Shown piece by piece: positions 1 through 64,000 of a stretch of 64,000 nt of DNA. Source of the stretch: Streptomyces sp. NBC_00341 (GTDB taxonomy: Bacteria; Actinomycetota; Actinomycetes; Streptomycetales; Streptomycetaceae); assembly GCF_041435055.1 (NCBI RefSeq), contig NZ_CP108002.1, positions 1,054,001 to 1,118,000 of the forward strand. The letters run 5' to 3'. Below the pieces are notes generated by a model. The model was given only the letters and a program-made list of their open reading frames with translations, did no database searches and was not told where the DNA came from. Within the stretch, counting starts at the first letter, position 1. The number at the start of each line of letters is the position of its first letter. The translations under genes were made by a program, and so were the position numbers.

Positions 1-63
1 GCCGACCCCCTCCGACCCTCCGGCGACGACCGCCCACGGCCCGTATTCGTTCCTGTCCAGCAT
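1..63 (-). CDS. Short-chain dehydrogenase/reductase, N-terminus only
   Basis: An ATG at 61-63 (minus strand) opens a frame that runs off the left edge. Only 21 residues are in the window, but they contain a glycine-rich GGSEGVG turn right after a short beta strand (AVVAG). That is the NAD(P)-binding start of a short-chain dehydrogenase. A good ribosome binding site (AAGGAGAGG) lies a few bases upstream. A copy of the cluster's 17-bp palindrome lies 74 bp upstream of the start, so this gene probably belongs to the same steroid regulon. Substrate cannot be judged from the fragment. Confidence 0.6.
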   Translation of the reverse strand, partial: MLDRNEYGPWAVVAGGSEGVG

Positions 64-136
64 CGGATGCCTCTCCTTCTGTCCCGGCCGCCGGTGCCGT
101 GACCGTAGAACGCTGTTCGGGGCCGTACCGCCGGCG

Positions 137-153
137 GTCCCACTGGCCGGGAC
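137..153. promoter_or_regulatory. 17-bp palindrome, copy 1 (candidate IclR-type operator)
   Basis: GTCCC-actggcc-GGGAC is a perfect 5+5 inverted repeat with a 7-base centre. It lies 74 bp upstream of the start of the partial dehydrogenase at 1-63. It is the best-conserved of seven related copies found at promoters of the steroid cluster. Confidence 0.6.
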
Positions 154-173
154 GGCTCCGGCCGCCGGCCGGG

Positions 174-1721
174 TCAGCGGCCCTCGCGCGCCAGGTGGCG
201 GACGGCGAGGGAGGCGAAGACCATGGCGCTGCCGAGGGGAACGCCGGGGCCCGGATAGACCCGGCCGGTGAAGGACGCGCTGGTGTTCCCGGCCGCGTAC
301 AGGCCGGGGAGGGGGCGGCCCTCCCGGTCGAGGACGCGGGCGTGGGCGTCCGTGCGCAGTCCGCCCTTGGTGCCGAGGTCCGCGAGGACCAGCCGGGCCG
401 CGTAGTACGGCGGCCGGTCGAGCGGGACCAGGCACGGGTTGGGTCCCGGGGCGTTCCCTGCGGCGAAGAACAGGTCGTAGGGGTCCTCGCCCCGGTGGTG
501 GTCCTCGTCCCTGCCGGTCGCGGCGAAGCCGTTGAAGCGGGCGACGGTGTCCGTCAGGGCCTGGGCGGGTACGCCGATGAGCGCGGCGAGCCCCGACAGC
601 GAGTCGGCCCGCACCCAGGCACCGGCGGCCAGTTGCCGCGCGGGGTCCGCGGGCGGCACGGTGATGGCGGGCAGGGCGCCGCCCTCGCGGGAGTCGAAGA
701 CCAGGTGGACGGGTGTGTCCGCGCCCCGGGCGGCCATGGCCCGGCCCATCCGGTCGTACGGCAGCGACTCGTTGGCGAACCGCCGCCCAGAGCCGTCCAC
801 GGCCAGGCCGCCGCGCAGCCCGAGGGTGAACGCGGCCGTGCTGTCGGGGAGTTCGGTACCCGGGCACCACCAGGCCTCGTCCATGAGAGCGGTGCCGGCA
901 CCGGCCTCGACGGCGGCCCGCAGTACCTCTCCGGTGTTGGTGCCCCGGGGCGCCATGCTCCAGCCGGCGCCGCCGGGCACCCGGTGCTCGGTGCGCAGGG
1001 CGTCGTCGCCCTCGAAGCCGCCCGCGGCCAGCAGCACCCCGCGCCGGGCCCGTACCCGGACCGTGCCGTGCGCCGTGCGCGCCTCGACTCCGGTGACCCG
1101 GCCCTCCTCCGTGACCAGCCCGGTCACCCGGTGGCCGGTGCGGACCCGGGCGTTCCCGGTCCGGGTGGCGGCCAGCAGCAGGCGGCCGATGAGGGCGCGG
1201 CCCGCGCTCAGCGGTGCGTCGGGGTGGCCCAGGCCGGCGCGGTCCCGGCCGACCGCCGGGCGTACCAGGGGCAGCAGTTCACCCAGCAGCCCGGGCGCCA
1301 GGTCGAGCGGTACGAAGGAGCGCCCGGCGTCCATCCGGCCGGGGGCCGCGACGTAGTCGGGGAAGGCACGCCACTCGAACGCGATGGCGGGGTCGGCCTC
1401 CAGCCGGGCCACCAGTTCGGGGGCGTGCCGCAGGAAGGCCTCCCGGCGCTCCGCCTCCGCGTCACCGGTCAGGGCCCGCAGGTAGCGGCGCGCGGCCTCG
1501 GTGGAGTCGTCGAGACCGGCCCGCTCCTGCACCTGGGTGCCGGGCAGCCAGCAGGCCGCCCCGGAGTAGGCGGAGGTGCCGCCGAGCAGCGCCGTCCGTT
1601 CCAGTACGACGGTGTCGAGGCCCTCCCCGGCGGCCGCCAGCGCTCCGGTCAGCGCTCCCGCGCCGGACCCGACGACGATCACGTCGTGGGTGGCGTCCCA
1701 TTCCTGCCGGCCGTCCCGCAT
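174..1721 (-). CDS. FAD-dependent 3-ketosteroid delta1-dehydrogenase-like protein (second KstD)
   Basis: A 515-residue flavoprotein. The dinucleotide-binding motif GSGAG is at residues 18-22. The C-terminal KstD signature (PPYYAARL followed by DLGTKGG) is at about residues 437-454 and includes the tyrosine and glycine used for catalysis in KstD. A second conserved tyrosine is in ESLPYD. The start at 1721 is chosen because GGAGG lies just upstream and the flavin-binding strand follows closely. KstD introduces the C1-C2 double bond in ring A of 3-ketosteroids. The window also holds a more canonical kstD at 24779, so this one may act on a different intermediate, or be a related FAD fumarate-reductase-type enzyme. 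It is divergent from the TetR gene, with a shared regulatory gap. Confidence 0.7.
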   Translation of the reverse strand: MRDGRQEWDATHDVIVVGSGAGALTGALAAAGEGLDTVVLERTALLGGTSAYSGAACWLPGTQVQERAGLDDSTEAARRYLRALTGDAEAERREAFLRHAPELVARLEADPAIAFEWRAFPDYVAAPGRMDAGRSFVPLDLAPGLLGELLPLVRPAVGRDRAGLGHPDAPLSAGRALIGRLLLAATRTGNARVRTGHRVTGLVTEEGRVTGVEARTAHGTVRVRARRGVLLAAGGFEGDDALRTEHRVPGGAGWSMAPRGTNTGEVLRAAVEAGAGTALMDEAWWCPGTELPDSTAAFTLGLRGGLAVDGSGRRFANESLPYDRMGRAMAARGADTPVHLVFDSREGGALPAITVPPADPARQLAAGAWVRADSLSGLAALIGVPAQALTDTVARFNGFAATGRDEDHHRGEDPYDLFFAAGNAPGPNPCLVPLDRPPYYAARLVLADLGTKGGLRTDAHARVLDREGRPLPGLYAAGNTSASFTGRVYPGPGVPLGSAMVFASLAVRHLAREGR

Positions 1722-1792
1722 GGGGTGCCCCTCCTGCCGCTCGGTGGTGTGGGGCCCAGCAGACCCGCTCCGGGGCGGCGGGCGCGGGGCCG

Positions 1793-1809
1793 GTCCCGCT
1801 GACCGGTAC
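1793..1809. promoter_or_regulatory. 17-bp palindrome, copy 2
   Basis: GTCCC-gctgacc-GGTAC, one mismatch from the perfect palindrome. It sits in the 173-bp gap between the divergent KstD-like and TetR genes, 72 bp upstream of the first start and 86 bp upstream of the second. Confidence 0.55.
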
Positions 1810-1894
1810 GGCGGGGCGGACGGCACCTGACGCGGAACCGGGCCCGGCGTATTGTCTGAGGCGCCGTTGACATCCGAGCGCCGGGAGGGAGAGC

Positions 1895-2506
1895 GTGCCC
1901 AGAATCGCCGAGGCCAGAGCGGGGGCCGAGCCCACGTCACCCCGGCAGCGCGCCCGCCGTCAGAGCATCCTGAGGGTGGCGGCGGACATCGCCGCTTCCA
2001 CGGGTCTGGAACGGGTGCAGATGCACGAGGTGGCCAAGTCCGCCGGGGTTGCCATCGCCACCCTGTACCGGTACTTCCCGTCCAAGACCCACCTCTTCAC
2101 CGCCCTGATGGCCGACCAGATCGAGGGGTTCGCGGCCCGGGTGCCCGAGCGCGCGCCCGGCACCTCGCCCCAGGACGCGGTCTTCGAGACGCTGGGCAGC
2201 GCCACCCGCAATCTGCTGCGCCGGCCGGCCCTCGCCACGGCGATGATCCAGTCCGCGAACGCCGCCCGTGCCACGACCGTCCCCGACCTGGCGCGGATCG
2301 ACTCGGGTTTCCTGGATCTGCTGCTGCGGGCATGGGGCGTGGAGCGGCCCACCGACCACCACATCACCAGGCTGCGGCTGCTGATCCTGCTCTGGTACGG
2401 GGTTCTGCAGTCCCGGCTCAACGAGCGGCTCACTCCTCAGGAGGCCGACGCCGATCTGCGGATGGCGTGCCATCTGCTGCTGGCTCCCGGGCCGGAGACC
2501 GGCTGA
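1895..2506 (+). CDS. TetR-family regulator, KstR-like
   Basis: A 203-residue TetR-type repressor. The N-terminal helix-turn-helix is at about residues 41-66 (VAKSAGVAIATLYRYF then PSKTHL) and closely resembles KstR, the cholesterol-regulon repressor of mycobacteria, which releases DNA on binding a steroid CoA thioester. The C-terminal ligand domain is all-helical and poorly conserved, as usual for the family. The gene diverges from a KstD-like gene and opens the steroid cluster, which supports a role as its local repressor. Two KstR-box-like sites (3560-3577 and 17693-17710) are candidate targets. The KstR assignment rests on the DNA-binding half and on context; another steroid-responsive TetR protein is possible. 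Confidence 0.7.
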   Translation: MPRIAEARAGAEPTSPRQRARRQSILRVAADIAASTGLERVQMHEVAKSAGVAIATLYRYFPSKTHLFTALMADQIEGFAARVPERAPGTSPQDAVFETLGSATRNLLRRPALATAMIQSANAARATTVPDLARIDSGFLDLLLRAWGVERPTDHHITRLRLLILLWYGVLQSRLNERLTPQEADADLRMACHLLLAPGPETG

Positions 2507-2516
2507 CCCGGCCCGG

Positions 2517-2549
2517 TGGGCGGCGCGCGGTCCGTGCGGGCGCCGCCCA
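2517..2549. terminator. Hairpin between convergent genes
   Basis: A perfect 10-bp stem (TGGGCGGCGC / GCGCCGCCCA) with a 13-base loop lies in the 48-bp gap between the convergent TetR and dehydrogenase genes. It probably terminates both. There is no T tract, as is usual in GC-rich actinomycetes. Confidence 0.55.
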
Positions 2550-2554
2550 TCGGT

Positions 2555-3481
2555 TCACGAGGTGCGCTGGGTGCCCGTCGTATCGAGTCCGGCGACGCTG
2601 TAGGCGGCGTAGCCGCGGTGCGGGTCGCGGCCGCTGAAATACGGCGTCAGCCGGGCGTCGAGCTCCTGCGGGGTGAACGTGCCGTCGGCGGCGGTGAACT
2701 TCTCTTCCACGGTGGGCGGGGCGAGCAGCGCGACCATGTCGCCGTAGACGACGAAGACCTGTCCGCTGATGCGGTCGGCGGCCGGTGAGGCCAGGTGCGC
2801 GACGAGCGTGGCGACCCGCTCGGGGGCCATGATGTCCAGGCCGTCCGGCGCCGGTACGCCCGCGGCGAAGGCGTCGGCGGTCATGGCGGTGCGGGCGCGC
2901 GGGCAGATCGCGTTGGCGCGCACCCCGTACCGGGCCAGCCCCTGTGCGGTCGCCAGGGTCAGCGCGGTGATGCCGGCCTTGGCCGCGGAGTAGTTCGGCT
3001 GGCCGGGGGCGCCGAACAGGAACGCCTCCGAGGAGGTGTTGACCACGCGGCCGTAGACCGGGGCGCCGGATGCCTTGCTCGCCGTGCGCCAGTGCACGGC
3101 GGCGGCGCGCGACAGACCGGCGTGGCCCTTGAGGTGGACCCGGATGACATCGTCCCAGTCCGACTCGGTGAGGTTGAACAGCATCTTGTCGCGGAGCACT
3201 CCCGCGTTGTTCACGACGATGTCCAGGCTGCCGAAGCTCTCCACGGCCGCCCGCACCAGTCGGTCACCCATGGACCAGTCCCCGACGTCGCCGGTGACCG
3301 CCACCGCCTCGGAGCCGAGGGCCTTGATCTCGGCGGCCACGTCACCGGCCGACGGGCCGACGTCGTTCACCACCACCCGGGCGCCGAGCGCCGCCAGTGC
3401 CAGGGCCTCGGCGCGGCCGAGCCCCGCTCCGGCACCGGTGACGACGGCGGTACGCCCCTCCAGGATGTTCGTCGCGCTCAT
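2555..3481 (-). CDS. Short-chain dehydrogenase, Hsd4A-like
   Basis: A 308-residue short-chain dehydrogenase. It shows the nucleotide-binding motif TGAGAGLG, the NNAG motif, and the catalytic serine plus YSAAK tetrad. The start at 3481 precedes the GRTAVVTGAG strand directly and has an upstream GAAAGAGG. It has the length and N-terminal layout of actinobacterial Hsd4A/Rv3502c-type enzymes, which act on the 17-hydroxy or side-chain beta-hydroxy group in steroid breakdown. That is family knowledge rather than something visible here. It follows hsaE after a 94-bp gap holding its own palindromic operator-like site, so it may have its own promoter. Other steroid or fatty-acyl SDR substrates remain possible. 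Confidence 0.7.
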   Translation of the reverse strand: MSATNILEGRTAVVTGAGAGLGRAEALALAALGARVVVNDVGPSAGDVAAEIKALGSEAVAVTGDVGDWSMGDRLVRAAVESFGSLDIVVNNAGVLRDKMLFNLTESDWDDVIRVHLKGHAGLSRAAAVHWRTASKASGAPVYGRVVNTSSEAFLFGAPGQPNYSAAKAGITALTLATAQGLARYGVRANAICPRARTAMTADAFAAGVPAPDGLDIMAPERVATLVAHLASPAADRISGQVFVVYGDMVALLAPPTVEEKFTAADGTFTPQELDARLTPYFSGRDPHRGYAAYSVAGLDTTGTQRTS

Positions 3482-3559
3482 GCTGCCTCTTTCCGTGTTC
3501 CGTCGGACCGATGGATACGGGGCGCGGTGCACGGATGTCCGGGGTGCGCCCCGGCCGCC

Positions 3560-3577
3560 GAAACTAGTATCAGTTTC
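3560..3577. promoter_or_regulatory. Palindromic KstR-box-like site
   Basis: GAAACT-agtatc-AGTTTC, a perfect 6+6 inverted repeat, lies 79 bp upstream of the Hsd4A-like start and overlaps the end of hsaE. It is strikingly AT-rich for this genome. It shares AAACTAG-n-AT-nn-GTT with the site at 17693-17710, so both may bind the same TetR-type regulator. Confidence 0.5.
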
Positions 3578-4391
3578 AGTTCTGTGGCCGGGGCTGTCCC
3601 GTTGAGTGGACGAAGGCGGCCGAGACGGAGCCGAGACCCTCGAACTCGGCCCGGAACTCGTCGCCCGGCCGCACGTCCACCGCCCTGGTGCACGAGCCCG
3701 GCAGGATGATGTGGCCCGCCTCCAGCGTCACGCCGTACGACGCCACCGTGCGGGCCAGCCAGGCGACGGCCTCCGTCGGGTCACCGAGCACCGCGCTGGT
3801 GTTGCCCCGGGCGATCTCCGCACCGTCCCGGTACAGCACCGCGGCGATGCCGGCCGGGTCCAGGCCGGCCGGGCGGACCCGGGCGGCGCCGAGGATCACA
3901 CCGGCGGACGACGCGTTGTCCGCGATGGTGTCGGCCAGCCCGATCCGCCAGTCCTTGATGCGGCTGTCGATGAGTTCGAGGCTGGGCACGATGTACTCGG
4001 TGGCCGCCAGGACGTCCGCCGTCGTGCACCCCTCCCCCGGCAGGCTCCGGCCCAGTACGTACCCGATCTCGACCTCGATCCGGGGGCTGCAGTAGCGGTC
4101 GGTGGCGATGGGGGTTCCTTCGGGCAGCACCATGTCGGAGAGCAGGTGGCCGTAGTCGGGTTCGTCCACGCCCATCATCCGCTGCATGACCTTCGACGAC
4201 AGTCCGACCTTGTGCCCGCTGACGGTGCGGCCCCCGGCCAGCTGCCTGCGGATGTTGATCAGCTGGATCCCGTAGGCGTCGGCCGCGTCGATGGACGGGT
4301 AGCCGGTGGTCAGCGGGTCGACGGGGGTCCGGTCGCGCTGTGCGGCCCACAGCACTGCGGCGGCCTCGGCGCGCCGGGCGGCGTCAAGCAT
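3576..4391 (-). CDS. hsaE: 2-hydroxypenta/hexa-2,4-dienoate hydratase HsaE
   Basis: A 271-residue member of the fumarylacetoacetate hydrolase/2-keto-4-pentenoate hydratase family. Family signatures are present: SGHKVGLSS in the N-terminal third, the acidic metal-site stretch RIEVEIGYVLG, and LELIDSRIKDW. It hydrates the dienoate released from ring A by HsaD to a 4-hydroxy-2-oxo acid, which HsaF then cleaves. It is the last gene of the operon that starts with the fadD17-like ligase. Its start overlaps the end of the preceding MaoC gene by 8 bp, so the two are translationally coupled. hsaE is therefore separated from hsaF and hsaG, which sit about 17 kb away in another operon. Confidence 0.88.
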   Translation of the reverse strand: MLDAARRAEAAAVLWAAQRDRTPVDPLTTGYPSIDAADAYGIQLINIRRQLAGGRTVSGHKVGLSSKVMQRMMGVDEPDYGHLLSDMVLPEGTPIATDRYCSPRIEVEIGYVLGRSLPGEGCTTADVLAATEYIVPSLELIDSRIKDWRIGLADTIADNASSAGVILGAARVRPAGLDPAGIAAVLYRDGAEIARGNTSAVLGDPTEAVAWLARTVASYGVTLEAGHIILPGSCTRAVDVRPGDEFRAEFEGLGSVSAAFVHSTGQPRPQN

Positions 4392-5262
4392 CCTGGATCT
4401 CCTTCTGGGCGGCGGTGGCGGTCTCGGAGGCGGTTTCGGTCTCGGTGTCGCCGGCGGTGGCGAATCGGGCCCGGCCGCCGGTGAGCACGGTGCGCCCGTC
4501 CTCCGCGCTCACCTCGAAGCGCGCGGCGGGGCCGTGAGCGGCGTCGCTCCAGCCGTGCACGGCGAGCCGCTCGCCGGGGAAGACCGGGGCCGCGAACCTG
4601 GCCTCCAGCTCCACCAGGGCGGCGGGGTGCGCGCCGAGTTCGCCGGCGAGCGGCAGCAGGCTCGCGGCGAGCGTGCACAGTCCGTGCAGGAAGGGCCGGT
4701 CCATCCCCGCGGCCCTGGCCGCCGCCGGGTCGATGTGCATGGCGTGCCGGTCGCCCAGCAGCCGGTAGAGCGCCGCCTGCCGGGAGTGCGTGAGCACGCT
4801 CAGGGCGTACTCGGCAGGCCGGTCCGGGCGGCGCGGGGCCGCCGGTCCGCGGGCGCCGCCGAAGCCGCCGGCGCCGGGGGCGAAGAGCGACCAGGTCGCC
4901 GTGAAGTACGCGCAGGACACCTCCACGTCGAAGACGGCGGCCGACCCCTTGTCCCGGACCCGGGCGACCCGCGCCGACGTGGTCAGCTCGCCCGACGGCT
5001 CCAACGGCCGCTTCACCAGCAGGTGCTGGCCGCCGTGCACGGCGGTGGTCACGTCGAAGGCGCCCAGCGCGCCGAGCGCGTCGGGCGCCCACTGGGCGAG
5101 GGTCAGCGCGAAGGTGGGCAGCACCCGCAGGTGCTCCTCGTAGACCAGGTCGAGCCGGTCCGCCGGTGCGCCGACCGCGAGCGCGTAGAGGATCGCGTCG
5201 CGCGCGGTGAAGGAGACCGTACGGGTGCCGAGTTCGCGGCCCTCCCAGGGGGAGGCGGTCAT
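4384..5262 (-). CDS. MaoC-like enoyl-CoA hydratase (Hsd4B/Rv3538-like)
   Basis: A 292-residue double-hotdog hydratase. The second hotdog carries the hydratase-2 active-site motif D-x4-H (GDRHAMHID, near residue 170) followed by a conserved FLHGL helix. The N-terminal hotdog looks non-catalytic. Length and layout match the (R)-specific hydratases of steroid side-chain beta-oxidation in actinobacteria. The start overlaps the ltp2 stop as ATGA, and its stop lies inside the hsaE start. The last about 20 residues are threonine/alanine-rich low complexity. A paralogue with a canonical GDLNPLH motif lies at 13383, so the two probably serve different chain-shortening cycles. Confidence 0.8.
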   Translation of the reverse strand: MTASPWEGRELGTRTVSFTARDAILYALAVGAPADRLDLVYEEHLRVLPTFALTLAQWAPDALGALGAFDVTTAVHGGQHLLVKRPLEPSGELTTSARVARVRDKGSAAVFDVEVSCAYFTATWSLFAPGAGGFGGARGPAAPRRPDRPAEYALSVLTHSRQAALYRLLGDRHAMHIDPAAARAAGMDRPFLHGLCTLAASLLPLAGELGAHPAALVELEARFAAPVFPGERLAVHGWSDAAHGPAARFEVSAEDGRTVLTGGRARFATAGDTETETASETATAAQKEIQDA

Positions 5263-6443
5263 CGGTCGGCCCCCAGGATCAGACCGCTGGTAGGGACTCC
5301 GGTGCCGGCGGTGACCATGACGTGGTCGGCCCGGTCCGGCTGGTTGACCGAGGTGCCCCGGATCAGCCGGACGCCCTCCGCGATTCCGTTCATTCCGTGC
5401 AGATACGCCTCGCCCAGCTGCCCGCCATGGGTGTTGAGGGGCAGCCGGCCGCCGAGCTCCAGGTGGCCGTCGGCGATGAAGTCCTTGGCCTCGCCCGGCT
5501 CGCAGAAGCCCAGCTCCTCCAGTTGGGGAAGGACCAGCGGGGTGAAGTGGTCGTAGAGCACCGCCGCGTCGACGTCTGCGGGCCCGAGCCCGCTCTGCCC
5601 GTACAACTGGCGCCCTACCAGGCCCATTTCCGGGATGCCGGTGATGGTGGGCCGGTAGTAGCTGGTCATCATGTGCTGGTCGGCACCGAGTCCCTGTGCG
5701 GCCGAGCGGATCACGGCGGGCGGCCGGGGAAGGTCGCGGGCCCGTTCGGCGGAGACGATCACCAGGGCCTGGCCGCCGTCGGTCTCCTGGCAGCAGTCGA
5801 GCAGCCGGAGCGGTTCGGCTATCCAGCGGGAGTCGCGGTGGTCCTGGAGGGTGATGGGCCGGCCGTGGAACCAGGCGGCCGGGTTGTTCGCGGCGTGCTT
5901 GCGGTCCACCACGGCGACCCGGCCGAAGTCATCGGTGGTGGCGCCGTACTCGTGCAGATAGCGGCGGGCGAACATGGCCACCCACTGGGCGGGGGTGCTC
6001 AGCCCGAACGGGGTCATCCAGGCGTAGGCGGCCCGGTCCGCGGTGGTGTCCATGGGCCGGTCGGCCTGCCCGAGCCCGTACCGCTCGCCGGACCGCTCGT
6101 TGAACGCCCGGTAGCAGACGACCACTTCGGCGATCCCGGTGGCCACGGCCATGGCCGCCTGCTGCACCGTCGCGCAGCCGGCCCCGCCGCCGTACCCGAT
6201 GCGGGAGAAGAACGTCAGATCGCCCATCCCGGTGTTGCGGGCCACGTGGATCTCGGAGTTGGTGTCCGCGGTGAAGGTGACCAGCCCGTCGACGTCGCGG
6301 GGTTTCAGCCCCGCGTCGGCGAGGGCGGCGAGCACGGCCTCGCAGGCGAGCCGGAGTTCGCTGCGGCCGGAGTTCTTGGAGAACTCGGTGGCGCCGATCC
6401 CGGCGACGGCGGCCGCCCCCGACAGCCCCGTCGGCGTACTCAT
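5259..6443 (-). CDS. ltp2: Ltp2-like steroid side-chain retro-aldolase (thiolase fold)
   Basis: A 394-residue lipid-transfer-type thiolase-fold protein. The opening (AAVAGIGATEFSK) and central GGAGCATVQQAAMAV are typical, and the usual thiolase catalytic cysteine context is not seen. Ltp2 cleaves the 17-hydroxy-3-oxo-pregnene carboxyl-CoA made by ChsH1/ChsH2, giving androstenedione-type product and propionyl-CoA. In characterised systems it needs the DUF35 domain of ChsH2. That partner is encoded three genes upstream in the same operon (8004-8966), which strongly supports the call. Both junctions are ATGA overlaps. Confidence 0.85.
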   Translation of the reverse strand: MSTPTGLSGAAAVAGIGATEFSKNSGRSELRLACEAVLAALADAGLKPRDVDGLVTFTADTNSEIHVARNTGMGDLTFFSRIGYGGGAGCATVQQAAMAVATGIAEVVVCYRAFNERSGERYGLGQADRPMDTTADRAAYAWMTPFGLSTPAQWVAMFARRYLHEYGATTDDFGRVAVVDRKHAANNPAAWFHGRPITLQDHRDSRWIAEPLRLLDCCQETDGGQALVIVSAERARDLPRPPAVIRSAAQGLGADQHMMTSYYRPTITGIPEMGLVGRQLYGQSGLGPADVDAAVLYDHFTPLVLPQLEELGFCEPGEAKDFIADGHLELGGRLPLNTHGGQLGEAYLHGMNGIAEGVRLIRGTSVNQPDRADHVMVTAGTGVPTSGLILGADR

Positions 6444-6889
6444 CGTGCCTCCAGGGGCAGTCGCACGGACACCGTCCCGGTGAGGTGGGCGCCCTGGCTG
6501 TTGGTGCCCCGGACGGCGATCTCGACGCTGTGGTCCGCCTCGGAGCTGCCCGTGACCGTGCCGGTGAGCACCATCGTGTCGCCGGGGTGGTTGGGGGCGC
6601 CGAGCCTGATCCGGATGGCCCGGACGACGGCGGCGGGACCGGCCCAGCCGGTGACGTACCGGTCGACCAGGCCGTTGCTGGTCAGGATGTTCATGAAGAT
6701 GTCCCGCGAGCCGCGTTCCCGGGCGAGTTCGGGGTCGTGGTGGACGTCCTGGTAGTCGCGGCTCGCGAGTGCGGTGGCGACGATCAGGGTGCGGGTGACC
6801 GGGACCGCCAGCTCGGGGAGCACGTCCCCGACGGCCACCTCCGCGTGGCGGCGGGTGGGCGGCGGCGCGGTGTCCGGCTGCGGGGTCAT
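6440..6889 (-). CDS. chsH1: ChsH1-like MaoC hydratase subunit
   Basis: A 149-residue single-hotdog MaoC protein. The active-site pair D-x4-H is at D45 and H50 (DYQDVH). ChsH1 supplies the catalytic subunit of the ChsH1-ChsH2 steroid enoyl-CoA hydratase. The start at 6889 is fixed by the ATGA overlap with the upstream dehydrogenase stop and by the normal family length. It sits directly before ltp2, the same local order as in the mycobacterial igr operon. Confidence 0.85.
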   Translation of the reverse strand: MTPQPDTAPPPTRRHAEVAVGDVLPELAVPVTRTLIVATALASRDYQDVHHDPELARERGSRDIFMNILTSNGLVDRYVTGWAGPAAVVRAIRIRLGAPNHPGDTMVLTGTVTGSSEADHSVEIAVRGTNSQGAHLTGTVSVRLPLEAR

Positions 6890-8004
6890 CCGGTCACCGC
6901 CCCGCCGGTCAGCAGCGCGCCGAGCTGTTCGAGGCCGGCGCCCGCGCCGCCCAGGGTGGTGGAGATCTGCTTGCCCCACAGGAAGTGGCGGTGCACCGGG
7001 TAGTCGGTGTCGACGCCGATGCCGCCGTGCACGTGCTGGACCTGGTGGACGGTGTTCAGACCGCCCTCCGCGGCCCACCACTTGGCGACCAGCGCGGCCC
7101 GGTCCGCGGCCGGCGCGTCGAAGGGCGGGGTCAGTGCGTCCACCGCGTGCCAGAGCGTGACCCGCATCGCCTCGATGTCGATGTAGCAGTCGGCCAGCTG
7201 GTGCTGCACGGCCTGGAAGGTGGCCAGCGGCCGGCCGAACTGCTCGCGCCGGCTCAGATGGGCGACCGCGTGCGCCAGTGCCCCTTCCGCCACCCCCACC
7301 TGGACGGCGGCCAGCGCCAGGTACGCGTTGCGGAGAAGGTGTTCGACGGCGCCGTCGCCCGGGGTGCCGACCTGCTCCGCGGGAGCGCCGTCGAAGGTGA
7401 GGTGGGCGCTCATGTCGTGGCTGGTGGTCTCCGCGTACTCCCGGCTCACCCCGGCGGCGTCGGAGCGGACCAGGAAGAGGCCGGGCCCGCTGCCGGTGGC
7501 GGCGGTCACCAGCACGTGCCGGGCGCCGGCCGGTGAGGGCACCACGGCCTTGACGCCGCTGAGCCGCCGGTCCGGCCCGTCCTGGACGGCGGTAGTGCGG
7601 GGCGCGAGCGGACCGGCGGGGCCGAACTCCTCCAGGGCCAGGGTCGGCCGGGCGGTCCCGTCCACGAGGCCGGGCAGGAGCTCCGTACGCTGCGCCGCGC
7701 TGCCGTACGCGGCGACCGTGAGCGCACCCGTCAGCGCGGGCCACAGCGGCACGGGGGCGACCCGGCGGCCCTGCTCCTGGAGGAGCACGCAGAGCCCGGC
7801 CGTGCCGAGGCCCGCGCCGCCGTCCTGTTCGGGCAGTACGGCCGCGAGCAGTCCGGCCGAGGCCAGATCGGTCCAGAGCGATTCGTCCACGCGCGTCGGC
7901 GAGCTCTCCACCTCGCGCAGCCGCTCGGGGGTGGCCCGGTCGGTGAGGATCTCCCGGGCCAGGCCGCGTACCGCTTCGAGTTCTTCTCCCAGGGAGAAAT
8001 CCAT
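6886..8004 (-). CDS. chsE1: Acyl-CoA dehydrogenase subunit, ChsE1/FadE28-like
   Basis: A 372-residue acyl-CoA dehydrogenase half. The C-terminal signatures (REQFGRPLATFQAVQHQLAD, then HVHGGIGVDTDYPVHR) resemble FadE28/ChsE1. In M. tuberculosis that subunit pairs with FadE29/ChsE2 in a heterotetramer that desaturates the last three-carbon side-chain CoA ester. Its partner here is probably 8963-10129. The start at 8004 (MDFSLGEE) shares one base with the chsH2 stop (TGATG). In mycobacteria chsE1 and chsE2 are adjacent; here chsH2 lies between them. Assignment of the E1 versus E2 role is by resemblance only. Confidence 0.8.
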   Translation of the reverse strand: MDFSLGEELEAVRGLAREILTDRATPERLREVESSPTRVDESLWTDLASAGLLAAVLPEQDGGAGLGTAGLCVLLQEQGRRVAPVPLWPALTGALTVAAYGSAAQRTELLPGLVDGTARPTLALEEFGPAGPLAPRTTAVQDGPDRRLSGVKAVVPSPAGARHVLVTAATGSGPGLFLVRSDAAGVSREYAETTSHDMSAHLTFDGAPAEQVGTPGDGAVEHLLRNAYLALAAVQVGVAEGALAHAVAHLSRREQFGRPLATFQAVQHQLADCYIDIEAMRVTLWHAVDALTPPFDAPAADRAALVAKWWAAEGGLNTVHQVQHVHGGIGVDTDYPVHRHFLWGKQISTTLGGAGAGLEQLGALLTGGAVTG

Positions 8005-8966
8005 CAGGGCGCCTCCGTCGGGGCGGGCCGGAACACCGGCAGGGTCGGATCGGTGCCGGTGTCGAGCCAGTCGAGCACCACGGGCATGCCGATGGTGACG
8101 TCGTCCGGGGCGACACCGGTCAGGCCGGTGATGAGCCTGGTGCCTTCGGTGAGTTCGACGACGGCGACGAGGTACGGCGACTCGAAGGCGGGGTGGCGGG
8201 GGTGGTGGTTCACCACGAAGCTGTAGATCCGGCCGTGCCCGCAGGCCTCGGCCGTGTCCCACTCAAGTGACTGGCACTCGGGACAGCAGGGTCCCGGCGG
8301 GTGGCGCAGGACGGAGCAGCGGGCGCAGCGCTGGATGAGCAGCCGGTGCTGGTTCGCGCCCTCGAAGAAGAAGGCGTTGTCGCGGTTGACGGCGGGGCGC
8401 GGACGCGGGGCGGGCGGGGCTTGTTCCGGCGCCGGGGCGAACCGCAGAGTCCGCCAACGCTGGGTGGCGACCGTCTCGCCGTGCTCGTCCGTGTACGTCT
8501 TCAGGGTGGTGACGAAGCGTCCCGCGCCGAGTCCGGTCCTCTTCTCCGTCGAGAGGGACTCGACGGTCTCGCGGACGGCGATGTGGTCCCCCGGGACCAG
8601 TTCGCGCAGGAAGGTGAACTCGGAGTCGGTGGCGACGACCGAGGTGTAGCCGCCCTCGTCGAGGAGCGCGGCCAGTTCGTCGAAGCCGGTCGGGCCGCCG
8701 GGCGGCGGGGCGACGGTCGCCGCGTAGCCGCGCATCGTCCAGGCCTGGACCATCGAGGCGGGTGCCACCACCCCGGCGCGGCCGGTGGCGCGGGCCGCCG
8801 CGTCGTCCGTGTACACCGGGTTGGTGTCGCCCATGGCCTCCGCCCAGTGCCGGATCATCGGCCGGTTGACCGGGTCCTGGGCCGGGGTGCGGGCGCGCAG
8901 TTCGCGCCCGGTGAAGGCCTGGAGCCGTTCCTCGTACCCCGGCCGGTGCTCGCCGTGCCCGGTCAT
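8004..8966 (-). CDS. chsH2: ChsH2-like MaoC-DUF35 hydratase/aldolase subunit
   Basis: A 320-residue two-domain protein. The N-terminal MaoC hotdog (about residues 1-180) is followed by a proline-rich linker and a DUF35 domain. The DUF35 domain starts with a zinc ribbon, C214-x2-C217 and C228-x2-C231, and continues into an OB fold. In known systems the MaoC half pairs with ChsH1 for hydration and the DUF35 half binds Ltp2 for carbon-carbon cleavage. All three partners are encoded in this operon. It overlaps the upstream dehydrogenase by ATGA. Confidence 0.87.
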   Translation of the reverse strand: MTGHGEHRPGYEERLQAFTGRELRARTPAQDPVNRPMIRHWAEAMGDTNPVYTDDAAARATGRAGVVAPASMVQAWTMRGYAATVAPPPGGPTGFDELAALLDEGGYTSVVATDSEFTFLRELVPGDHIAVRETVESLSTEKRTGLGAGRFVTTLKTYTDEHGETVATQRWRTLRFAPAPEQAPPAPRPRPAVNRDNAFFFEGANQHRLLIQRCARCSVLRHPPGPCCPECQSLEWDTAEACGHGRIYSFVVNHHPRHPAFESPYLVAVVELTEGTRLITGLTGVAPDDVTIGMPVVLDWLDTGTDPTLPVFRPAPTEAP

Positions 8967-10129
8967 GCGCCACGCCCCTTGCGCGGGAGCCCGAGGCCCT
9001 GGGTCGCCACCAGGTCGCGCAGGATCTCGTTGACGCCGCCGCCGAAGGTGTTCACGATGCCCTGCCGGGAGAGCTGTTCGACCTGTCCGGCGAGTGCCGC
9101 GCCCGGCGATTCGGGCCGGATGCGCCCGGCCGCGCCGAGGATCTGGGTCAGCCCGCGCTGGACGTCGATGTGGGTCTCGGTGCCGTACGTCTTGGCGGCG
9201 CCCGCGTCGGCGCCGGTCAGCGTGTCGGTGGCGACGGCCGCGGTCATCCTCCAGTTGAGCAGCCGCATCGCCTCCAGCCGGGCGTAGGTGCGGGCGAACT
9301 CCTGCCGCACCCACGGGACGTCGGCCGTGCCGTCCTGCCGGGACCGCTCCAGCACCTGTTCCCAGAGCTGGATCATGCGGCCGCCGAGGGCGGCGAGGCC
9401 GATGCGCTCGTGGTTGAGCTGCGCGGTGATCAGCCGCCAGCCGCCGTCCACCTCACCGACCACGTCGGCGGCCGGGACCCGCACGTCGCTGTAGTACGTC
9501 GCGGTGACGGTCAGCCCGCCGACCGTGCGGATGGGGCTCCAGGAGAAACCGTCGTCCGCGGTCGGCACGATCAGGATGGAGATGCCCTTGTGCCGGGGGG
9601 CGTCCGGGTCGGTGCGGGCGGCGAGCCACACGTAGTCGGCGGTGTTGGCGCCACTGGTGAAGATCTTGCTCCCGTTGACGAGGAAGCTGTCGCCGTCCCT
9701 GACCGCCCGGGTGGTCAGGGAGGCGAGGTCGGTGCCGGCCGCGGGCTCGGTGTAGCCGATCGCGAACACGATGTCGCCGGAGAGGATGCCGGGCAGGAAC
9801 CGGTTGCGGTGTTCCGCCGAGCCGTGGGCCATCAGGGCGGGGCCGACGGTGTTGACGGTGACGAACGGGAAGGGCAGTCCGGCCCGTTGGACCTCGTCGA
9901 AGAAGACGTACTGGTCCTCGGCCGGCCGGCCCTGACCGCCGTACTCGGTGGGCCAGCCGATCCCCAGCCAGCCGTCGGAGCCGAGCTGTTTGACGACCTC
10001 GCGGAAGCGGTCTCCGCCGACGCCCTCCTCACCGGCCCGGCGGCGTTCGTCCTCGGGCATCAGGCCCGCGAAGTACGCCCGCAGTTCCCGCCGCAGCTCC
10101 AGGTGCGCGGCACTCTCGCGCAGTTGCAT
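8963..10129 (-). CDS. chsE2: Acyl-CoA dehydrogenase subunit, ChsE2/FadE29-like
   Basis: A 388-residue acyl-CoA dehydrogenase. Typical motifs are IGYTEPAAGTDLASL, the LVNGSKIFTSGAN strand and a C-terminal VNTFGGGVNEILRD. These last features, and the N-terminal RRELRAYFAGLMP, read like FadE29/ChsE2. FAD binds at the interface with its partner ChsE1-like subunit. The gene follows the CoA ligase after a 44-bp gap and is coupled to chsH2 by ATGA. The start at 10129 gives the normal family length. Confidence 0.83.
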   Translation of the reverse strand: MQLRESAAHLELRRELRAYFAGLMPEDERRRAGEEGVGGDRFREVVKQLGSDGWLGIGWPTEYGGQGRPAEDQYVFFDEVQRAGLPFPFVTVNTVGPALMAHGSAEHRNRFLPGILSGDIVFAIGYTEPAAGTDLASLTTRAVRDGDSFLVNGSKIFTSGANTADYVWLAARTDPDAPRHKGISILIVPTADDGFSWSPIRTVGGLTVTATYYSDVRVPAADVVGEVDGGWRLITAQLNHERIGLAALGGRMIQLWEQVLERSRQDGTADVPWVRQEFARTYARLEAMRLLNWRMTAAVATDTLTGADAGAAKTYGTETHIDVQRGLTQILGAAGRIRPESPGAALAGQVEQLSRQGIVNTFGGGVNEILRDLVATQGLGLPRKGRGA

Positions 10130-10173
10130 ATGTGGTTCTCCTCGCGTGTCGCCGCCGGGGCGGACGGCGCCCG

Positions 10174-11853
10174 TCAGGGCAGGAAGCGCCCGCGTCCGGC
10201 GGCCAGGAACTCGCCGCGCAGCGCGGCCTTCTCGTCGTCGGTCATCAGCGTGTACACGGGCCCGCCGCGGCCGGCCCAGCGGTACACCGGGTCGTCGGTG
10301 CGCCAGCCTTCGAGCTGCATCTCCTTCTTGCGCAGCTTGTTGGAGCCGGTGGTGGGAAGCGCGTACGAGACGCGGACGAAGCGGGGGACGCTCTTGCCGC
10401 CCAGGTCCTCCTGGCGGGCCAGGAAGGCGGGCAGGTCCAGGTCCTCGAAGCGGGTTCCCTCCGCGATCTCGACGGCGGCCATCACCTGGTCGCCGGAGCG
10501 CGGGTCGGGCACACCGAAGACTCCGGCCGCCACGACCCCCCGGTGCCTGCGCAGGACGCGTTCGGTGAGCAGGGCGGAGGTGTTCTCGCCGTCGACCCGT
10601 ATCCAGTCGCCGGAGCGGCCGGCGAAGTAGAAGTAGCCGGCCCGGTCGACGTATCCGAGGTCGCCGGTCCAGTACCAGCCGTGCCGGACGCGTTCGGCGT
10701 TCGCCGCGTCGTTGTTGTAGTAGCCCTCGAAGCGGGCGGCGCCCTCGGTGTCGACGATCTCGCCGACGGCTTGTTCCGGGTTGCGGACCCGGCCGTAGGA
10801 GTCGAGCTCCGCGGGCGGGCAGGTCTCCCGGGTCCTGGGGTGGACGATGCGGACGCCGGTCCTGGCCGGTGTGCCGAGCGCGCCGGTGGGCGCTTCCGGG
10901 TCCCGTTTGAGCATGCCGCTGCCCTCGCTGGAGCCGTAGCCCTCGACGAGACGGCAACCGAAGCGCCGCAGGAACCGGTCCGCGTCCTCGGGGGACGCCT
11001 CTGTGCCGAAGGCGTGGGTGAGCCGGTTGTCGGCGTCCTGCTCGGTCTCCGGACGGGCCAGGACGTAGCCGATCGCCTTGCCGACGTAGGTGAAGTAGGT
11101 GGCCCCGAAGTGGCGGACGTCCGGGAGGAATCCGGATGCGGAGAACTTGCGGGTGAGGGCGATGGCGGCGCCCGCGGTGAGGGCGGGGGCCCACAGCGCC
11201 ATCAGCGCGTTGCCGTGGAACAGCGGCATCGGGCAGTAACAGGTGTCCTCGCGGGTGATGTCGTACTTGGCGCTGTTGGACGCGCCGAGGGCGGCGAGCC
11301 GGCCCTGGGAGCAGATCGCCGCCTTCGAGGCGCCGGTGGTGCCCGAGGTCAGGAGGAGCAGCATCCGGGTGGAGGCGGTGACACCGAGGGTGCGCACCGG
11401 CCGGGGGACGTCCGTGTGGCCGGCGAGGCCGGCCGCGTACTCCGGTGTGCCGACGACGAGGAACCGGTCGCGCTCCACACCGATGTCCAGACCGTCCAGC
11501 AGGGCGGCGCCCGCCGGGTCGGTGACGATCACCTGGCAGTCGGTGTGCCGTACCTCCCGGGCGAGTTCGGCGCCGCGCCGGGTGGGGTTGATGCCGACGA
11601 CGGCCGCGCCGGCGAGGGCCGCGGCGCCCAGCCAGAAGACGTACTCGGGCTCGTTGTCCAGGAGTACGCCGATGTGGAACGGCCCGTCGGCGCGCAGTTT
11701 CCGGGCCCAGCCGGCGCGGGCCGCGCTCTCCTGGACCACCTCGTCCCAGGTCCAGGAGCGGTCACGGGTCAGCAGTCCCGGACGCTCGTCCCCGCATCGG
11801 GCGAGCAGCAGGTCTGCGATGGTGTCGTGCGGCAACGTCGGTCCCTTCATCAT
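10174..11853 (-). CDS. fadD17: Steroid side-chain acyl-CoA synthetase, FadD17-like
   Basis: A member of the AMP-forming synthetase family, about 559 residues. Visible motifs are the P-loop LLLTSGTTGASKAA, GYGSSEG, and the YWTGDLGY and RSGDWIRVDGEN blocks with the hinge. FadD17 activates short steroid side chains as CoA esters. Resemblance extends to the GINPTRRGAEL and TYFTYVGKAIGYVLA stretches. Two adjacent ATG codons (11851-11853 and 11848-11850) are possible starts and neither has a strong ribosome site. A longer frame upstream to 11886 has no better signal. It is the first gene of the chs operon, with an operator-like palindrome 57 bp upstream. Confidence 0.82.
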   Translation of the reverse strand: MMKGPTLPHDTIADLLLARCGDERPGLLTRDRSWTWDEVVQESAARAGWARKLRADGPFHIGVLLDNEPEYVFWLGAAALAGAAVVGINPTRRGAELAREVRHTDCQVIVTDPAGAALLDGLDIGVERDRFLVVGTPEYAAGLAGHTDVPRPVRTLGVTASTRMLLLLTSGTTGASKAAICSQGRLAALGASNSAKYDITREDTCYCPMPLFHGNALMALWAPALTAGAAIALTRKFSASGFLPDVRHFGATYFTYVGKAIGYVLARPETEQDADNRLTHAFGTEASPEDADRFLRRFGCRLVEGYGSSEGSGMLKRDPEAPTGALGTPARTGVRIVHPRTRETCPPAELDSYGRVRNPEQAVGEIVDTEGAARFEGYYNNDAANAERVRHGWYWTGDLGYVDRAGYFYFAGRSGDWIRVDGENTSALLTERVLRRHRGVVAAGVFGVPDPRSGDQVMAAVEIAEGTRFEDLDLPAFLARQEDLGGKSVPRFVRVSYALPTTGSNKLRKKEMQLEGWRTDDPVYRWAGRGGPVYTLMTDDEKAALRGEFLAAGRGRFLP

Positions 11854-11909
11854 CCGGTCGCGGTCGCGAAGACCGACGCTAGCCACGGCAGGGCGGGCCG
11901 GCCGGGACG

Positions 11910-11926
11910 GTCCCGCTCACCGGGAG
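11910..11926. promoter_or_regulatory. 17-bp palindrome, copy 3
   Basis: GTCCC-gctcacc-GGGAG, one mismatch from the palindrome. It lies 57 bp upstream of the fadD17-like start, in the 95-bp gap before the chs operon. Confidence 0.6.
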
Positions 11927-11948
11927 GGTGCGGCGACCGGCCCTGGGG

Positions 11949-12710
11949 TCAGCCGAAGTTGGCCTGGCCGCCGTCGAGCGGGACCGTGGCGCCCGTCAGA
12001 TAGCGGGCGTCCGGTCCGCACAGCATCGCGACGGCTCGCCCGATGTCCTGTTCGCAGTCCCCGACGTATCCCAGCGGGATGGCCGCGCAGAACTCGGCGG
12101 CCTCCTCCGGGTGGGCGTCCTGCCAGCCCGCGTAGGCGGGTGAGGCCGCGTGCGGGGCGATGGCGTTGACCCTGATCCCGTCCCGGCCCCATTCGTTGGC
12201 GGCGGCCCGGGTCAGGGAGCGCAGCGCGGACTTGGCGGCCGCGTACGCGCCGTAGGTGCTCAGGTCCCAGCGGACCATGGCGGAGGTGACCAGGTTGATG
12301 ATCACTCCCCCGCCGGCCCGTTTCAGGTGCGGATGCGCGGCCTTCATGAACGCGAACGCAGCGAACGGGCCGCTGTCGAACCCCTTTTGGAACTGTTCGT
12401 CGCTCAGCGAGAGCAGCGGTCCGTAGCAGCCGGTGTAGGCGTTGTTGACCAGGATGTCGATCCGGCCGAGGCGTTCGGCCACGTCCTCGACCACGGCGGG
12501 GATCCGGGCCGTGTCCCGTACGTCGAGGACGAATGGCTCGGCCCGCACTCCTCGTTCGCGCAGCATCGCGCAGGTCGCCTCCAGTTTCGCCGCCGTGCGT
12601 CCGAGGACGGCGACGGACGCTCCGTCGGAGGCGAGGGCGAGCGCGATGCCCTGGCCCACGCCCTGGCCGGCTCCGCTGATGACCGCCACTTTTCCGTCGA
12701 GGCTGCCCAT
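11949..12710 (-). CDS. Short-chain dehydrogenase
   Basis: A 253-residue short-chain dehydrogenase. It has GAGQGVGQG for nucleotide binding and a catalytic serine in LVTSAM followed by YAAAK. The usual NNAG is replaced by NNAYTG, which is a minor deviation. The C-terminus LTGATVPLDGGQANFG is typical. It is the last gene of the thiolase operon (fadA5-like, fadE34-like, MaoC, thioesterase), suggesting the 3-hydroxyacyl-CoA or hydroxysteroid oxidation step of that cycle. The exact substrate is not readable from sequence. Confidence 0.75.
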   Translation of the reverse strand: MGSLDGKVAVISGAGQGVGQGIALALASDGASVAVLGRTAAKLEATCAMLRERGVRAEPFVLDVRDTARIPAVVEDVAERLGRIDILVNNAYTGCYGPLLSLSDEQFQKGFDSGPFAAFAFMKAAHPHLKRAGGGVIINLVTSAMVRWDLSTYGAYAAAKSALRSLTRAAANEWGRDGIRVNAIAPHAASPAYAGWQDAHPEEAAEFCAAIPLGYVGDCEQDIGRAVAMLCGPDARYLTGATVPLDGGQANFG

Positions 12711-12741
12711 GGGTTCCACTCCCACTCTTCTTCCCGCGACC

Positions 12742-13386
12742 TCAACTCGGCCGGGGAAGGTGCTTGTTGATGAACAGACCGGACACGGTGACGCAGCTGC
12801 GGCCGCCGGCGGAGATCTCACCGACGGTGCGGATCCGCGAACCGTCCACCGAGACCTGACGCCCGGTGACCGTCAGCGGCTCGAACAGCGGGGTGGGCCG
12901 CAGATAGCGCAGTGTCAGCTCCGCGGTCATCCCGGACGGGCCGCCCCAGTGGTTGGCCACTCCCAGCGTGTGGTCCAGGAGCAGCGCGGAGACGCCGCCG
13001 TGCACATGGCCGGGCGGGCCCTGGTAGGGCAGGTCGAGCGTGACGATGCCTTCGACGGAACCGTCGTCCTTGCCGTGCAGGTGCAGCGGCGGTGCGAGGG
13101 CGTTCTCCGGGCCGGTGACGGGGTCGTGCCGGGTGACGCCCTCGCCGCGCCACATCTGCGCGAGGCGTTCCTCGATGGCGGGCGCCTGCTCGGTGAGCCC
13201 GTCGGCCATGGCGTCGAGCCGCGCGGCTATCGCGTTCATGTCCGCGCCGGACCCGTCGCCGGCGCGGAGCAGGGCGGCGATCACCCGGCGGGCCGCGGCG
13301 ACCGCGGTGTCGACGCCGTCCCGGTGCGGTTCCGCGACCAGCCTGGGCCGGTCGGCGGTGGTGGTCTCGTGCTGGGGGACGGTCAT
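12742..13386 (-). CDS. PaaI-type hotdog thioesterase
   Basis: A 214-residue protein with a C-terminal hotdog domain. The thioesterase core GHVHGGVSALLLDHTLG is followed by TAELTLRYLRPTP. The N-terminal about 80 residues are alanine/arginine-rich and helical and are not part of the hotdog. It would hydrolyse an acyl- or steroid-CoA, perhaps to recycle CoA or release stalled intermediates. It is coupled to the upstream MaoC gene by an ATGA overlap. A thioesterase at this place in a steroid operon is not one I recognise from the mycobacterial cluster. Confidence 0.75.
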   Translation of the reverse strand: MTVPQHETTTADRPRLVAEPHRDGVDTAVAAARRVIAALLRAGDGSGADMNAIAARLDAMADGLTEQAPAIEERLAQMWRGEGVTRHDPVTGPENALAPPLHLHGKDDGSVEGIVTLDLPYQGPPGHVHGGVSALLLDHTLGVANHWGGPSGMTAELTLRYLRPTPLFEPLTVTGRQVSVDGSRIRTVGEISAGGRSCVTVSGLFINKHLPRPS

Positions 13387-14273
13387 GAGGTCACCGTCGC
13401 CGTGGCGTGGGTGAGTACGGGCGCGCCGTCGCGTTCGGGGCAGGCGGCGTGCAGCAGGAGCCGCCCGGTCCCGTCGTCCGCCGTTCCGTCCCGCCATACG
13501 GAGATGGCCAGGGACTCGCCGGGGACGAGCGGTCCGGCGAAGCGCACGGTGAGACCGGTGAGCCGGGTGACGTCACCGTCGAGCACTCCGTCGACGAGGG
13601 CCTTGCAGAGGAGTCCGTAGGAGGCGAGCCCGTGCAGGATCGGCCGGTCGAATCCGGCGGCCCGCGCGGCCGCGGGGTCGGCGTGCAGCGGGTTGAGGTC
13701 TCCGTTGAGCCGGTACCACAGCGCCTGTTGGGGTGCGGTGGCGCAGGCGAGGACGGCGTCGGCGGGCCGGTCCGGTGTCTCCCGGTGCTCGGGCGGGCCG
13801 GGCTCCCCGCCGAAGCCGCCCTCGCCGCGTGCCCAGATGCGGGTGGTGGTGGTCCACAGCGGTTCGCCGTCGGCGCCGGTGGCCGTGGACTCCAGGACGA
13901 CGAGTGCGGCCCTGCCCTTGTCCCACAGTTCGGCGACGCGCGAGCGGAGGGTGGCGGTGCCTGATGCGGGGAGCGGCCGGTGGACCCGGAGTCCCTGGCC
14001 CGCGTGGAGCAGCGCCCGCAGGTCGATGTCGATGCCGGGCAGGTGGAAGCCGGGTGCGCCCTGGTCCCCGGAGGAGATCCCGGAGCCGGCCACCACCGCG
14101 AAGGTGGGCAGTACGGCGAGGGACTTCTCGTAGGTCAGGTGCGGTTCGGGGCCGGTGGCTGCGTCGGCGCCCGCGCCGAGGCTCAGGTGGTAGAGGAGCA
14201 CGTCGCGGCTGGTCCAGCGGATCTCGCGGACCGAGGGGTCCGCGGTGAGCGCCTTCTCGCGGTCGATGGGCAT
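13383..14273 (-). CDS. MaoC-like (R)-enoyl-CoA hydratase, double hotdog
   Basis: A 296-residue hydratase with a non-catalytic N-terminal hotdog and a C-terminal hotdog bearing the full hydratase-2 motif (GDLNPLHADP, then ILHGL). It resembles ChsH3/Hsd4B-type enzymes acting in side-chain beta-oxidation. The start at 14273 lies one base beyond the stop of the fused dehydrogenase, and the end overlaps the thioesterase start by ATGA. It sits between the dehydrogenase that makes the enoyl-CoA and the SDR that would oxidise the hydroxyacyl-CoA, which fits a complete beta-oxidation cycle. Confidence 0.8.
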   Translation of the reverse strand: MPIDREKALTADPSVREIRWTSRDVLLYHLSLGAGADAATGPEPHLTYEKSLAVLPTFAVVAGSGISSGDQGAPGFHLPGIDIDLRALLHAGQGLRVHRPLPASGTATLRSRVAELWDKGRAALVVLESTATGADGEPLWTTTTRIWARGEGGFGGEPGPPEHRETPDRPADAVLACATAPQQALWYRLNGDLNPLHADPAAARAAGFDRPILHGLASYGLLCKALVDGVLDGDVTRLTGLTVRFAGPLVPGESLAISVWRDGTADDGTGRLLLHAACPERDGAPVLTHATATVTS

Positions 14274-14274
14274 G

Positions 14275-16470
14275 TCAGCCTTTCTCGGTGGGCTCGGGGT
14301 CGCGGGGAAGGCCGAGGAGGCGCTCACCGATGATGTTCAGCTGGATCTCCGTCGTGCCGCCCGCGATGGACAGACAGCGGGAGTTGAGGAACTGCCAGGT
14401 GGCATCGAGGCGTTCGCCCTCGCCGGTGAGCGCGGCGCTGCCCTGCCAGTCCATGCAGGTCTCCCAGACCCGCTGCTGGTGTTCGACGCCGAGCAGTTTG
14501 GCGACGGACGCCTCGGCGCCCGGCTGCTGCCCGGAGACGGTGCGCAGGGTGGTGCGCAGGGCGAGGACGGCTCCGGACTGCGCGTCGCAGAGGTGGCCGC
14601 CGAGGGTGGTGAGCTGTTCGTCGTCGAGCGCTTCGGAGGCGGCGGCGAGCTCCAGCAGCGCCTCGGCGCCGGAGCCGACCGAGTCGTGGGACAGGGCTAC
14701 GCGTTCGTTGGCGAGGGTGGTGCGGGCGAGCTTCCAGCCGTCGCCCGGGGAGCCGACGAGCAGCTCGTCGGGGATGAACACGTCGTCGAGGAAGACCTCG
14801 TTGAACTCGGCCTCTCCGGTGATCTGCCGCAGCGGCCGGATGTCGAGGCCGGGGCTCTTCATGTCGAGGAGGAAGTAGGAGATCCCCCTGTGCTTGGGCA
14901 CGTCGGTGTCGGTACGGGCGAGCAGGACGCCCCAGTGGGCGTCGCGGGCCATGGACGTCCACACCTTCTGGCCCGTGACGCGCCAGCCGCCGTCGGTCCT
15001 CTCCGCGCGGGTGGTGAGCCCGGCGAGGTCGGAGCCCGCGCCCGGCTCGCTGAACAGCTGGCACCAGACGATGCCCCCGCGCAGGCTCGGCGCGAGGAAC
15101 CTCTCCTGCTGGGACGGGTCGCCGTGGGCGATGAGCGTGGGCACCACCCAGCCGCCGATGATCATGTCGACGGGGGTGAGCCCGGCGGCCCGCAGCTCCT
15201 CCGCGATGACGAGCTGTGTGACGGGATCCGCGCCCTTGCCCCAGGGGGCCGGCAGATGGGGGGCGGTGTAGCCGTGGTCCGCGAGGTGGATGCGGGCTTC
15301 CGCGCCCTCCAGGGCGGCGGCGATCCGCAGTTCGGCGCGGATGTCCTCGCGTACGGCCTCGGCCGACCCGGGCAGCTCGACGCCCAGCGTGCGGCGGGCG
15401 CCGTCCAGGGTGAGGCGGGCGACTCGGCGGCGCCAGACGGCGGACGGGCCCAGCGCGATGCGCAGGGTCTGGGCGCGGCGCAGTGCGAGATGCGCGTCGT
15501 GCTCCCAGGTGAAGCCGATGCCGCCGAGCACCTGGATGCAGTCCTTGGCGACGGAGAACGCCGCGTCGACACCGGCCGCCGCGGCGACGGCGGCGGCCAG
15601 CGAGGCCTCACGGGCGTCGCCCGCGCCGTCGGGCCCGGCCGCGCGGGCGGCGTCCCAGGCGCAGGCGCGGGCCTGCTCGGCCCGCGCGAGCATCCGGGCG
15701 CAGCGGTGCTTGACGCCCTGGAACTGGCCGATGCGGCGGCCGAACTGCTCCCGGACCCGGGCGTAGTCCGCGGCGGTGTTCACGCAGCGGTCGGCGAGTC
15801 CCGAGGACTCGGCGGCGAACAGGGTGGCGGCGAGGTCGCGGGGCGTCTGCGGATCGAGGTCCAGCAGATCGGCGGCCGGCACCGGGACCGACCGTACGGT
15901 CACCCGGGAGGAGCGGCGGGTCAGGTCGTGGCTGCGGACGTCGGTGGTCTCCACCGCCGCCCGGGGCAGTACCAGCCAGGCGGTGCGGCCGTTGTCCGCG
16001 GCGGGCAGTACGAACACGTCGGCCAGGTGTCCGCCGATGACGAGCTCGGAGGTTCCGGTGACGGTCGCCGTGCCGTCGGCGGCGCGCGTCAGGGCGAGGG
16101 TGCCGGGGGCGAGTCCGACCGCGCCGACGGTGGTGCCGGCGGCGAGCGGGGCGAGGTGCGTCCGGTGTCCGGCCGCGTGCAGGACCGCGGAGGCGAGCGT
16201 CGTCGGCAGGAACGGTCCGGGGGCCGTCGCGCGGCCCAGTTCCTCTGTGACGACGGCGAGTTCGACGAGTCCGTATCCGGCGCCGCCCGACTCCTCCGGC
16301 AGGTGCAGCCCGAGGAGGCCCTGTTCCGCGAGGCCGCTCCAGTGGGCGGGGAGGGTCTCCCGGCCGGCGTCGGCCGCCGCCCGGAGGGTGTCCGGTGTGA
16401 TGTGCCGGCCGGCGAAGGCACGGACCGCGTCGCGCAGGTCGCGGTGTTCCTGGGTGAGTCCGATGGTCAT
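14275..16470 (-). CDS. Fused two-domain acyl-CoA dehydrogenase, FadE34/ChsE3-like
   Basis: A 731-residue tandem acyl-CoA dehydrogenase. The first half ends with REQFGRRIGQFQGVKHRCA and LGGIGFTWEHDAH. The second half begins at about residue 370 and holds FSEPGAGSDLAGL and a C-terminal AGGTTEIQLNIIGERLLGLPR. FadE34 (ChsE3) is the single-chain steroid dehydrogenase that replaces a two-gene heterodimer and acts on the five-carbon side chain. The start at 16470 gives MTIGLTQEH at the usual N-terminus. It lies 10 bp downstream of the thiolase gene, in the same operon. Confidence 0.82.
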   Translation of the reverse strand: MTIGLTQEHRDLRDAVRAFAGRHITPDTLRAAADAGRETLPAHWSGLAEQGLLGLHLPEESGGAGYGLVELAVVTEELGRATAPGPFLPTTLASAVLHAAGHRTHLAPLAAGTTVGAVGLAPGTLALTRAADGTATVTGTSELVIGGHLADVFVLPAADNGRTAWLVLPRAAVETTDVRSHDLTRRSSRVTVRSVPVPAADLLDLDPQTPRDLAATLFAAESSGLADRCVNTAADYARVREQFGRRIGQFQGVKHRCARMLARAEQARACAWDAARAAGPDGAGDAREASLAAAVAAAAGVDAAFSVAKDCIQVLGGIGFTWEHDAHLALRRAQTLRIALGPSAVWRRRVARLTLDGARRTLGVELPGSAEAVREDIRAELRIAAALEGAEARIHLADHGYTAPHLPAPWGKGADPVTQLVIAEELRAAGLTPVDMIIGGWVVPTLIAHGDPSQQERFLAPSLRGGIVWCQLFSEPGAGSDLAGLTTRAERTDGGWRVTGQKVWTSMARDAHWGVLLARTDTDVPKHRGISYFLLDMKSPGLDIRPLRQITGEAEFNEVFLDDVFIPDELLVGSPGDGWKLARTTLANERVALSHDSVGSGAEALLELAAASEALDDEQLTTLGGHLCDAQSGAVLALRTTLRTVSGQQPGAEASVAKLLGVEHQQRVWETCMDWQGSAALTGEGERLDATWQFLNSRCLSIAGGTTEIQLNIIGERLLGLPRDPEPTEKG

Positions 16471-16480
16471 GCCGCGCCCC

Positions 16481-17710
<1,230 letters not shown>

Positions 17711-17727
17711 GTCATAGGCAAGGCCCA

Positions 17728-17744
17728 GTCCCGCTCAGTGGCCC
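17728..17744. promoter_or_regulatory. 17-bp palindrome, copy 4
   Basis: GTCCC-gctcagt-GGCCC. It lies 87 bp upstream of the fadA5-like start, on the thiolase side of the divergent gap and next to the KstR-box-like site. The right half is weaker than in other copies. Confidence 0.5.
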
Positions 17745-17783
17745 GCCGCCTCGGCCGGGCCCGCCGCCTCGGCCGGGCCCGCC
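17741..17783. repeat. Short GC-rich tandem repeat
   Basis: An 18-bp unit (GCCCGCCGCCTCGGCCGG) occurs twice head to tail (17741-17758, 17759-17776), followed by a partial third copy to 17783. It lies in the middle of the fadA5/kshA divergent gap. It probably arose by slippage; no coding role is seen. Confidence 0.7.
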
Positions 17784-17822
17784 CCCTGGCCCGGTCCGGC
17801 AGCCGGGGCGTCAGTCGGGGCG

Positions 17823-17879
17823 TCAGATGTGGGATCCGCCGTCGGCCCGGATCTCCGCCCCGGTGAGGCAGGCCGCGTC
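17823..17879 (-). pseudogene. C-terminal remnant of a short-chain dehydrogenase
   Basis: A minus-strand frame ends with LTGAEIRADGGSHI and a stop. This is the characteristic C-terminus of short-chain dehydrogenases. Upstream of about 18 residues the frame has no SDR sequence and is interrupted by the kshA promoter region. I read it as a leftover of an SDR gene deleted when the divergent fadA5/kshA arrangement formed. It is too short to be sure. Confidence 0.5.
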
Positions 17880-17922
17880 CCACGGACCGGGACCGGGGCA
17901 CGACGGGCCGGCCGGGGCTCCG

Positions 17923-17939
17923 GTACCGGTCAGTGGGAC
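17923..17939. promoter_or_regulatory. 17-bp palindrome, copy 5
   Basis: On the minus strand this reads GTCCC-actgacc-GGTAC, the same right half as copy 2. It lies 78 bp upstream of the kshA start. The divergent gap thus has one copy near each start codon. Confidence 0.58.
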
Positions 17940-18016
17940 TTGCCGTCCCCGCCGCCGGCGTCCGCGCCTAGCGTCCGGAGCCGGAGACCGAGCGTCGCAA
18001 AGGGGATGAGAGCAAC

Positions 18017-19177
18017 GTGAGCGCAGTCGATTCGGCACACGACGACGTCAGGGCCATCGAAGCCACCGCGGCACCCACGCGTTTCGCACGCGGCTGGCAC
18101 TGCCTGGGCCTCGCGGAGAAGTACAGGGACGGCAAACCGCACCCGGTCCTGGCCTTCGGCCAGAAGCTGGTGGTGTTCCGGTCGGGCGACGGCACCCTCA
18201 ACGTCCTGGACGCCTACTGCCGCCACATGGGCGGCGACCTCTCGCAGGGCACCGTCAAGGGCGACCAGGTCGCCTGCCCGTTCCACGACTGGCGCTGGGG
18301 CGGCGACGGCCGCTGCAAGCAGATCCCGTACTCCAAGCGGGTCCCCCTGCGGGCCCGCACGGCGTCCTGGCCGGTGCTCGACCAGGACGGACTGCTCTTC
18401 GTCTGGAACGACCCGGAGGGCAACCCCCCGCCCGCCGGGGTGACCGTGCCCCGGATCGAGGGCGCGACGAGCGACGAGTGGACCGACTGGCTCTGGTACG
18501 AGACCACCGTGGACGCCAACTGCCGCGAAGTCGTCGACAACGTGGTGGACATGGCCCACTTCTTCTACGTCCACTACTCGTTCCCGACGTACTTCAAGAA
18601 CGTCTTCGAGGGCCACACCGCCACCCAGTACATGCACGGCACCGGCCGCCCCGACGCCCGCCCGCAGGAGCAGGGCGGCAAGCCGAAGACCACCGGCAGC
18701 GACTCGGTGGCCTCCTACCACGGCCCGTCGTTCATGATCGACGACCTCACCTACCACTACGACAGCGGCGATGTGGACTGCGTCCTGATCAACTGCCACT
18801 ACCCGGTCGACGCGAACCGCTTCGTGCTCCAGTACGGAATCGTGGTCAAGCGCTCCCCCACCCTGTCGGGCCAGGCCGCCGACGAACTCGCCACGAATAT
18901 GGCTCAGTTCATCAAGCTCGGCTTCGAGCAGGACATCGAGATCTGGCGGAACAAGGCGCGGATCGACAACCCGCTGCTCTGCGAGGAGGACGGTCCGGTC
19001 TATCAGCTGCGGCGCTGGTACGAGCAGTTCTACGTGGACGCCGCAGAGGTGCGGCCGGAGATGACCGACCGTTTCGAGTACGAGCTCGACACCACGCGCC
19101 CGGTCGAGGCCTGGCAGCGGGAGGTCGAGGAGAACCTCGCCCGCAGGGGCGCCGCCACCGAGGGCCGGCCGGTCTGA
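18017..19177 (+). CDS. kshA: 3-ketosteroid 9alpha-hydroxylase oxygenase KshA
   Basis: A 386-residue Rieske oxygenase. The Rieske cluster ligands are C68, H70, C87 and H90. The mononuclear iron site is at H181 and H186 (DMAHFFYVH) with a likely third ligand at D306 (FEQDIEIW). KshA with its reductase KshB hydroxylates C9, which together with KstD opens ring B. The start is a GTG at 18017 preceded by AGGGGATGAG. The family helix TYFKNVFEG is present. The gene for the reductase (kshB) lies in another operon at 23745. The next small gene overlaps the stop as TGATG. Confidence 0.92.
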   Translation: MSAVDSAHDDVRAIEATAAPTRFARGWHCLGLAEKYRDGKPHPVLAFGQKLVVFRSGDGTLNVLDAYCRHMGGDLSQGTVKGDQVACPFHDWRWGGDGRCKQIPYSKRVPLRARTASWPVLDQDGLLFVWNDPEGNPPPAGVTVPRIEGATSDEWTDWLWYETTVDANCREVVDNVVDMAHFFYVHYSFPTYFKNVFEGHTATQYMHGTGRPDARPQEQGGKPKTTGSDSVASYHGPSFMIDDLTYHYDSGDVDCVLINCHYPVDANRFVLQYGIVVKRSPTLSGQAADELATNMAQFIKLGFEQDIEIWRNKARIDNPLLCEEDGPVYQLRRWYEQFYVDAAEVRPEMTDRFEYELDTTRPVEAWQREVEENLARRGAATEGRPV

Positions 19178-19443
19178 TGCGGGTGGACGACCGGCTCACC
19201 GACGGGGCCCCGATGCGGGCGCTGGACTGCGAGCGGTGCGCGGCCCGGGTGCTGGTGCGCAAGAGCAGTCCGCAGCAGACGAGTGTGCAGTGGGACGGCC
19301 GGGCCGTGGCGCTCTGTGCGGAGCGCGACCCGGCCGGCGGACTCTTCGAGGGCTGCGGGTCCCTGCGCGACACGATCCGCGAGGCCGCGCTGCGAGGAGC
19401 CATCGAGATCGTGGACGGGCCGGGCACCCACGAGATCCGCTGA
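19177..19443 (+). CDS. Small CxxC protein coupled to kshA
   Basis: An 88-residue protein whose ATG overlaps the kshA stop (TGATG), so the two should be co-translated. It has one CERC motif near residues 17-20, a further cysteine in ALCAE and another in FEGCGSL, giving four cysteines that could form a small zinc or iron site. I do not recognise a named family. The coupling suggests a helper of KshA, for example in cluster assembly or electron transfer, but it lacks the spacing of 2Fe-2S or 4Fe-4S ferredoxins. The frame is followed within 8 bp by a strong terminator, which supports it as the real operon end. Confidence 0.65.
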   Translation: MRVDDRLTDGAPMRALDCERCAARVLVRKSSPQQTSVQWDGRAVALCAERDPAGGLFEGCGSLRDTIREAALRGAIEIVDGPGTHEIR

Positions 19444-19450
19444 GGAACGG

Positions 19451-19497
19451 CGCATGAGGCCGGGTACGCGTCCGTATCGCGTACCCGGCCTCGTGCG
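19451..19497. terminator. Strong bidirectional terminator hairpin
   Basis: A 20-bp stem with one G-T pair and a 7-base loop (TCCGTAT). The inner 15 bp (GAGGCCGGGTACGCG and its complement) are perfect. It lies between the convergent kshA and hsaC operons and should stop both. Confidence 0.85.
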
Positions 19498-19518
19498 TGA
19501 CGCCGGCCCGGCGTTGCC

Positions 19519-20448
19519 TCAGGCGTCCGTACCCGGCGGGGTGAACGCGGCCAGCGGCTCGGAGCCGGACCAGTCGTGGCCCCAGTAGCTGTCGGCGGTG
19601 ATCTCCTCGGCCGTGTAGTGCCGCTCGTCCACGCGCATCCCGTCGCAGCCGTACTCGATGTCCCAGCCGCCGGGTGCGCGTACGTAGAACGACACCATCT
19701 TGTCGTTGGTGTGCCGGCCCAGCGTGGAGGAGAGGGAGAAGCCTGCTCTGCCCACGTTGTCGAGGGCGCGGCCGACCGCGTCCAGGCTGTCCACCTCGAC
19801 CATCAGGTGCACCAGCCCGGGTTCCTCGCCGTGCGGGGCGGGGCAGACGGCGAGGCTGTGGTGGCGTTCGTTGACGCCCATGAAGCGCACCCGGCGCGGC
19901 GGTTCGCCCGAGGCCCGGCCGCCGAGCCGGATTCCGCCGCGCGGCAGGAAGCCGAGCACCTCGGTGTAGAAGGCGACGGTCTCCTCCGCGCAGGTGGTGG
20001 GCAGCACGACGTGCCCCATCCCCTGGCCGCCGGTCACGAACCGCTGGCCGAATCCGGTGAGTACGGGGCTGTGGTCGAGGATCGGGGCGAAGTACACCTC
20101 GACGGGCACCCCGGCCGGGTCGTCGAAGGTGATGCCCTCCTCGATCCCCCGGTCGTCGGCCTCCTGCGCGGAGAGCGGCTTGACCGCCGTGCCGGAGGCC
20201 TCGACGGCGCGCCCCACGGCGGCGAGCGCGAACCGGTCCCGTACCTCCCAGCCGACCGACAGCACCCGGTCGCTGTCGCCCGGCAGGACGACGAGCCGGG
20301 CCCGGCGTTCGTCCATGCGCAGGTACAGGCCGTCGGGGTCCGGCCCCGAGCCCTCGGCGAAGCCGAGGGCGTCCACGGTGAGTTCGCGCCAGCGGGCGAT
20401 GTCGCGGGTCTGGACCCGGAGATATCCGAGTCCGCGGATCTGCGTCAT
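19519..20448 (-). CDS. hsaC: 3,4-DHSA extradiol dioxygenase HsaC
   Basis: A 309-residue type I extradiol dioxygenase with two vicinal-oxygen-chelate modules. The iron ligands are H146 (GMGHVVL), H214 (GLVHLMVEV) and E265 (WDIEYGCDG). Second-sphere catalytic residues H197, H246 and Y256 are in place. HsaC cleaves the catechol ring A of 3,4-DHSA in the meta position. The start is supported by GGGAGGA upstream. It is the last gene of the hsaD-kstD-kshB-hsaG-hsaF-hsaA-hsaC operon, which ends in a strong hairpin. Confidence 0.92.
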   Translation of the reverse strand: MTQIRGLGYLRVQTRDIARWRELTVDALGFAEGSGPDPDGLYLRMDERRARLVVLPGDSDRVLSVGWEVRDRFALAAVGRAVEASGTAVKPLSAQEADDRGIEEGITFDDPAGVPVEVYFAPILDHSPVLTGFGQRFVTGGQGMGHVVLPTTCAEETVAFYTEVLGFLPRGGIRLGGRASGEPPRRVRFMGVNERHHSLAVCPAPHGEEPGLVHLMVEVDSLDAVGRALDNVGRAGFSLSSTLGRHTNDKMVSFYVRAPGGWDIEYGCDGMRVDERHYTAEEITADSYWGHDWSGSEPLAAFTPPGTDA

Positions 20449-20487
20449 GACTGTTCCTCCCTGAGGGGACGTGCTCCGGACGAGGCG

Positions 20488-21672
20488 TCAGATCATCGAG
20501 CGCATCGGGCCCTGCGGCGGCTCGACGCCGATCTCGGTGAGCGCCGAGGCGTGGAAGACCGGGCCCGGTACGTGGATGGCGTGCGCGAGTCCGGTGTGCG
20601 CATCGCGCCAGAACCGCTGGATCGGGTTGTCCAGCCGCATCGCGTTGCCGCCGGAGCGGGCGACGATCTCGTCGACCGCGCGGACCGCCCGCCAGGCGGC
20701 GGCGGCCTGGGTCCGGCGGCCGACGGCCCGCTGCCGGAAGCTGATCTCCTGACCGGCCGCGACCGCGTCGTACAGCCGGCAGATGTTGTCCAGGAGCGCG
20801 GAGCGGGAGGCGGCGATCTCGGCGGCCGCGTCGCTGACGGCGTACAGGACGTAGGGGTCGTCCCGCACCGCCTGGCCGGTGATCTGCACCCGGTCGCGCT
20901 GGTGGGCGAGGTGGTGTGCGAGGGCGCCCTCGCACATCCCGATCACGGCGGCGGTGATGCCGAGCGGGAACGCGGCGGAGAACGGCAGCCGGTAGGCGGG
21001 GTTGGTCAGCCCGGACTCGGCGGCCAGCGAGCCGTCCACCACCTTGGCGTACTCGATGACGCGGTGGGACGGCACGAAGGCGTCCTTGACGATGACGTCC
21101 TTGCTGCCGGTGCCGCGCAGCCCGACCACGTCCCAGGAGTCCTCGACGATCTCGTAGTCGGCGCGCGGCAGGATGACGTGGACGGACTGCGGGGGGTTGA
21201 TCCGGTTGCCGTCGCCGTCCGCGAGGAAGCCGCCGAGGAAGATCCACCGGCAGTGGTCGGTGCCGGAGGAGAACTGCCACCGGCCGTTGAAGACATGGCC
21301 GCCGTCCACCGGCCTGAGCAGCCCCATCGGCGCGTACGGGGAGGCGATCCAGGTGTCGGGGTCCTCGCCCCAGACCTCCTCCTGAACCCGGGGGTCGGCC
21401 ATCGCCATCTCCCACGGGTGGACGCCGACGACGCCCGCGACCCAGCCGGTGGCCCCGTCCAGGGAGGCGATCCGCATGACCGTCTCGGCGAACTCGCGCG
21501 GATGCAGTTCGAGACCTCCGTGGGCCTCGGGCTGGAGCATGCGGATCGCCCCGACGTCCCGCAGGATCTTCGCCGCCTGGTCGTCGAGCCTGCCGAGCGC
21601 CTCGTTGGCCGGGCCGAGTGCGCGGATCTCGTCGGCGCGTGCCTCGACGGCGTCGAGTACTGGATTGGACAT
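20488..21672 (-). CDS. hsaA: 3-HSA hydroxylase, oxygenase subunit HsaA
   Basis: A 394-residue flavin-dependent monooxygenase of the acyl-CoA-dehydrogenase fold (group D). Typical HsaA features are DGATGWVAGVVGVHPWEMA, SSGTDHCRW and the C-terminal GGNAMRLDNPIQRFWRDAH. It hydroxylates 3-HSA to the catechol 3,4-DHSA using reduced flavin delivered by HsaB, encoded separately at 27633. The start at 21672 (MSNPVLDAVEA) lies 8 bp after the hsaF stop. Longer upstream extension would run into hsaF and is not supported. Confidence 0.9.
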   Translation of the reverse strand: MSNPVLDAVEARADEIRALGPANEALGRLDDQAAKILRDVGAIRMLQPEAHGGLELHPREFAETVMRIASLDGATGWVAGVVGVHPWEMAMADPRVQEEVWGEDPDTWIASPYAPMGLLRPVDGGHVFNGRWQFSSGTDHCRWIFLGGFLADGDGNRINPPQSVHVILPRADYEIVEDSWDVVGLRGTGSKDVIVKDAFVPSHRVIEYAKVVDGSLAAESGLTNPAYRLPFSAAFPLGITAAVIGMCEGALAHHLAHQRDRVQITGQAVRDDPYVLYAVSDAAAEIAASRSALLDNICRLYDAVAAGQEISFRQRAVGRRTQAAAAWRAVRAVDEIVARSGGNAMRLDNPIQRFWRDAHTGLAHAIHVPGPVFHASALTEIGVEPPQGPMRSMI

Positions 21673-21680
21673 GGCCGTTC

Positions 21681-22739
21681 TCACTTCCCCGGGGAGTTCT
21701 GGGCGGCGGTCGTGCTCCGGTCCCTCGCCGCGAGGGCGACCGCGATCTCGATGAGCTGGTCCTCCTGGCCGCCGACGAGCTTGCGGCGGCCGGCCTCCAT
21801 CAGGATCTCGGCGCCGGACACCCGGTAGGTGGCGGCCTGCCGGGCTGCGTGCTTCAGGAAGCTGGAGTAGACCCCGGCGTAACCCATCGTCAGGGACAGC
21901 CGGTCGAGCAGGCATTCGCCGTCCATGACGGGGCGCACCACGTCCTCGGCCGCGTCGATGATCTTGAGTACGTCGATGCCGGTACGGATGCCCAGCTTCT
22001 CCGCGACGGCGGCGAAGCCCTCGACGGGTGTGTTGCCGGCGCCGGCGCCGAACCTGCGGGTCGATCCGTCGATCTGCAGGGCCCCGGCGCGTACCGCGAG
22101 CACGGAGTTGGCGACGCCGAGGCCGAGGTTCTCGTGGCCGTGGAAGCCGACCTGTGCGTCGTCACCGAGTTCGGCGACCAGGGCGGCGATCCGGTCGCTC
22201 GTCTGCTCCAGGATGAGGGCGCCCGCGGAGTCGACTACGTACACGCACTGGCAGCCGGCGTCGGCCATGACGCGGGCCTGCCGGGCCAGCGCTTCGGGCG
22301 GGCTGCTGTGCGCCATCATCAGGAACCCGACGGTCTCCAGGCCGAGTTCGCGGGCGAGCCCGAAGTGCTGGACGGCGATGTCGGCCTCGGTGCAGTGCGT
22401 GGCGATGCGGCAGATCGAGGCGCCGTTGTCGGCGGCCTCGCGGATGTCGTCCTGGAGGCCCAGGCCGGGCAGCATCAGGAACGCGATCTTCGCCCGGCGG
22501 GCGGTCTTCACCGCGGCCTTGATGAGCTCCTGCTCGGGGGTGTGGCTGAAGCCGTAGTTGAAGGAGGACCCGCCGAGGCCGTCGCCGTGGGTGACCTCGA
22601 TGACGGGCACGCCCGCGTCGTCGAGTGCGGCGACGATCGAGGTGACGTGGTCGACGGTGAACTGGTGCTGCTTGGCATGTGATCCGTCCCGCAGGGACGA
22701 GTCGGTGACGCGGATGTCCAGCGCTGGGCTGTAGGGCAT
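21681..22739 (-). CDS. hsaF: 4-hydroxy-2-oxo acid aldolase HsaF
   Basis: A 352-residue DmpG/HsaF-type aldolase of the TIM-barrel family. The N-terminal catalytic motif [10 protein letters not shown] supplies arginine and aspartate. The metal site HGHENLG is near residue 200. HsaF splits the 4-hydroxy-2-oxo acid into pyruvate and an aldehyde, which is channelled to HsaG. It is directly downstream of hsaG (28-bp gap), as expected for the two subunits of this complex. Confidence 0.92.
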
Positions 22740-22767
22740 GGCTCGTGCACTCCTCGGTGAGCGGGGG

Positions 22768-23676
22768 TCAGGCGCCGGTGCGGCGGGCGGTGATCCGCCG
22801 GGCGAAGGCCTCGCCGGCCCTGGTCGCGGCGGCGGTCATGATGTCGAGGTTCCCGGAGTACGGGGGCAGGAAGTCGCCCGCGCCCGCCACCTCGATGAGG
22901 ACCGCCACCCGGGCGAGCCCGCCGCTGAGCGCACTCGGCACGTCGAACTGCGGCTCGGCGCGCAGCCGGTAGCCGGGCACGTAGGCGGCGACCTCGGCGG
23001 CCCGCTCGTGGATCGACGCGGTGACGGCGGCCCGGTCGACGTCGGCGGGGACGGCGCAGAAGACGGTGTCCTGCATCAGCATCGGCGGCTCGGCCGGGTT
23101 GAGGATGATGATGGCCTTGCCCCGGGCGGCGCCGCCGATCGTCTCGATGCCCCTGCTGGTGGTGAGCGTGAACTCGTCGATGTTGGCGCGGGTGCCGGGC
23201 CCGGCGGACGGCGAGGCGACACTGGCGACGATCTCCGCGTACGCGACCTCCGTGACCCGGGAGACGGCGTGCACGATCGGGATGGTGGCCTGTCCCCCGC
23301 AGGTGATAAGGGAGATGTTCGGCGCGTCGAGGTGTTCGCCGAGGTTGACGGCGGGCACGACGGCCGGGCCGATCGCGGCGGGGGTCAGGTCGACGGCCCG
23401 GATGCCGAGTTCGGCGTACTTGGGCGCGTTGGCCCGGTGGACATGGGCGGACGTGGCCTCGAAGACCAGGTCCGGCCGCTCCGCTCCGGCCAGCAGGGCG
23501 TCGACACCGTCGGCACCTGTGTGCAGGCCGTGGTCGGCGGCGCGTTTGAGTCCGGGGCTCTGCTCGTCGACGCCGATCATCCAGCGCGGCTCGATGACGT
23601 CCGAGCGCAGGAGCTTGTACATCAGGTCGGTGCCGATGTTGCCGGATCCGACGATCGCGGCGGTCGCCTTGGTCAC
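22768..23676 (-). CDS. hsaG: Acylating aldehyde dehydrogenase HsaG
   Basis: A 302-residue acetaldehyde/propionaldehyde dehydrogenase of the DmpF/BphJ type. It has the NAD motif GSGNIGTD at residues 10-17 and the nucleophile C126 (ITCGGQAT). It oxidises the aldehyde made by HsaF to an acyl-CoA. The start is a GTG at 23676 preceded by GATGAGG. It lies 68 bp downstream of kshB and upstream of hsaF. Confidence 0.92.
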
Positions 23677-23744
23677 TGTTCGAACCTCATCCGGGTCGAG
23701 TGAGTGGTACGGAGGGAAGAGAAGGGGAGAGGAAGGGCTGGGCG

Positions 23745-24782
23745 TCAGCCGTCGTAGGTGACGCGCAGCCGGTCGCTGACCGGGCGCGACTGGCAGGCGA
23801 GGATCAGCCCGTCGGCCAGGTCCCGCGCGTCGAGGACCTCGTTGCGCTCCATGGCCACCTCACCCTCGACGAGGAGACAGGCGCAGGCGCTGCAACTGCC
23901 CTCCCGGCAGGAGTACGGCGCGTCCAGGCCCGCGGCGAGCAGCACGTCCAGCAGCGGGGTGTCGCGGGGCCAGGAGACGGTGCGGCGGACCCCGTCGAGT
24001 TCCACCTCCGCCGTGCTGACGGGTCCGGCCGTGTCCCGCTCCGGGACGGGCGCCCGGTCCGCGAACGGGTCGCCGGACAGTGAGGTGAACCGCTCCACCG
24101 TGATCAGGCGCGGTGGCACGCCCAGTCCGGTGAGCGCGTCGATGGCCAGATCCATGAAGGGGCCGGGTCCGCAGACGAACGCGCGGCGCCCGGCGTACGG
24201 TCCGGCGAGGGCGCGCAGACCGGCTGCGCCGGGTCTGCCCCGGACGGACTCCAGCCAGTGCAGGACCGTGAGCCGGTCACCGTACTTTCTCTGCAGGGTG
24301 GCCAGTTCGTCGCGGAAGATCACGGACCGTTCGTCCCGGTTGGCGTACAGGAGGGTGACGGTGCCGGTTCCGGCGTGCAGGACCGAGGTGAGGATCGACA
24401 TGACCGGGGTGATGCCGCTGCCCGCGGCGAGCAGCAGGAAGTCGCCGTCGAGCGAGCCGGGGGTGAAGGTGCCCGCGGGCCGGAGCACCTCCAGGGTGTC
24501 GCCCTCGGTGACGTGGTCGCAGATCCAGTGGGAGGCATAGCCTCCGGCGGTGCGCTTGACGGTGACTTTCAGATACGGGTCGCGGACCGGGGAGCTGCAC
24601 AGCGAGTAGCAGCGGGCGGCTCCGCCGGGGCGGTCCGAGGGCACCCTGACGGTGAGGAACTGGCCCGGTTCGTAGCCGAACGCGTCCCGGTCGGCGTCGG
24701 CGGGCTCCAGGACCAGTGAGTGGGCGTCGGCCGTCTCCCGGATCACCTCGACGACGCGCACGGTCAGCGGGGCGGGGCTCAC
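23745..24782 (-). CDS. kshB: 3-ketosteroid 9alpha-hydroxylase reductase KshB
   Basis: A 345-residue ferredoxin reductase with three parts: an FAD domain (RCYSLCSSP), an NAD domain ([11 protein letters not shown] and CGPGPFMD), and a C-terminal plant-type 2Fe-2S domain. The cluster ligands are C292, C297, C300 and C330. It passes electrons from NADH to the KshA Rieske centre. The start codon is GTG and overlaps the kstD stop. In this organism kshB is grouped with ring-A genes rather than with kshA. Confidence 0.9.
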
Positions 24783-26485
24783 GACGGGCCTCCGGTGGCG
24801 CCGGACCGGGCGGCAGCGGCGGTACGGGCGGCGGCCGCGTGCCGGGCCGCGATGTAGCCGAACACGATGGACGGGCCGATGGTGGCGCCCGGTCCCGCGT
24901 ACTCGTTGGCCATCACGGACGCGGAGGTGTTGCCGGTGGCGTAGAGCCCGGCGATGGCCGAACCGTCCTCGCGCAGCACCCGGCTGTGCTCGTCGCAGAC
25001 GAGTCCGCCCTTGGTGCCGAGGTCACCGATCTCGATCCGGATCGCGTAGTAGGGCGCCCTGTCGAGCCGGTCGAGGTTGGGGTTCTTCAGTGTCGGGTCG
25101 CCGTAGTAGCGGTCGTAGGCGCTGTCGCCGCGACCGAAGTCGGTGTCCCGGCCGGATCCGGCGAAGGCGTTGAACCGTTCGACGGTGCCGGTGAGCGCTT
25201 CCTCGGGGACGCCGATCTTCCGGGCGAGCTCCGTGACGGTGTCGGCCCGGTGCACGGTGCCGTTCTCGTAGAACGCCCTGGGGAAGGGCATGCCGGGCAG
25301 GATCTGGGCGAACGGGTAGCGGGCGCGGGCCTTGGCGTCCATGACGAACCAGGCCGTGGTGTGCCCGCCCTCGATCTGATCGTGTACGAAGTTGACGTAG
25401 GGCGACGACTCGTTGGTGAAGCGCCTGCCGTCGCCGGAGACGATCACGGAGGGCGGGATGCACCGCTCGGAGACCAGCGGAATGGTGGCGCCGGCCGGAT
25501 GGCGCACGGACGGCATCCACCAGGCGTCGTCCATGAAGTCGAGCGCGGCGCCGAGTCCCTGGCCGGCGACGATGCCGTCGCCGGTGTTCTCGACGGCGCC
25601 GGCGCTGTGGTTCTCGCGGCCGCCCTCCGGCAGGTACTTCTCGCGCATCTCCTGGTTGTGGTCGAAGCCGCCGGTGGCGAGGAGGACGCCGTGCCGGGCG
25701 CCGATCCGCACGGCCGTGCCGTCCCGGTCGGCGACGATCCCGGTGACCCCGCCGTCCGCGCCGGTGACGAGCCCGGTCATCGGGGAGCGCAGCCGCAGCG
25801 GGACTCCGGCGTCCTTCAGGGCCATGCGCAGCCGGGCGACCAGGGCCCGCCCTCCGGTGGCCATGTGGCGGCGGGCGACCATATTGGAGGAGACCCGCCA
25901 TGCGGCGACCACGGAGGCCCAGCGGCCGCGCCAGGTCCGCTTGACCATGGCGAGGTCGCGGTAGTCCTTCGCGGTGATCCACAGTCCGAGCGGGCCCTTG
26001 AGACTGTTGGGCCGCTGGTGGCGCTCGTCGTCGCCGAGCTTGCGGGTGTCGAAGGGCAGCGCCTCGACGGACCGGCCGAGCGGGCGGCCCCCCTCGTACT
26101 CGGGGTGGTAGTCGGCGTAGCCCTTGACCCAGAAGAAGCGCATCCAGCGGCTCGCGCCGAGCAGTTCCATCGCGGCCGGTCCCTGGTCGACGTAGGCGTC
26201 GAGGCGGGCGGACGGCACCCGGCCCCCGGTGAGCCGGTCGAGGTAGCGGCGGACGGATTCCCGGCTGTCGTCGTGGCCCCTGGCTCGCAGGGTGGGGTTG
26301 TTGGGGATCCAGATGCCGCCGCCGGAGATGCCGGTGCTGCCGCCGTACCTCGCGCCCTTCTCGATGACGACGGTGGACAGTCCGCTGTCGGCGGCGGTCA
26401 GCGCGGCGGCCATGCCGCCCCCGCCGCCGCCGACCACGACGAAGTCGAACTCCTCGTCCCAGGTCTCCCCGGCCCCGGCGCTCAT
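24779..26485 (-). CDS. kstD: 3-ketosteroid delta1-dehydrogenase KstD
   Basis: A 568-residue FAD enzyme. The FAD motif VVGGGGGGMAAA lies at about residues 17-28. The active-site tyrosine pair APYYAIRI is at about residues 477-484 with DLGTKGG following. A further conserved tyrosine is in NESSPYVNF. It dehydrogenates ring A of 3-ketosteroids, triggering ring-B opening once KshAB has hydroxylated C9. It is coupled by ATGA overlaps to hsaD upstream and kshB downstream. Full length and all motifs make this the main KstD of the window. Confidence 0.92.
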   Translation of the reverse strand: MSAGAGETWDEEFDFVVVGGGGGGMAAALTAADSGLSTVVIEKGARYGGSTGISGGGIWIPNNPTLRARGHDDSRESVRRYLDRLTGGRVPSARLDAYVDQGPAAMELLGASRWMRFFWVKGYADYHPEYEGGRPLGRSVEALPFDTRKLGDDERHQRPNSLKGPLGLWITAKDYRDLAMVKRTWRGRWASVVAAWRVSSNMVARRHMATGGRALVARLRMALKDAGVPLRLRSPMTGLVTGADGGVTGIVADRDGTAVRIGARHGVLLATGGFDHNQEMREKYLPEGGRENHSAGAVENTGDGIVAGQGLGAALDFMDDAWWMPSVRHPAGATIPLVSERCIPPSVIVSGDGRRFTNESSPYVNFVHDQIEGGHTTAWFVMDAKARARYPFAQILPGMPFPRAFYENGTVHRADTVTELARKIGVPEEALTGTVERFNAFAGSGRDTDFGRGDSAYDRYYGDPTLKNPNLDRLDRAPYYAIRIEIGDLGTKGGLVCDEHSRVLREDGSAIAGLYATGNTSASVMANEYAGPGATIGPSIVFGYIAARHAAAARTAAAARSGATGGPS

Positions 26486-27351
26486 GCCGCGTCCGCGCGG
26501 GTGAGGAAGGCGAGGACCGCGCTCTCCCAGGCGGCCTTCTGTTCGATCATCACCCAGTGCCCGCAGTCGGGGAAGACGTGCAGTTCGGCGTCCGGAATGG
26601 TGCGCATCGGCAGGATCGACATGTCGAGCGGGCTGACCCGGTCGTCGCGGCCCCAGGTGAGCAGGGTCCTGGCCCGGAGGCGGTGCAGCATGGCCCAGTA
26701 CGGCGCCTCTCGGGACGCGGCGGCGTCGGCGGCTCGTGCGGCGGACGCCTCGCTGCCGTACATCAGCCGGGCACTGGCGAGGGTCTCCGGATCGGTGGCC
26801 TGCGCCCAGCGCTCCTCGATGAGTTCCTCCGTCACCAGGGACCGGTCGTGGACCATGGAGTTGAGCCAGCGGACCAGGCGCTCGCGGGTCGGTGCGTCGG
26901 TGAACTCCGTGAGCAGTCCGATGCCTTCGCCGGGCCCGGGGCTGTAGAGGTTGCGGCCGATGCCGCCGATCGTGACGAGGCGGCGTACCCGTTCCGGGTG
27001 GGCGAGCGCGAACCGGGTGCCGACGATGCCGCCCATCGAGTTGCCGATGATGTCGGCCCGCTGGATGCCGAGCCCGTCCAGGAACCGGGTCACGGAGGAG
27101 GCGGCCGTCGCCATCGGGTGGCCGTCGGCCGGGTCGCTGACGCCGAAGCCGGGGAACTCCAGGACGAGACAGCGGAAGTGCCCGGCGAACGCGGCGAGGT
27201 TGTGGCGGTAGTTGCGCCAGCCCGTGACTCCGGGGCCGGAGCCGTGCAACAGGAGCAGGGGCGGGCCGTCACCGGCCTCGTGGTAGCGCAACACGCCCTG
27301 GTCGGTCGCGAGTTCGCGCAGCGTGGAGTCGTGACTCAGCTCCGTCATCAT
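26482..27351 (-). CDS. hsaD: 4,9-DSHA hydrolase HsaD
   Basis: A 289-residue alpha/beta hydrolase of the meta-cleavage product family. The triad is S105 (GNSMGG), an aspartate near residue 237 (RDDRVSP) and H265 (CGHW). The oxyanion region LLLHGSGPG is at residues 33-41. HsaD hydrolyses the ring-cleaved steroid made by HsaC into HIP acid and the hexadienoate that goes to HsaE. Two adjacent ATG codons make the start uncertain by one residue. It is first in the seven-gene hsa/kst/ksh operon and diverges from hsaB. Confidence 0.9.
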   Translation of the reverse strand: MMTELSHDSTLRELATDQGVLRYHEAGDGPPLLLLHGSGPGVTGWRNYRHNLAAFAGHFRCLVLEFPGFGVSDPADGHPMATAASSVTRFLDGLGIQRADIIGNSMGGIVGTRFALAHPERVRRLVTIGGIGRNLYSPGPGEGIGLLTEFTDAPTRERLVRWLNSMVHDRSLVTEELIEERWAQATDPETLASARLMYGSEASAARAADAAASREAPYWAMLHRLRARTLLTWGRDDRVSPLDMSILPMRTIPDAELHVFPDCGHWVMIEQKAAWESAVLAFLTRADAA

Positions 27352-27455
27352 CCCTGCCTCGATTGGCCTCGGTGTTCGGTGGGTCCGGGCGGCCGTGGCT
27401 GCCGCGCCTTCGGTTCCTGGACGGTAGCCACGCGTCCCGGGGCGGCGCGGCGGAC

Positions 27456-27472
27456 GTCTCGGTGAGCGGGAT
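27456..27472. promoter_or_regulatory. 17-bp palindrome, copy 6
   Basis: Minus-strand reading ATCCC-gctcacc-GAGAC, with mismatches in the outer positions but the core intact. It lies 105 bp upstream of the hsaD start. Confidence 0.5.
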
Positions 27473-27523
27473 GCGGTCGCTCACGGGGCCGCCGGCGTGC
27501 TCGGAGGGGCTGCGCCGGGGGGC

Positions 27524-27540
27524 GTTCCACTGATCGGGAG
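27524..27540. promoter_or_regulatory. 17-bp palindrome, copy 7
   Basis: GTTCC-actgatc-GGGAG, 93 bp upstream of the hsaB start. With copy 6 it gives one site per divergent promoter in the hsaD/hsaB gap. Confidence 0.55.
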
Positions 27541-27632
27541 CGCGGTCCCGGCGGGCCCGGCCGGTGTCCTAGCTTCGGCCCCCTGCCCGGTCCGGGGCAG
27601 GCCACCGCACCGTCCCCGTCGAGGTGAGTCCG

Positions 27633-28199
27633 ATGACCGCAGAGTCCCTGTCCGTGCCCGAGGCCCGTGAGGAGACCGCGCCGACGCCGCCCCTGATGCG
27701 GCGCGCCATGGGGACCTTCGCCTCCGGGGTCACGGTGGTGACGGGGATCGGCCGGGACGGTGATCCGGCCGGTTTCGCCTGCCAGTCGTTCGCGTCCGTC
27801 TCGCTCGAACCGGCCCTGGTGCTGTTCTGCGCCGACCACCGGGGGCGGGCGTGGCCGAGGATCAGGGAGTCGGGGCGGTTCGCCGTGAACATCCTGGCCG
27901 AGGAACAGAGCGACCTCTGCGGCCGGTTCGGGTCGAGCAGGGGCCGTAAGTTCGAGGGGCTGGACTGGAAGGTGTCCCGCTGGGGGACGCCGTCCCTGCC
28001 CGGGGTGCTGACCCGGGTGCACGCCGAGGTGTACGACGTGCGCGGCGCGGGTGACCACGATGTCGTGGTGGGCCGGGTCCTCGCCCTGGAGACGGTCGGC
28101 GAGCAGCGGCCGATGCTCTTCTTCCGCGGCGGCTTCGGCGTGGGGAGCCCGGCGGCAGAGACCCCCGACCCGTGGGGCTGGGGCGACCACTGGGGCTGA
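27633..28199 (+). CDS. hsaB: 3-HSA hydroxylase flavin reductase HsaB
   Basis: A 188-residue flavin reductase of the FMN-binding split-barrel family. Family motifs are MRRAMGTFASGVTVVTG, FACQSFASVSLEPALVLFC and FAVNILAEEQ. HsaB supplies reduced flavin to HsaA. The ATG at 27633 is preferred because GAGGTG lies 6 bases upstream; an in-frame GTG at 27624 is part of that ribosome site. It is a single-gene unit, divergent from the hsaD operon that ends with hsaA and hsaC, so the two subunits of one enzyme are controlled from one regulatory gap. Confidence 0.88.
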   Translation: MTAESLSVPEAREETAPTPPLMRRAMGTFASGVTVVTGIGRDGDPAGFACQSFASVSLEPALVLFCADHRGRAWPRIRESGRFAVNILAEEQSDLCGRFGSSRGRKFEGLDWKVSRWGTPSLPGVLTRVHAEVYDVRGAGDHDVVVGRVLALETVGEQRPMLFFRGGFGVGSPAAETPDPWGWGDHWG

Positions 28200-28214
28200 G
28201 GGTGCGACAGCTGA

Positions 28215-28233
28215 TGCCTCCGCTCCGGAGGCA
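28215..28233. terminator. Hairpin between convergent hsaB and IclR genes
   Basis: A perfect 8-bp stem (TGCCTCCG / CGGAGGCA) with a 3-base loop lies in the 69-bp gap between the two convergent genes. Confidence 0.6.
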
Positions 28234-28268
28234 CCGGCAGCCGGCGCGTCCGCCCCGCACCGCGTCCG

Positions 28269-29162
28269 CTACTGCCAGTCGCCGTACTGCCCCGCCGCGA
28301 GCAGCCGGTCCATGGCCTGCGGGGACCAGGTCTCCTCCGGTACGGGCGCCACGCGGCGCGCCCCCCTGGCCGGCGCCTCCGGTCCGGGGAAGAGCTCGGA
28401 CGACACCTGCCGGGCCGCGGCCACGACCAGGGGGGCGACCTTCTCCAGCGGGGACAGGGTGTCGCCGACCAGCGAGATCGCCGCGACCGGGCCTTCGGGG
28501 CCGCGGACGGCGGTGGCGACACAGGCGATGTCTGGGAAGCACTCGCCACGTTCGAAGGCGAGGCCGTGACGGCGCCTGACCCGGTTGAGCTCCTGATGCA
28601 GGGTGGCGAGGTCGGAGATGGTGTGCCGGGTCAGGCGGCCGATGGCACCGGCCGACCTGGCCTCGACGTCCTCCGGTTCGAGCCAGGCCAGCATGGCTTT
28701 GCCGAGCGCGGTCGAATGGGCGGGAGCCCGGCCGCCCACCCGGGAAGGGACGGCCGCGGCGAACCGGCCGCCGACCTTGTCGAGGTAGTGCACCTCCGCA
28801 CCGTCCAGGACGGCCAGATGGACGACCAGGCCGGTCTTGATCTGCAGCTGGTGCAGCCGGGCGGCGGCGGCCTCCCGGATTCTGCCGTGCGCCCCGTCCC
28901 CGCCGCCGAGGCCGAGCGCGCGGCGGCCGAGTCCGTAGCCCAGCGCGGTGTGTTCGAGCCAGCGCAGCCGCACCAGCTGATCGAGGATCCGGTGCGCCGT
29001 CGACCGGGGCAGCCGGGTGGACCGGGCCACTTCCTCCAGGGAGAGCCGGGCGGTCCGGCCCTCGAAGACGTCCATGATCAGCGTCACCCGCTCGACCATC
29101 GACGGTGGCAGCTCGCGACGGTCCGGCACATGCACGTCGAGAGCCTCATGGACAGCCGTCAT
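28269..29162 (-). CDS. IclR-family transcriptional regulator
   Basis: A 297-residue IclR protein. The N-terminal winged helix is at about residues 23-85 (LSLEEVARSTRLPRSTAHRILDQL). The C-terminal effector domain follows (LVVHLAVLDGAEVHYLDK and the conserved STALGKAMLAW stretch). A C-terminal tail of about 40 residues beyond the effector domain is proline/arginine-rich. GGAGG precedes the ATG. It closes the steroid cluster. IclR proteins typically bind short palindromes such as the seven-copy 17-bp motif at the steroid promoters, so I infer it is their regulator. The effector is unknown; a ring-degradation intermediate would be the natural guess. Confidence 0.85.
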   Translation of the reverse strand: MTAVHEALDVHVPDRRELPPSMVERVTLIMDVFEGRTARLSLEEVARSTRLPRSTAHRILDQLVRLRWLEHTALGYGLGRRALGLGGGDGAHGRIREAAAARLHQLQIKTGLVVHLAVLDGAEVHYLDKVGGRFAAAVPSRVGGRAPAHSTALGKAMLAWLEPEDVEARSAGAIGRLTRHTISDLATLHQELNRVRRRHGLAFERGECFPDIACVATAVRGPEGPVAAISLVGDTLSPLEKVAPLVVAAARQVSSELFPGPEAPARGARRVAPVPEETWSPQAMDRLLAAGQYGDWQ

Positions 29163-29489
29163 GGGAGCCTCCAGTCACAGACTGAAATGAATTCTTGTTT
29201 TCCGGAATGTAACAGCGCCTCCCGAGCCGAGTGAAGACATGCGCGCCCCCTCTTTCGCCGCGCGGACCTCCGCCGCCCGCCGGGACCCGCCCACGTGACG
29301 CAGGCCATCCTCTGTGTCCGCGATCTGTGGGTAGGTCTCCGGTACGGTGTCGAACGCTTCGGGCCGGACAGACCCTGGAAGGCCCGGAGCGGTTCGCCGC
29401 CGCCGAGTGACCACGGGACACCGACCGGTGCGCCCGTGCGACATCGCCCGTCCTGACGCCACACGCTCGTGACACGACTGGGGAGTTTG
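29163..29489. other. Divergent non-coding region between IclR and pyc
   Basis: This 327-bp gap holds no gene that I can support. Bases 29180-29215 are unusually AT-rich, with GAATTC and TTCCGGAA elements, and probably form the promoter/operator of the IclR gene. I see no clear copy of the 17-bp steroid palindrome here. The pyc side carries only a ribosome site (GGGGAG at 29480-29485) that I can point to. Confidence 0.5.
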
Positions 29490-32400
29490 ATGTTCGACAA
29501 GGTATTGGTCGCCAACCGTGGTGAGATCGCGATCCGCGCGTTCCGCGCCGCGTTCGAGCTCGGGATCTCCACGGTGGCGGTGTATCCCCACGAGGACCGC
29601 AACTCACTCCACCGGGCCAAGGCCGACGAGGCCTACCGGATCGGGGAGCCCGGACATCCGGTGCGCGCCTACCTCTCGGTCGACGAGGTCATCAAGGCCG
29701 CCCGGAAGGCGGGCGCCGACGCGATCTACCCCGGCTACGGCTTCCTGTCGGAGAACCCGGACCTCGCGGCCGCGTGCTCCGAGGCCGGCATCACGTTCGT
29801 CGGACCGCCCGCCTCTGTACTGAACCTGACGGGGAACAAGTCCCGCGCCGTCGCCGCCGCCCGGGAGGCCGGCGTACCGGTACTGAAGTCCTCCGAGCCC
29901 TCCGAGGACGTCGACACACTCGTCGCCGCGGCGCAGGACATCGGATTCCCGGTCTTCGTCAAGGCCGTCGCGGGCGGCGGCGGACGCGGCATGCGCCGGG
30001 TGGCCTCGCCGGGCGAACTGCGCGAGTCGATCGACGCGGCCATGCGCGAGGCGCGCTCCGCGTTCGGTGACGCGACGGTCTTCCTGGAGCAGGCGGTGAT
30101 CAACCCCCGCCACATCGAGGTGCAGATCCTCGCCGACGCCGAGGGCAATGTCGTGCACCTGTACGAGCGGGACTGCTCGTTGCAGCGCCGCCACCAGAAG
30201 GTCGTCGAGATCGCGCCCGCCCCGAACCTCGACCCGGAGCTGCGGGACCGGATCTGCGCCGACGCCGTCGCCTTCGCCCACCACATCGGCTACGTGAACG
30301 CGGGCACGGTCGAGTTCCTCGTCGACGAGCGCGGCAACCACGTCTTCATCGAGATGAACCCGCGCATCCAGGTCGAGCACACCGTCACCGAACAGGTCAC
30401 AGGGCGCGACCTGGTCATCGCCCAGCTGCGCATCGCCGCCGGCATGACGCTGCCCGAACTCCACCTCTCCCAGGACGACATCACCCTCAACGGCACCGCG
30501 ATGCAGTGCCGCATCACCACAGAGGACCCGGCCAACGGCTTCCGCCCGGACACCGGCACCATCTCCGCCTACCGCTCCCCCGGCGGGCCCGGGGTGCGCC
30601 TGGACGGCGGCACCGTCCACACCGGCGCGGAGGTGTCCGCCCACTTCGACTCGATGCTCGTCAAGCTCACCTGCCACGGGCACGACTTCACCAACGCGGC
30701 CCGCCGGGCACGCCGGGCCATCGCGGAGTTCCGCATCCGCGGTGTGGCGACCAACCTGCCGTTCCTGGGCGCCGTGCTGGACCAGCCCGACTTCCGGGCC
30801 GGGCACATCACGACGAGCTTCATCGAGGAGCACCCGGAGCTGATCCGGGCCCGCCCCTCGGCCGACCGGGGCAGCCGCATGCTCGGCTACCTGGCCGAGA
30901 CCACCGTCAACCGGCCCTACGGCCCCCGCCCGTCCGTCATCGACCCGGCGGACAAGCTGCCGGCCCTGCCGACCGGGTCGCCGCCCGCCGGTTCCCGGCA
31001 GCGCCTCGCGGCCCTCGGCCCGGAGGCCTTCGCCGCCGAGCTGCGCGCCCAGCGGGCCGTCGCCGTCACCGACACCACGTTCCGCGACGCGCACCAGTCG
31101 CTGCTGGCCACCCGGGTGCGGACCCGCGACCTGCTGGCCGTCGCCCCGCACGTCGCCCGGACCGCCCCCGAGCTGCTCAGCCTCGAATGCTGGGGCGGCG
31201 CCACCTACGACGTGGCGCTGCGCTTCCTGGCCGAGGACCCGTGGGAACGGCTGGTGAAGATCCGGGAGACCGTGCCCAACATCTGCACCCAGATGCTGCT
31301 GAGGGGCCGCAACACGGTCGGCTACACGCCCTATCCCACCGAGGTCACCGAGGCGTTCGTCGCCGAGGCGGCGAGCGCCGGAATGGACATCTTCCGGATC
31401 TTCGACGCCCTCAACGACGTCTCCCAGATGCGCCCGGCGATCGACGCCGTGCGCGCCACCGGCACCTCGGTCGCGGAAGTGGCGCTCTGCTACACCGCGG
31501 ACCTCTCGGACCCCGGCGAGACCCTGTACACGCTGGACTACTACCTGCGCCTCGCGGAGCAGATCGTGGACGCGGGCGCCCATGTCCTCGCCATCAAGGA
31601 CATGGCCGGGCTGCTGCGTCCGCCCGCCGCCCGCACCCTGGTCACGGCGCTGCGCGAGCGGTTCGACCTACCGGTCCACCTGCACACCCACGACACCCCC
31701 GGCGGGCAGCTGGCCACCCTGATCGCCGCCATCGACGCGGGGGTCGACGCGGTGGACGCGGCGGTCGCCTCCATGTCCGGTACGACCAGCCAGCCCTCGC
31801 TGTCCGCACTGGTCGCCGCCACCGACCACACCGAACGGGCCACCGGCCTCTCGCTCCAGGCCGTCGGTGACCTGGAGCCCTACTGGGAGGCGACCCGCAA
31901 GGTCTACGCCCCCTTCGAGTCCGGTCTCGCCTCGCCCACCGGCCGGATCTACCACCACGAGATCCCCGGCGGGCAGCTGTCCAACCTGCGCCAGCAGGCC
32001 ATCGCCCTCGGTCTGGGCGACCGCTTCGAGCTCATCGAGGACTGCTACGCCGCGGCCGACCGGATGCTCGGGCGGCTGGTGAAGGTGACGCCGTCGTCCA
32101 AGGTGGTGGGCGATCTGGCACTGCATCTGGTGGGCGCGGGCGTCGAGGCGGCCGACTTCGAGGCCGACCCCGGCAAGTTCGACGTACCGGACTCCGTGAT
32201 CGGGTTCCTGCGCGGCGAGCTGGGTGACCCGCCCGGCGGCTGGCCCGAGCCGTTCCGTACCCGCGCGCTGAAGGGCCGCCCGGAGAAGGCGCAGCAGCCG
32301 CAGCTGTCGGCGGAGGACCGCGAGGGGCTGGAGAAGACACCCCGGGCGACCCTGAACCGGCTGCTCTTCCCCGGTCCGACCAAGGAGTTCGAGGCCCACC

Positions 32401-32864
32401 GCGAGGCGTACGGCGACACCTCTGTCCTGCCGACCCGGGACTTCCTGTACGGGCTGGAGACGGAGACCGAGCACACGGTCACGCTCGACCCGGGTGTCAC
32501 CCTGCTGATCGAGCTGGAGGCCATCTCCGAGGCCGACGAACGCGGCTTCCGCAGCGTACTGGCCACCCTCAACGGGCAGCTGCGGCCGGTCTCGGTGCGG
32601 GACAGGTCCGTCGCCACCGAGGTCAAGGCCGCCGAGAAGGCGGACCGGGGCAACGCGGGCCATGTGGCGGCCCCGTTCGCCGGGGTCGTCACCCTCCAGG
32701 TGGAGGAGGGCGCCTCGGTCTCGGCGGGCCAGACCGTCGCCACCATCGAGGCCATGAAGATGGAGGCGTCGATCACCGCCCAGTCAGCCGGGGTCGTCCG
32801 GCGCCTCGCGATCGGCCGGGTCCAGCAGGTCGAGGCGGGCGATCTGCTCATCGAGATCGCCTGA
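29490..32864 (+). CDS. pyc: Pyruvate carboxylase
   Basis: A 1124-residue single-chain biotin enzyme. The biotin carboxylase ATP-grasp domain covers about residues 1-450 (AVAGGGGRGMR, FIEMNPRIQVEHTVTE). The carboxyltransferase TIM barrel starts at about 530 (DTTFRDAHQSLLATR). The C-terminal carrier domain has the biotinyl lysine K1090 in EAMKMEA. It converts pyruvate to oxaloacetate. The ATG at 29490 is chosen over an in-frame GTG at 29469 because GGGGAG lies just upstream and family members start MFDKVLVANRGE. It is a single-gene unit ending in a strong hairpin. Confidence 0.95.
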   Translation: MFDKVLVANRGEIAIRAFRAAFELGISTVAVYPHEDRNSLHRAKADEAYRIGEPGHPVRAYLSVDEVIKAARKAGADAIYPGYGFLSENPDLAAACSEAGITFVGPPASVLNLTGNKSRAVAAAREAGVPVLKSSEPSEDVDTLVAAAQDIGFPVFVKAVAGGGGRGMRRVASPGELRESIDAAMREARSAFGDATVFLEQAVINPRHIEVQILADAEGNVVHLYERDCSLQRRHQKVVEIAPAPNLDPELRDRICADAVAFAHHIGYVNAGTVEFLVDERGNHVFIEMNPRIQVEHTVTEQVTGRDLVIAQLRIAAGMTLPELHLSQDDITLNGTAMQCRITTEDPANGFRPDTGTISAYRSPGGPGVRLDGGTVHTGAEVSAHFDSMLVKLTCHGHDFTNAARRARRAIAEFRIRGVATNLPFLGAVLDQPDFRAGHITTSFIEEHPELIRARPSADRGSRMLGYLAETTVNRPYGPRPSVIDPADKLPALPTGSPPAGSRQRLAALGPEAFAAELRAQRAVAVTDTTFRDAHQSLLATRVRTRDLLAVAPHVARTAPELLSLECWGGATYDVALRFLAEDPWERLVKIRETVPNICTQMLLRGRNTVGYTPYPTEVTEAFVAEAASAGMDIFRIFDALNDVSQMRPAIDAVRATGTSVAEVALCYTADLSDPGETLYTLDYYLRLAEQIVDAGAHVLAIKDMAGLLRPPAARTLVTALRERFDLPVHLHTHDTPGGQLATLIAAIDAGVDAVDAAVASMSGTTSQPSLSALVAATDHTERATGLSLQAVGDLEPYWEATRKVYAPFESGLASPTGRIYHHEIPGGQLSNLRQQAIALGLGDRFELIEDCYAAADRMLGRLVKVTPSSKVVGDLALHLVGAGVEAADFEADPGKFDVPDSVIGFLRGELGDPPGGWPEPFRTRALKGRPEKAQQPQLSAEDREGLEKTPRATLNRLLFPGPTKEFEAHREAYGDTSVLPTRDFLYGLETETEHTVTLDPGVTLLIELEAISEADERGFRSVLATLNGQLRPVSVRDRSVATEVKAAEKADRGNAGHVAAPFAGVVTLQVEEGASVSAGQTVATIEAMKMEASITAQSAGVVRRLAIGRVQQVEAGDLLIEIA

Positions 32865-32880
32865 CGGACCCCCTGGAAGA

Positions 32881-32917
32881 GGCCCGCAGAGCACCGGCCG
32901 CCGGTGCCCTGCGGGCC
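32881..32917. terminator. Bidirectional terminator between pyc and ilvC
   Basis: A two-part stem (GGCCCGCAG/CTGCGGGCC and GCACCGG/CCGGTGC) separated by one A-C mismatch, with a 3-base loop. It lies between two convergent stops and marks the border between pyc and the NRPS-linked block. Confidence 0.82.
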
Positions 32918-32925
32918 GTCCGCTG

Positions 32926-36457
<3,532 letters not shown>

Positions 36458-36640
36458 CGTCAGTTCCAAAAGTCCGTAGGGGTGTTGTCGAGGACGTTTC
36501 GGTGATCGGGAGCCGCGGCGGGGGCGGCCGGTGGTACGTGCCCGCCGCCGGGTGATCACCGCATCGGGTGCACCCGGCGGACCGGGCGTGCCAGGCGTCG
36601 CCGGGCAGGCGAGACTTTGCGGACACGACCGAGGGCCGGA

Positions 36641-37417
36641 TCAGGGCGGGGCCCCCGCCGTCCGCAGGGCATCGCGGGTGTGCCGTACGACGTCGAGGCC
36701 GGAGAGCCTCTTGACGAACGGTCCTTCCACGCTCAGCTCGCCGCGCACCGCCACCGCCGCCGCGTAGCCCCGGTCCACCGGGACGTCGAGCAGGGTCCAG
36801 CCGGACGGCGGGTACGGCCCCTCCGGGCGTCCGGAGCCGACGTAGTCGAGAGCGGGGTCGCGGCCCAGGCCCGTGCCGAGGCCCTTGAGGTAGGCCTCCT
36901 TGCGGGTCCACAGCCGGGCCAGCGCCCGAGGCCGTTCCACCGGGCTGAGCGCGGCCAGTTCGGCCTGCTCGTCCACGTGCAGCATCGAGGCGAGTTCCGC
37001 GGTGCCGTCCTCGTCGCCCACCAGCTCCACGTCGACCCCTATGGGGGCCGCCGCGGTCCCGACGACGGCGAGATCGCCCCGGTGGGACAGCGAGAAGAAC
37101 AGCCGTTCTTCGGTGTCGAGCACCGTGGGCCGGCCGTGCGGTCCGCCGCAGCAGGGACAGGTGTCCCGGCCGAGGTGGACGTCCTCCGGGCGCAGGCTCA
37201 GGTACGAGCCGAGCAGCCGGCGGAGGGCGACGTGCGCGGCCGTGAACCGGGTGCGGTCGGCGGCGTGCATGAGGCCGGCGGCACGTTGACGCTCGGTCGC
37301 GTCGAGTACCTGGTCGTCCAGGATGCCGAGAGGGACATCCGAGACCCTCAGGAGCCAGAGGTCCAGTGAGCCGGGGGGTGGCAGCTCACGGACGACCCTC
37401 GGCAGGGTGTGTTCCAC
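36641..37417 (-). CDS. Sfp-type 4'-phosphopantetheinyl transferase
   Basis: A 258-residue PPTase. The Mg-binding residues are D129 and E131 (GVDVE) and the catalytic block is WTRKEAYLKG at 170-179. A CPCCGGPHGRP segment at 87-97 is typical of the actinomycete Sfp type. It converts the apo carrier domains of the NRPSs to the active form. The start codon is GTG, with AGGAG 7 bases upstream. It follows the exporter gene by 45 bp, so it belongs to the NRPS locus. Confidence 0.92.
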   Translation of the reverse strand: MEHTLPRVVRELPPPGSLDLWLLRVSDVPLGILDDQVLDATERQRAAGLMHAADRTRFTAAHVALRRLLGSYLSLRPEDVHLGRDTCPCCGGPHGRPTVLDTEERLFFSLSHRGDLAVVGTAAAPIGVDVELVGDEDGTAELASMLHVDEQAELAALSPVERPRALARLWTRKEAYLKGLGTGLGRDPALDYVGSGRPEGPYPPSGWTLLDVPVDRGYAAAVAVRGELSVEGPFVKRLSGLDVVRHTRDALRTAGAPP

Positions 37418-37462
37418 GGGGTCTCTCCTGTTCGTACGGGAGTGAGACAGGCGAGCCGGGTC

Positions 37463-38755
37463 TCACCGCGTGGCCGGCGCGACCGGCAGGTCGCGCCTTC
37501 CGCGCAGCGGCCCGGTCAGCAGGAGCAGCGGGGTCAGGGCGAGGCCTGCGGTGAGCAGCCACAGGGCGGGCCGCAGACCGAGGACCTCACCGAGGGCCCC
37601 ACCGAGCAGGGAACCGATCGGAATGACACCGAAGTTCGCGAACGAGGTGCTGGCCGAGATGCGGCCGAGCAGCTGCGGCGGACAGTAGCGCTGGCGGAAC
37701 GCCCCCTGGATCACGTTGGCGAGTACGACGCCGAGCGAGAGGATGGCGCTCCCGATCACCATGGCGGAGATGGTCCAGCTGGTCCCCGCCATCGGGATGA
37801 GCAGGGCGAACGGGGCGCTGAGGACCGTGGCGACCAGCAGTCCACGGGCAGAGCCGAACCGTGCGATCAGGCGCCTCGCGGTGGCCGCGCCGAGGAAGCC
37901 GCCGATGCTGCTCGACGCGAGGAGCCAGCCGGTCCCGCCTTTGGGTACCCCGAGGTCGTAGAGGAGGAAGTACGGCATGACCGCCGCCTCTGCCGTGAGC
38001 AGCAGGTTGGTCGCGGTGCCGTACAGGGTGAGGACACGCAGGTAGGGGTCGTTCAGGACGAACCGGAGCCCCTCTTTGATGTCCGGCAGCAGGGCCGGCC
38101 GTTCGGCGGGCTTCTCCGGCACCGGCTCCTTGCTTCGGATACCGAGCAGGCAGAGGGCGGAGACGATGAATGTCACCGAGTTGACCAGAAGGGCGGAGGC
38201 CGCGCCGAAGGCCTGGGCCAGCAGGCCTCCGCTGCCCAGCCCCGCGACCTGGGCGACCGATTCGCTGCCCTGGAGCTTGGCGTTGGCCTCCTGGAGGTCC
38301 TCCGACTCGACGAGGGAGGGAACGTAGACCTTGTACGAGATCCCGAAGAAGACCGAGGCGAAGCCGTTGATCAGCGCCACGACCAGCAGCTGGGTCATCG
38401 TCAGGATCCCGAGCCAGCCCGCGACCGGAACGCTGGCCAGCAGCACGAGCGACACCACGTTGCAGGTCAGCATGATCGGCCGACGTCGCATCCGGTCCAC
38501 CCAGGCGCCGGCGGGCAGCCCGATCAGCAGCCAGGGCAGCCAGGCCGCGGCGGCCAGCAGACTCCCCCAGAAGACGGTGGCGTGGAGTGTCACGGCGGCC
38601 ACCAGCGGCATGCCGACGGCGGTGATGTTGATGCCGAAGCGGTTGGTCGTCTCGCCGATCCACAGCAGCCGGAAGTCCCGGTGGCCGCGCAGCCCACTGC
38701 GCGGCGGCGGTTCGTGGTCCATGCCGGGGGCCCGCTCGGACAGTCCGGCGCTCAT
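37463..38755 (-). CDS. MFS transporter, probable peptide exporter
   Basis: A 430-residue membrane protein of the major facilitator superfamily (MFS_3/enterobactin-exporter type). About 12 hydrophobic segments can be seen, starting after a hydrophilic N-terminus at FRLLWIGETTNRFG. The loop motif GLPAGAWVDRMRRRP lies between helices 2 and 3. It is the last gene of a five-gene coupled set and overlaps the lyase stop by ATGA. By position it is the likely exporter of the NRPS product and may give self-resistance. Confidence 0.85.
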   Translation of the reverse strand: MSAGLSERAPGMDHEPPPRSGLRGHRDFRLLWIGETTNRFGINITAVGMPLVAAVTLHATVFWGSLLAAAAWLPWLLIGLPAGAWVDRMRRRPIMLTCNVVSLVLLASVPVAGWLGILTMTQLLVVALINGFASVFFGISYKVYVPSLVESEDLQEANAKLQGSESVAQVAGLGSGGLLAQAFGAASALLVNSVTFIVSALCLLGIRSKEPVPEKPAERPALLPDIKEGLRFVLNDPYLRVLTLYGTATNLLLTAEAAVMPYFLLYDLGVPKGGTGWLLASSSIGGFLGAATARRLIARFGSARGLLVATVLSAPFALLIPMAGTSWTISAMVIGSAILSLGVVLANVIQGAFRQRYCPPQLLGRISASTSFANFGVIPIGSLLGGALGEVLGLRPALWLLTAGLALTPLLLLTGPLRGRRDLPVAPATR

Positions 38756-40218
38756 GACGTCACCGCCTTGAGTACGGCCCGGGTCAGCAGCGCGCTCCCG
38801 TCCGACCAGCGGGTGCGCCGGGCGGTCAGCTCGGCCTTGAGTACGTCCCGCCGGGTCGCCGATGCGCGTATCCCGTCGGCCGTGGAGCCGGGTCCGCCGC
38901 CGTGGGCGCATGCCTGGGCCACCAGGTCCGGGGCCAGTCCGCCGTCCTCGACGGCGGGGAAGCGGGCGGCGTCCACCAGCGACCGGCCGGAGTCCAGGGC
39001 GCCGAGCACGGTCTCGCCCACCAGATGGTGCGCGGCCCGGAACGGCATCCCGTCCAGCACGAGCCGCTCCGCCAGGTAGGTGGCCGAGGTGAATCCGTCC
39101 ACGGCCCTCTCCGTCATGCGTTCGCGTTCGGGTTCGGTGCCCGCGACCACCAGGCTCAGCAGCGTCACCGCGTCGGTGGTGTCGCTGAGTCCGGGCCACA
39201 GGTGGCGTACGGACTCGGTGCCGACCGCGATGGCGTTGGTGTAGCCGCCGGTGGTCATGGCGGTCGCCGCGCCGACGAAGGCGCCGAGGCTCGCGGCGGA
39301 CCGGCCCTGGATGTGTTCGAGGAGGAACGGGTTGCGCTTCTGCGGCATCATCGAGCTGGACCCGACGAGGGTGTCGCCCACCCTCAGCAGCCCGAACTCC
39401 TCCGACGTCCAGGTGCTCAGGTCCCGGCCGGTGCGGGCCAGCGCGACGCCGAGGACGGCGGACGCGGACAACAGGTCCAGGACGAAGTCGCGGGAGGCCA
39501 CCGCGTCGACCGAGTTGGGTGCGGCGGAGCTGAAGCCGAGGAGTTCGGCGGTGCGCCGGGGGTCGATGGGGACGGAGGTACCGCCGATCGCACCGGCTCC
39601 CAGCGGGTTGACGTCGATCTGGCGTCCGGCGTCGAGCAGCGACTCGTACGCGCGCAGTACGGCGCCGGCGACACCGGCGAGGTAGTGGCCGTAGCCGATC
39701 GGCACGGCGGGCTGGCCGTGGGTGTAGGCGGGCATGACCACGTCCCGGTACTCCTCGGCCTTGTCCAGGAGTACGCCTGCCAGCCGGTCGACGGCGTCGA
39801 GGAGGGCGAGGTAGGGGCCACGGGCCTTGAGCCGGGTGGTGGTGGCGTTGAGGTCGTTGCGCGAGCGGCCGGTGTGCAGGATGCCGCCGGTCCGGTCGCC
39901 CAGCTGCTCGATGAGGTGGCCCTCGTAGGCGAGGTAGACGCCGCGCGGCATCGGTCTGGCCCTGACGGGTGCGAAGTCCTGCCCGCGCAGTTCCTCGATG
40001 GCGCGCAGCAGTGCCGCGGCCCGGTCCCGGTCGACGATGCCCCGTTCGGTGAGCATGATCAGGTGGGCCCGGTCGACCTCGCTGATGCTGCGCAGCTCCT
40101 GCCCGAGTCCGTCGGCGGTGTCCGGCAGGTACTGGTCGTAGACGATGCGGTGCGCCTCGGCGTCGAGCGCGGCCTTGAGCCGGCCGGTGTCGACGCCGTG
40201 CGCGGGCGCTGTGGTCAT
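38752..40218 (-). CDS. Argininosuccinate-lyase-like enzyme, probable diaminobutyrate synthesis
   Basis: A 488-residue member of the aspartase/fumarase superfamily close to argininosuccinate lyase. GRSRND (117-122), the catalytic-region TH pair (166-167) and the signature SSSMMPQKRNP (287-297) are intact, so it should be an active fumarate-releasing lyase. The setting is not arginine synthesis: it is coupled to an ATP-grasp ligase, a cysteine-synthase-like enzyme and a threonine-kinase-like protein. In the friulimicin cluster, as I recall it, such a lyase (DabB) releases 2,3-diaminobutyrate from an aspartate adduct. Inference: same role here. Confidence 0.78.
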   Translation of the reverse strand: MTTAPAHGVDTGRLKAALDAEAHRIVYDQYLPDTADGLGQELRSISEVDRAHLIMLTERGIVDRDRAAALLRAIEELRGQDFAPVRARPMPRGVYLAYEGHLIEQLGDRTGGILHTGRSRNDLNATTTRLKARGPYLALLDAVDRLAGVLLDKAEEYRDVVMPAYTHGQPAVPIGYGHYLAGVAGAVLRAYESLLDAGRQIDVNPLGAGAIGGTSVPIDPRRTAELLGFSSAAPNSVDAVASRDFVLDLLSASAVLGVALARTGRDLSTWTSEEFGLLRVGDTLVGSSSMMPQKRNPFLLEHIQGRSAASLGAFVGAATAMTTGGYTNAIAVGTESVRHLWPGLSDTTDAVTLLSLVVAGTEPERERMTERAVDGFTSATYLAERLVLDGMPFRAAHHLVGETVLGALDSGRSLVDAARFPAVEDGGLAPDLVAQACAHGGGPGSTADGIRASATRRDVLKAELTARRTRWSDGSALLTRAVLKAVTS

Positions 40219-41480
40219 GCGTATGCCTCCTCTGTGTGCAGATCCGCGTAGGTCACGGCTTCGCCGAGCAGGGCCACGGCCCGCCCGGCCGCCTCCGCCG
40301 CCCGGCCCGAGCGGTCGGCGACGGCGATGACGTGGCCGACGCGGCCGCGGAAGTCCTCCGCGGGGCCGACCGGTTCGCCGGGTGCCCGGTAGAGCAGCGC
40401 CTCGACGGTGCCGGGTACGGTGCGGGCCCGGTCCACGGCTTCGTGCAGGGCGGCGGACGGCGCGAGGATGCCGTCGTGGTCGCAGGTGAGGAAGCGGATC
40501 GAGGCGCGGGCGTGGCCGGTGCGCTCCAGCTCGGGGGCGGCCCCGAGCGCGGCCAGCACCTGGGCGCGTACGAGGTCGATCCCGCAGGCCCTGCGGACCA
40601 GTTCGGGGATCATGCCGCCGGCCAGCCGGGGGTTGACCTCGATGACCTGGGCGGTGCGGGTCCCGGTCAGCCGCAGTTCCACGTGGGCGGCGCCCCAGCC
40701 GAGCCCGAGCGCGCGCACCGCGCGTACCGCGGTCTCGCGCAGGGCGATCTCCTGCTCGCCGGTGAGAGCGGCCGGTACGTCGTGCCCGGTCTCGACGAAC
40801 GCCGGGAGCGGGCCGACGTGTTTGGCGACGGTGACGACGGCTTCGGTGCCGAACACCTCGACGGAGAACTCGGGGCCGGTCAGGTACTCCTCGACCAGGA
40901 TCCGGCCCGGTGCGGTGATGCCCCGCTCGTTGACGGTGGCCGCGAGCAGTGTTCCGGCGTGCTCGGCGACCTCGTCGAGGTCCGTGCAGAGCCGCACGCC
41001 CAGGCTTCCCGAGCCCTGTACCGGTTTGACCACGACGGGCAGTCCGATGCCGCGGGCGGCGGCGAGTGCGCCGGCCACCTCGGAGACGGCGGCGAAGTCC
41101 GCGGAGCCGACGCCCGCGCCGGTCAGGGCCCGGCGCTGCTCGGCCTTGTCGCGGCAGGCCCGTACGGCCTCGGCCGACGGGCCGGGCAGCCCGAGCCGGT
41201 AGGCCAGTGCGGCGGCGGCGGGTACGTAGTACTCGGAGCTGGTCAGGACGCCCGCGACGGTCGCCCCGTCCTCCAGCGCCCGCACGGCCGCCCACAGCGC
41301 GTCCTCGTCGGAGGTGTCGACGGTGACGGTCCGCAGCCGGTCCTCTGCGGCGTACGGGTAGCGGCCCGGGTCCGCGCAGAGCAGCACGGGCACCACGCCC
41401 AGTTCGGCCGCGCGGCGGGCGAACAGCCGTCCCGTGCCGGTGGTGTTGCTCTCCACCAGGAGCAGCAGGCGCTCGCTCAT
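40215..41480 (-). CDS. ATP-grasp carboxylate-amine ligase
   Basis: A 421-residue ATP-grasp enzyme. It has an N-terminal Rossmann-like part, the ATP loop VVVKPVQGSGSLGV near residue 150, and the metal-binding VIEVNPRLAGGMIPELV near 280. It resembles the L-amino-acid ligase/dapdiamide-type group that joins a carboxylate to an amine via an acyl phosphate. It is coupled on both sides by ATGA overlaps, sitting between the PLP enzyme and the lyase. Its substrate is not obvious: it could make an amide of an intermediate, add a non-ribosomal residue to the peptide, or protect the amino acid. Confidence 0.75.
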   Translation of the reverse strand: MSERLLLLVESNTTGTGRLFARRAAELGVVPVLLCADPGRYPYAAEDRLRTVTVDTSDEDALWAAVRALEDGATVAGVLTSSEYYVPAAAALAYRLGLPGPSAEAVRACRDKAEQRRALTGAGVGSADFAAVSEVAGALAAARGIGLPVVVKPVQGSGSLGVRLCTDLDEVAEHAGTLLAATVNERGITAPGRILVEEYLTGPEFSVEVFGTEAVVTVAKHVGPLPAFVETGHDVPAALTGEQEIALRETAVRAVRALGLGWGAAHVELRLTGTRTAQVIEVNPRLAGGMIPELVRRACGIDLVRAQVLAALGAAPELERTGHARASIRFLTCDHDGILAPSAALHEAVDRARTVPGTVEALLYRAPGEPVGPAEDFRGRVGHVIAVADRSGRAAEAAGRAVALLGEAVTYADLHTEEAYA

Positions 41481-42526
41481 GAGCCGACCACCGGCATCAC
41501 CACGTCGTCGAAGCCCCGGCGGGCCCACAGCAGCCGGGACCAGGCGGCGGTGGCGTCCAGCGGGTGCTCGACGGTGCGGGGGCCGTTCGCGGCGGGGGCG
41601 GGCACGATGCCCTGCTCGTTCAGCCAGGTGTCGTTGTACACGGTGGACTGGTAGCGGTAGCCCTCGTCCGGGAGCACCATCACGACGGTGCTTGCCGGGT
41701 TCTGCTCGGCCCACCAGGAGGCGACCTGGAAGGAGGCGCCGCTGGTCGGGCCCATGAACAGGCCGTGCTCGCGGTAGAGCTCGTGGGTCGCGTGGAACGC
41801 CTCGGGCGCGGTGACCCAGTGGACCTCGTCGTACGCGGTGTGGCTGACGTTGCCCGGGTGGATGCTGCTGCCGAGTCCGCGCAGGGTGCGCGGTCCGTCC
41901 GGGCTGCCGAAGATGATGCTCCCCTGGGTGTCGACGCCGACCAGGTGGAGTGCGGGCCCCGTCTGCCGCAGCGCGGCGGCGAGTCCGCCGGTGGAGCCGC
42001 CCGAACCCACCGGGCCCACCAGGCAGTCCACGGCGCCCACGGTGTCCCCGATGAGGTCGGCGACGATGCCGTACGCGCCGGGGTTGTCGGGGTTGTCGTA
42101 CTGGCCGGGGACGAAGGCCTCCGGGTCCTGCCGGCGCAGCTCGGCCACCCGGGCGAGCCGGGCGCCCTGGATGCCGCCGGCCTGGCCGGTGTGCTCGACG
42201 ATCTCCACGGTCGTGCCGAGCATTTCGAGCCGGGTGCGCAGATCGCGGTCGATCGCCGAGTCCCCGACGATGGTCAGCGGGTAGCCGCGCAGCCGGCAGA
42301 CCATGGCCAGGCCCAGCGCGAAGGTGCCGGAGGAGGTCTCGATGATCCGGGTGCCGGGGGAGATCAGGCCGGCGGCCTCGGCCCGGTCGAGGATGTAGCG
42401 GGCGGGCAGCAGCTTCATCAGGCTGAAGGCGGCCGCGTAGAGGTTGTCGGTCACCTTGATGATGCGGGGCAGCTCCGTCGCCTCCACGATCGAGGAGTGA
42501 GCCTTGGGGAGAGTCGTCGTCGTCAT
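41477..42526 (-). CDS. Cysteine-synthase-like PLP enzyme, probable diaminobutyrate synthesis
   Basis: A 349-residue fold-type II PLP enzyme. The Schiff-base lysine is probably K38 (SLMKLLPARYILDRA). The substrate loop is TSSGTFALG (64-72) and the phosphate-binding glycine loop is VGSGGSTGG. The lysine context differs from the usual NPTGSFKDR, which suggests a changed substrate. Beta-replacement on O-phospho-threonine with an amine donor would give a 2,3-diamino acid. It lies one base after the kinase stop. Alternatives are a diaminopropionate synthase (SbnA-like) or a plain cysteine synthase. Confidence 0.75.
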   Translation of the reverse strand: MTTTTLPKAHSSIVEATELPRIIKVTDNLYAAAFSLMKLLPARYILDRAEAAGLISPGTRIIETSSGTFALGLAMVCRLRGYPLTIVGDSAIDRDLRTRLEMLGTTVEIVEHTGQAGGIQGARLARVAELRRQDPEAFVPGQYDNPDNPGAYGIVADLIGDTVGAVDCLVGPVGSGGSTGGLAAALRQTGPALHLVGVDTQGSIIFGSPDGPRTLRGLGSSIHPGNVSHTAYDEVHWVTAPEAFHATHELYREHGLFMGPTSGASFQVASWWAEQNPASTVVMVLPDEGYRYQSTVYNDTWLNEQGIVPAPAANGPRTVEHPLDATAAWSRLLWARRGFDDVVMPVVGS

Positions 42527-42527
42527 G

Positions 42528-43445
42528 TCAGTCACCCGTTGTGTAGTTCCACTGCTCGTGAATTCCGAGCTCTTGCAGGAGGTCCTGGGCCGTGCCGGTC
42601 CGTGCCTCGACCTCGGGGTCGTCCCGGTCGAAGAGGAGTCCGGCGATGTCCCCGCTGTGTGCCGCCTGGATTCCGACGGCTCCGGTGGTCCGCGCGATGT
42701 CACGGATGCGGTCGAGCCGCGGGATCGGCAGATGGCGCTGGTTGATCTCCGTGCTGGCCGTGGCCACCGATCCCAGCAGGGCCACGTCCTTCATCTGGAT
42801 GGCCTCCCGGAGCATGGACTGCAGCCGGGTGAAGAGGTCGATCTCGTCCGGCCCGTAGCGGGCCGGTGAGAAGGCCAGGGTGTCCACGCCGCGCCCGCCG
42901 CCCTCGGGCCGTGAGCCGAAGCCGAGGATCCGCAGGGCCGGCATCCGGTAGCCGAAGTCCTCGATCACCGTGCCCTCGCGCTGGGCGAACAGGACGGTGG
43001 ACTCCTCGAACATCAGCGAGTCGGAGGCGGTTTCCGCCCGTACCGCGATCCTGGCGACCTCCTGCGGCGGCAGGGGGCTGACGAACGCGTCCTTGACCGC
43101 CCAGATGGCGGCGAGCACATCGCTCGTGGAGGAGCCGAAGCCCCGGCACAGCGGTACGTCACCGGTGAGGTCGAGGTGGCCGCCGGCCGGCTCTGCGCCC
43201 GGCGGGGTCACGGCGCGGACCGCGAGTTCGGCCGCGCGCCGTGCCTTGCCCTTCCAGTGCGGCGTGACGGTGACCTCGTCGCCGGGGGCGGGGATGAACG
43301 TCGCGCGGGTCGCGTGAATGGTGCAGGGAAGAGTGACGAGACCTCGGGTGAGCCCTCCGTCACCGGTGAACACGCCTTGCAGGATCTCACCGTGGTGGAC
43401 GGGGGCTGAGGCTACCCCGACACGCCAGCCGGAATGATCAACCAT
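42528..43445 (-). CDS. GHMP kinase, L-threonine-kinase-like
   Basis: A 305-residue GHMP-family kinase. The ATP loop is at 98-110 (PLCRGFGSSTSDV). The N-terminal SAPVHHGEILQG strand and the aspartate-rich C-terminus resemble PduX-type L-threonine kinases more than homoserine kinases. Phosphorylating the threonine hydroxyl would make the leaving group for the next enzyme. It is the first gene of the five-gene coupled set after the NRPS terminator hairpin. The ribosome site (AAGGA) is very close to the ATG, so the exact start is uncertain. I recall the friulimicin dabC product as the same type. Confidence 0.75.
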   Translation of the reverse strand: MVDHSGWRVGVASAPVHHGEILQGVFTGDGGLTRGLVTLPCTIHATRATFIPAPGDEVTVTPHWKGKARRAAELAVRAVTPPGAEPAGGHLDLTGDVPLCRGFGSSTSDVLAAIWAVKDAFVSPLPPQEVARIAVRAETASDSLMFEESTVLFAQREGTVIEDFGYRMPALRILGFGSRPEGGGRGVDTLAFSPARYGPDEIDLFTRLQSMLREAIQMKDVALLGSVATASTEINQRHLPIPRLDRIRDIARTTGAVGIQAAHSGDIAGLLFDRDDPEVEARTGTAQDLLQELGIHEQWNYTTGD

Positions 43446-43580
43446 TTCCTTGACTTTCTGTTGCCGGGACCGTGGCCTGCGGATGGCTTCACGCTATGCA
43501 GGCCGGAACGTGCCGCCCGGCGGCATGAGCGGCAGCACGCGGGCAACTTGGGGTGCCGCCCCGGCCGGCCGCGCACGCGC

Positions 43581-43619
43581 AGGTGCCCGGGGCCGCCGTG
43601 TGGGCGGTCCCGGGCACCT
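43581..43619. terminator. Strong hairpin after the NRPS genes
   Basis: A 17-bp stem: AGGTGCCCGGG paired with its complement, one G-T pair, then CCGCC/GGCGG, with a 5-base loop. It lies 18 bp downstream of the NRPS stop, before the kinase. It likely reduces read-through so that the amino-acid genes are less expressed or have their own promoter. Confidence 0.8.
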
Positions 43620-43637
43620 GTGCGGTGTCGGCGGAGA

Positions 43638-46600
43638 TCAGTGACGCGCTCCGCGCAACTCCTCGGCCAGCACCTTTCCGATCTCGCGCAGCGGCTCCGC
43701 GGTGGTCATGTCCCAGTGTGCGCAGTCGATGTCGTACTCCTCGACCCGGCCCAGGACATGGGGTGCCCAGGCCTCCGCGCCGGTCGTCTCCGCGGGCGTG
43801 CGGGCGGCGTTGAGGAACACCGCGTCGCCGCCGAACCGCCGCTGCGGCACGTACCGGTAGCGCATCTCCAGGTTCCCGGCCGTGACCGCGACGACCGACG
43901 CGGCCTGGGCCGGTTCCAGCGCGCCCAGGATCGGGTCCTCCGCGCGCAGTACGGCGGCCAGCTCCGCCGCGTCCGGGACGCTGTCGGCGCACCGCACGTC
44001 GAGTTCGGCGCCCCGGCCCCCGAGCAGCGCGGTCAGTACCTCGCGGCCGGTGACGGCGGGTGGCCGGAAACCGTCGGGCAGCGGGTAGGAGTCGAGCAGC
44101 GCCAGCAGGGCCACCCGCTCGCCCTGCTCCTCCAGCCGGGCCGCGATCGCGTGCGCCACGAGCCCGCCGAACGACCAGCCGAGCAGGTGGTACGGGCCGT
44201 GGGCCTGGACCGAGCGGATCTCGGCCACATAGCCGTCGGCCATCTCCTCGATACCGGCCGGCCGGTCCGCCGGGTTCGTCAGCTCCTTGGCCTGGAGGCC
44301 GATCAGCGGCCGCTGTCCGCCGATGTGCCGGAGCAGTCCGGCGTACGACCAGCTCATCCCGGAGATCGCGTGGACGCAGAACAGCGGGGCCTCGTCGGCC
44401 TCGCCGGACGCGGCCCTGATCGGCAGCAGCGTCTCCATCGGGTCGCCGCTCGTGTCGGAGGCGATGTGTTCGGCGAGCAGCGCGGGTGTCGGGTACTGGA
44501 ACAGGTCGCGGATGGTGACCCGGGTCTCCCAGACGGAGCGGATCCGGCCGATCAGCCGGGTGGCGAGCAGTGAGTGGCCGCCCAGTTGGAAGAAGTGGTC
44601 GTCGATGGTGACCGACTGCACCCCGAGGGTCGCCGCGAAGAGCCCGCACAGGACTTCCTCCGCCGGGGTACGCGGTGCCCGGCCGCCACCGGTGGAGGAC
44701 TGCGGCGGTTCGGGCAGGGCGCGGCGGTCGAGCTTGCCGTTGACGGTGAGGGGCAGTGCGTCCAGCGGCACGATGGTCGCCGGCACCATGTACTCGGGCA
44801 GTGCGGCGACCGCGTGCCTGCGCAGTTCCGAGGCGTCGGGACGGCTGCCCTCCGTGGGCACCACGTACGCCACCAGGCGCTTGTCACCGGGCCGGTCCTC
44901 CCGGATCAGCACCGCCGCCTGCGCGAGGGAGGGGTGCCGCAGCAGCGCCGATTCGATCTCACCCGGCTCGATGCGGAAGCCCCGCAACTTGATCTGCTGG
45001 TCGGCCCGGCCGAAATACTCCAGCGCGCCGTCCTGGCTCCAGCGGGCCAGGTCGCCGGTCCGGTACATCCGGGAGCCGGGCGCACCGTGCGGGTCGGCGA
45101 CGAAGCGTTCGGCGCTCAGTACGGGCTGCCCGATGTAGCCGTGGGCGAGGCCGTGCCCGGCGACGTACAGCTCGCCGGGGACGCCCGGGGGCAGCAGCCG
45201 GAGGTTCTCGTCCAGGACGTAGGCGTGCTTGCCGGCGATCGGCCGCCCGATCGGGATGGCGGGCGCGGGCCGGGTGAGGGTGTGGGCGGTGGTGAAGCCC
45301 ATGCTCTCGGCGGGCCCGTAGCCGTTGACCAGGCGGAGGTGGGGGTGGTCGGCCAGCGCCTTGGCGGTGTGGGCGGGCGAGGCCGCCTCACCTGCGGTCA
45401 TCGCCTCCTTGATCCGGGAGAAGACCACCGGGTGCTCGTCGAGCATGTGGTTGAACAGGCTCGCCGACATCTGGAGCGTGGTGACTCCGTGCCGTTCGAC
45501 CAGTTCCGCGATCTGGTGCGGGTCGGTGTGCTGGCCCGGTTGCAGGACGCAGACCCCGCCGTGCAGCAGCGGTCCGAAGACCTCCAGGGCGAACGCGTCC
45601 CAGGAGACCGGGGAGCTCTGCAGGTAGGTCTGCTCCGGTCCGAAGTCCAGGTAGTCGGGGCCGATGAAGGTGGCGGCCAGCGCCCGGTGCGAGGCGGCCA
45701 CCCCCTTGGGGAGTCCGGTCGAACCGGAGGTGAACATCACGCAGGCGACGGATTCGGGGTGTCCGCCCGTCTCGACCGGTGTCCCGGGCAGGCCACTGAT
45801 GGCGGGGATCTCCTCGGTCAGGTCGACGACGGTGGCCCGGGTCGACAGGGCCGTCAGGTGGGCCTGGGTGACCAGCGCCGCCGGACCGGTCTGGCCGAGC
45901 ACGGTGTTCAGCCGGTCGGCCGGGAACTGCGGGTCGAGCAGCGTGTATCCGGCCCCGGCCTTCAGGGCGGCGAGCAGCGAGGCGATGAGCTGCGGGGAGC
46001 GCTCCAGGTGAATGGCGACGATGCTGCCCTGCGTGACGCCACGTGATGTCAGGTGGCGGGCCAGCCGGTTGGACCAGACGTCCAGCTCCTGGTAGGTGAC
46101 CTGCTGCTCCTCGTGGACCAGCGCCACCGAGTGCGGTGTGCGGGCGGCCTGCCGGGCGAACAGCGCGTCGAGTGCCAGGGCGGGCGCGGCCGACCGGGCG
46201 CCGCTCCACTCCCGCAGCCGGCCGTGCTCGTCCTCCGAGACGGTCTCCAGTTCCGCGAGCGCCAGGTCGGGGGTTGCCACGGCCCCGGTGAGGAGCCGGA
46301 CCAGCCGGTCCGCGGTGGCCTCGATGGTGCGTGCCTCGTAGAGGTCGGTGGTGTACTCGATCAGGATGTCGAGTCCGTCGGGGCGGCCGTCTGCGGTGCG
46401 GTTCTCGGCGAAGGCGAAGGTGAGGTCGAACTTGGCCACCGAGGCTGCCGGGGTGGCGAACTCGCTTGCCAGTCCAATGAGTTGCGGCGCCTCGTTGCTG
46501 GTGTCCCCGACGGTGAGCATGATCTGGAAGAGGGGGTGCCGGGCGGTGGTGCGCTCGGGGTTGAGGGCTTCGACGAGCCGGTCGAACGGCAGGTCCTGGT

Positions 46601-49600
46601 GGGCCCAGGCGGCGAGGTCGGTCTCCCGGACCCGCGTCAGCAGTTCCCGGAAGGTCGGGTCGCCGCTCGTGTCGGTGCGCAGGACAAGGGTGTTGACGAA
46701 GAACCCGACGACGTCGTCGAGCTTCTGGTCGGTGCGTCCGGCGACGGGTGAGCCGAGCGGGATGTCCTGCCCGGCTCCGGAGCGGGCGAGCAGCGTCGCG
46801 ACGGCTGCCTGGGCCACCATGAAGAACGTGGTCCCGGTGTCCTGCGCCAGCGACATCAGCGCGGTGTGCAGTTCGGCGGGGCAGTGCACGGCGTGGGTGC
46901 GGCCCCGGTTGGAGGCGGACGCGGGACGGGCGTGGTCCGCGGGGAGGGTGGCCTCCTCCGGCAGGTCCGCGAGCACCTCGCGCCAGTGGTCGAGCTGACG
47001 GTCCTCGTCGCGCTCCAGGATCCCCTGCTGCCAGAGGGTGTAGTCGGCGTACTGGACCGGCAGCGGCTCCCACGCGGGGGCCGCGCCCTCGGTGCGGGCC
47101 TCGTAGGCGGTGGCCAGGTCACGAAAGAGCGGGCCGTTGGACCAGCCGTCGGAGGCGATGTGGTGGATCACGAGCAGGAGCACATGATCCTCCGCCCCGA
47201 TCCTCAGCAGCCGGGCCCGGCAGGGAATTTGGGCCGCCAGGTCGAAGGTACGGGCAGCCTCGGCGGCGAGCCGCTCCGCAAGCGCCTCCTCTGTGGTGCC
47301 GATCAGCGGGAGGTCGAGGCCGGCCGGGGGCAGCACGTGCTGGTAGGGCGTGTTCTCGTGCGTGGGGAAGACGGTACGCAGGCCTTCGTGACGGGTGATC
47401 AGGTCCGTGAGGGCCAGCTGGAGCGCCCCGTGGTCGAGGGAGCCCCTGAGGCGCAGGGCGAGGGGGATGTTGTAGGTGGCGGACGGGCCTTCCAGCTGGT
47501 CGAGGAACCACAGCCGCTGCTGGGCGGAGGACAGCGGTACGCGCTCCGGCCGCTCCTGCGGTGTCAGCGCCGGCCGCTGCTCCCCGCTGCCCTCGGCCGC
47601 GATCCGCTCGGCCAGCTGCGCGACCGTGGCGTACTGGAACAGGTCCCGGATGGTGATCTCGGTGTCCCAGACGGCGCGGATGCGGCTGATGAGTCGGGTG
47701 GCGAGCAGGGAGTGCCCGCCGCGCCGGAAGAAGTGGTCGTCGATGGTGACCGACGGCAGTCCGAGAACGGCCGCGAAGAGACCGCACAGGACTTCTTCCG
47801 CGGGTGTCCTGGGCGGGCGGCCCCCGGCGTCGGCGGTCAGCAGCGGTGCGGGCAGGGTGCGCCGGTCGACCTTGCCGTTGGCGGTGAGCGGGATCTCGTC
47901 GAGGACCACGAAGGCGGCCGGGACCATGTACTCCGGGAGTCCGCCGGAGATCTCGCGGTGCACGGCCTCGGTGTCGATGCGGGCGCCTTCGCTGGCGACG
48001 AGATAGGCGGCGAGGCGTTTGTCGCCGGGCCGGTCCTCCCGGACGACGACGGTCGCCTGGCCCACACTCGCGTGCGCGGTCAACGCCGTCTCGATCTCGC
48101 CCAGTTCGATGCGGAAGCCGCGCAACTTCACCTGCTGGTCGGCGCGGCCGAGGTATTCGAGCGAACCCCCGGCGTTCCAGCGCACCAGGTCACCGGTCCG
48201 GTACATCCGCGTACCGGCAGGTCCGTACGGGTCCGCGACGAAGCGCTCCGCCGTCAGCGAGGCACGGTTGAGGTAGCCCTGCGCCAGTCCGGTCCCCGCG
48301 ATGTACAGCTCGCCGGGGGCGCCGGGCGCGGCGAGTTGCAGGGCGGCGTCCAGGACGTAGGCCCGGTGGTTGTCGAGGGGTTCCCCGATCGGGATGGCTC
48401 CGGCGTGGTCCAGGGGGCGGTGGATGCGGTGGGTGGTGGCGAAGGTGGTGGTCTCCGTCGGACCGTAGCCGTTGACGACGGTCACCTCCGGGCAGTGGTC
48501 CATGACGCGGCGTACGGCCTCCGGCGGCACCACGTCGCCGCCCGCCCACACCTCGCTGACCCCGGCGAACGCCGCGGGTGCCTCCTCCGCCATCACGCGG
48601 AACAGTCCGGCCGTCAGCCAGAGCGCGGTGATCCGGTGCTCGGCCAGCAGCCGCCGGTAGTCGGCCGGGGCGAGGTGGCCGCGCGGTGCCACCACGACCG
48701 TGCGGCCGTTCAGCCACGGGACCCAGATCTCGTACGTCGAGGCGTCGAAGGCGGCCGGCGAGTGGAACAGCACGCGCCGGTGGGCTCCGTTGGCGTACAT
48801 GGTCTGCGCGGCCAGGTCCGCGACGTTGCGGTGGGTGACCGCGACGCCCTTCGGCACTCCCGTCGAGCCGGATGTGAACATCGCGTAGACGGGCTGGTCG
48901 GGGTGGATGGAGCGGGCCGGTGCGGTGGCGGGAAGGTGGCCCAGCTCTGTGCCGGCGCCCAGCACGACGACCTGCGCGTCGGTGTCCTGGACGACCTGGT
49001 GGTCCGACAGCGCCTGATCGGTGAGCAGGACCGGCGCCCGGGTGTCGGCGAGGATCCGGACGAGCCGGCTGTCGGGGTCGCTGGTGTTCAGCGGGGCGTA
49101 CACGGCTCCGGCCTTGACCACGGCGAGCAGGGCGGTGAGCAGGTCGGTCGACCGCTCCATCAGGACGGCGACCACGTCGTGCTGCCGGATCCCGAGGTCG
49201 ATGAGGTGGTGGGCCAGCCGGTTGGTGGCTTCGTCGAGTTCGGCGTAGGTGAGGTCGTGGTCCTCAGCCACCAGGGCTACCGCGTCCGGGGTACGGGCGG
49301 CCTGGGCGCCGAACAGCTCCGCCAGGCTCTTCCCGGACGATCCGGTGACGGCACCGCTCCGCTCCTCCAGGAGCAGCCGCCGCTCGTGCTCGCCCAGCAG
49401 GTCGAGGACCGACAGCGGGGTGTCGGGCGAGGTGACCACGGCCTCCAGGAGCCGGTTCAGCCGCGCCATGAGCGCCTCGATCGTCCGGGCGTCGTAGAGG
49501 TCGGTGGCGTACTCGATGGTGATGTCGAGACCGTCCGGCCGGCCGTCGCGGGTGCGGTGCTCGGCGAAGCCGAACGTCAGGTCGAACTTGGCGATCTGCA

Positions 49601-50723
49601 GTGCGCTGTACTCGGTACGGGCGTCGAGCCCCGGGAACCCGATGACGTCGGAACCGGCCTCCCCCATGGTGAGCATCACCTGGAACAGCGGGTGGCGGGA
49701 GGCGGAGCGCTCGGGGTTCAGCACCTCGACCAGCCGGTCGAACGGCAGGTCCTGGTTGTCCCAGGCGGCCAGGTCCGTCCTGCGGACCCTGGAGAGCAGT
49801 TCGCGGAAGCTCGGGTCGCCCGTGACGTCCGTGCGCAGCACCAGGGTGTTGACGAAGAAGCCGACCAGCCCGTCGAGCGCCTCGTCGATGCGCCCGGACA
49901 CCGGGGAGCCGATCGGGATGTCGAGGCCGGCGCCGGAGCGCGACAGGGCGGTAGCGACGGCGGCCTGGACCGCCATGAACAGTGTGGCGCCGGACTCCCG
50001 CGCGAGGTGGGTCAGACCGGTGTGGACGTCGGCGGCCAGCCGGGCGTCGCAGGTGGCACCCACGTAAGAGGCCGATGCGGGGCGCGGACGGTCGGCCGGC
50101 AGCGTTCCCTCCTCTGGCAGATCCGCCAAGGCCGTGCGCCAGAAGTCCAGTTGCCGTGATCCCGCGCTCTCGGGGTCGTCGCTCTCACCCAGCAGTTCCT
50201 GCTGCCAGAGGGTGTAGTCGGCGTACTGGACCGGCAGCGGCTCCCAGTCGGGCACGGCGCCCCGGACCCGTGCCTCGTAGGCCGTGGCGAGGTCCTGGAG
50301 CAGGGGGGCGGTCGAGCCGCCGTCCGACACGATGTGGTGCATCACGATGAGCAGGACGTGCTCCCGCTCACCGAGGGCGATCAGTCGCGCCCGGACCGGC
50401 AGGTCCACGGCGAGGTGGAAGACCTGCGCGGACTCCTGCGCGAGGACGGCCGGCAGCGTCGTGGTGTCGGCCGGTACGACGTCGAGCGCGAGCTCCACCT
50501 CTTCCTCGGCCAGGATGCGCTGGTACGGGGTGCCGTCCTGGTCGGGGAAGAGGGTCCGCAGGCTCTCGTGCCTGCCAACCAGGTCCAGGAGCGCCGACTG
50601 GAGTGCCTGGCGGTCGAGTTCGCCGTTCAGCCGCACGGCGAGCGGGATGTTGTAGGTGGTCGACGGCCCTTCCATCTGGGCGATGAACCAGAGCCGCTGC
50701 TGGGCGAAGGACAAGGGGATCAC
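43638..50723 (-). CDS. Two-module NRPS with terminal thioesterase (modules 5-6)
   Basis: A 2361-residue protein, order C-A-T-C-A-T-TE. C5 starts at residue 2 with HHIVSDG near 130. A5 starts near 470 and its pocket reads DAYWWGGTF (valine-type). T5 is near 1003 (GGHSLLATR). C6 starts near 1065 (HHIASDG near 1188). A6 starts near 1518 and its pocket reads DALQMAGGF, which I cannot match. T6 is near 2049. The thioesterase covers about 2100-2361 with GWSFGG and a C-terminal histidine. No epimerisation domain is seen. The start overlaps the first NRPS stop by ATGA. It adds the last two residues and releases the peptide by hydrolysis or cyclisation. Confidence 0.93.
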
Positions 50724-53700
50724 TTGGTCGCTCCCATCCGGCGCATCGGCCGAAGTCTGGGCCGCGCGGCCGAGGCGCCGTCGAGCTTCTCGACGAGCGT
50801 GGCCACGATCGGGTTCTCGAAGAGGGTCGCCACGGAGAGCTCGACCCCGAGTACGGTGCGGATCCGGCCGGCGAGCCGGGTGGCGAGGAGCGAGTGCCCG
50901 CCGAGGTGGAAGAAGTGGTCGTCGATGGTGACCGAGGTCAGTCCGAGGACTTCCGCGAAGAGGCCGCAGAGCACTTCTTCCTTGGCGGTACGCGGTGCGC
51001 GCCCGGTGGTGTCGTTGACGGTCTGCGGTACGGGCAGGGCGCGCCGGTCGACCTTGCCGTTGACGGTGAGCGGGATCTCGTCCAGGACCACGAAGGCCGA
51101 CGGGACCATGTAGTCGGGCAGCAGCCCCGAGACCTGCCGCTGTACGTCGCCGGGCTCTATGCGTGCGCCGTCCACGGCGGTGAGGTAGGCGACGAGGCGC
51201 TTGTCGCCGGGCCGGTCCTCCCGGACGACGACGGTGGCCTGGGCCACGCCCGGCCGGCCGACGAGTACGGTCTCGATCTCGCCCGGTTCGATGCGGAAGC
51301 CGCGCAGCTTGACCTGCTGGTCGGCGCGGCCGAGGTACTCCACCGAGCCCTCTGCGTTCCAGCGCACCAGGTCACCGGTCCGGTACATCCGCGTACCGGC
51401 GGGACCGTACGGATCGGCCACGAAACGGTCGGCGGTCAACGACGGCCGGTCCAGATACCCCTGCGCCAGACCGGCACCCGCGATATACAGCTCACCCGGA
51501 GTACCCGGCGCGACCAGCCGCAGCGCATCGTCCAGGACATACACCCGGTGGTTGTCCAGGGGCTCCCCGATCGGGATGGCTCCCGCGTAGTCCAGGGGGC
51601 GGTGAATACGGTGGGTCGTCGCGAACGTCGTCGTCTCCGTCGGACCGTAGCCGTTGACGACGGTGAGTTCCGGGCAGTGTTCCATCACGCGGCGCACGGC
51701 CTCCGGCGGGACCACATCACCACCGGCCCACACCTCACGCACCCCGGCGAACGCCTCCGGCACCTCCTCCGCCATCACCCGGAACAGACCCGCTGTCAGC
51801 CACAACGCGCTGATCCCGTGCTCCGAGATCAGCCCCTCGTACGCTGCCGCGTCGAGATGTCCTGCGGGGGCGACGACGAGGGTGCCGCCGTTCAGCCACG
51901 GCACCCACATCTCGTACGTGGACGCGTCGAACGCCATCGCCGAGTGGAACAGCACCCGACTGTGCGCACCGTTCGCGTACATGGTCTGCGCTGCCAGGTC
52001 CGCGACATTGCGATGCGTGACCGCGACACCCTTCGGCACCCCCGTCGAACCCGACGTGAACATCGCATACACCGGCTGATCCGCATGCACCACAACCATG
52101 GGATCGGAGGAATCCCCCTCCCCGTCCGACATCGGGCTCAGCACCCGCACCCCGGCCGGCACCACGAACACACCCGCGTCCCGGTCCGTCACCACATGCG
52201 ACACACCCGACTGCCCGACAATCAACTCAACGCGTTCAGACGGGTATCGGGTATCCAGCGGGACGTACACCGCACCCGCCTTCACCACTGCCAACGTCAT
52301 CACCACGGCACTCACCGAGCGCTCCAGGAACAACGCCACCCGACCACCGGGCCGCACCCCCTCACCGATCAACCGACGCGCCGCAACATTCGCCAGCCCA
52401 TCCAGCTCACGGTAGGAAAGCTCACGCCCCTCACCCACCACCGCCACCGCATCCGGCGTCCGCGCCACCTGCGCCGCGAACAACACCCCGAGCCCCGCCC
52501 CCGGAGAACCGGTCACCTCACCCGACCACTCCCCCAACAACACCTCACGCTCACCCGCGGACAACAACTCCAACTCACCCACCGGCACATCCGGAGCCGA
52601 CGCCGCACCCTCCAGCAACCGCACCAGACGCTCACCCGCCAACTCCACAGAGCGTGCGTCATACAGATCAGTCGCATACTCGATCGTGATGTCCAACCCA
52701 CCCGGCCGACCCTCACCCGTCCGGTGCTCCGCGAAGCCGAAGGTGAGGTCGAACTTGGCGATCTCCACCTTCGAGAACTCGTACTCCGCCTCCAGGCCTC
52801 GGAGTTCGGGGGCTTCCGCCGACATGTCACCGACGGTGAGCATGACCTGGAAGAGGGGGTGACGGGCGGTGGTGCGCTCGGGGTTGAGGGCTTCGACGAG
52901 CCGGTCGAACGGCAGGTCCTGGTGGCTCCACGCGGCGAGGTCGGTTTCCCGGACCCGGGTCAGCAGCTCCCGGAAACTCGGGTCACCGCTCGTATCGGTC
53001 CGCAGGACCAGGGTGTTCACGAAGAACCCGACGAGGTCGTCGAGGGCAGGGTCGGTGCGTCCCGCGACGGGTGAGCCGAGCGGGATGTCGTGCCCGGCGC
53101 CGGAACGCGACAGCAGGGTCGACACCGCCGCCTGCGCCACCATGAAGAGGGTGCTGCCGGTGTCCTGGGCCAGCGTGGTGAGCGCATCGTGCAGCCCGGC
53201 CGTGCAGTGCACGGTGTGGGTGGTGCCCCGGTTGGACGCGGTGGCCGGCCTGGGCCGGTCGGACGGAAGAGTGGCCTCCTCCGGCAGTTCCGCCAACACG
53301 GTCCGCCAGTAGTCGAGTTGACGTTCCTCGTCGCTGCCCAGGAGTCGTTGCTGCCAGAGCGAGTAGTCGGCGTACTGGACGGGGAGCGGCTCCCACGCGG
53401 GGGCGATGCCCTCGGTGCGGGCCTCGTAGGCGGTGGCCAGGTCGCGGAAGAGCGGGCCGTTGGACCAGCCGTCGGAGGCGATGTGGTGGATGACCACCAG
53501 CAGGATGTGCTCCTGCTCGCCCAGCGAGACCAGGTGCGAGCGGATCGGCGGCTGGACGGCCAGATCGAAGGTGGCCGCCGAGAGGCCGGCCAGCCGTGCG
53601 GTGAGCTCCTCCTCAGTGGTGTTGATCAGGGGCAGCTCCATGTCGGCCGGGGGCAGTACGTGCTGGTGCGGGGTGCCCTCGTGGGTGGGGAAGACGGTGC

Positions 53701-56700
53701 GCAGGCCTTCGTGGCGCGTGGTGAGGTCGGTGAGGGCCAGCTGGAGCGAGCGGTGGTCGAGGGGGCCCTTGAGGCGCAGGGCGAGGGGGATGTTGTAGGT
53801 GGCGGACGGGCCTTCCATCTGGTCGAGGAACCACAGCCGCTGCTGGGCGGAGGAGAGCGGTACGCGCTCCGGCCGCTCCTCGGGCATCAGGGCCGGCCGG
53901 GGCAGTTCGCCGCTGCTCTCGGTGACGCACTCCGAGAGGGCGAGCACGGTCGGGTTGCGGAACAGGTCCTTCACGCCGAGCTGGACGCCGAATGCCCGCC
54001 GGATGCGGCTGATCAGCCGGGTGCCGAGCACCGAGTGGCCGCCCCGGTGGAAGAAGTGGTCGTCGATGGTGACCGACGGCAGTCCGAGAACGGCCGCGAA
54101 GAGACCGCAGAGCACTTCTTCCTGCGGTGTGCGCGGCGCCCGCCCGTTTGCCGCGTGGGCGACCTGGGGCGCTGGCAGGGCGCGCCGGTCGACCTTCCCG
54201 TTGGTCGTGAGCGGAATCTCGTCGAGGACCACGAAGGCGGCCGGGACCATGTATTCGGGCAGGGCGGCCGTGACGTGTGCCCGTAGCTCTGCCACGTCGA
54301 TGCGGGCGCCTTCGGTGGCGACGAGATAGGCGGCGAGGCGTTTGTCACCGGGCCGGTCCTCCCTCACGACGACGGTCGCCTGGCCCACACTCGCGTGCGC
54401 GGTCAACGCCGTCTCGATCTCGCCCAGTTCGATGCGGAAGCCGCGCAGCTTGACCTGCTGGTCGGCACGGCCGAGGTATTCGAGCGAACCACCGGCGTTC
54501 CAGCGCACCAGGTCGCCCGTCCGGTACATCCGCGTACCGGGCTCGCCGAACGGGTCGGCGACGAAGCGCTCCGCCGTCATGCCCGGCCGGCCGAGGTAGC
54601 CACGGGCGAGACCGGCGCCGGCGATGTACAGCTCGCCGGGGGTGCCCGGGGGTACGAGCCCCAGTGCCTCGTCCACCACGTACGCCCGGTGGTTGTCCAG
54701 GGGCTCCCCGATCGGAATGGCTCCCGCGTAGTCCAGGGGGCGGTGGATGCGGTGGGTGGTGGCGAAGGTGGTGGTCTCCGTCGGGCCGTAACCGTTGACG
54801 ACCGTCACCTCCGGGCAGCGGTCCATGACCCGGCGCACCGCCTCCGGCGGCACCACATCACCACCGGCCCACACCTCACGCACCCCGGCGAACGCCTCCG
54901 GCACCTCCTCCGCCATCACCCGGAACAGCCCGGCCGTCAGCCACAGCGAGGTGATCCCGCGCTCGGTCAGCAGTCCGCCCAGGGTCCCGGGGTCGAGGTA
55001 GCCGGGGGGTGCCACGACGACCGCGCCGCCGTTCAGCCACGGGACCCAGATCTCGTGTGTCGAGGCGTCGAAGGTGTGCGGCGAGTGGAAGAGCACCCGG
55101 GTGTGGCCGCCGTTGGCGTACATGGTCTGCGCGGCCAGGTCCGCGACGTTGCGGTGGGTGACCGCGACGCCCTTCGGCACCCCCGTCGAACCGGATGTGA
55201 ACATCACGTACAGCCACTGGTCGGGGTGGGCGGGCGGGGCCGGCGGCGTCGACGGAAGGTGGCCGAAGCCGGAGGTCCCGTCGAGCACGACGGTCTCCGC
55301 GGTGGTCAGGGCCACCACCGGGTGCTCAGCCAGCACCTTGTCCGTGAGCAGGACGGGCGCACCCGTCTCCGCGAGGATCCGCAGCAGGCGGCTGTCGGGG
55401 TCCGCGGTGTTGAGCGGGGCGTAGACGCCGCCGGCCTTGACCACCGCGAGGAGCCCGGTGAGCAGGTCCGCCGACCGCTCCATCAGGACGGCGACGACGC
55501 TCTCCGGCCGGACGCCGAGGCCCACGAGGTGGCGGGCGAGGCGGTTGGCGTCCGCGTCCAGCTCCGCGTAGGTCAGCTCCCGGTCACCGTCGACCACGGC
55601 GATCGCGTCCGGGGTGCGGGCGGTCTGCGCGGCGAACAGCTCCGCGAGCCCGGCTTCGGGGGAGGCGGTGATCGCGCCGTTCCACCCCTCCAGCAGCTGG
55701 TGCCGCTCGTCCGGACCGATGAAGTCGAGTTCACGGACCGGGACTTCGGGACGCTCGACGGCGTCTCCCAGCAGCCGGACCAGTCGGTCGGTGACGGCCT
55801 CGACGGTGCCGGCGTCGTACAGGTCGGTGGCGTACTCGACCCTGATGTCCATCCCGTCCGGGCTGCCGTCCGCCGTGCGGTGCTCGTGGAAGGAGAAGGT
55901 CAGGTCGAACTTGGAGATGTCCAGCGAGGTGAAGCCCGACTCGGCCGAGACGCCCGGCAGTTCGACCGTCGGGGTGACGGCCTCCTGAAGGGTCAGGACC
56001 ACCTGGAAGAGCGGGTGGCGGGCGGTGGAGCGCTCGGGGTTGAGGGCCTCCACCAGCCGGTCGAACGGCAGGTCCTGGTGGGCCCAGGCCGCCAGGTCGG
56101 CGTCCCGCACCCGGGTCAGCAGTTCACGGAAACCGGGGTCGCCCGTGAGATCCGTACGCAGGACCAGGGTGTTGACGAAGAAGCCGACCAGATCGTCGAG
56201 GGACTGCTCGGAGCGGCCGGCGATCGGGGCGCCGATCGGGATGTCCTCCCCGGCGCCGGAGCGGGACAGCGCGGTCGCGACAGCGGCCTGGGCCACCATG
56301 AACAGCGTGCTGCCGGTCTCCCGGGCCAGCCGGGTCAGCGCGTCGTGCAACGCCGCCGGAACGTGAACGCTGTGGGTGGTGCCCCGGTAGGTGGCCACCG
56401 CCGGGCGGGGGCGGTCGGCCGGCAGCGTGGCCTCGTCGGGCAGCCCGTCCAGGGTCTCGCGCCAGAACTCCGCCTGCCGCTCCCCGTCCGCCGCGAGGAG
56501 TTCCCGCTGCCAGAGGGTGTAGTCGGCGTACTGGACCGGCAGCGGCTCCCAGTCGGGGGCGGCGCCCCGGGTGCGTGCCGTGTAGGCGGCCGTGAGGTCC
56601 CGCAGCAGCGGGGTGGTCGACCAGCCGTCGGAAGCGATGTGGTGCATGACCACCAGCAGGACGTGCTCCTCGTGCCCGAGCGTGAACAGGACGGCCCGGA

Positions 56701-59700
56701 AGGGAAGTTCGGATTCGAGAGCGAAGCTACGGGCGGCGTGATCGCTGAGTTCCGCCTCCAGCGTCTCCTCGGTCACCGCGACGACGGGCAGTGCCACCTC
56801 GACCTCGGCCGCCGGGAGCTGCCACTGGTAGGCGGCGTCGTCCGCCATGCCGAAGAGGGTGCGCAGCGACTCGTGCCTGACCACGAGGTCGGTGAGCGAG
56901 AGCTGAAGGGCCTGCGTGTCGAGTGCGCCCCTGAGGCGCAGCGACAGCGGAATATTGTACGTCGCGGACGGGCCCTCCAGGTGGTGCAGGAACCACAGGC
57001 GCTGCTGAGCAGAGGAGAGCGGTACCCGCTCGGGCCTCACGGCCTGCCGCAGGGCGGGGCGCTGGACGGCCTGCGGCTCGCCGCCCGCTTCGACGTACTC
57101 GGCCAGAGCGGCCACCGTCGGGCCCTGGAAGAGGTCCCTGACGGTGATCTGGACGCCGAAGGTCTGCCGGATACGGCTGATGAGACGGGTGGCGAGGAGT
57201 GAGTGCCCGCCGAGGTGGAAGAAGTGGTCGTCGATGGTGACCGAGGTCAGTCCGAGGACCTCCGCGAAGAGGCCGCAGAGCACTTCCTCGCCCGGTCCGC
57301 GGGGCGCGCGCCCGGTGGTGTCGTTGACGGTCTGCGGTGCGGGCAGGGCGCGCCGGTCGACCTTGCCGTTGACGGTGAGCGGGATCTCGTCCAGGACCAC
57401 GAAGGCCGACGGGACCATGTACTCCGGGAGGAGGCCGGCGAGCGCGCGGCGCACGGCCTCTGTGTCGATCCGTGCGGCGCCGGCGGCGACGAGATAGGCG
57501 ACCAGGCGCTTGTCGCCCGGCCGGTCCTCCCGGACGACGACGGCCGCCTGGCCCACGCCCTCCTGGACGCTCAACGCCGTCTCGATCTCACCCGGTTCGA
57601 TGCGGAAGCCGCGGAGCTTGACCTGCTGGTCGGCGCGGCCGAGGTACTCCACCGAGCCCTCTGCGTTCCAGCGCACCAGGTCACCGGTCCGGTACATCCG
57701 CGTACCGGCGGGACCGTACGGATCGGCCACGAACCGGTCGGCGGTCAACGACGGCCGGTCCAGATACCCCTGCGCCAGACCGGCACCCGCGATATACAGC
57801 TCACCAGGGGTACCCGGCGCGACCAGCCGCAGCGCATCGTCCAGGACGTAGAGCCGGTGGTTGTCCAGGGGCTCCCCGATGGGGATGGCTCCCGCGTAGT
57901 CCAGGGGGCGGTGAATACGGTGGGTCGTCGCGAACGTCGTCGTCTCCGTCGGACCGTAGCCGTTGACGACGGTGAGTTCCGGGCAGTGTTCCATCACGCG
58001 GCGCACGGCCTCCGGCGGGACCACATCACCACCGGCCCACACCTCACGCACCCCGGCGAACGCCTCCGGCACCTCCTCCGCCATCACCCGGAACAGACCC
58101 GCTGTCAGCCACAACGCGCTGATCCCGTGCTCCGAGATCAGCCCCTCGTACGCTGCCGCGTCGAGATGTCCTGCGGGGGCGACGACGAGGGTGCCGCCGT
58201 TCAGCCACGGCACCCACATCTCGTACGTGGACGCGTCGAACGCCATCGCCGAGTGGAACAGCACCCGACTGTGCGCACCGTTCGCGTACATGGTCTGCGC
58301 TGCCAGGTCCGCGACATTGCGATGCGTGACCGCGACACCCTTCGGCACCCCCGTCGAACCCGACGTGAACATCGCATACACCGGCTGATCCGCATGCACC
58401 ACAACCATGGGATCGGAGGAATCCCCCTCGCCATCCGACATCGGGCTCAGCACCCGCACCCCCGCCGGCACCGCCAACACACCCGCGTCCCGGTCCGTCA
58501 CCACATGCGACACACCCGACTGCCCGACAATCAACTCCACCCGCTCGGCCGGGTATCGGGTATCCAGCGGGACGTACACCGCACCCGCCTTCACCACTGC
58601 CAACGTCATCACCACGGCACTCACCGAGCGCTCCAGGAACAACGCCACCCGACCACCGGGCCGCACCCCCTCACCGATCAACCGACGCGCCGCAACATTC
58701 GCCAGCCCATCCAGCTCACGGTAGGAAAGCTCACGCCCCTCACCCACCACCGCCACCGCATCCGGCGTCCGCGCCACCTGCGCCGCGAACAACACCCCGA
58801 GCCCCGCCCCCGGAGAACCGGTCACCTCACCCGACCACTCCCCCAACAACACCTCACGCTCACCCGCGGACAACAACTCCAACTCACCCACCGGCACATC
58901 CGGAGCCGACGCCGCACCCTCCAGCAACCGCACCAGACGCTCACCCGCCAACTCCACAGAGCGTGCGTCATACAGATCAGTCGCATACTCGATCGTGATG
59001 TCCAACCCTCCCGGCCGACCCTCACCCGTCCGGTGCTCCGCGAACGAGAACATCAGGTCGAACTTGGCGAACCGCAGCCAGGTGAATTCCGACTCGGTGT
59101 CCAGGTCTGCGGCGACGAGTGTCGGGGTGGCCGCGTCCGTGAGCGTCAGCATTACCTGGAACAGCGGGTGCCGGGCGGCGGAACGGTCCGGGTTGAGGGC
59201 CTCCACCAGCCGGTCGAACGGCAGGTCCTGGTTGGCCCAGGCGGCGAGGTCGGTCTCCCGGACCCGGGTCAGCAGCTCCCGGAAACTCGGGTCACCGCTG
59301 GTATCGGTCCGCAGGACCAGGGTGTTCACGAAGAACCCGACGAGATCGTCGAGGGCCTGGTCCGTGCGGCCGGCGATCGGTGAGCCGAGCGGGATGTCGT
59401 GCCCGGCGCCGGAACGCGACAGCAGGGTCGACACCGCCGCCTGCGCCACCATGAACACCGAGGCGCCAGATTCGCTCGCCAGCTCCGCGAGCGTGGTGTG
59501 CACGGCCTCGGAGCAGTGCACGGTGTGTGTGGCACCCCGGTAGGAGGCGACGGCCGGCCGCTGCCGGACGGCGGGCAGGCTGACCTCCTCCGGAAGGTCG
59601 GCCAAAGCCTGCTTCCAGTGGTCGAGTTGGCGGGCCGAGACGCTGTCCGCGTCCGCCGGGTCACCGAGGACACCTCGGTGCCAGAGGGCGTAGTCCGCGT

Positions 59701-62077
59701 ACTGGGCGGGCAGCGGGTCCCAGGCCGGGCGCTCGCCGCGGGAGCGGGTCGCGTACGCGGTGCTCAGGTCGCGCATGAGCGGCTGGTAGGACCAGCCGTC
59801 GGAGACGATGTGGTGCATGACCACCAGGAGTACGTACTCCTGCGTGCCGAGGCTGAACAGGCGTGCCCGGAAAGGCAGATGGCCCGCCAGGTCGAAGACG
59901 CGCTCCGACTCGGCGGTGAGCAGCGCGGCGACGGTCTCCTCGGTGGCGGTGGTGAGCGGCAGCTCGACGCGGACGCTGTCGGCGGGCAGGATCCGCTGGT
60001 AGGTCCGGCCCTCGGCCTGGCCGAAGACGGTACGCAGGCTCTCGTGCCGTCCCGCGACATCGGTGAACGCGGCTTCCAGGGCGGTTACGTCGAGTTCGCC
60101 ACGCACCCGTACGGCGAGCGGGATGTTGTACGTGGCCGACGGGCCCTCCAACTGGTCGAGGAACCAGAGCCGCTGCTGGGCCGCCGAGAGCGGCAGCGGC
60201 TCGGGCCGCGCCTGCTCCGTCAGGGCCGGGCGGGCGGGCTCGCCGCCGCCGGTCGCGACGTACTCGGCGAGCAGCGCCACGGTCGGGTACTCGAAGAACT
60301 GCCGCAGCGTCAGCTCGATGTCGAGGACGCCGCGCACCCGGCTCACCAGCCGGGTGGCGAGCAGTGAGTGACCGCCGGCGGCGAAGAAGTCGTCGTCGAC
60401 GCCGATCGACGGGAGGCCGAGGGAGTGGGCGAACAGCCCGCAGAGGACCTCCTCGACGGGGTTGCGGGCGGCCCGGCCGTTGCTTGCCGCGTTCGCTCGG
60501 GGGGCGGGCAGTGCGCGCCGGTCCAGCTTGCCGTTCGGGGTCAGCGGCAGGGCTCCCAGCGGCACGACGGCCGAGGGGACCATGTACTCGACGAGCTGTT
60601 CGCCCACGTGGCGCAGCAGTTCGGCGCCGTCCAGGACCCCGGCTTCCGCCGGTACGGCGTAGGCCACCAGGCGTTTGTCGCCGGGCCGGTCCTCGCGGAC
60701 GATGACCGCGGCCTGGGCGACGGAGGGGTGGCGCACGAGCACGGTCTCGATCTCGCCGAGTTCGATGCGGTTGCCGCGGAGTTTGACCTGCTGGTCCGCG
60801 CGGCCCAGGAAGACGATCTCGCCGTGCTCGTTCCAGGCGGCCAGGTCGCCGGTGCGGTACATGCGGCTGCCGGCGGGTCCGTAGGGGTCGGCGGTGAACC
60901 GTTCTGCGGTCATGGCCGGGAGCCGGCCATAGCCCTGGGCGAGGTGCGGTCCGGCGACGTAGAGTTCCCCGGTTTCGCCGGGGGCGGTGTGGCGCAGTCC
61001 GGCGTCCAGGACGTACATGGCGGTGTTGGCCATCGGAATGCCGAGGTGCAGCCGGTCGAGAGTGCGGGTCTCGGGGGTGAAGGCCTGGTAGCTGCAGAAG
61101 ACCGTGGCCTCTGTGGGGCCGTAGACGTGGACGAACGTGGTGTCCGGGCAGTGGTCGAGGGCGCGTTGGAGGGCAACCCCGGACAGGACGTCGCCGCCGG
61201 TCCAGATCTCGCGCAGCTTCTTGAGGGCGTCGATCGCCTCGCCGGCCATGGCGTCGAAGAGGGCGGTCGTGAAGTAGGCGGCGGTCACGTCGTGGCGGGC
61301 GATGGCCTCGGCGAGTTCACCGATGTCGATCTTCGGGGCGGACAGGACGACGGCCAGTCCGCCGCGGAGCAGCGGGACCCAGAGCTCGTAGGTGGAGGAG
61401 TCGAAGGGCAGCGGCGAGTAGGCGAGGACGCGCTCGTGGGCCTGGGCGCCGAAGCCGGGGTCCAGGGCCAGTTCGACGACGTTGCGGTGGGTGTTGACGA
61501 CGCCCTTGGGGGTCCCGCTGGAGCCGGAGGTGAACATGATGTACAGCGGCTGGTCGGGGTGGACCGTGACGTCGGGCGGTGTGGGCGCGGTGCCGGCCGT
61601 GGCGCTCCGGTCGTCGAGCCGCAGGGTGGACAGGCCGTCGGCGAAGTCCGTCTCCCCGGCGGCGCGGTCGGTCACCAGGAGGGTGGCGCCGGTGTTTCCG
61701 AGGATCCAGCTGAGCCGCTCGGCGGGCTGGCGGGGGTCGAGGGGGACGTACACGCAGCCGCTCTTGAGCACGGCGAGGACCGTGATGACGTAGGCGAAGG
61801 AGCGGTCGAAGAGGAGGGCGACGGCGTCGCCGGGCCGCAGGCCGTCGGTGACGAGCCGGTGCGCGAGTGCGTTGGCCGCGCCGTCCAGCTCCCGGTAGGT
61901 GAGACCGCGGTCCTCGTGGACGAGAGCGACGGCCTCCGGAGTACGGGCGGCCTGCGCGGCGAAGAGCGTGTGCAGCGCACCCTCGGGAAGGTCCTCCGCC
62001 GTGTTGTTGTACGTGGCGACGTGCGCGGGGACGCCGACGCCGAGGGAGAGGACTGGGTCTGCTTGCGGCTGGGACAT
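50720..62077 (-). CDS. Four-module NRPS, loading and modules 2-4
   Basis: A 3785-residue protein, order A-T-(C-A-T)x3. A1 covers about 20-520, with T1 near 569. C2 starts near 625 with HHIVSDG near 756. A2 starts near 1096, with T2 near 1621. C3 starts near 1690, A3 near 2146, T3 near 2679. C4 starts near 2742, A4 near 3202, T4 near 3724. It starts with an A domain, so it loads the first residue. Pocket readings: A1 DSYYWGVVF (no match I know), A2 and A4 DAYWWGGTF (valine-type), A3 DAHWWGGTF (valine-like with histidine). No epimerisation or methylation domain is seen, nor an MbtH gene nearby. AAGGTG precedes the ATG at 62077. Confidence 0.93.
51271..52735. repeat. Near-identical A-domain block, module 4 copy
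   Basis: This 1465-bp block matches 57580-59044 at a constant offset of 6309 bp, with perhaps 20-30 differences by eye. Long stretches, for example 51654-52079, give an identical protein. It spans from the end of C4 through the linker and nearly the whole A4 domain, including all substrate-pocket residues. Both edges fall off sharply. Confidence 0.88.
57580..59044. repeat. Near-identical A-domain block, module 2 copy
   Basis: Partner of 51271-52735, in direct orientation. The part 58400-59044 (and 52090-52735) uses GTG, TTG, GGT and GGG codons heavily on the coding strand, unlike the surrounding NRPS sequence, which prefers C-ending codons. This suggests the block came in from a different synthetase before being copied. 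Confidence 0.85.
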
Positions 62078-62236
62078 CTCGACACCTTCTTGGTAGCTCG
62101 GATCTCGTGGTCTCGCGGCGTGCCGGGAGACCGACGGAGCCACGGTGGATGACGTGCGGATTGGTGCGAAGTCGTGCGGCGGGGCCGGGGGGCGGCCGGT
62201 ACGGGACGCCGCCGCCCTTGTCGGCGGGGCGGGGAG

Positions 62237-63499
62237 TCAGCCGGTGCGGGATGCCGCCGCGTCTGCGGGGAGCAGGATGTCGTCCGCTTCCAGTGCGTTC
62301 GCGTGGTACTTGCCGACGGAGCTGATCAGCAGCCGGAGCTCAAGTGCGATGCTCTCGGCCAGCCGGACCAGTCCGGCGTCGGCGTCCTCGTCCACGGCGA
62401 GGAGCGCGGCCCGGCCGAGGCCGACGGCGCGGGCGCCCAGCGCCAGGGCCTTGGCGGCTCTGCCGCCTTCCCAGATCCGCCCGCTGGCGAGCAGGCAGTG
62501 CTCGGTGGGGCCGATGCGGGTGAGGCACTCGCCCAGCGGGAGCCCCACCTGACCGAGGAAGCCGGTCGGCGCCCAGGCGGTGCCGCCCTCCGCCCCGTCC
62601 ACCGTGACGGAGTCGGCTCCGGCCGCCCAGGCGGTGGCTGCCGCGAGGGCGATGTCGCGCCCGGGGTGCAGTTTCACCCACACCTTCACGCGGGGGAAGT
62701 TGTTGCGCATCAGCCGGATCTGCTGGCGCAGGATCTCCTCGGTGAAGGTGCCGGGGCTGCTGATCCGCAGCACGGAGTCGCTGTCCGGGCCGAACACCGC
62801 GTCCATGGCGTACTGTTCCGCGACCCTGCCACCGGCCTCGCGGCCCAGGACGGTGAGTCCGCCGAGTCCCGGCTTCGCACCCTGGCCGACCTTCAGTTCG
62901 AAGGCGAGCCGGCCGGTGGCGAGCAGCGGTTCGGAGACCGGGTCGCTGTAGACGAGGTTCCACACCTCGGCGTCCGCGTCCTCCGTGGACTGCTGGACCA
63001 CCACTCCGCCGTGCTCGTCGTCGGCGGCGGCGGTGTAGGCGGCGATCCGGCCGAGGAGCGGGGAGGACCCGGAGTCGGAGGCGGCGCGGTAGCCGTTGAC
63101 CGGCACCACGTTCTCCCCGATGACCATCGGGATGCCGAGCTGTCCGGCCTGTCGTCCGGCGGCCTCGCCCAGATCGTGGCTGGCGACCCGGGTCGAGCCG
63201 AACGCGGAGACGTACAGCGGCAACCGGGAGGTGAACCCGCCTACGGAGGTGGTGAGTTCGACATCGGTGTAGAGCGGTTCACGGGCCAGCTCTATGAGCT
63301 TCTTCAGCCGCTCCGGCATGAACACCGGGGGGACGATCCTGGCCCGCTCCAGCAGGTCCTGCGGGTCGTGGCCGGCCGGGATCGCGCCCAGCAGGCTGCT
63401 GCCGTAGGACTCCAGGGCGGGGAAGGCCGCCGCCGCTCCGGCCCTGGCCCGGTGCCGCACCTGTTCCTCGGGGAACCCTTCGGCGCTCAGTACGCTCAT
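62237..63499 (-). CDS. FMN-dependent enzyme of the glutamate-synthase (GltB) type
   Basis: A 420-residue TIM-barrel flavoprotein. The central part (LKVGQGAKPGLGG, then VWVKLHPG, AGADSVTVDGAEGGT and GLPLGECL) matches the FMN domain of glutamate synthase and the related type-2 isopentenyl isomerase fold. It lacks the amidotransferase half and the long iron-sulfur region of full glutamate synthase. It is coupled to the upstream synthetase-like gene by ATGA and lies 159 bp before the NRPS. A role in tailoring or making an amino-acid building block is inferred; the reaction is unknown. Confidence 0.65.
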   Translation of the reverse strand: MSVLSAEGFPEEQVRHRARAGAAAAFPALESYGSSLLGAIPAGHDPQDLLERARIVPPVFMPERLKKLIELAREPLYTDVELTTSVGGFTSRLPLYVSAFGSTRVASHDLGEAAGRQAGQLGIPMVIGENVVPVNGYRAASDSGSSPLLGRIAAYTAAADDEHGGVVVQQSTEDADAEVWNLVYSDPVSEPLLATGRLAFELKVGQGAKPGLGGLTVLGREAGGRVAEQYAMDAVFGPDSDSVLRISSPGTFTEEILRQQIRLMRNNFPRVKVWVKLHPGRDIALAAATAWAAGADSVTVDGAEGGTAWAPTGFLGQVGLPLGECLTRIGPTEHCLLASGRIWEGGRAAKALALGARAVGLGRAALLAVDEDADAGLVRLAESIALELRLLISSVGKYHANALEADDILLPADAAASRTG

Positions 63500-64000
63500 G
63501 CCGACACCACGCCGGGGAGCTTCGGGTAGGCGCTGGCCTCCCAGGCGGCGGTGCGGCCGGTGACGTACCGGGTGAAGCGCTCCAGGCCGATGCCGAAGCC
63601 GGAGCTGGCGGGGATGCCGCGGCGGGCCAGGTCGAGGTACCAGCCGTACTTCGCGGGGTTCTCGCCGGTCTCGCGCATCCGGGTGACCAGGGCCGCGTAG
63701 TCGTGTTCGCGCTCGCTGCCGCTGGCCAGCTCGCCGTAGCCCTCGGGGGCGATCAGGTCGAAGTTGCGCAGGATGCCGGGGCGTTCGGCGTCCTCCTGGT
63801 CGTAGAAGCCGCGCGAGCCCTTGGGGTAGTCGACGACGAAGAACGGGCGGCTGGTCTTCGCGGAGAGGATCTCCTCCCCCTCCCAGTCGATCTCGGCGCC
63901 CGGGTCCTGCGAGTGGCCGAGCGCCACCAGGTCCGCGGTGGCCTCCTGGTGCGTGGTGCGGGCGAACGCCCCCCGGACCACTTCCCGGAAGGCGTCCGGG
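63496..64000 (-). CDS. Asparaginyl-tRNA-synthetase/asparagine-synthetase-like protein, C-terminal part
   Basis: The frame continues past the right edge; 168 codons are visible. It holds class II aminoacyl-tRNA synthetase motifs 2 and 3 of the AspRS/AsnRS type (FFVVDYPKG, GYGELASGSERE, GFGIGLERFTRYVTG). The gene ends soon after motif 3, like AsnRS. Because it overlaps a biosynthetic flavoenzyme gene (ATGA) and precedes NRPS genes, I think it is a paralogue used for amino-acid activation or amide formation, as in asparagine-synthetase-like AspRS relatives. It could also be a resistance copy. The N-terminal anticodon domain, if any, is outside the window. Confidence 0.72.
   Translation of the reverse strand, partial: PDAFREVVRGAFARTTHQEATADLVALGHSQDPGAEIDWEGEEILSAKTSRPFFVVDYPKGSRGFYDQEDAERPGILRNFDLIAPEGYGELASGSEREHDYAALVTRMRETGENPAKYGWYLDLARRGIPASSGFGIGLERFTRYVTGRTAAWEASAYPKLPGVVSA

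Follow-up and report, generated by a model that had tools for sequence, protein, structure and literature searches.

Palindromic sites of the steroid gene cluster

Around the steroid degradation genes of Streptomyces sp. NBC_00341, almost every promoter has a copy of the same 17-bp palindrome nearby, and this raises the question of which protein recognises the repeated site and what effect it exerts on transcription. The DNA analysed here (the window) comprises 64,000 nucleotides of contig NZ_CP108002.1, positions 1,054,001 to 1,118,000. The seven palindromes listed in a first-pass annotation of the window were all recovered; on the better-matching strand they deviate from GTCCCRCTSASCGGGAC at 1 to 3 positions (Table 1). 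According to our own gene calls all seven are intergenic, and their gaps to the faced genes agree with the 57–105 bp originally claimed. One copy per direction had been described for both divergent gaps; this holds for 27352–27632, whereas 17642–18016 contains one copy each way plus an unlisted third, the counterpart of which in genome G070 precedes an intact dehydrogenase gene. The seven central bases had been considered as conserved as the arms, which is correct for the T and the A flanking the centre (1.71 bits vs. 1.89 for the outer T/A) but not for the remaining central columns (0.2–0.7 bits).

Table 1. Palindromes and genes of the steroid cluster, in window coordinates
Feature	Position	Strand	Score (bits)	Gap to faced gene (bp)	TANNNT box	Context
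Palindrome	137..153	-	18.2	73	TACGGT, 30 bp past, 102-107	Faces minus-strand gene, start codon ending at 63
Palindrome	1793..1809	-	20.9	71	None in register, both sides checked	Before KstD-like gene 174-1721; TetR gene on opposite side
Palindrome	11910..11926	-	20.2	56	TAGCGT, 29 bp past, 11876-11881	Precedes casI
Palindrome	17728..17744	-	14.7	86	TAGTTT, 30 bp past, 17693-17698	Precedes thiolase operon, start 17641
Eighth palindrome, absent from first list	17877..17893	.	16.7		No -10 box found in register	GTCCCACGGACCGGGAC; adjoins remnant of deleted short-chain dehydrogenase gene
Palindrome	17923..17939	+	20.9	77	TAGCGT, 30 bp past, 17969-17974	Precedes kshA
Palindrome	27456..27472	-	18.2	104	TACCGT, 30 bp past, 27421-27426	Precedes hsaD-kstD-kshB-hsaG-hsaF-hsaA-hsaC-like operon, start 27351
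Palindrome	27524..27540	+	18.0	92	TAGCTT, 30 bp past, 27570-27575	Precedes hsaB-like gene, start 27633
TetR-family regulator, KstR kind	1895..2506	+				Rival binder; Pfam TetR_C_20
casI, steroid-22-oyl-CoA synthetase	10174..11853	-				Putative target gene; NCBIfam NF052587 967.8 bits, cut-off 900
kshA	18017..19177	+				Putative target gene, used as unbiased bait (class-wide search); Pfam KshA_C E 3.2e-94
IclR-family regulator	28269..29162	-				Proposed binder; Pfam HTH_IclR + IclR_C; kept in motif-bearing steroid clusters

On both strands of the window 23 matches with at most 3 mismatches were counted, compared to a mean of 7.47 (sd 3.10, largest 16) in 100 shuffles. Chance alone as the source of the palindromes is rejected on the basis of these shuffles together with the comparison of IclR and KshA regions given below. 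Two further divergent gaps, 20–22 kb to the left of the window, contain another four copies (contig positions 1031450/1031534 and 1034236/1034327); the regulon extends about 22 kb in this direction.

Loose matching has a large background: with up to 3 mismatches the genome contains 523 forward matches vs. 209 for the reversed control pattern, and pattern counts in 14 whole genomes range from 14 to 54 matches per strand, whether or not the genome has a strong IclR match. Sites were scored with a matrix trained on 11 sites of this genome (site 17877 was left out), using a threshold of 15 bits. Where records lack annotation, genes were predicted with our own script, and intergenic is understood as intergenic by that caller. 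Occurrence at unrelated promoters was checked on the fetched stretches of the genome, where six other intergenic sites reach at least 15 bits, none of them with TANNNT in register.

Spacing between palindrome and promoter

Spacing was computed directly from the sequence. At 8 of the 12 sites of this genome a TANNNT box starts 29–30 bp past the palindrome, and at the other four strict TANNNT in register is absent. Extending the count to 259 non-redundant sites, among them the 11 training sites, places TANNNT 29, 30 and 31 bp past the site in 20, 48 and 14 cases, respectively, vs. 0.84 per other offset, with 177 of the 259 representatives having no strict TANNNT at 29–31. In the promoters of relatives a −35 signal was not seen, the match being 2.47 vs. 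2.38 for shuffled sequences. The promoters thus combine a fixed distance between site and −10 box with the lack of a −35 box, as expected for activator-dependent promoters, the transcription starts being placed by prediction. Such a fixed spacing upstream of the −10 box and the missing −35 signal are more in keeping with an activator bound near −50 than with a classical operator. For these two reasons the designation of the palindrome as an operator, in the sense of a repressor site, is probably wrong, whereas the proposal of a dedicated steroid regulon stands.

The reverse assumption, that the same IclR protein occupies the same site as a repressor released by a steroid catabolite, would follow the logic of KstR, and the known actinobacterial steroid regulators KstR and KstR2 are indeed described as repressors (PMC8399759). 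We consider it rather unlikely, since a constant stretch of about 30 bp separates the end of the site from the −10 box, which places the site upstream of the region in which it would obstruct RNA polymerase, and since no −35 signal is seen at the promoters.

Regulators encoded in the window

The protein encoded at 28269 belongs to the IclR family, with 46.4 bits for the winged helix PF09339 (cut-off 22) and 115.8 bits for the effector domain PF01614 (cut-off 24). Its assignment to the PcaR/PcaU/PobR subfamily was rejected, TIGR02431 scoring 102.6 bits, below the cut-off of 284.75. The TetR protein matches PDB entry 3bjb with an E value of 8.5e-65 and KstR chains at about 1e-19; with 100.4 bits against the NCBIfam KstR model (cut-off 280) it is a KstR-like homologue only and not KstR proper. 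Compared with the group-1 IclR consensus GKTYCRYW3-4RYGRAMC, the 12 sites show 2–5 mismatches (mean 3.3), which is an approximate and not an exact fit, while the background averages 9.7 mismatches, 0.28% of its positions having no more than 4.

Co-occurrence of the IclR protein and the motif

Co-occurrence was likewise computed directly. In each of the eight genus-mate regions fetched, which represent the stronger 8 of 20 match-bearing genomes, an IclR relative of about 40–90% identity lies within a motif-bearing steroid cluster. An intergenic site is found in 75 of 80 IclR loci from public genomes (the best 80 of at least 474 listed), and class-wide KshA occurs in 30 of 31 IclR genomes vs. 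54 of 394 genomes overall; such counts across genomes are not independent because the genomes share ancestry. Three sets of 20 regions were considered: set A from 19 of the 24 genomes with KshA and no IclR, set B from 20 of the 31 IclR genomes, and set C from 20 IclR genomes. Of the 20 IclR regions 15 contain an intergenic site, compared to 2 of 20 KshA regions from genomes classed as IclR-negative and 2 of 20 KshA regions distant from IclR in IclR genomes. One of the two positive regions from IclR-negative genomes (L253, set A) holds an IclR protein of 44% identity, and the Fisher test treated it as an IclR region. With KshA as bait, a site was found at 15 of 24 cholate-type KshA of IclR genomes (the other 9 being without) vs. 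2 of 41 other KshA. The matrix yields 226 matches in 75 of the best 80 of at least 474 listed loci, compared to a mean of 10.9 (sd 26.0, largest 171) for 60 permuted matrices, a control that is noisy because some of the permuted matrices still resemble the motif closely; better controls are provided by the region and KshA-bait tests.

No site of at least 15 bits was detected in 5 of 20 IclR regions and in 5 of the best 80 of at least 474 listed loci, one of these having a 73% identical IclR protein. The IclR clade at about 41–46% identity, whose sites mostly score 14.2–14.3 bits and fall below the 15-bit threshold, was tested apart. In the distant IclR clade the outer operator bases are changed, and the spacing to the −10 box is 31–32 bp in 9 of 9 sites.

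KstR and KstR2 are TetR repressors with a different palindrome. A single match with at most 2 mismatches to the KstR consensus TAGAACNNGTTCTA was found in 148 kb including the window, at 17697, and does not place the cluster in the KstR regulon. KstR-like matches are moreover rare where the motif occurs (6 in the IclR regions, against 54 in one KshA control set and 67 in the other, 20 regions each). Together with the fit of the motif to the IclR consensus, this makes it very improbable that the palindrome is bound by the TetR protein, which had been named as the alternative binder. The location of its gene next to the 1793 site would favour such binding, as would relatives of 37–42% identity in the clusters of G068, G014 and G091 and the KstR homologue reported in the cholate cluster of RHA1 (PMC8399759). 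The TetR protein is disfavoured, if less strongly, by the missing relative within 80 kb around the IclR gene of G070, which bears sites, and by its rarity in IclR loci: relatives were found in 4 of 20 and in 4 of 80 (best 80 of at least 474 listed) loci of about 20 kb, a size at which a more distant gene, as in this window, would escape.

The comparison took in regulators inside the fetched regions, and a regulator encoded elsewhere could bind the motif, with the IclR gene merely travelling with the cluster. To this we give a similarly slim chance: the IclR protein is retained in clades where its identity is as low as about 40%, the operator and its spacing change from one IclR clade to another, the motif fits the IclR consensus, and iclR itself has a site in front of it in 25 of the best 80 of at least 474 listed loci, even if it has none in this window. 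The initial choice of the IclR protein as the best candidate is thus borne out by co-occurrence in relatives, region counts and consensus fit. These comparisons make a strong computational case that the IclR protein is the binder, an assignment that is new relative to the Lcin1 report discussed below.

Proposed regulon

The cluster looks to be of the bile-acid type, as casI is among the targets. Probably, the IclR protein binds the palindrome and activates a bile-acid-type steroid regulon. We infer that the protein binds the site, that it activates instead of repressing, and that a steroid ring catabolite serves as its inducer. An IclR dimer would cover the 17-bp site from about −58 to −42 and activate RNA polymerase at TANNNT −10 promoters devoid of a −35 signal, thereby turning on the side-chain enzymes including CasI, the kshA, kshB, kstD-like, hsaA-D and hsaF-G-like genes, and also the transporter operon to the left of the window. 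These genes would form a second actinobacterial steroid regulon beside that of KstR, and largely exclusive of it. Beyond this locus, we lean towards a general rule in which one class of IclR activators, sensing a steroid ring catabolite, drives the −35-less promoters (29–32 bp spacing) of actinobacterial cholate-type clusters, forming a positive counterpart to the repressor regulon of KstR and supplying the missing Lcin1 regulator.

According to a review, knowledge on bile-acid regulation is limited, and the individual steroid clusters of RHA1 are expected to be controlled in distinct ways (PMC8399759). With a protein, a binding site and a promoter rule now proposed, this question can be tested directly. 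The pair of IclR protein and motif recurs in many soil actinobacteria, and the motif has been published once before without its protein. If the proposal is true, biosensors and strain design would gain an activator that responds to steroids.

Comparison with known systems

No described steroid regulon with this operator had been known to the first-pass annotation, but the motif is already in print. Lcin1, TCCCGGT[C/G]ACCGGGA, was predicted in Nocardioides simplex VKM Ac-2033D before lithocholate-induced genes, with no proven regulator; the authors suggest KR76_18060 and call for further work (PMC7593942). Lcin1 shares with the sites described here the palindrome core and the central T[C/G]A, and it is located upstream of bile-acid genes as well as of a kshA ortholog and an hsaEGF-like operon. 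The 12 sites differ from the published consensus at 1–5 of 15 positions, which, with casI among the targets, places them in the Lcin1 regulon. Promoter geometry, given here, is not part of the Lcin1 description in the text of that report (PMC7593942). A cortisone study of N. simplex reports different motifs (PMC7807495), and the accessible text of a Saccharopolyspora study contains neither an IclR protein nor a motif (PMC9782250).

Concerning the protein, SRTF2 of Pimelobacter simplex is an IclR factor encoded within a steroid-induced island, next to the gene of a ketosteroid dehydrogenase; it is likened to the present one by description and is functionally uncharacterised in that report (PMC7062782). 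In Rhodococcus ruber Chol-4, said to contain the RHA1 cholate cluster, an IclR gene is listed in the legend of the steroid-pathway figure, and the corresponding text gives no operator, target or function for it (PMC6498646). In Mycolicibacterium neoaurum, a sterol side-chain operon is repressed by the TetR protein KstR3, for which the accessible text describes no motif (PMC10398937).

Among IclR operators, those of the group-1 members PobR and GenR resemble the motif in their 17-bp dyad with T(Y)C...G(R)A arms; the PobR operator has the same TSA centre and the GenR operator the same arm-N7-arm layout, whereas the motif is richer in G+C than the group-1 operators. The main text of that study contains no steroid regulon, and the word steroid occurs 0 times in it (PMC8222616). 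With KstR and KstR2 the proposed regulon has in common that actinobacterial steroid genes are placed under dedicated regulons (PMC8399759).

Palindromic sites in the window and in the genome

Analysis of the window sequence confirms all seven copies of the 17-bp palindrome that the first-pass annotation had placed at 137, 1793, 11910, 17728, 17923, 27456 and 27524, and reveals an eighth at 17877; the gaps between a site and the gene it faces are 56–104 bp. With up to three mismatches on both strands the window holds 23 matches, compared to an average of 7.47 after shuffling (sd 3.10, largest 16). Scanning the 9.06-Mb genome (window at C1:1054001–1118000) added two divergent site pairs to the left. 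Loose matches are frequent across the genome (523 forward vs. 209 for the reversed control), and the match count by itself was therefore not used as an argument. In divergent gaps of the hsaB-hsaD type, the spacing of the listed pairs is 68–70 bp or 39–40 bp, depending on the locus.

At window 17820–17893 lies the remnant of a short-chain dehydrogenase gene (end LTGAEIRADGGSHI-stop), with kshA on one side and a thiolase on the other; the counterpart in a relative, genome G070, is an intact gene with its own palindrome. A 15.4-bit match at 36496–36512, 50 bp upstream of an acetolactate-synthase-like gene, has no in-register −10 box.

Coordinates of paired sites, KstR-like palindromes and the second TetR gene
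Feature	Location	Remarks
Paired sites, hsaB-hsaD type divergent gap	window 27456/27524	
Paired sites, hsaB-hsaD type divergent gap	L096 11599/11668	
Paired sites, hsaB-hsaD type divergent gap	L104 12638/12708	
Paired sites, hsaB-hsaD type divergent gap	L118 11781/11821	
Paired sites, hsaB-hsaD type divergent gap	L164 11685/11724	
Divergent site pair	C1:1031450/1031534	left of window
Divergent site pair	C1:1034236/1034327	left of window
KstR-like palindrome TAGAATTTGTTCTC	window 17697–17710	similar counterpart in G070
KstR-like palindrome AGAACGCTGTTC	window 107–118	
Second TetR gene	L032 12807–13343 (C1:1042807–1043343)	TetR_C_24 domain; neighbouring genes encode acyl-CoA dehydrogenase and CoA-transferase

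Gene content of the cluster

Pfam domains in window 174–28199 correspond to KshA, KshB-like, KstD-like and HsaA/B/C/D/F/G-like proteins, together with thiolases, acyl-CoA dehydrogenases, a ChsH2-like protein and CoA ligases, one of which (10174–11853) scores above the CasI cut-off (967.8 vs. 900). The NCBIfam models for HsaB, HsaC and HsaD give matches under the cut-off, and the remaining Hsa proteins are named presumptively from their Pfam domains, so that all Hsa names are homology names. Left of the window are genes for an amidase, an old-yellow-enzyme-type oxidoreductase, an oligopeptide-type ABC transporter and CoA-transferases, and a second TetR gene, which we take to be KstR2-like. We read the cluster as one of the bile-acid type, the model being the cholate cluster of RHA1 reportedly described by Mohn in 2012. 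Further along, window 43638–62143 carries two large genes for nonribosomal peptide synthetases of 2361 and 3807 aa, the first with a thioesterase domain at its end.

The IclR-family protein as candidate binder

Relatives of the IclR encoded at 28269–29162 occur (E <= 1e-30) in 20 of 101 genomes of the genus, and all eight genus-mate regions fetched contain one (about 40–90% identity) within a steroid cluster with sites upstream of cluster genes. The best 80 of at least 474 IclR loci from public species genomes include Streptomyces, Microbispora, Nonomuraea, Actinomadura, Saccharopolyspora, Nocardioides, Geodermatophilus, Amycolatopsis and others; 69 of these 80 have at least five core steroid genes and 75 an intergenic site of at least 15 bits, most commonly upstream of hsaD-like genes (68 loci) and of hsaB-like genes (56 loci), and in 25 loci upstream of iclR itself.

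Further comparisons used sets not picked by the motif. Among 394 genomes of the class, KshA is found in 54 and IclR in 31, 30 of which have KshA. Intergenic sites occur in 15/20 IclR regions, in 2/20 KshA regions of genomes scored IclR-negative (one, L253, with a 44% identical IclR) and in 2/20 KshA regions away from IclR in IclR genomes; the nominal Fisher value of 9e-8 is too small because the genomes share ancestry. KstR-like palindromes follow the opposite trend (6 vs. 54 and 67 in the two KshA sets). With KshA as bait at 66% identity or more to that of the window, a site lies within 400 bp in 15/24 IclR genomes, the other nine lacking one at this distance, and in 0/2 others; at lower similarity the counts are 1/22 and 1/19. 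Against IclR as the binder stand these nine KshA and the stretches around IclR that have no site of at least 15 bits (5/20 IclR regions and 5 of the best 80 loci), among them one with a 73% identical IclR.

The form of the site fits the family: PMC8222616 gives GKTYCRYW3-4RYGRAMC as the operator consensus of IclR group 1, from which the 17-mers differ by 2–5 mismatches (mean 3.3; background mean 9.7). In a clade at about 41–46% IclR identity, 9/9 sites begin with T, and they end in A or G. The sequence comparisons thus support well the earlier proposal of this IclR as the candidate binder.

The alternative proposed with it, the KstR-kind TetR protein (window 1895–2506), has relatives in just 4/20 IclR regions and 4 of the best 80 loci. 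Since these loci span about 20 kb and TetR lies 26 kb from IclR in the window, more weight goes to the 80-kb G070 region, in which sites are present and a TetR relative is absent. The two KstR-like palindromes listed for the window lie at or beside the −10 box of a regulon promoter, where TetR could possibly add control.

Promoter geometry

Past 398 gene-facing sites, TANNNT, the candidate −10 box, starts at 30 bp in 92 cases, at 29 bp in 30 and at 31 bp in 31 (average 2.66 per offset); minor peaks at 87–89 and 98–101 bp fit paired sites. After removal of similar sequences (n = 259) the counts at 30, 29 and 31 bp are 48, 20 and 14, other offsets averaging 0.84, and 177 sites have no strict box at 29–31 bp. 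The box follows 8/12 sites of the window genome at 29–30 bp and 9/9 of the distant clade at 31–32 bp; six further matches between genes, in the parts of this genome that were fetched, all lack one in register. Alignment of 81 promoters shows an excess of T and G immediately 5′ of the box and no −35 signal (2.47 of 6 vs. 2.38 shuffled). If the T of TANNNT is at −12, the predicted site span is −58 to −42, an activator's place. Activation is the likelier mode.

Relation to described motifs

The first-pass annotation named no described steroid regulon with this operator, and within the open-licence literature, as excerpted, we found no IclR steroid regulon with it. The motif itself is previously described: it is Lcin1 of Nocardioides simplex, a name used in this sense in the open-licence literature only by PMC7593942. 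Its authors suggest KR76_18060 as regulator, asking for more research, and point to KR76_18040, possibly the ortholog of a regulator, and to the kshA ortholog KR76_18045, which has an Lcin1 site. As kshA and IclR lie within about 1.3 kb in three genomes of one genus (G143, G160, G296), which we guess to be Nocardioides, KR76_18040 may, as a guess, be the counterpart of this IclR. Two further papers mention IclR genes at steroid loci: in Pimelobacter simplex, SRTF2, an uncharacterised IclR factor, is encoded next to a ketosteroid dehydrogenase (PMC7062782), and for Rhodococcus ruber Chol-4 an IclR gene is listed in the figure of the steroid cluster (PMC6498646).
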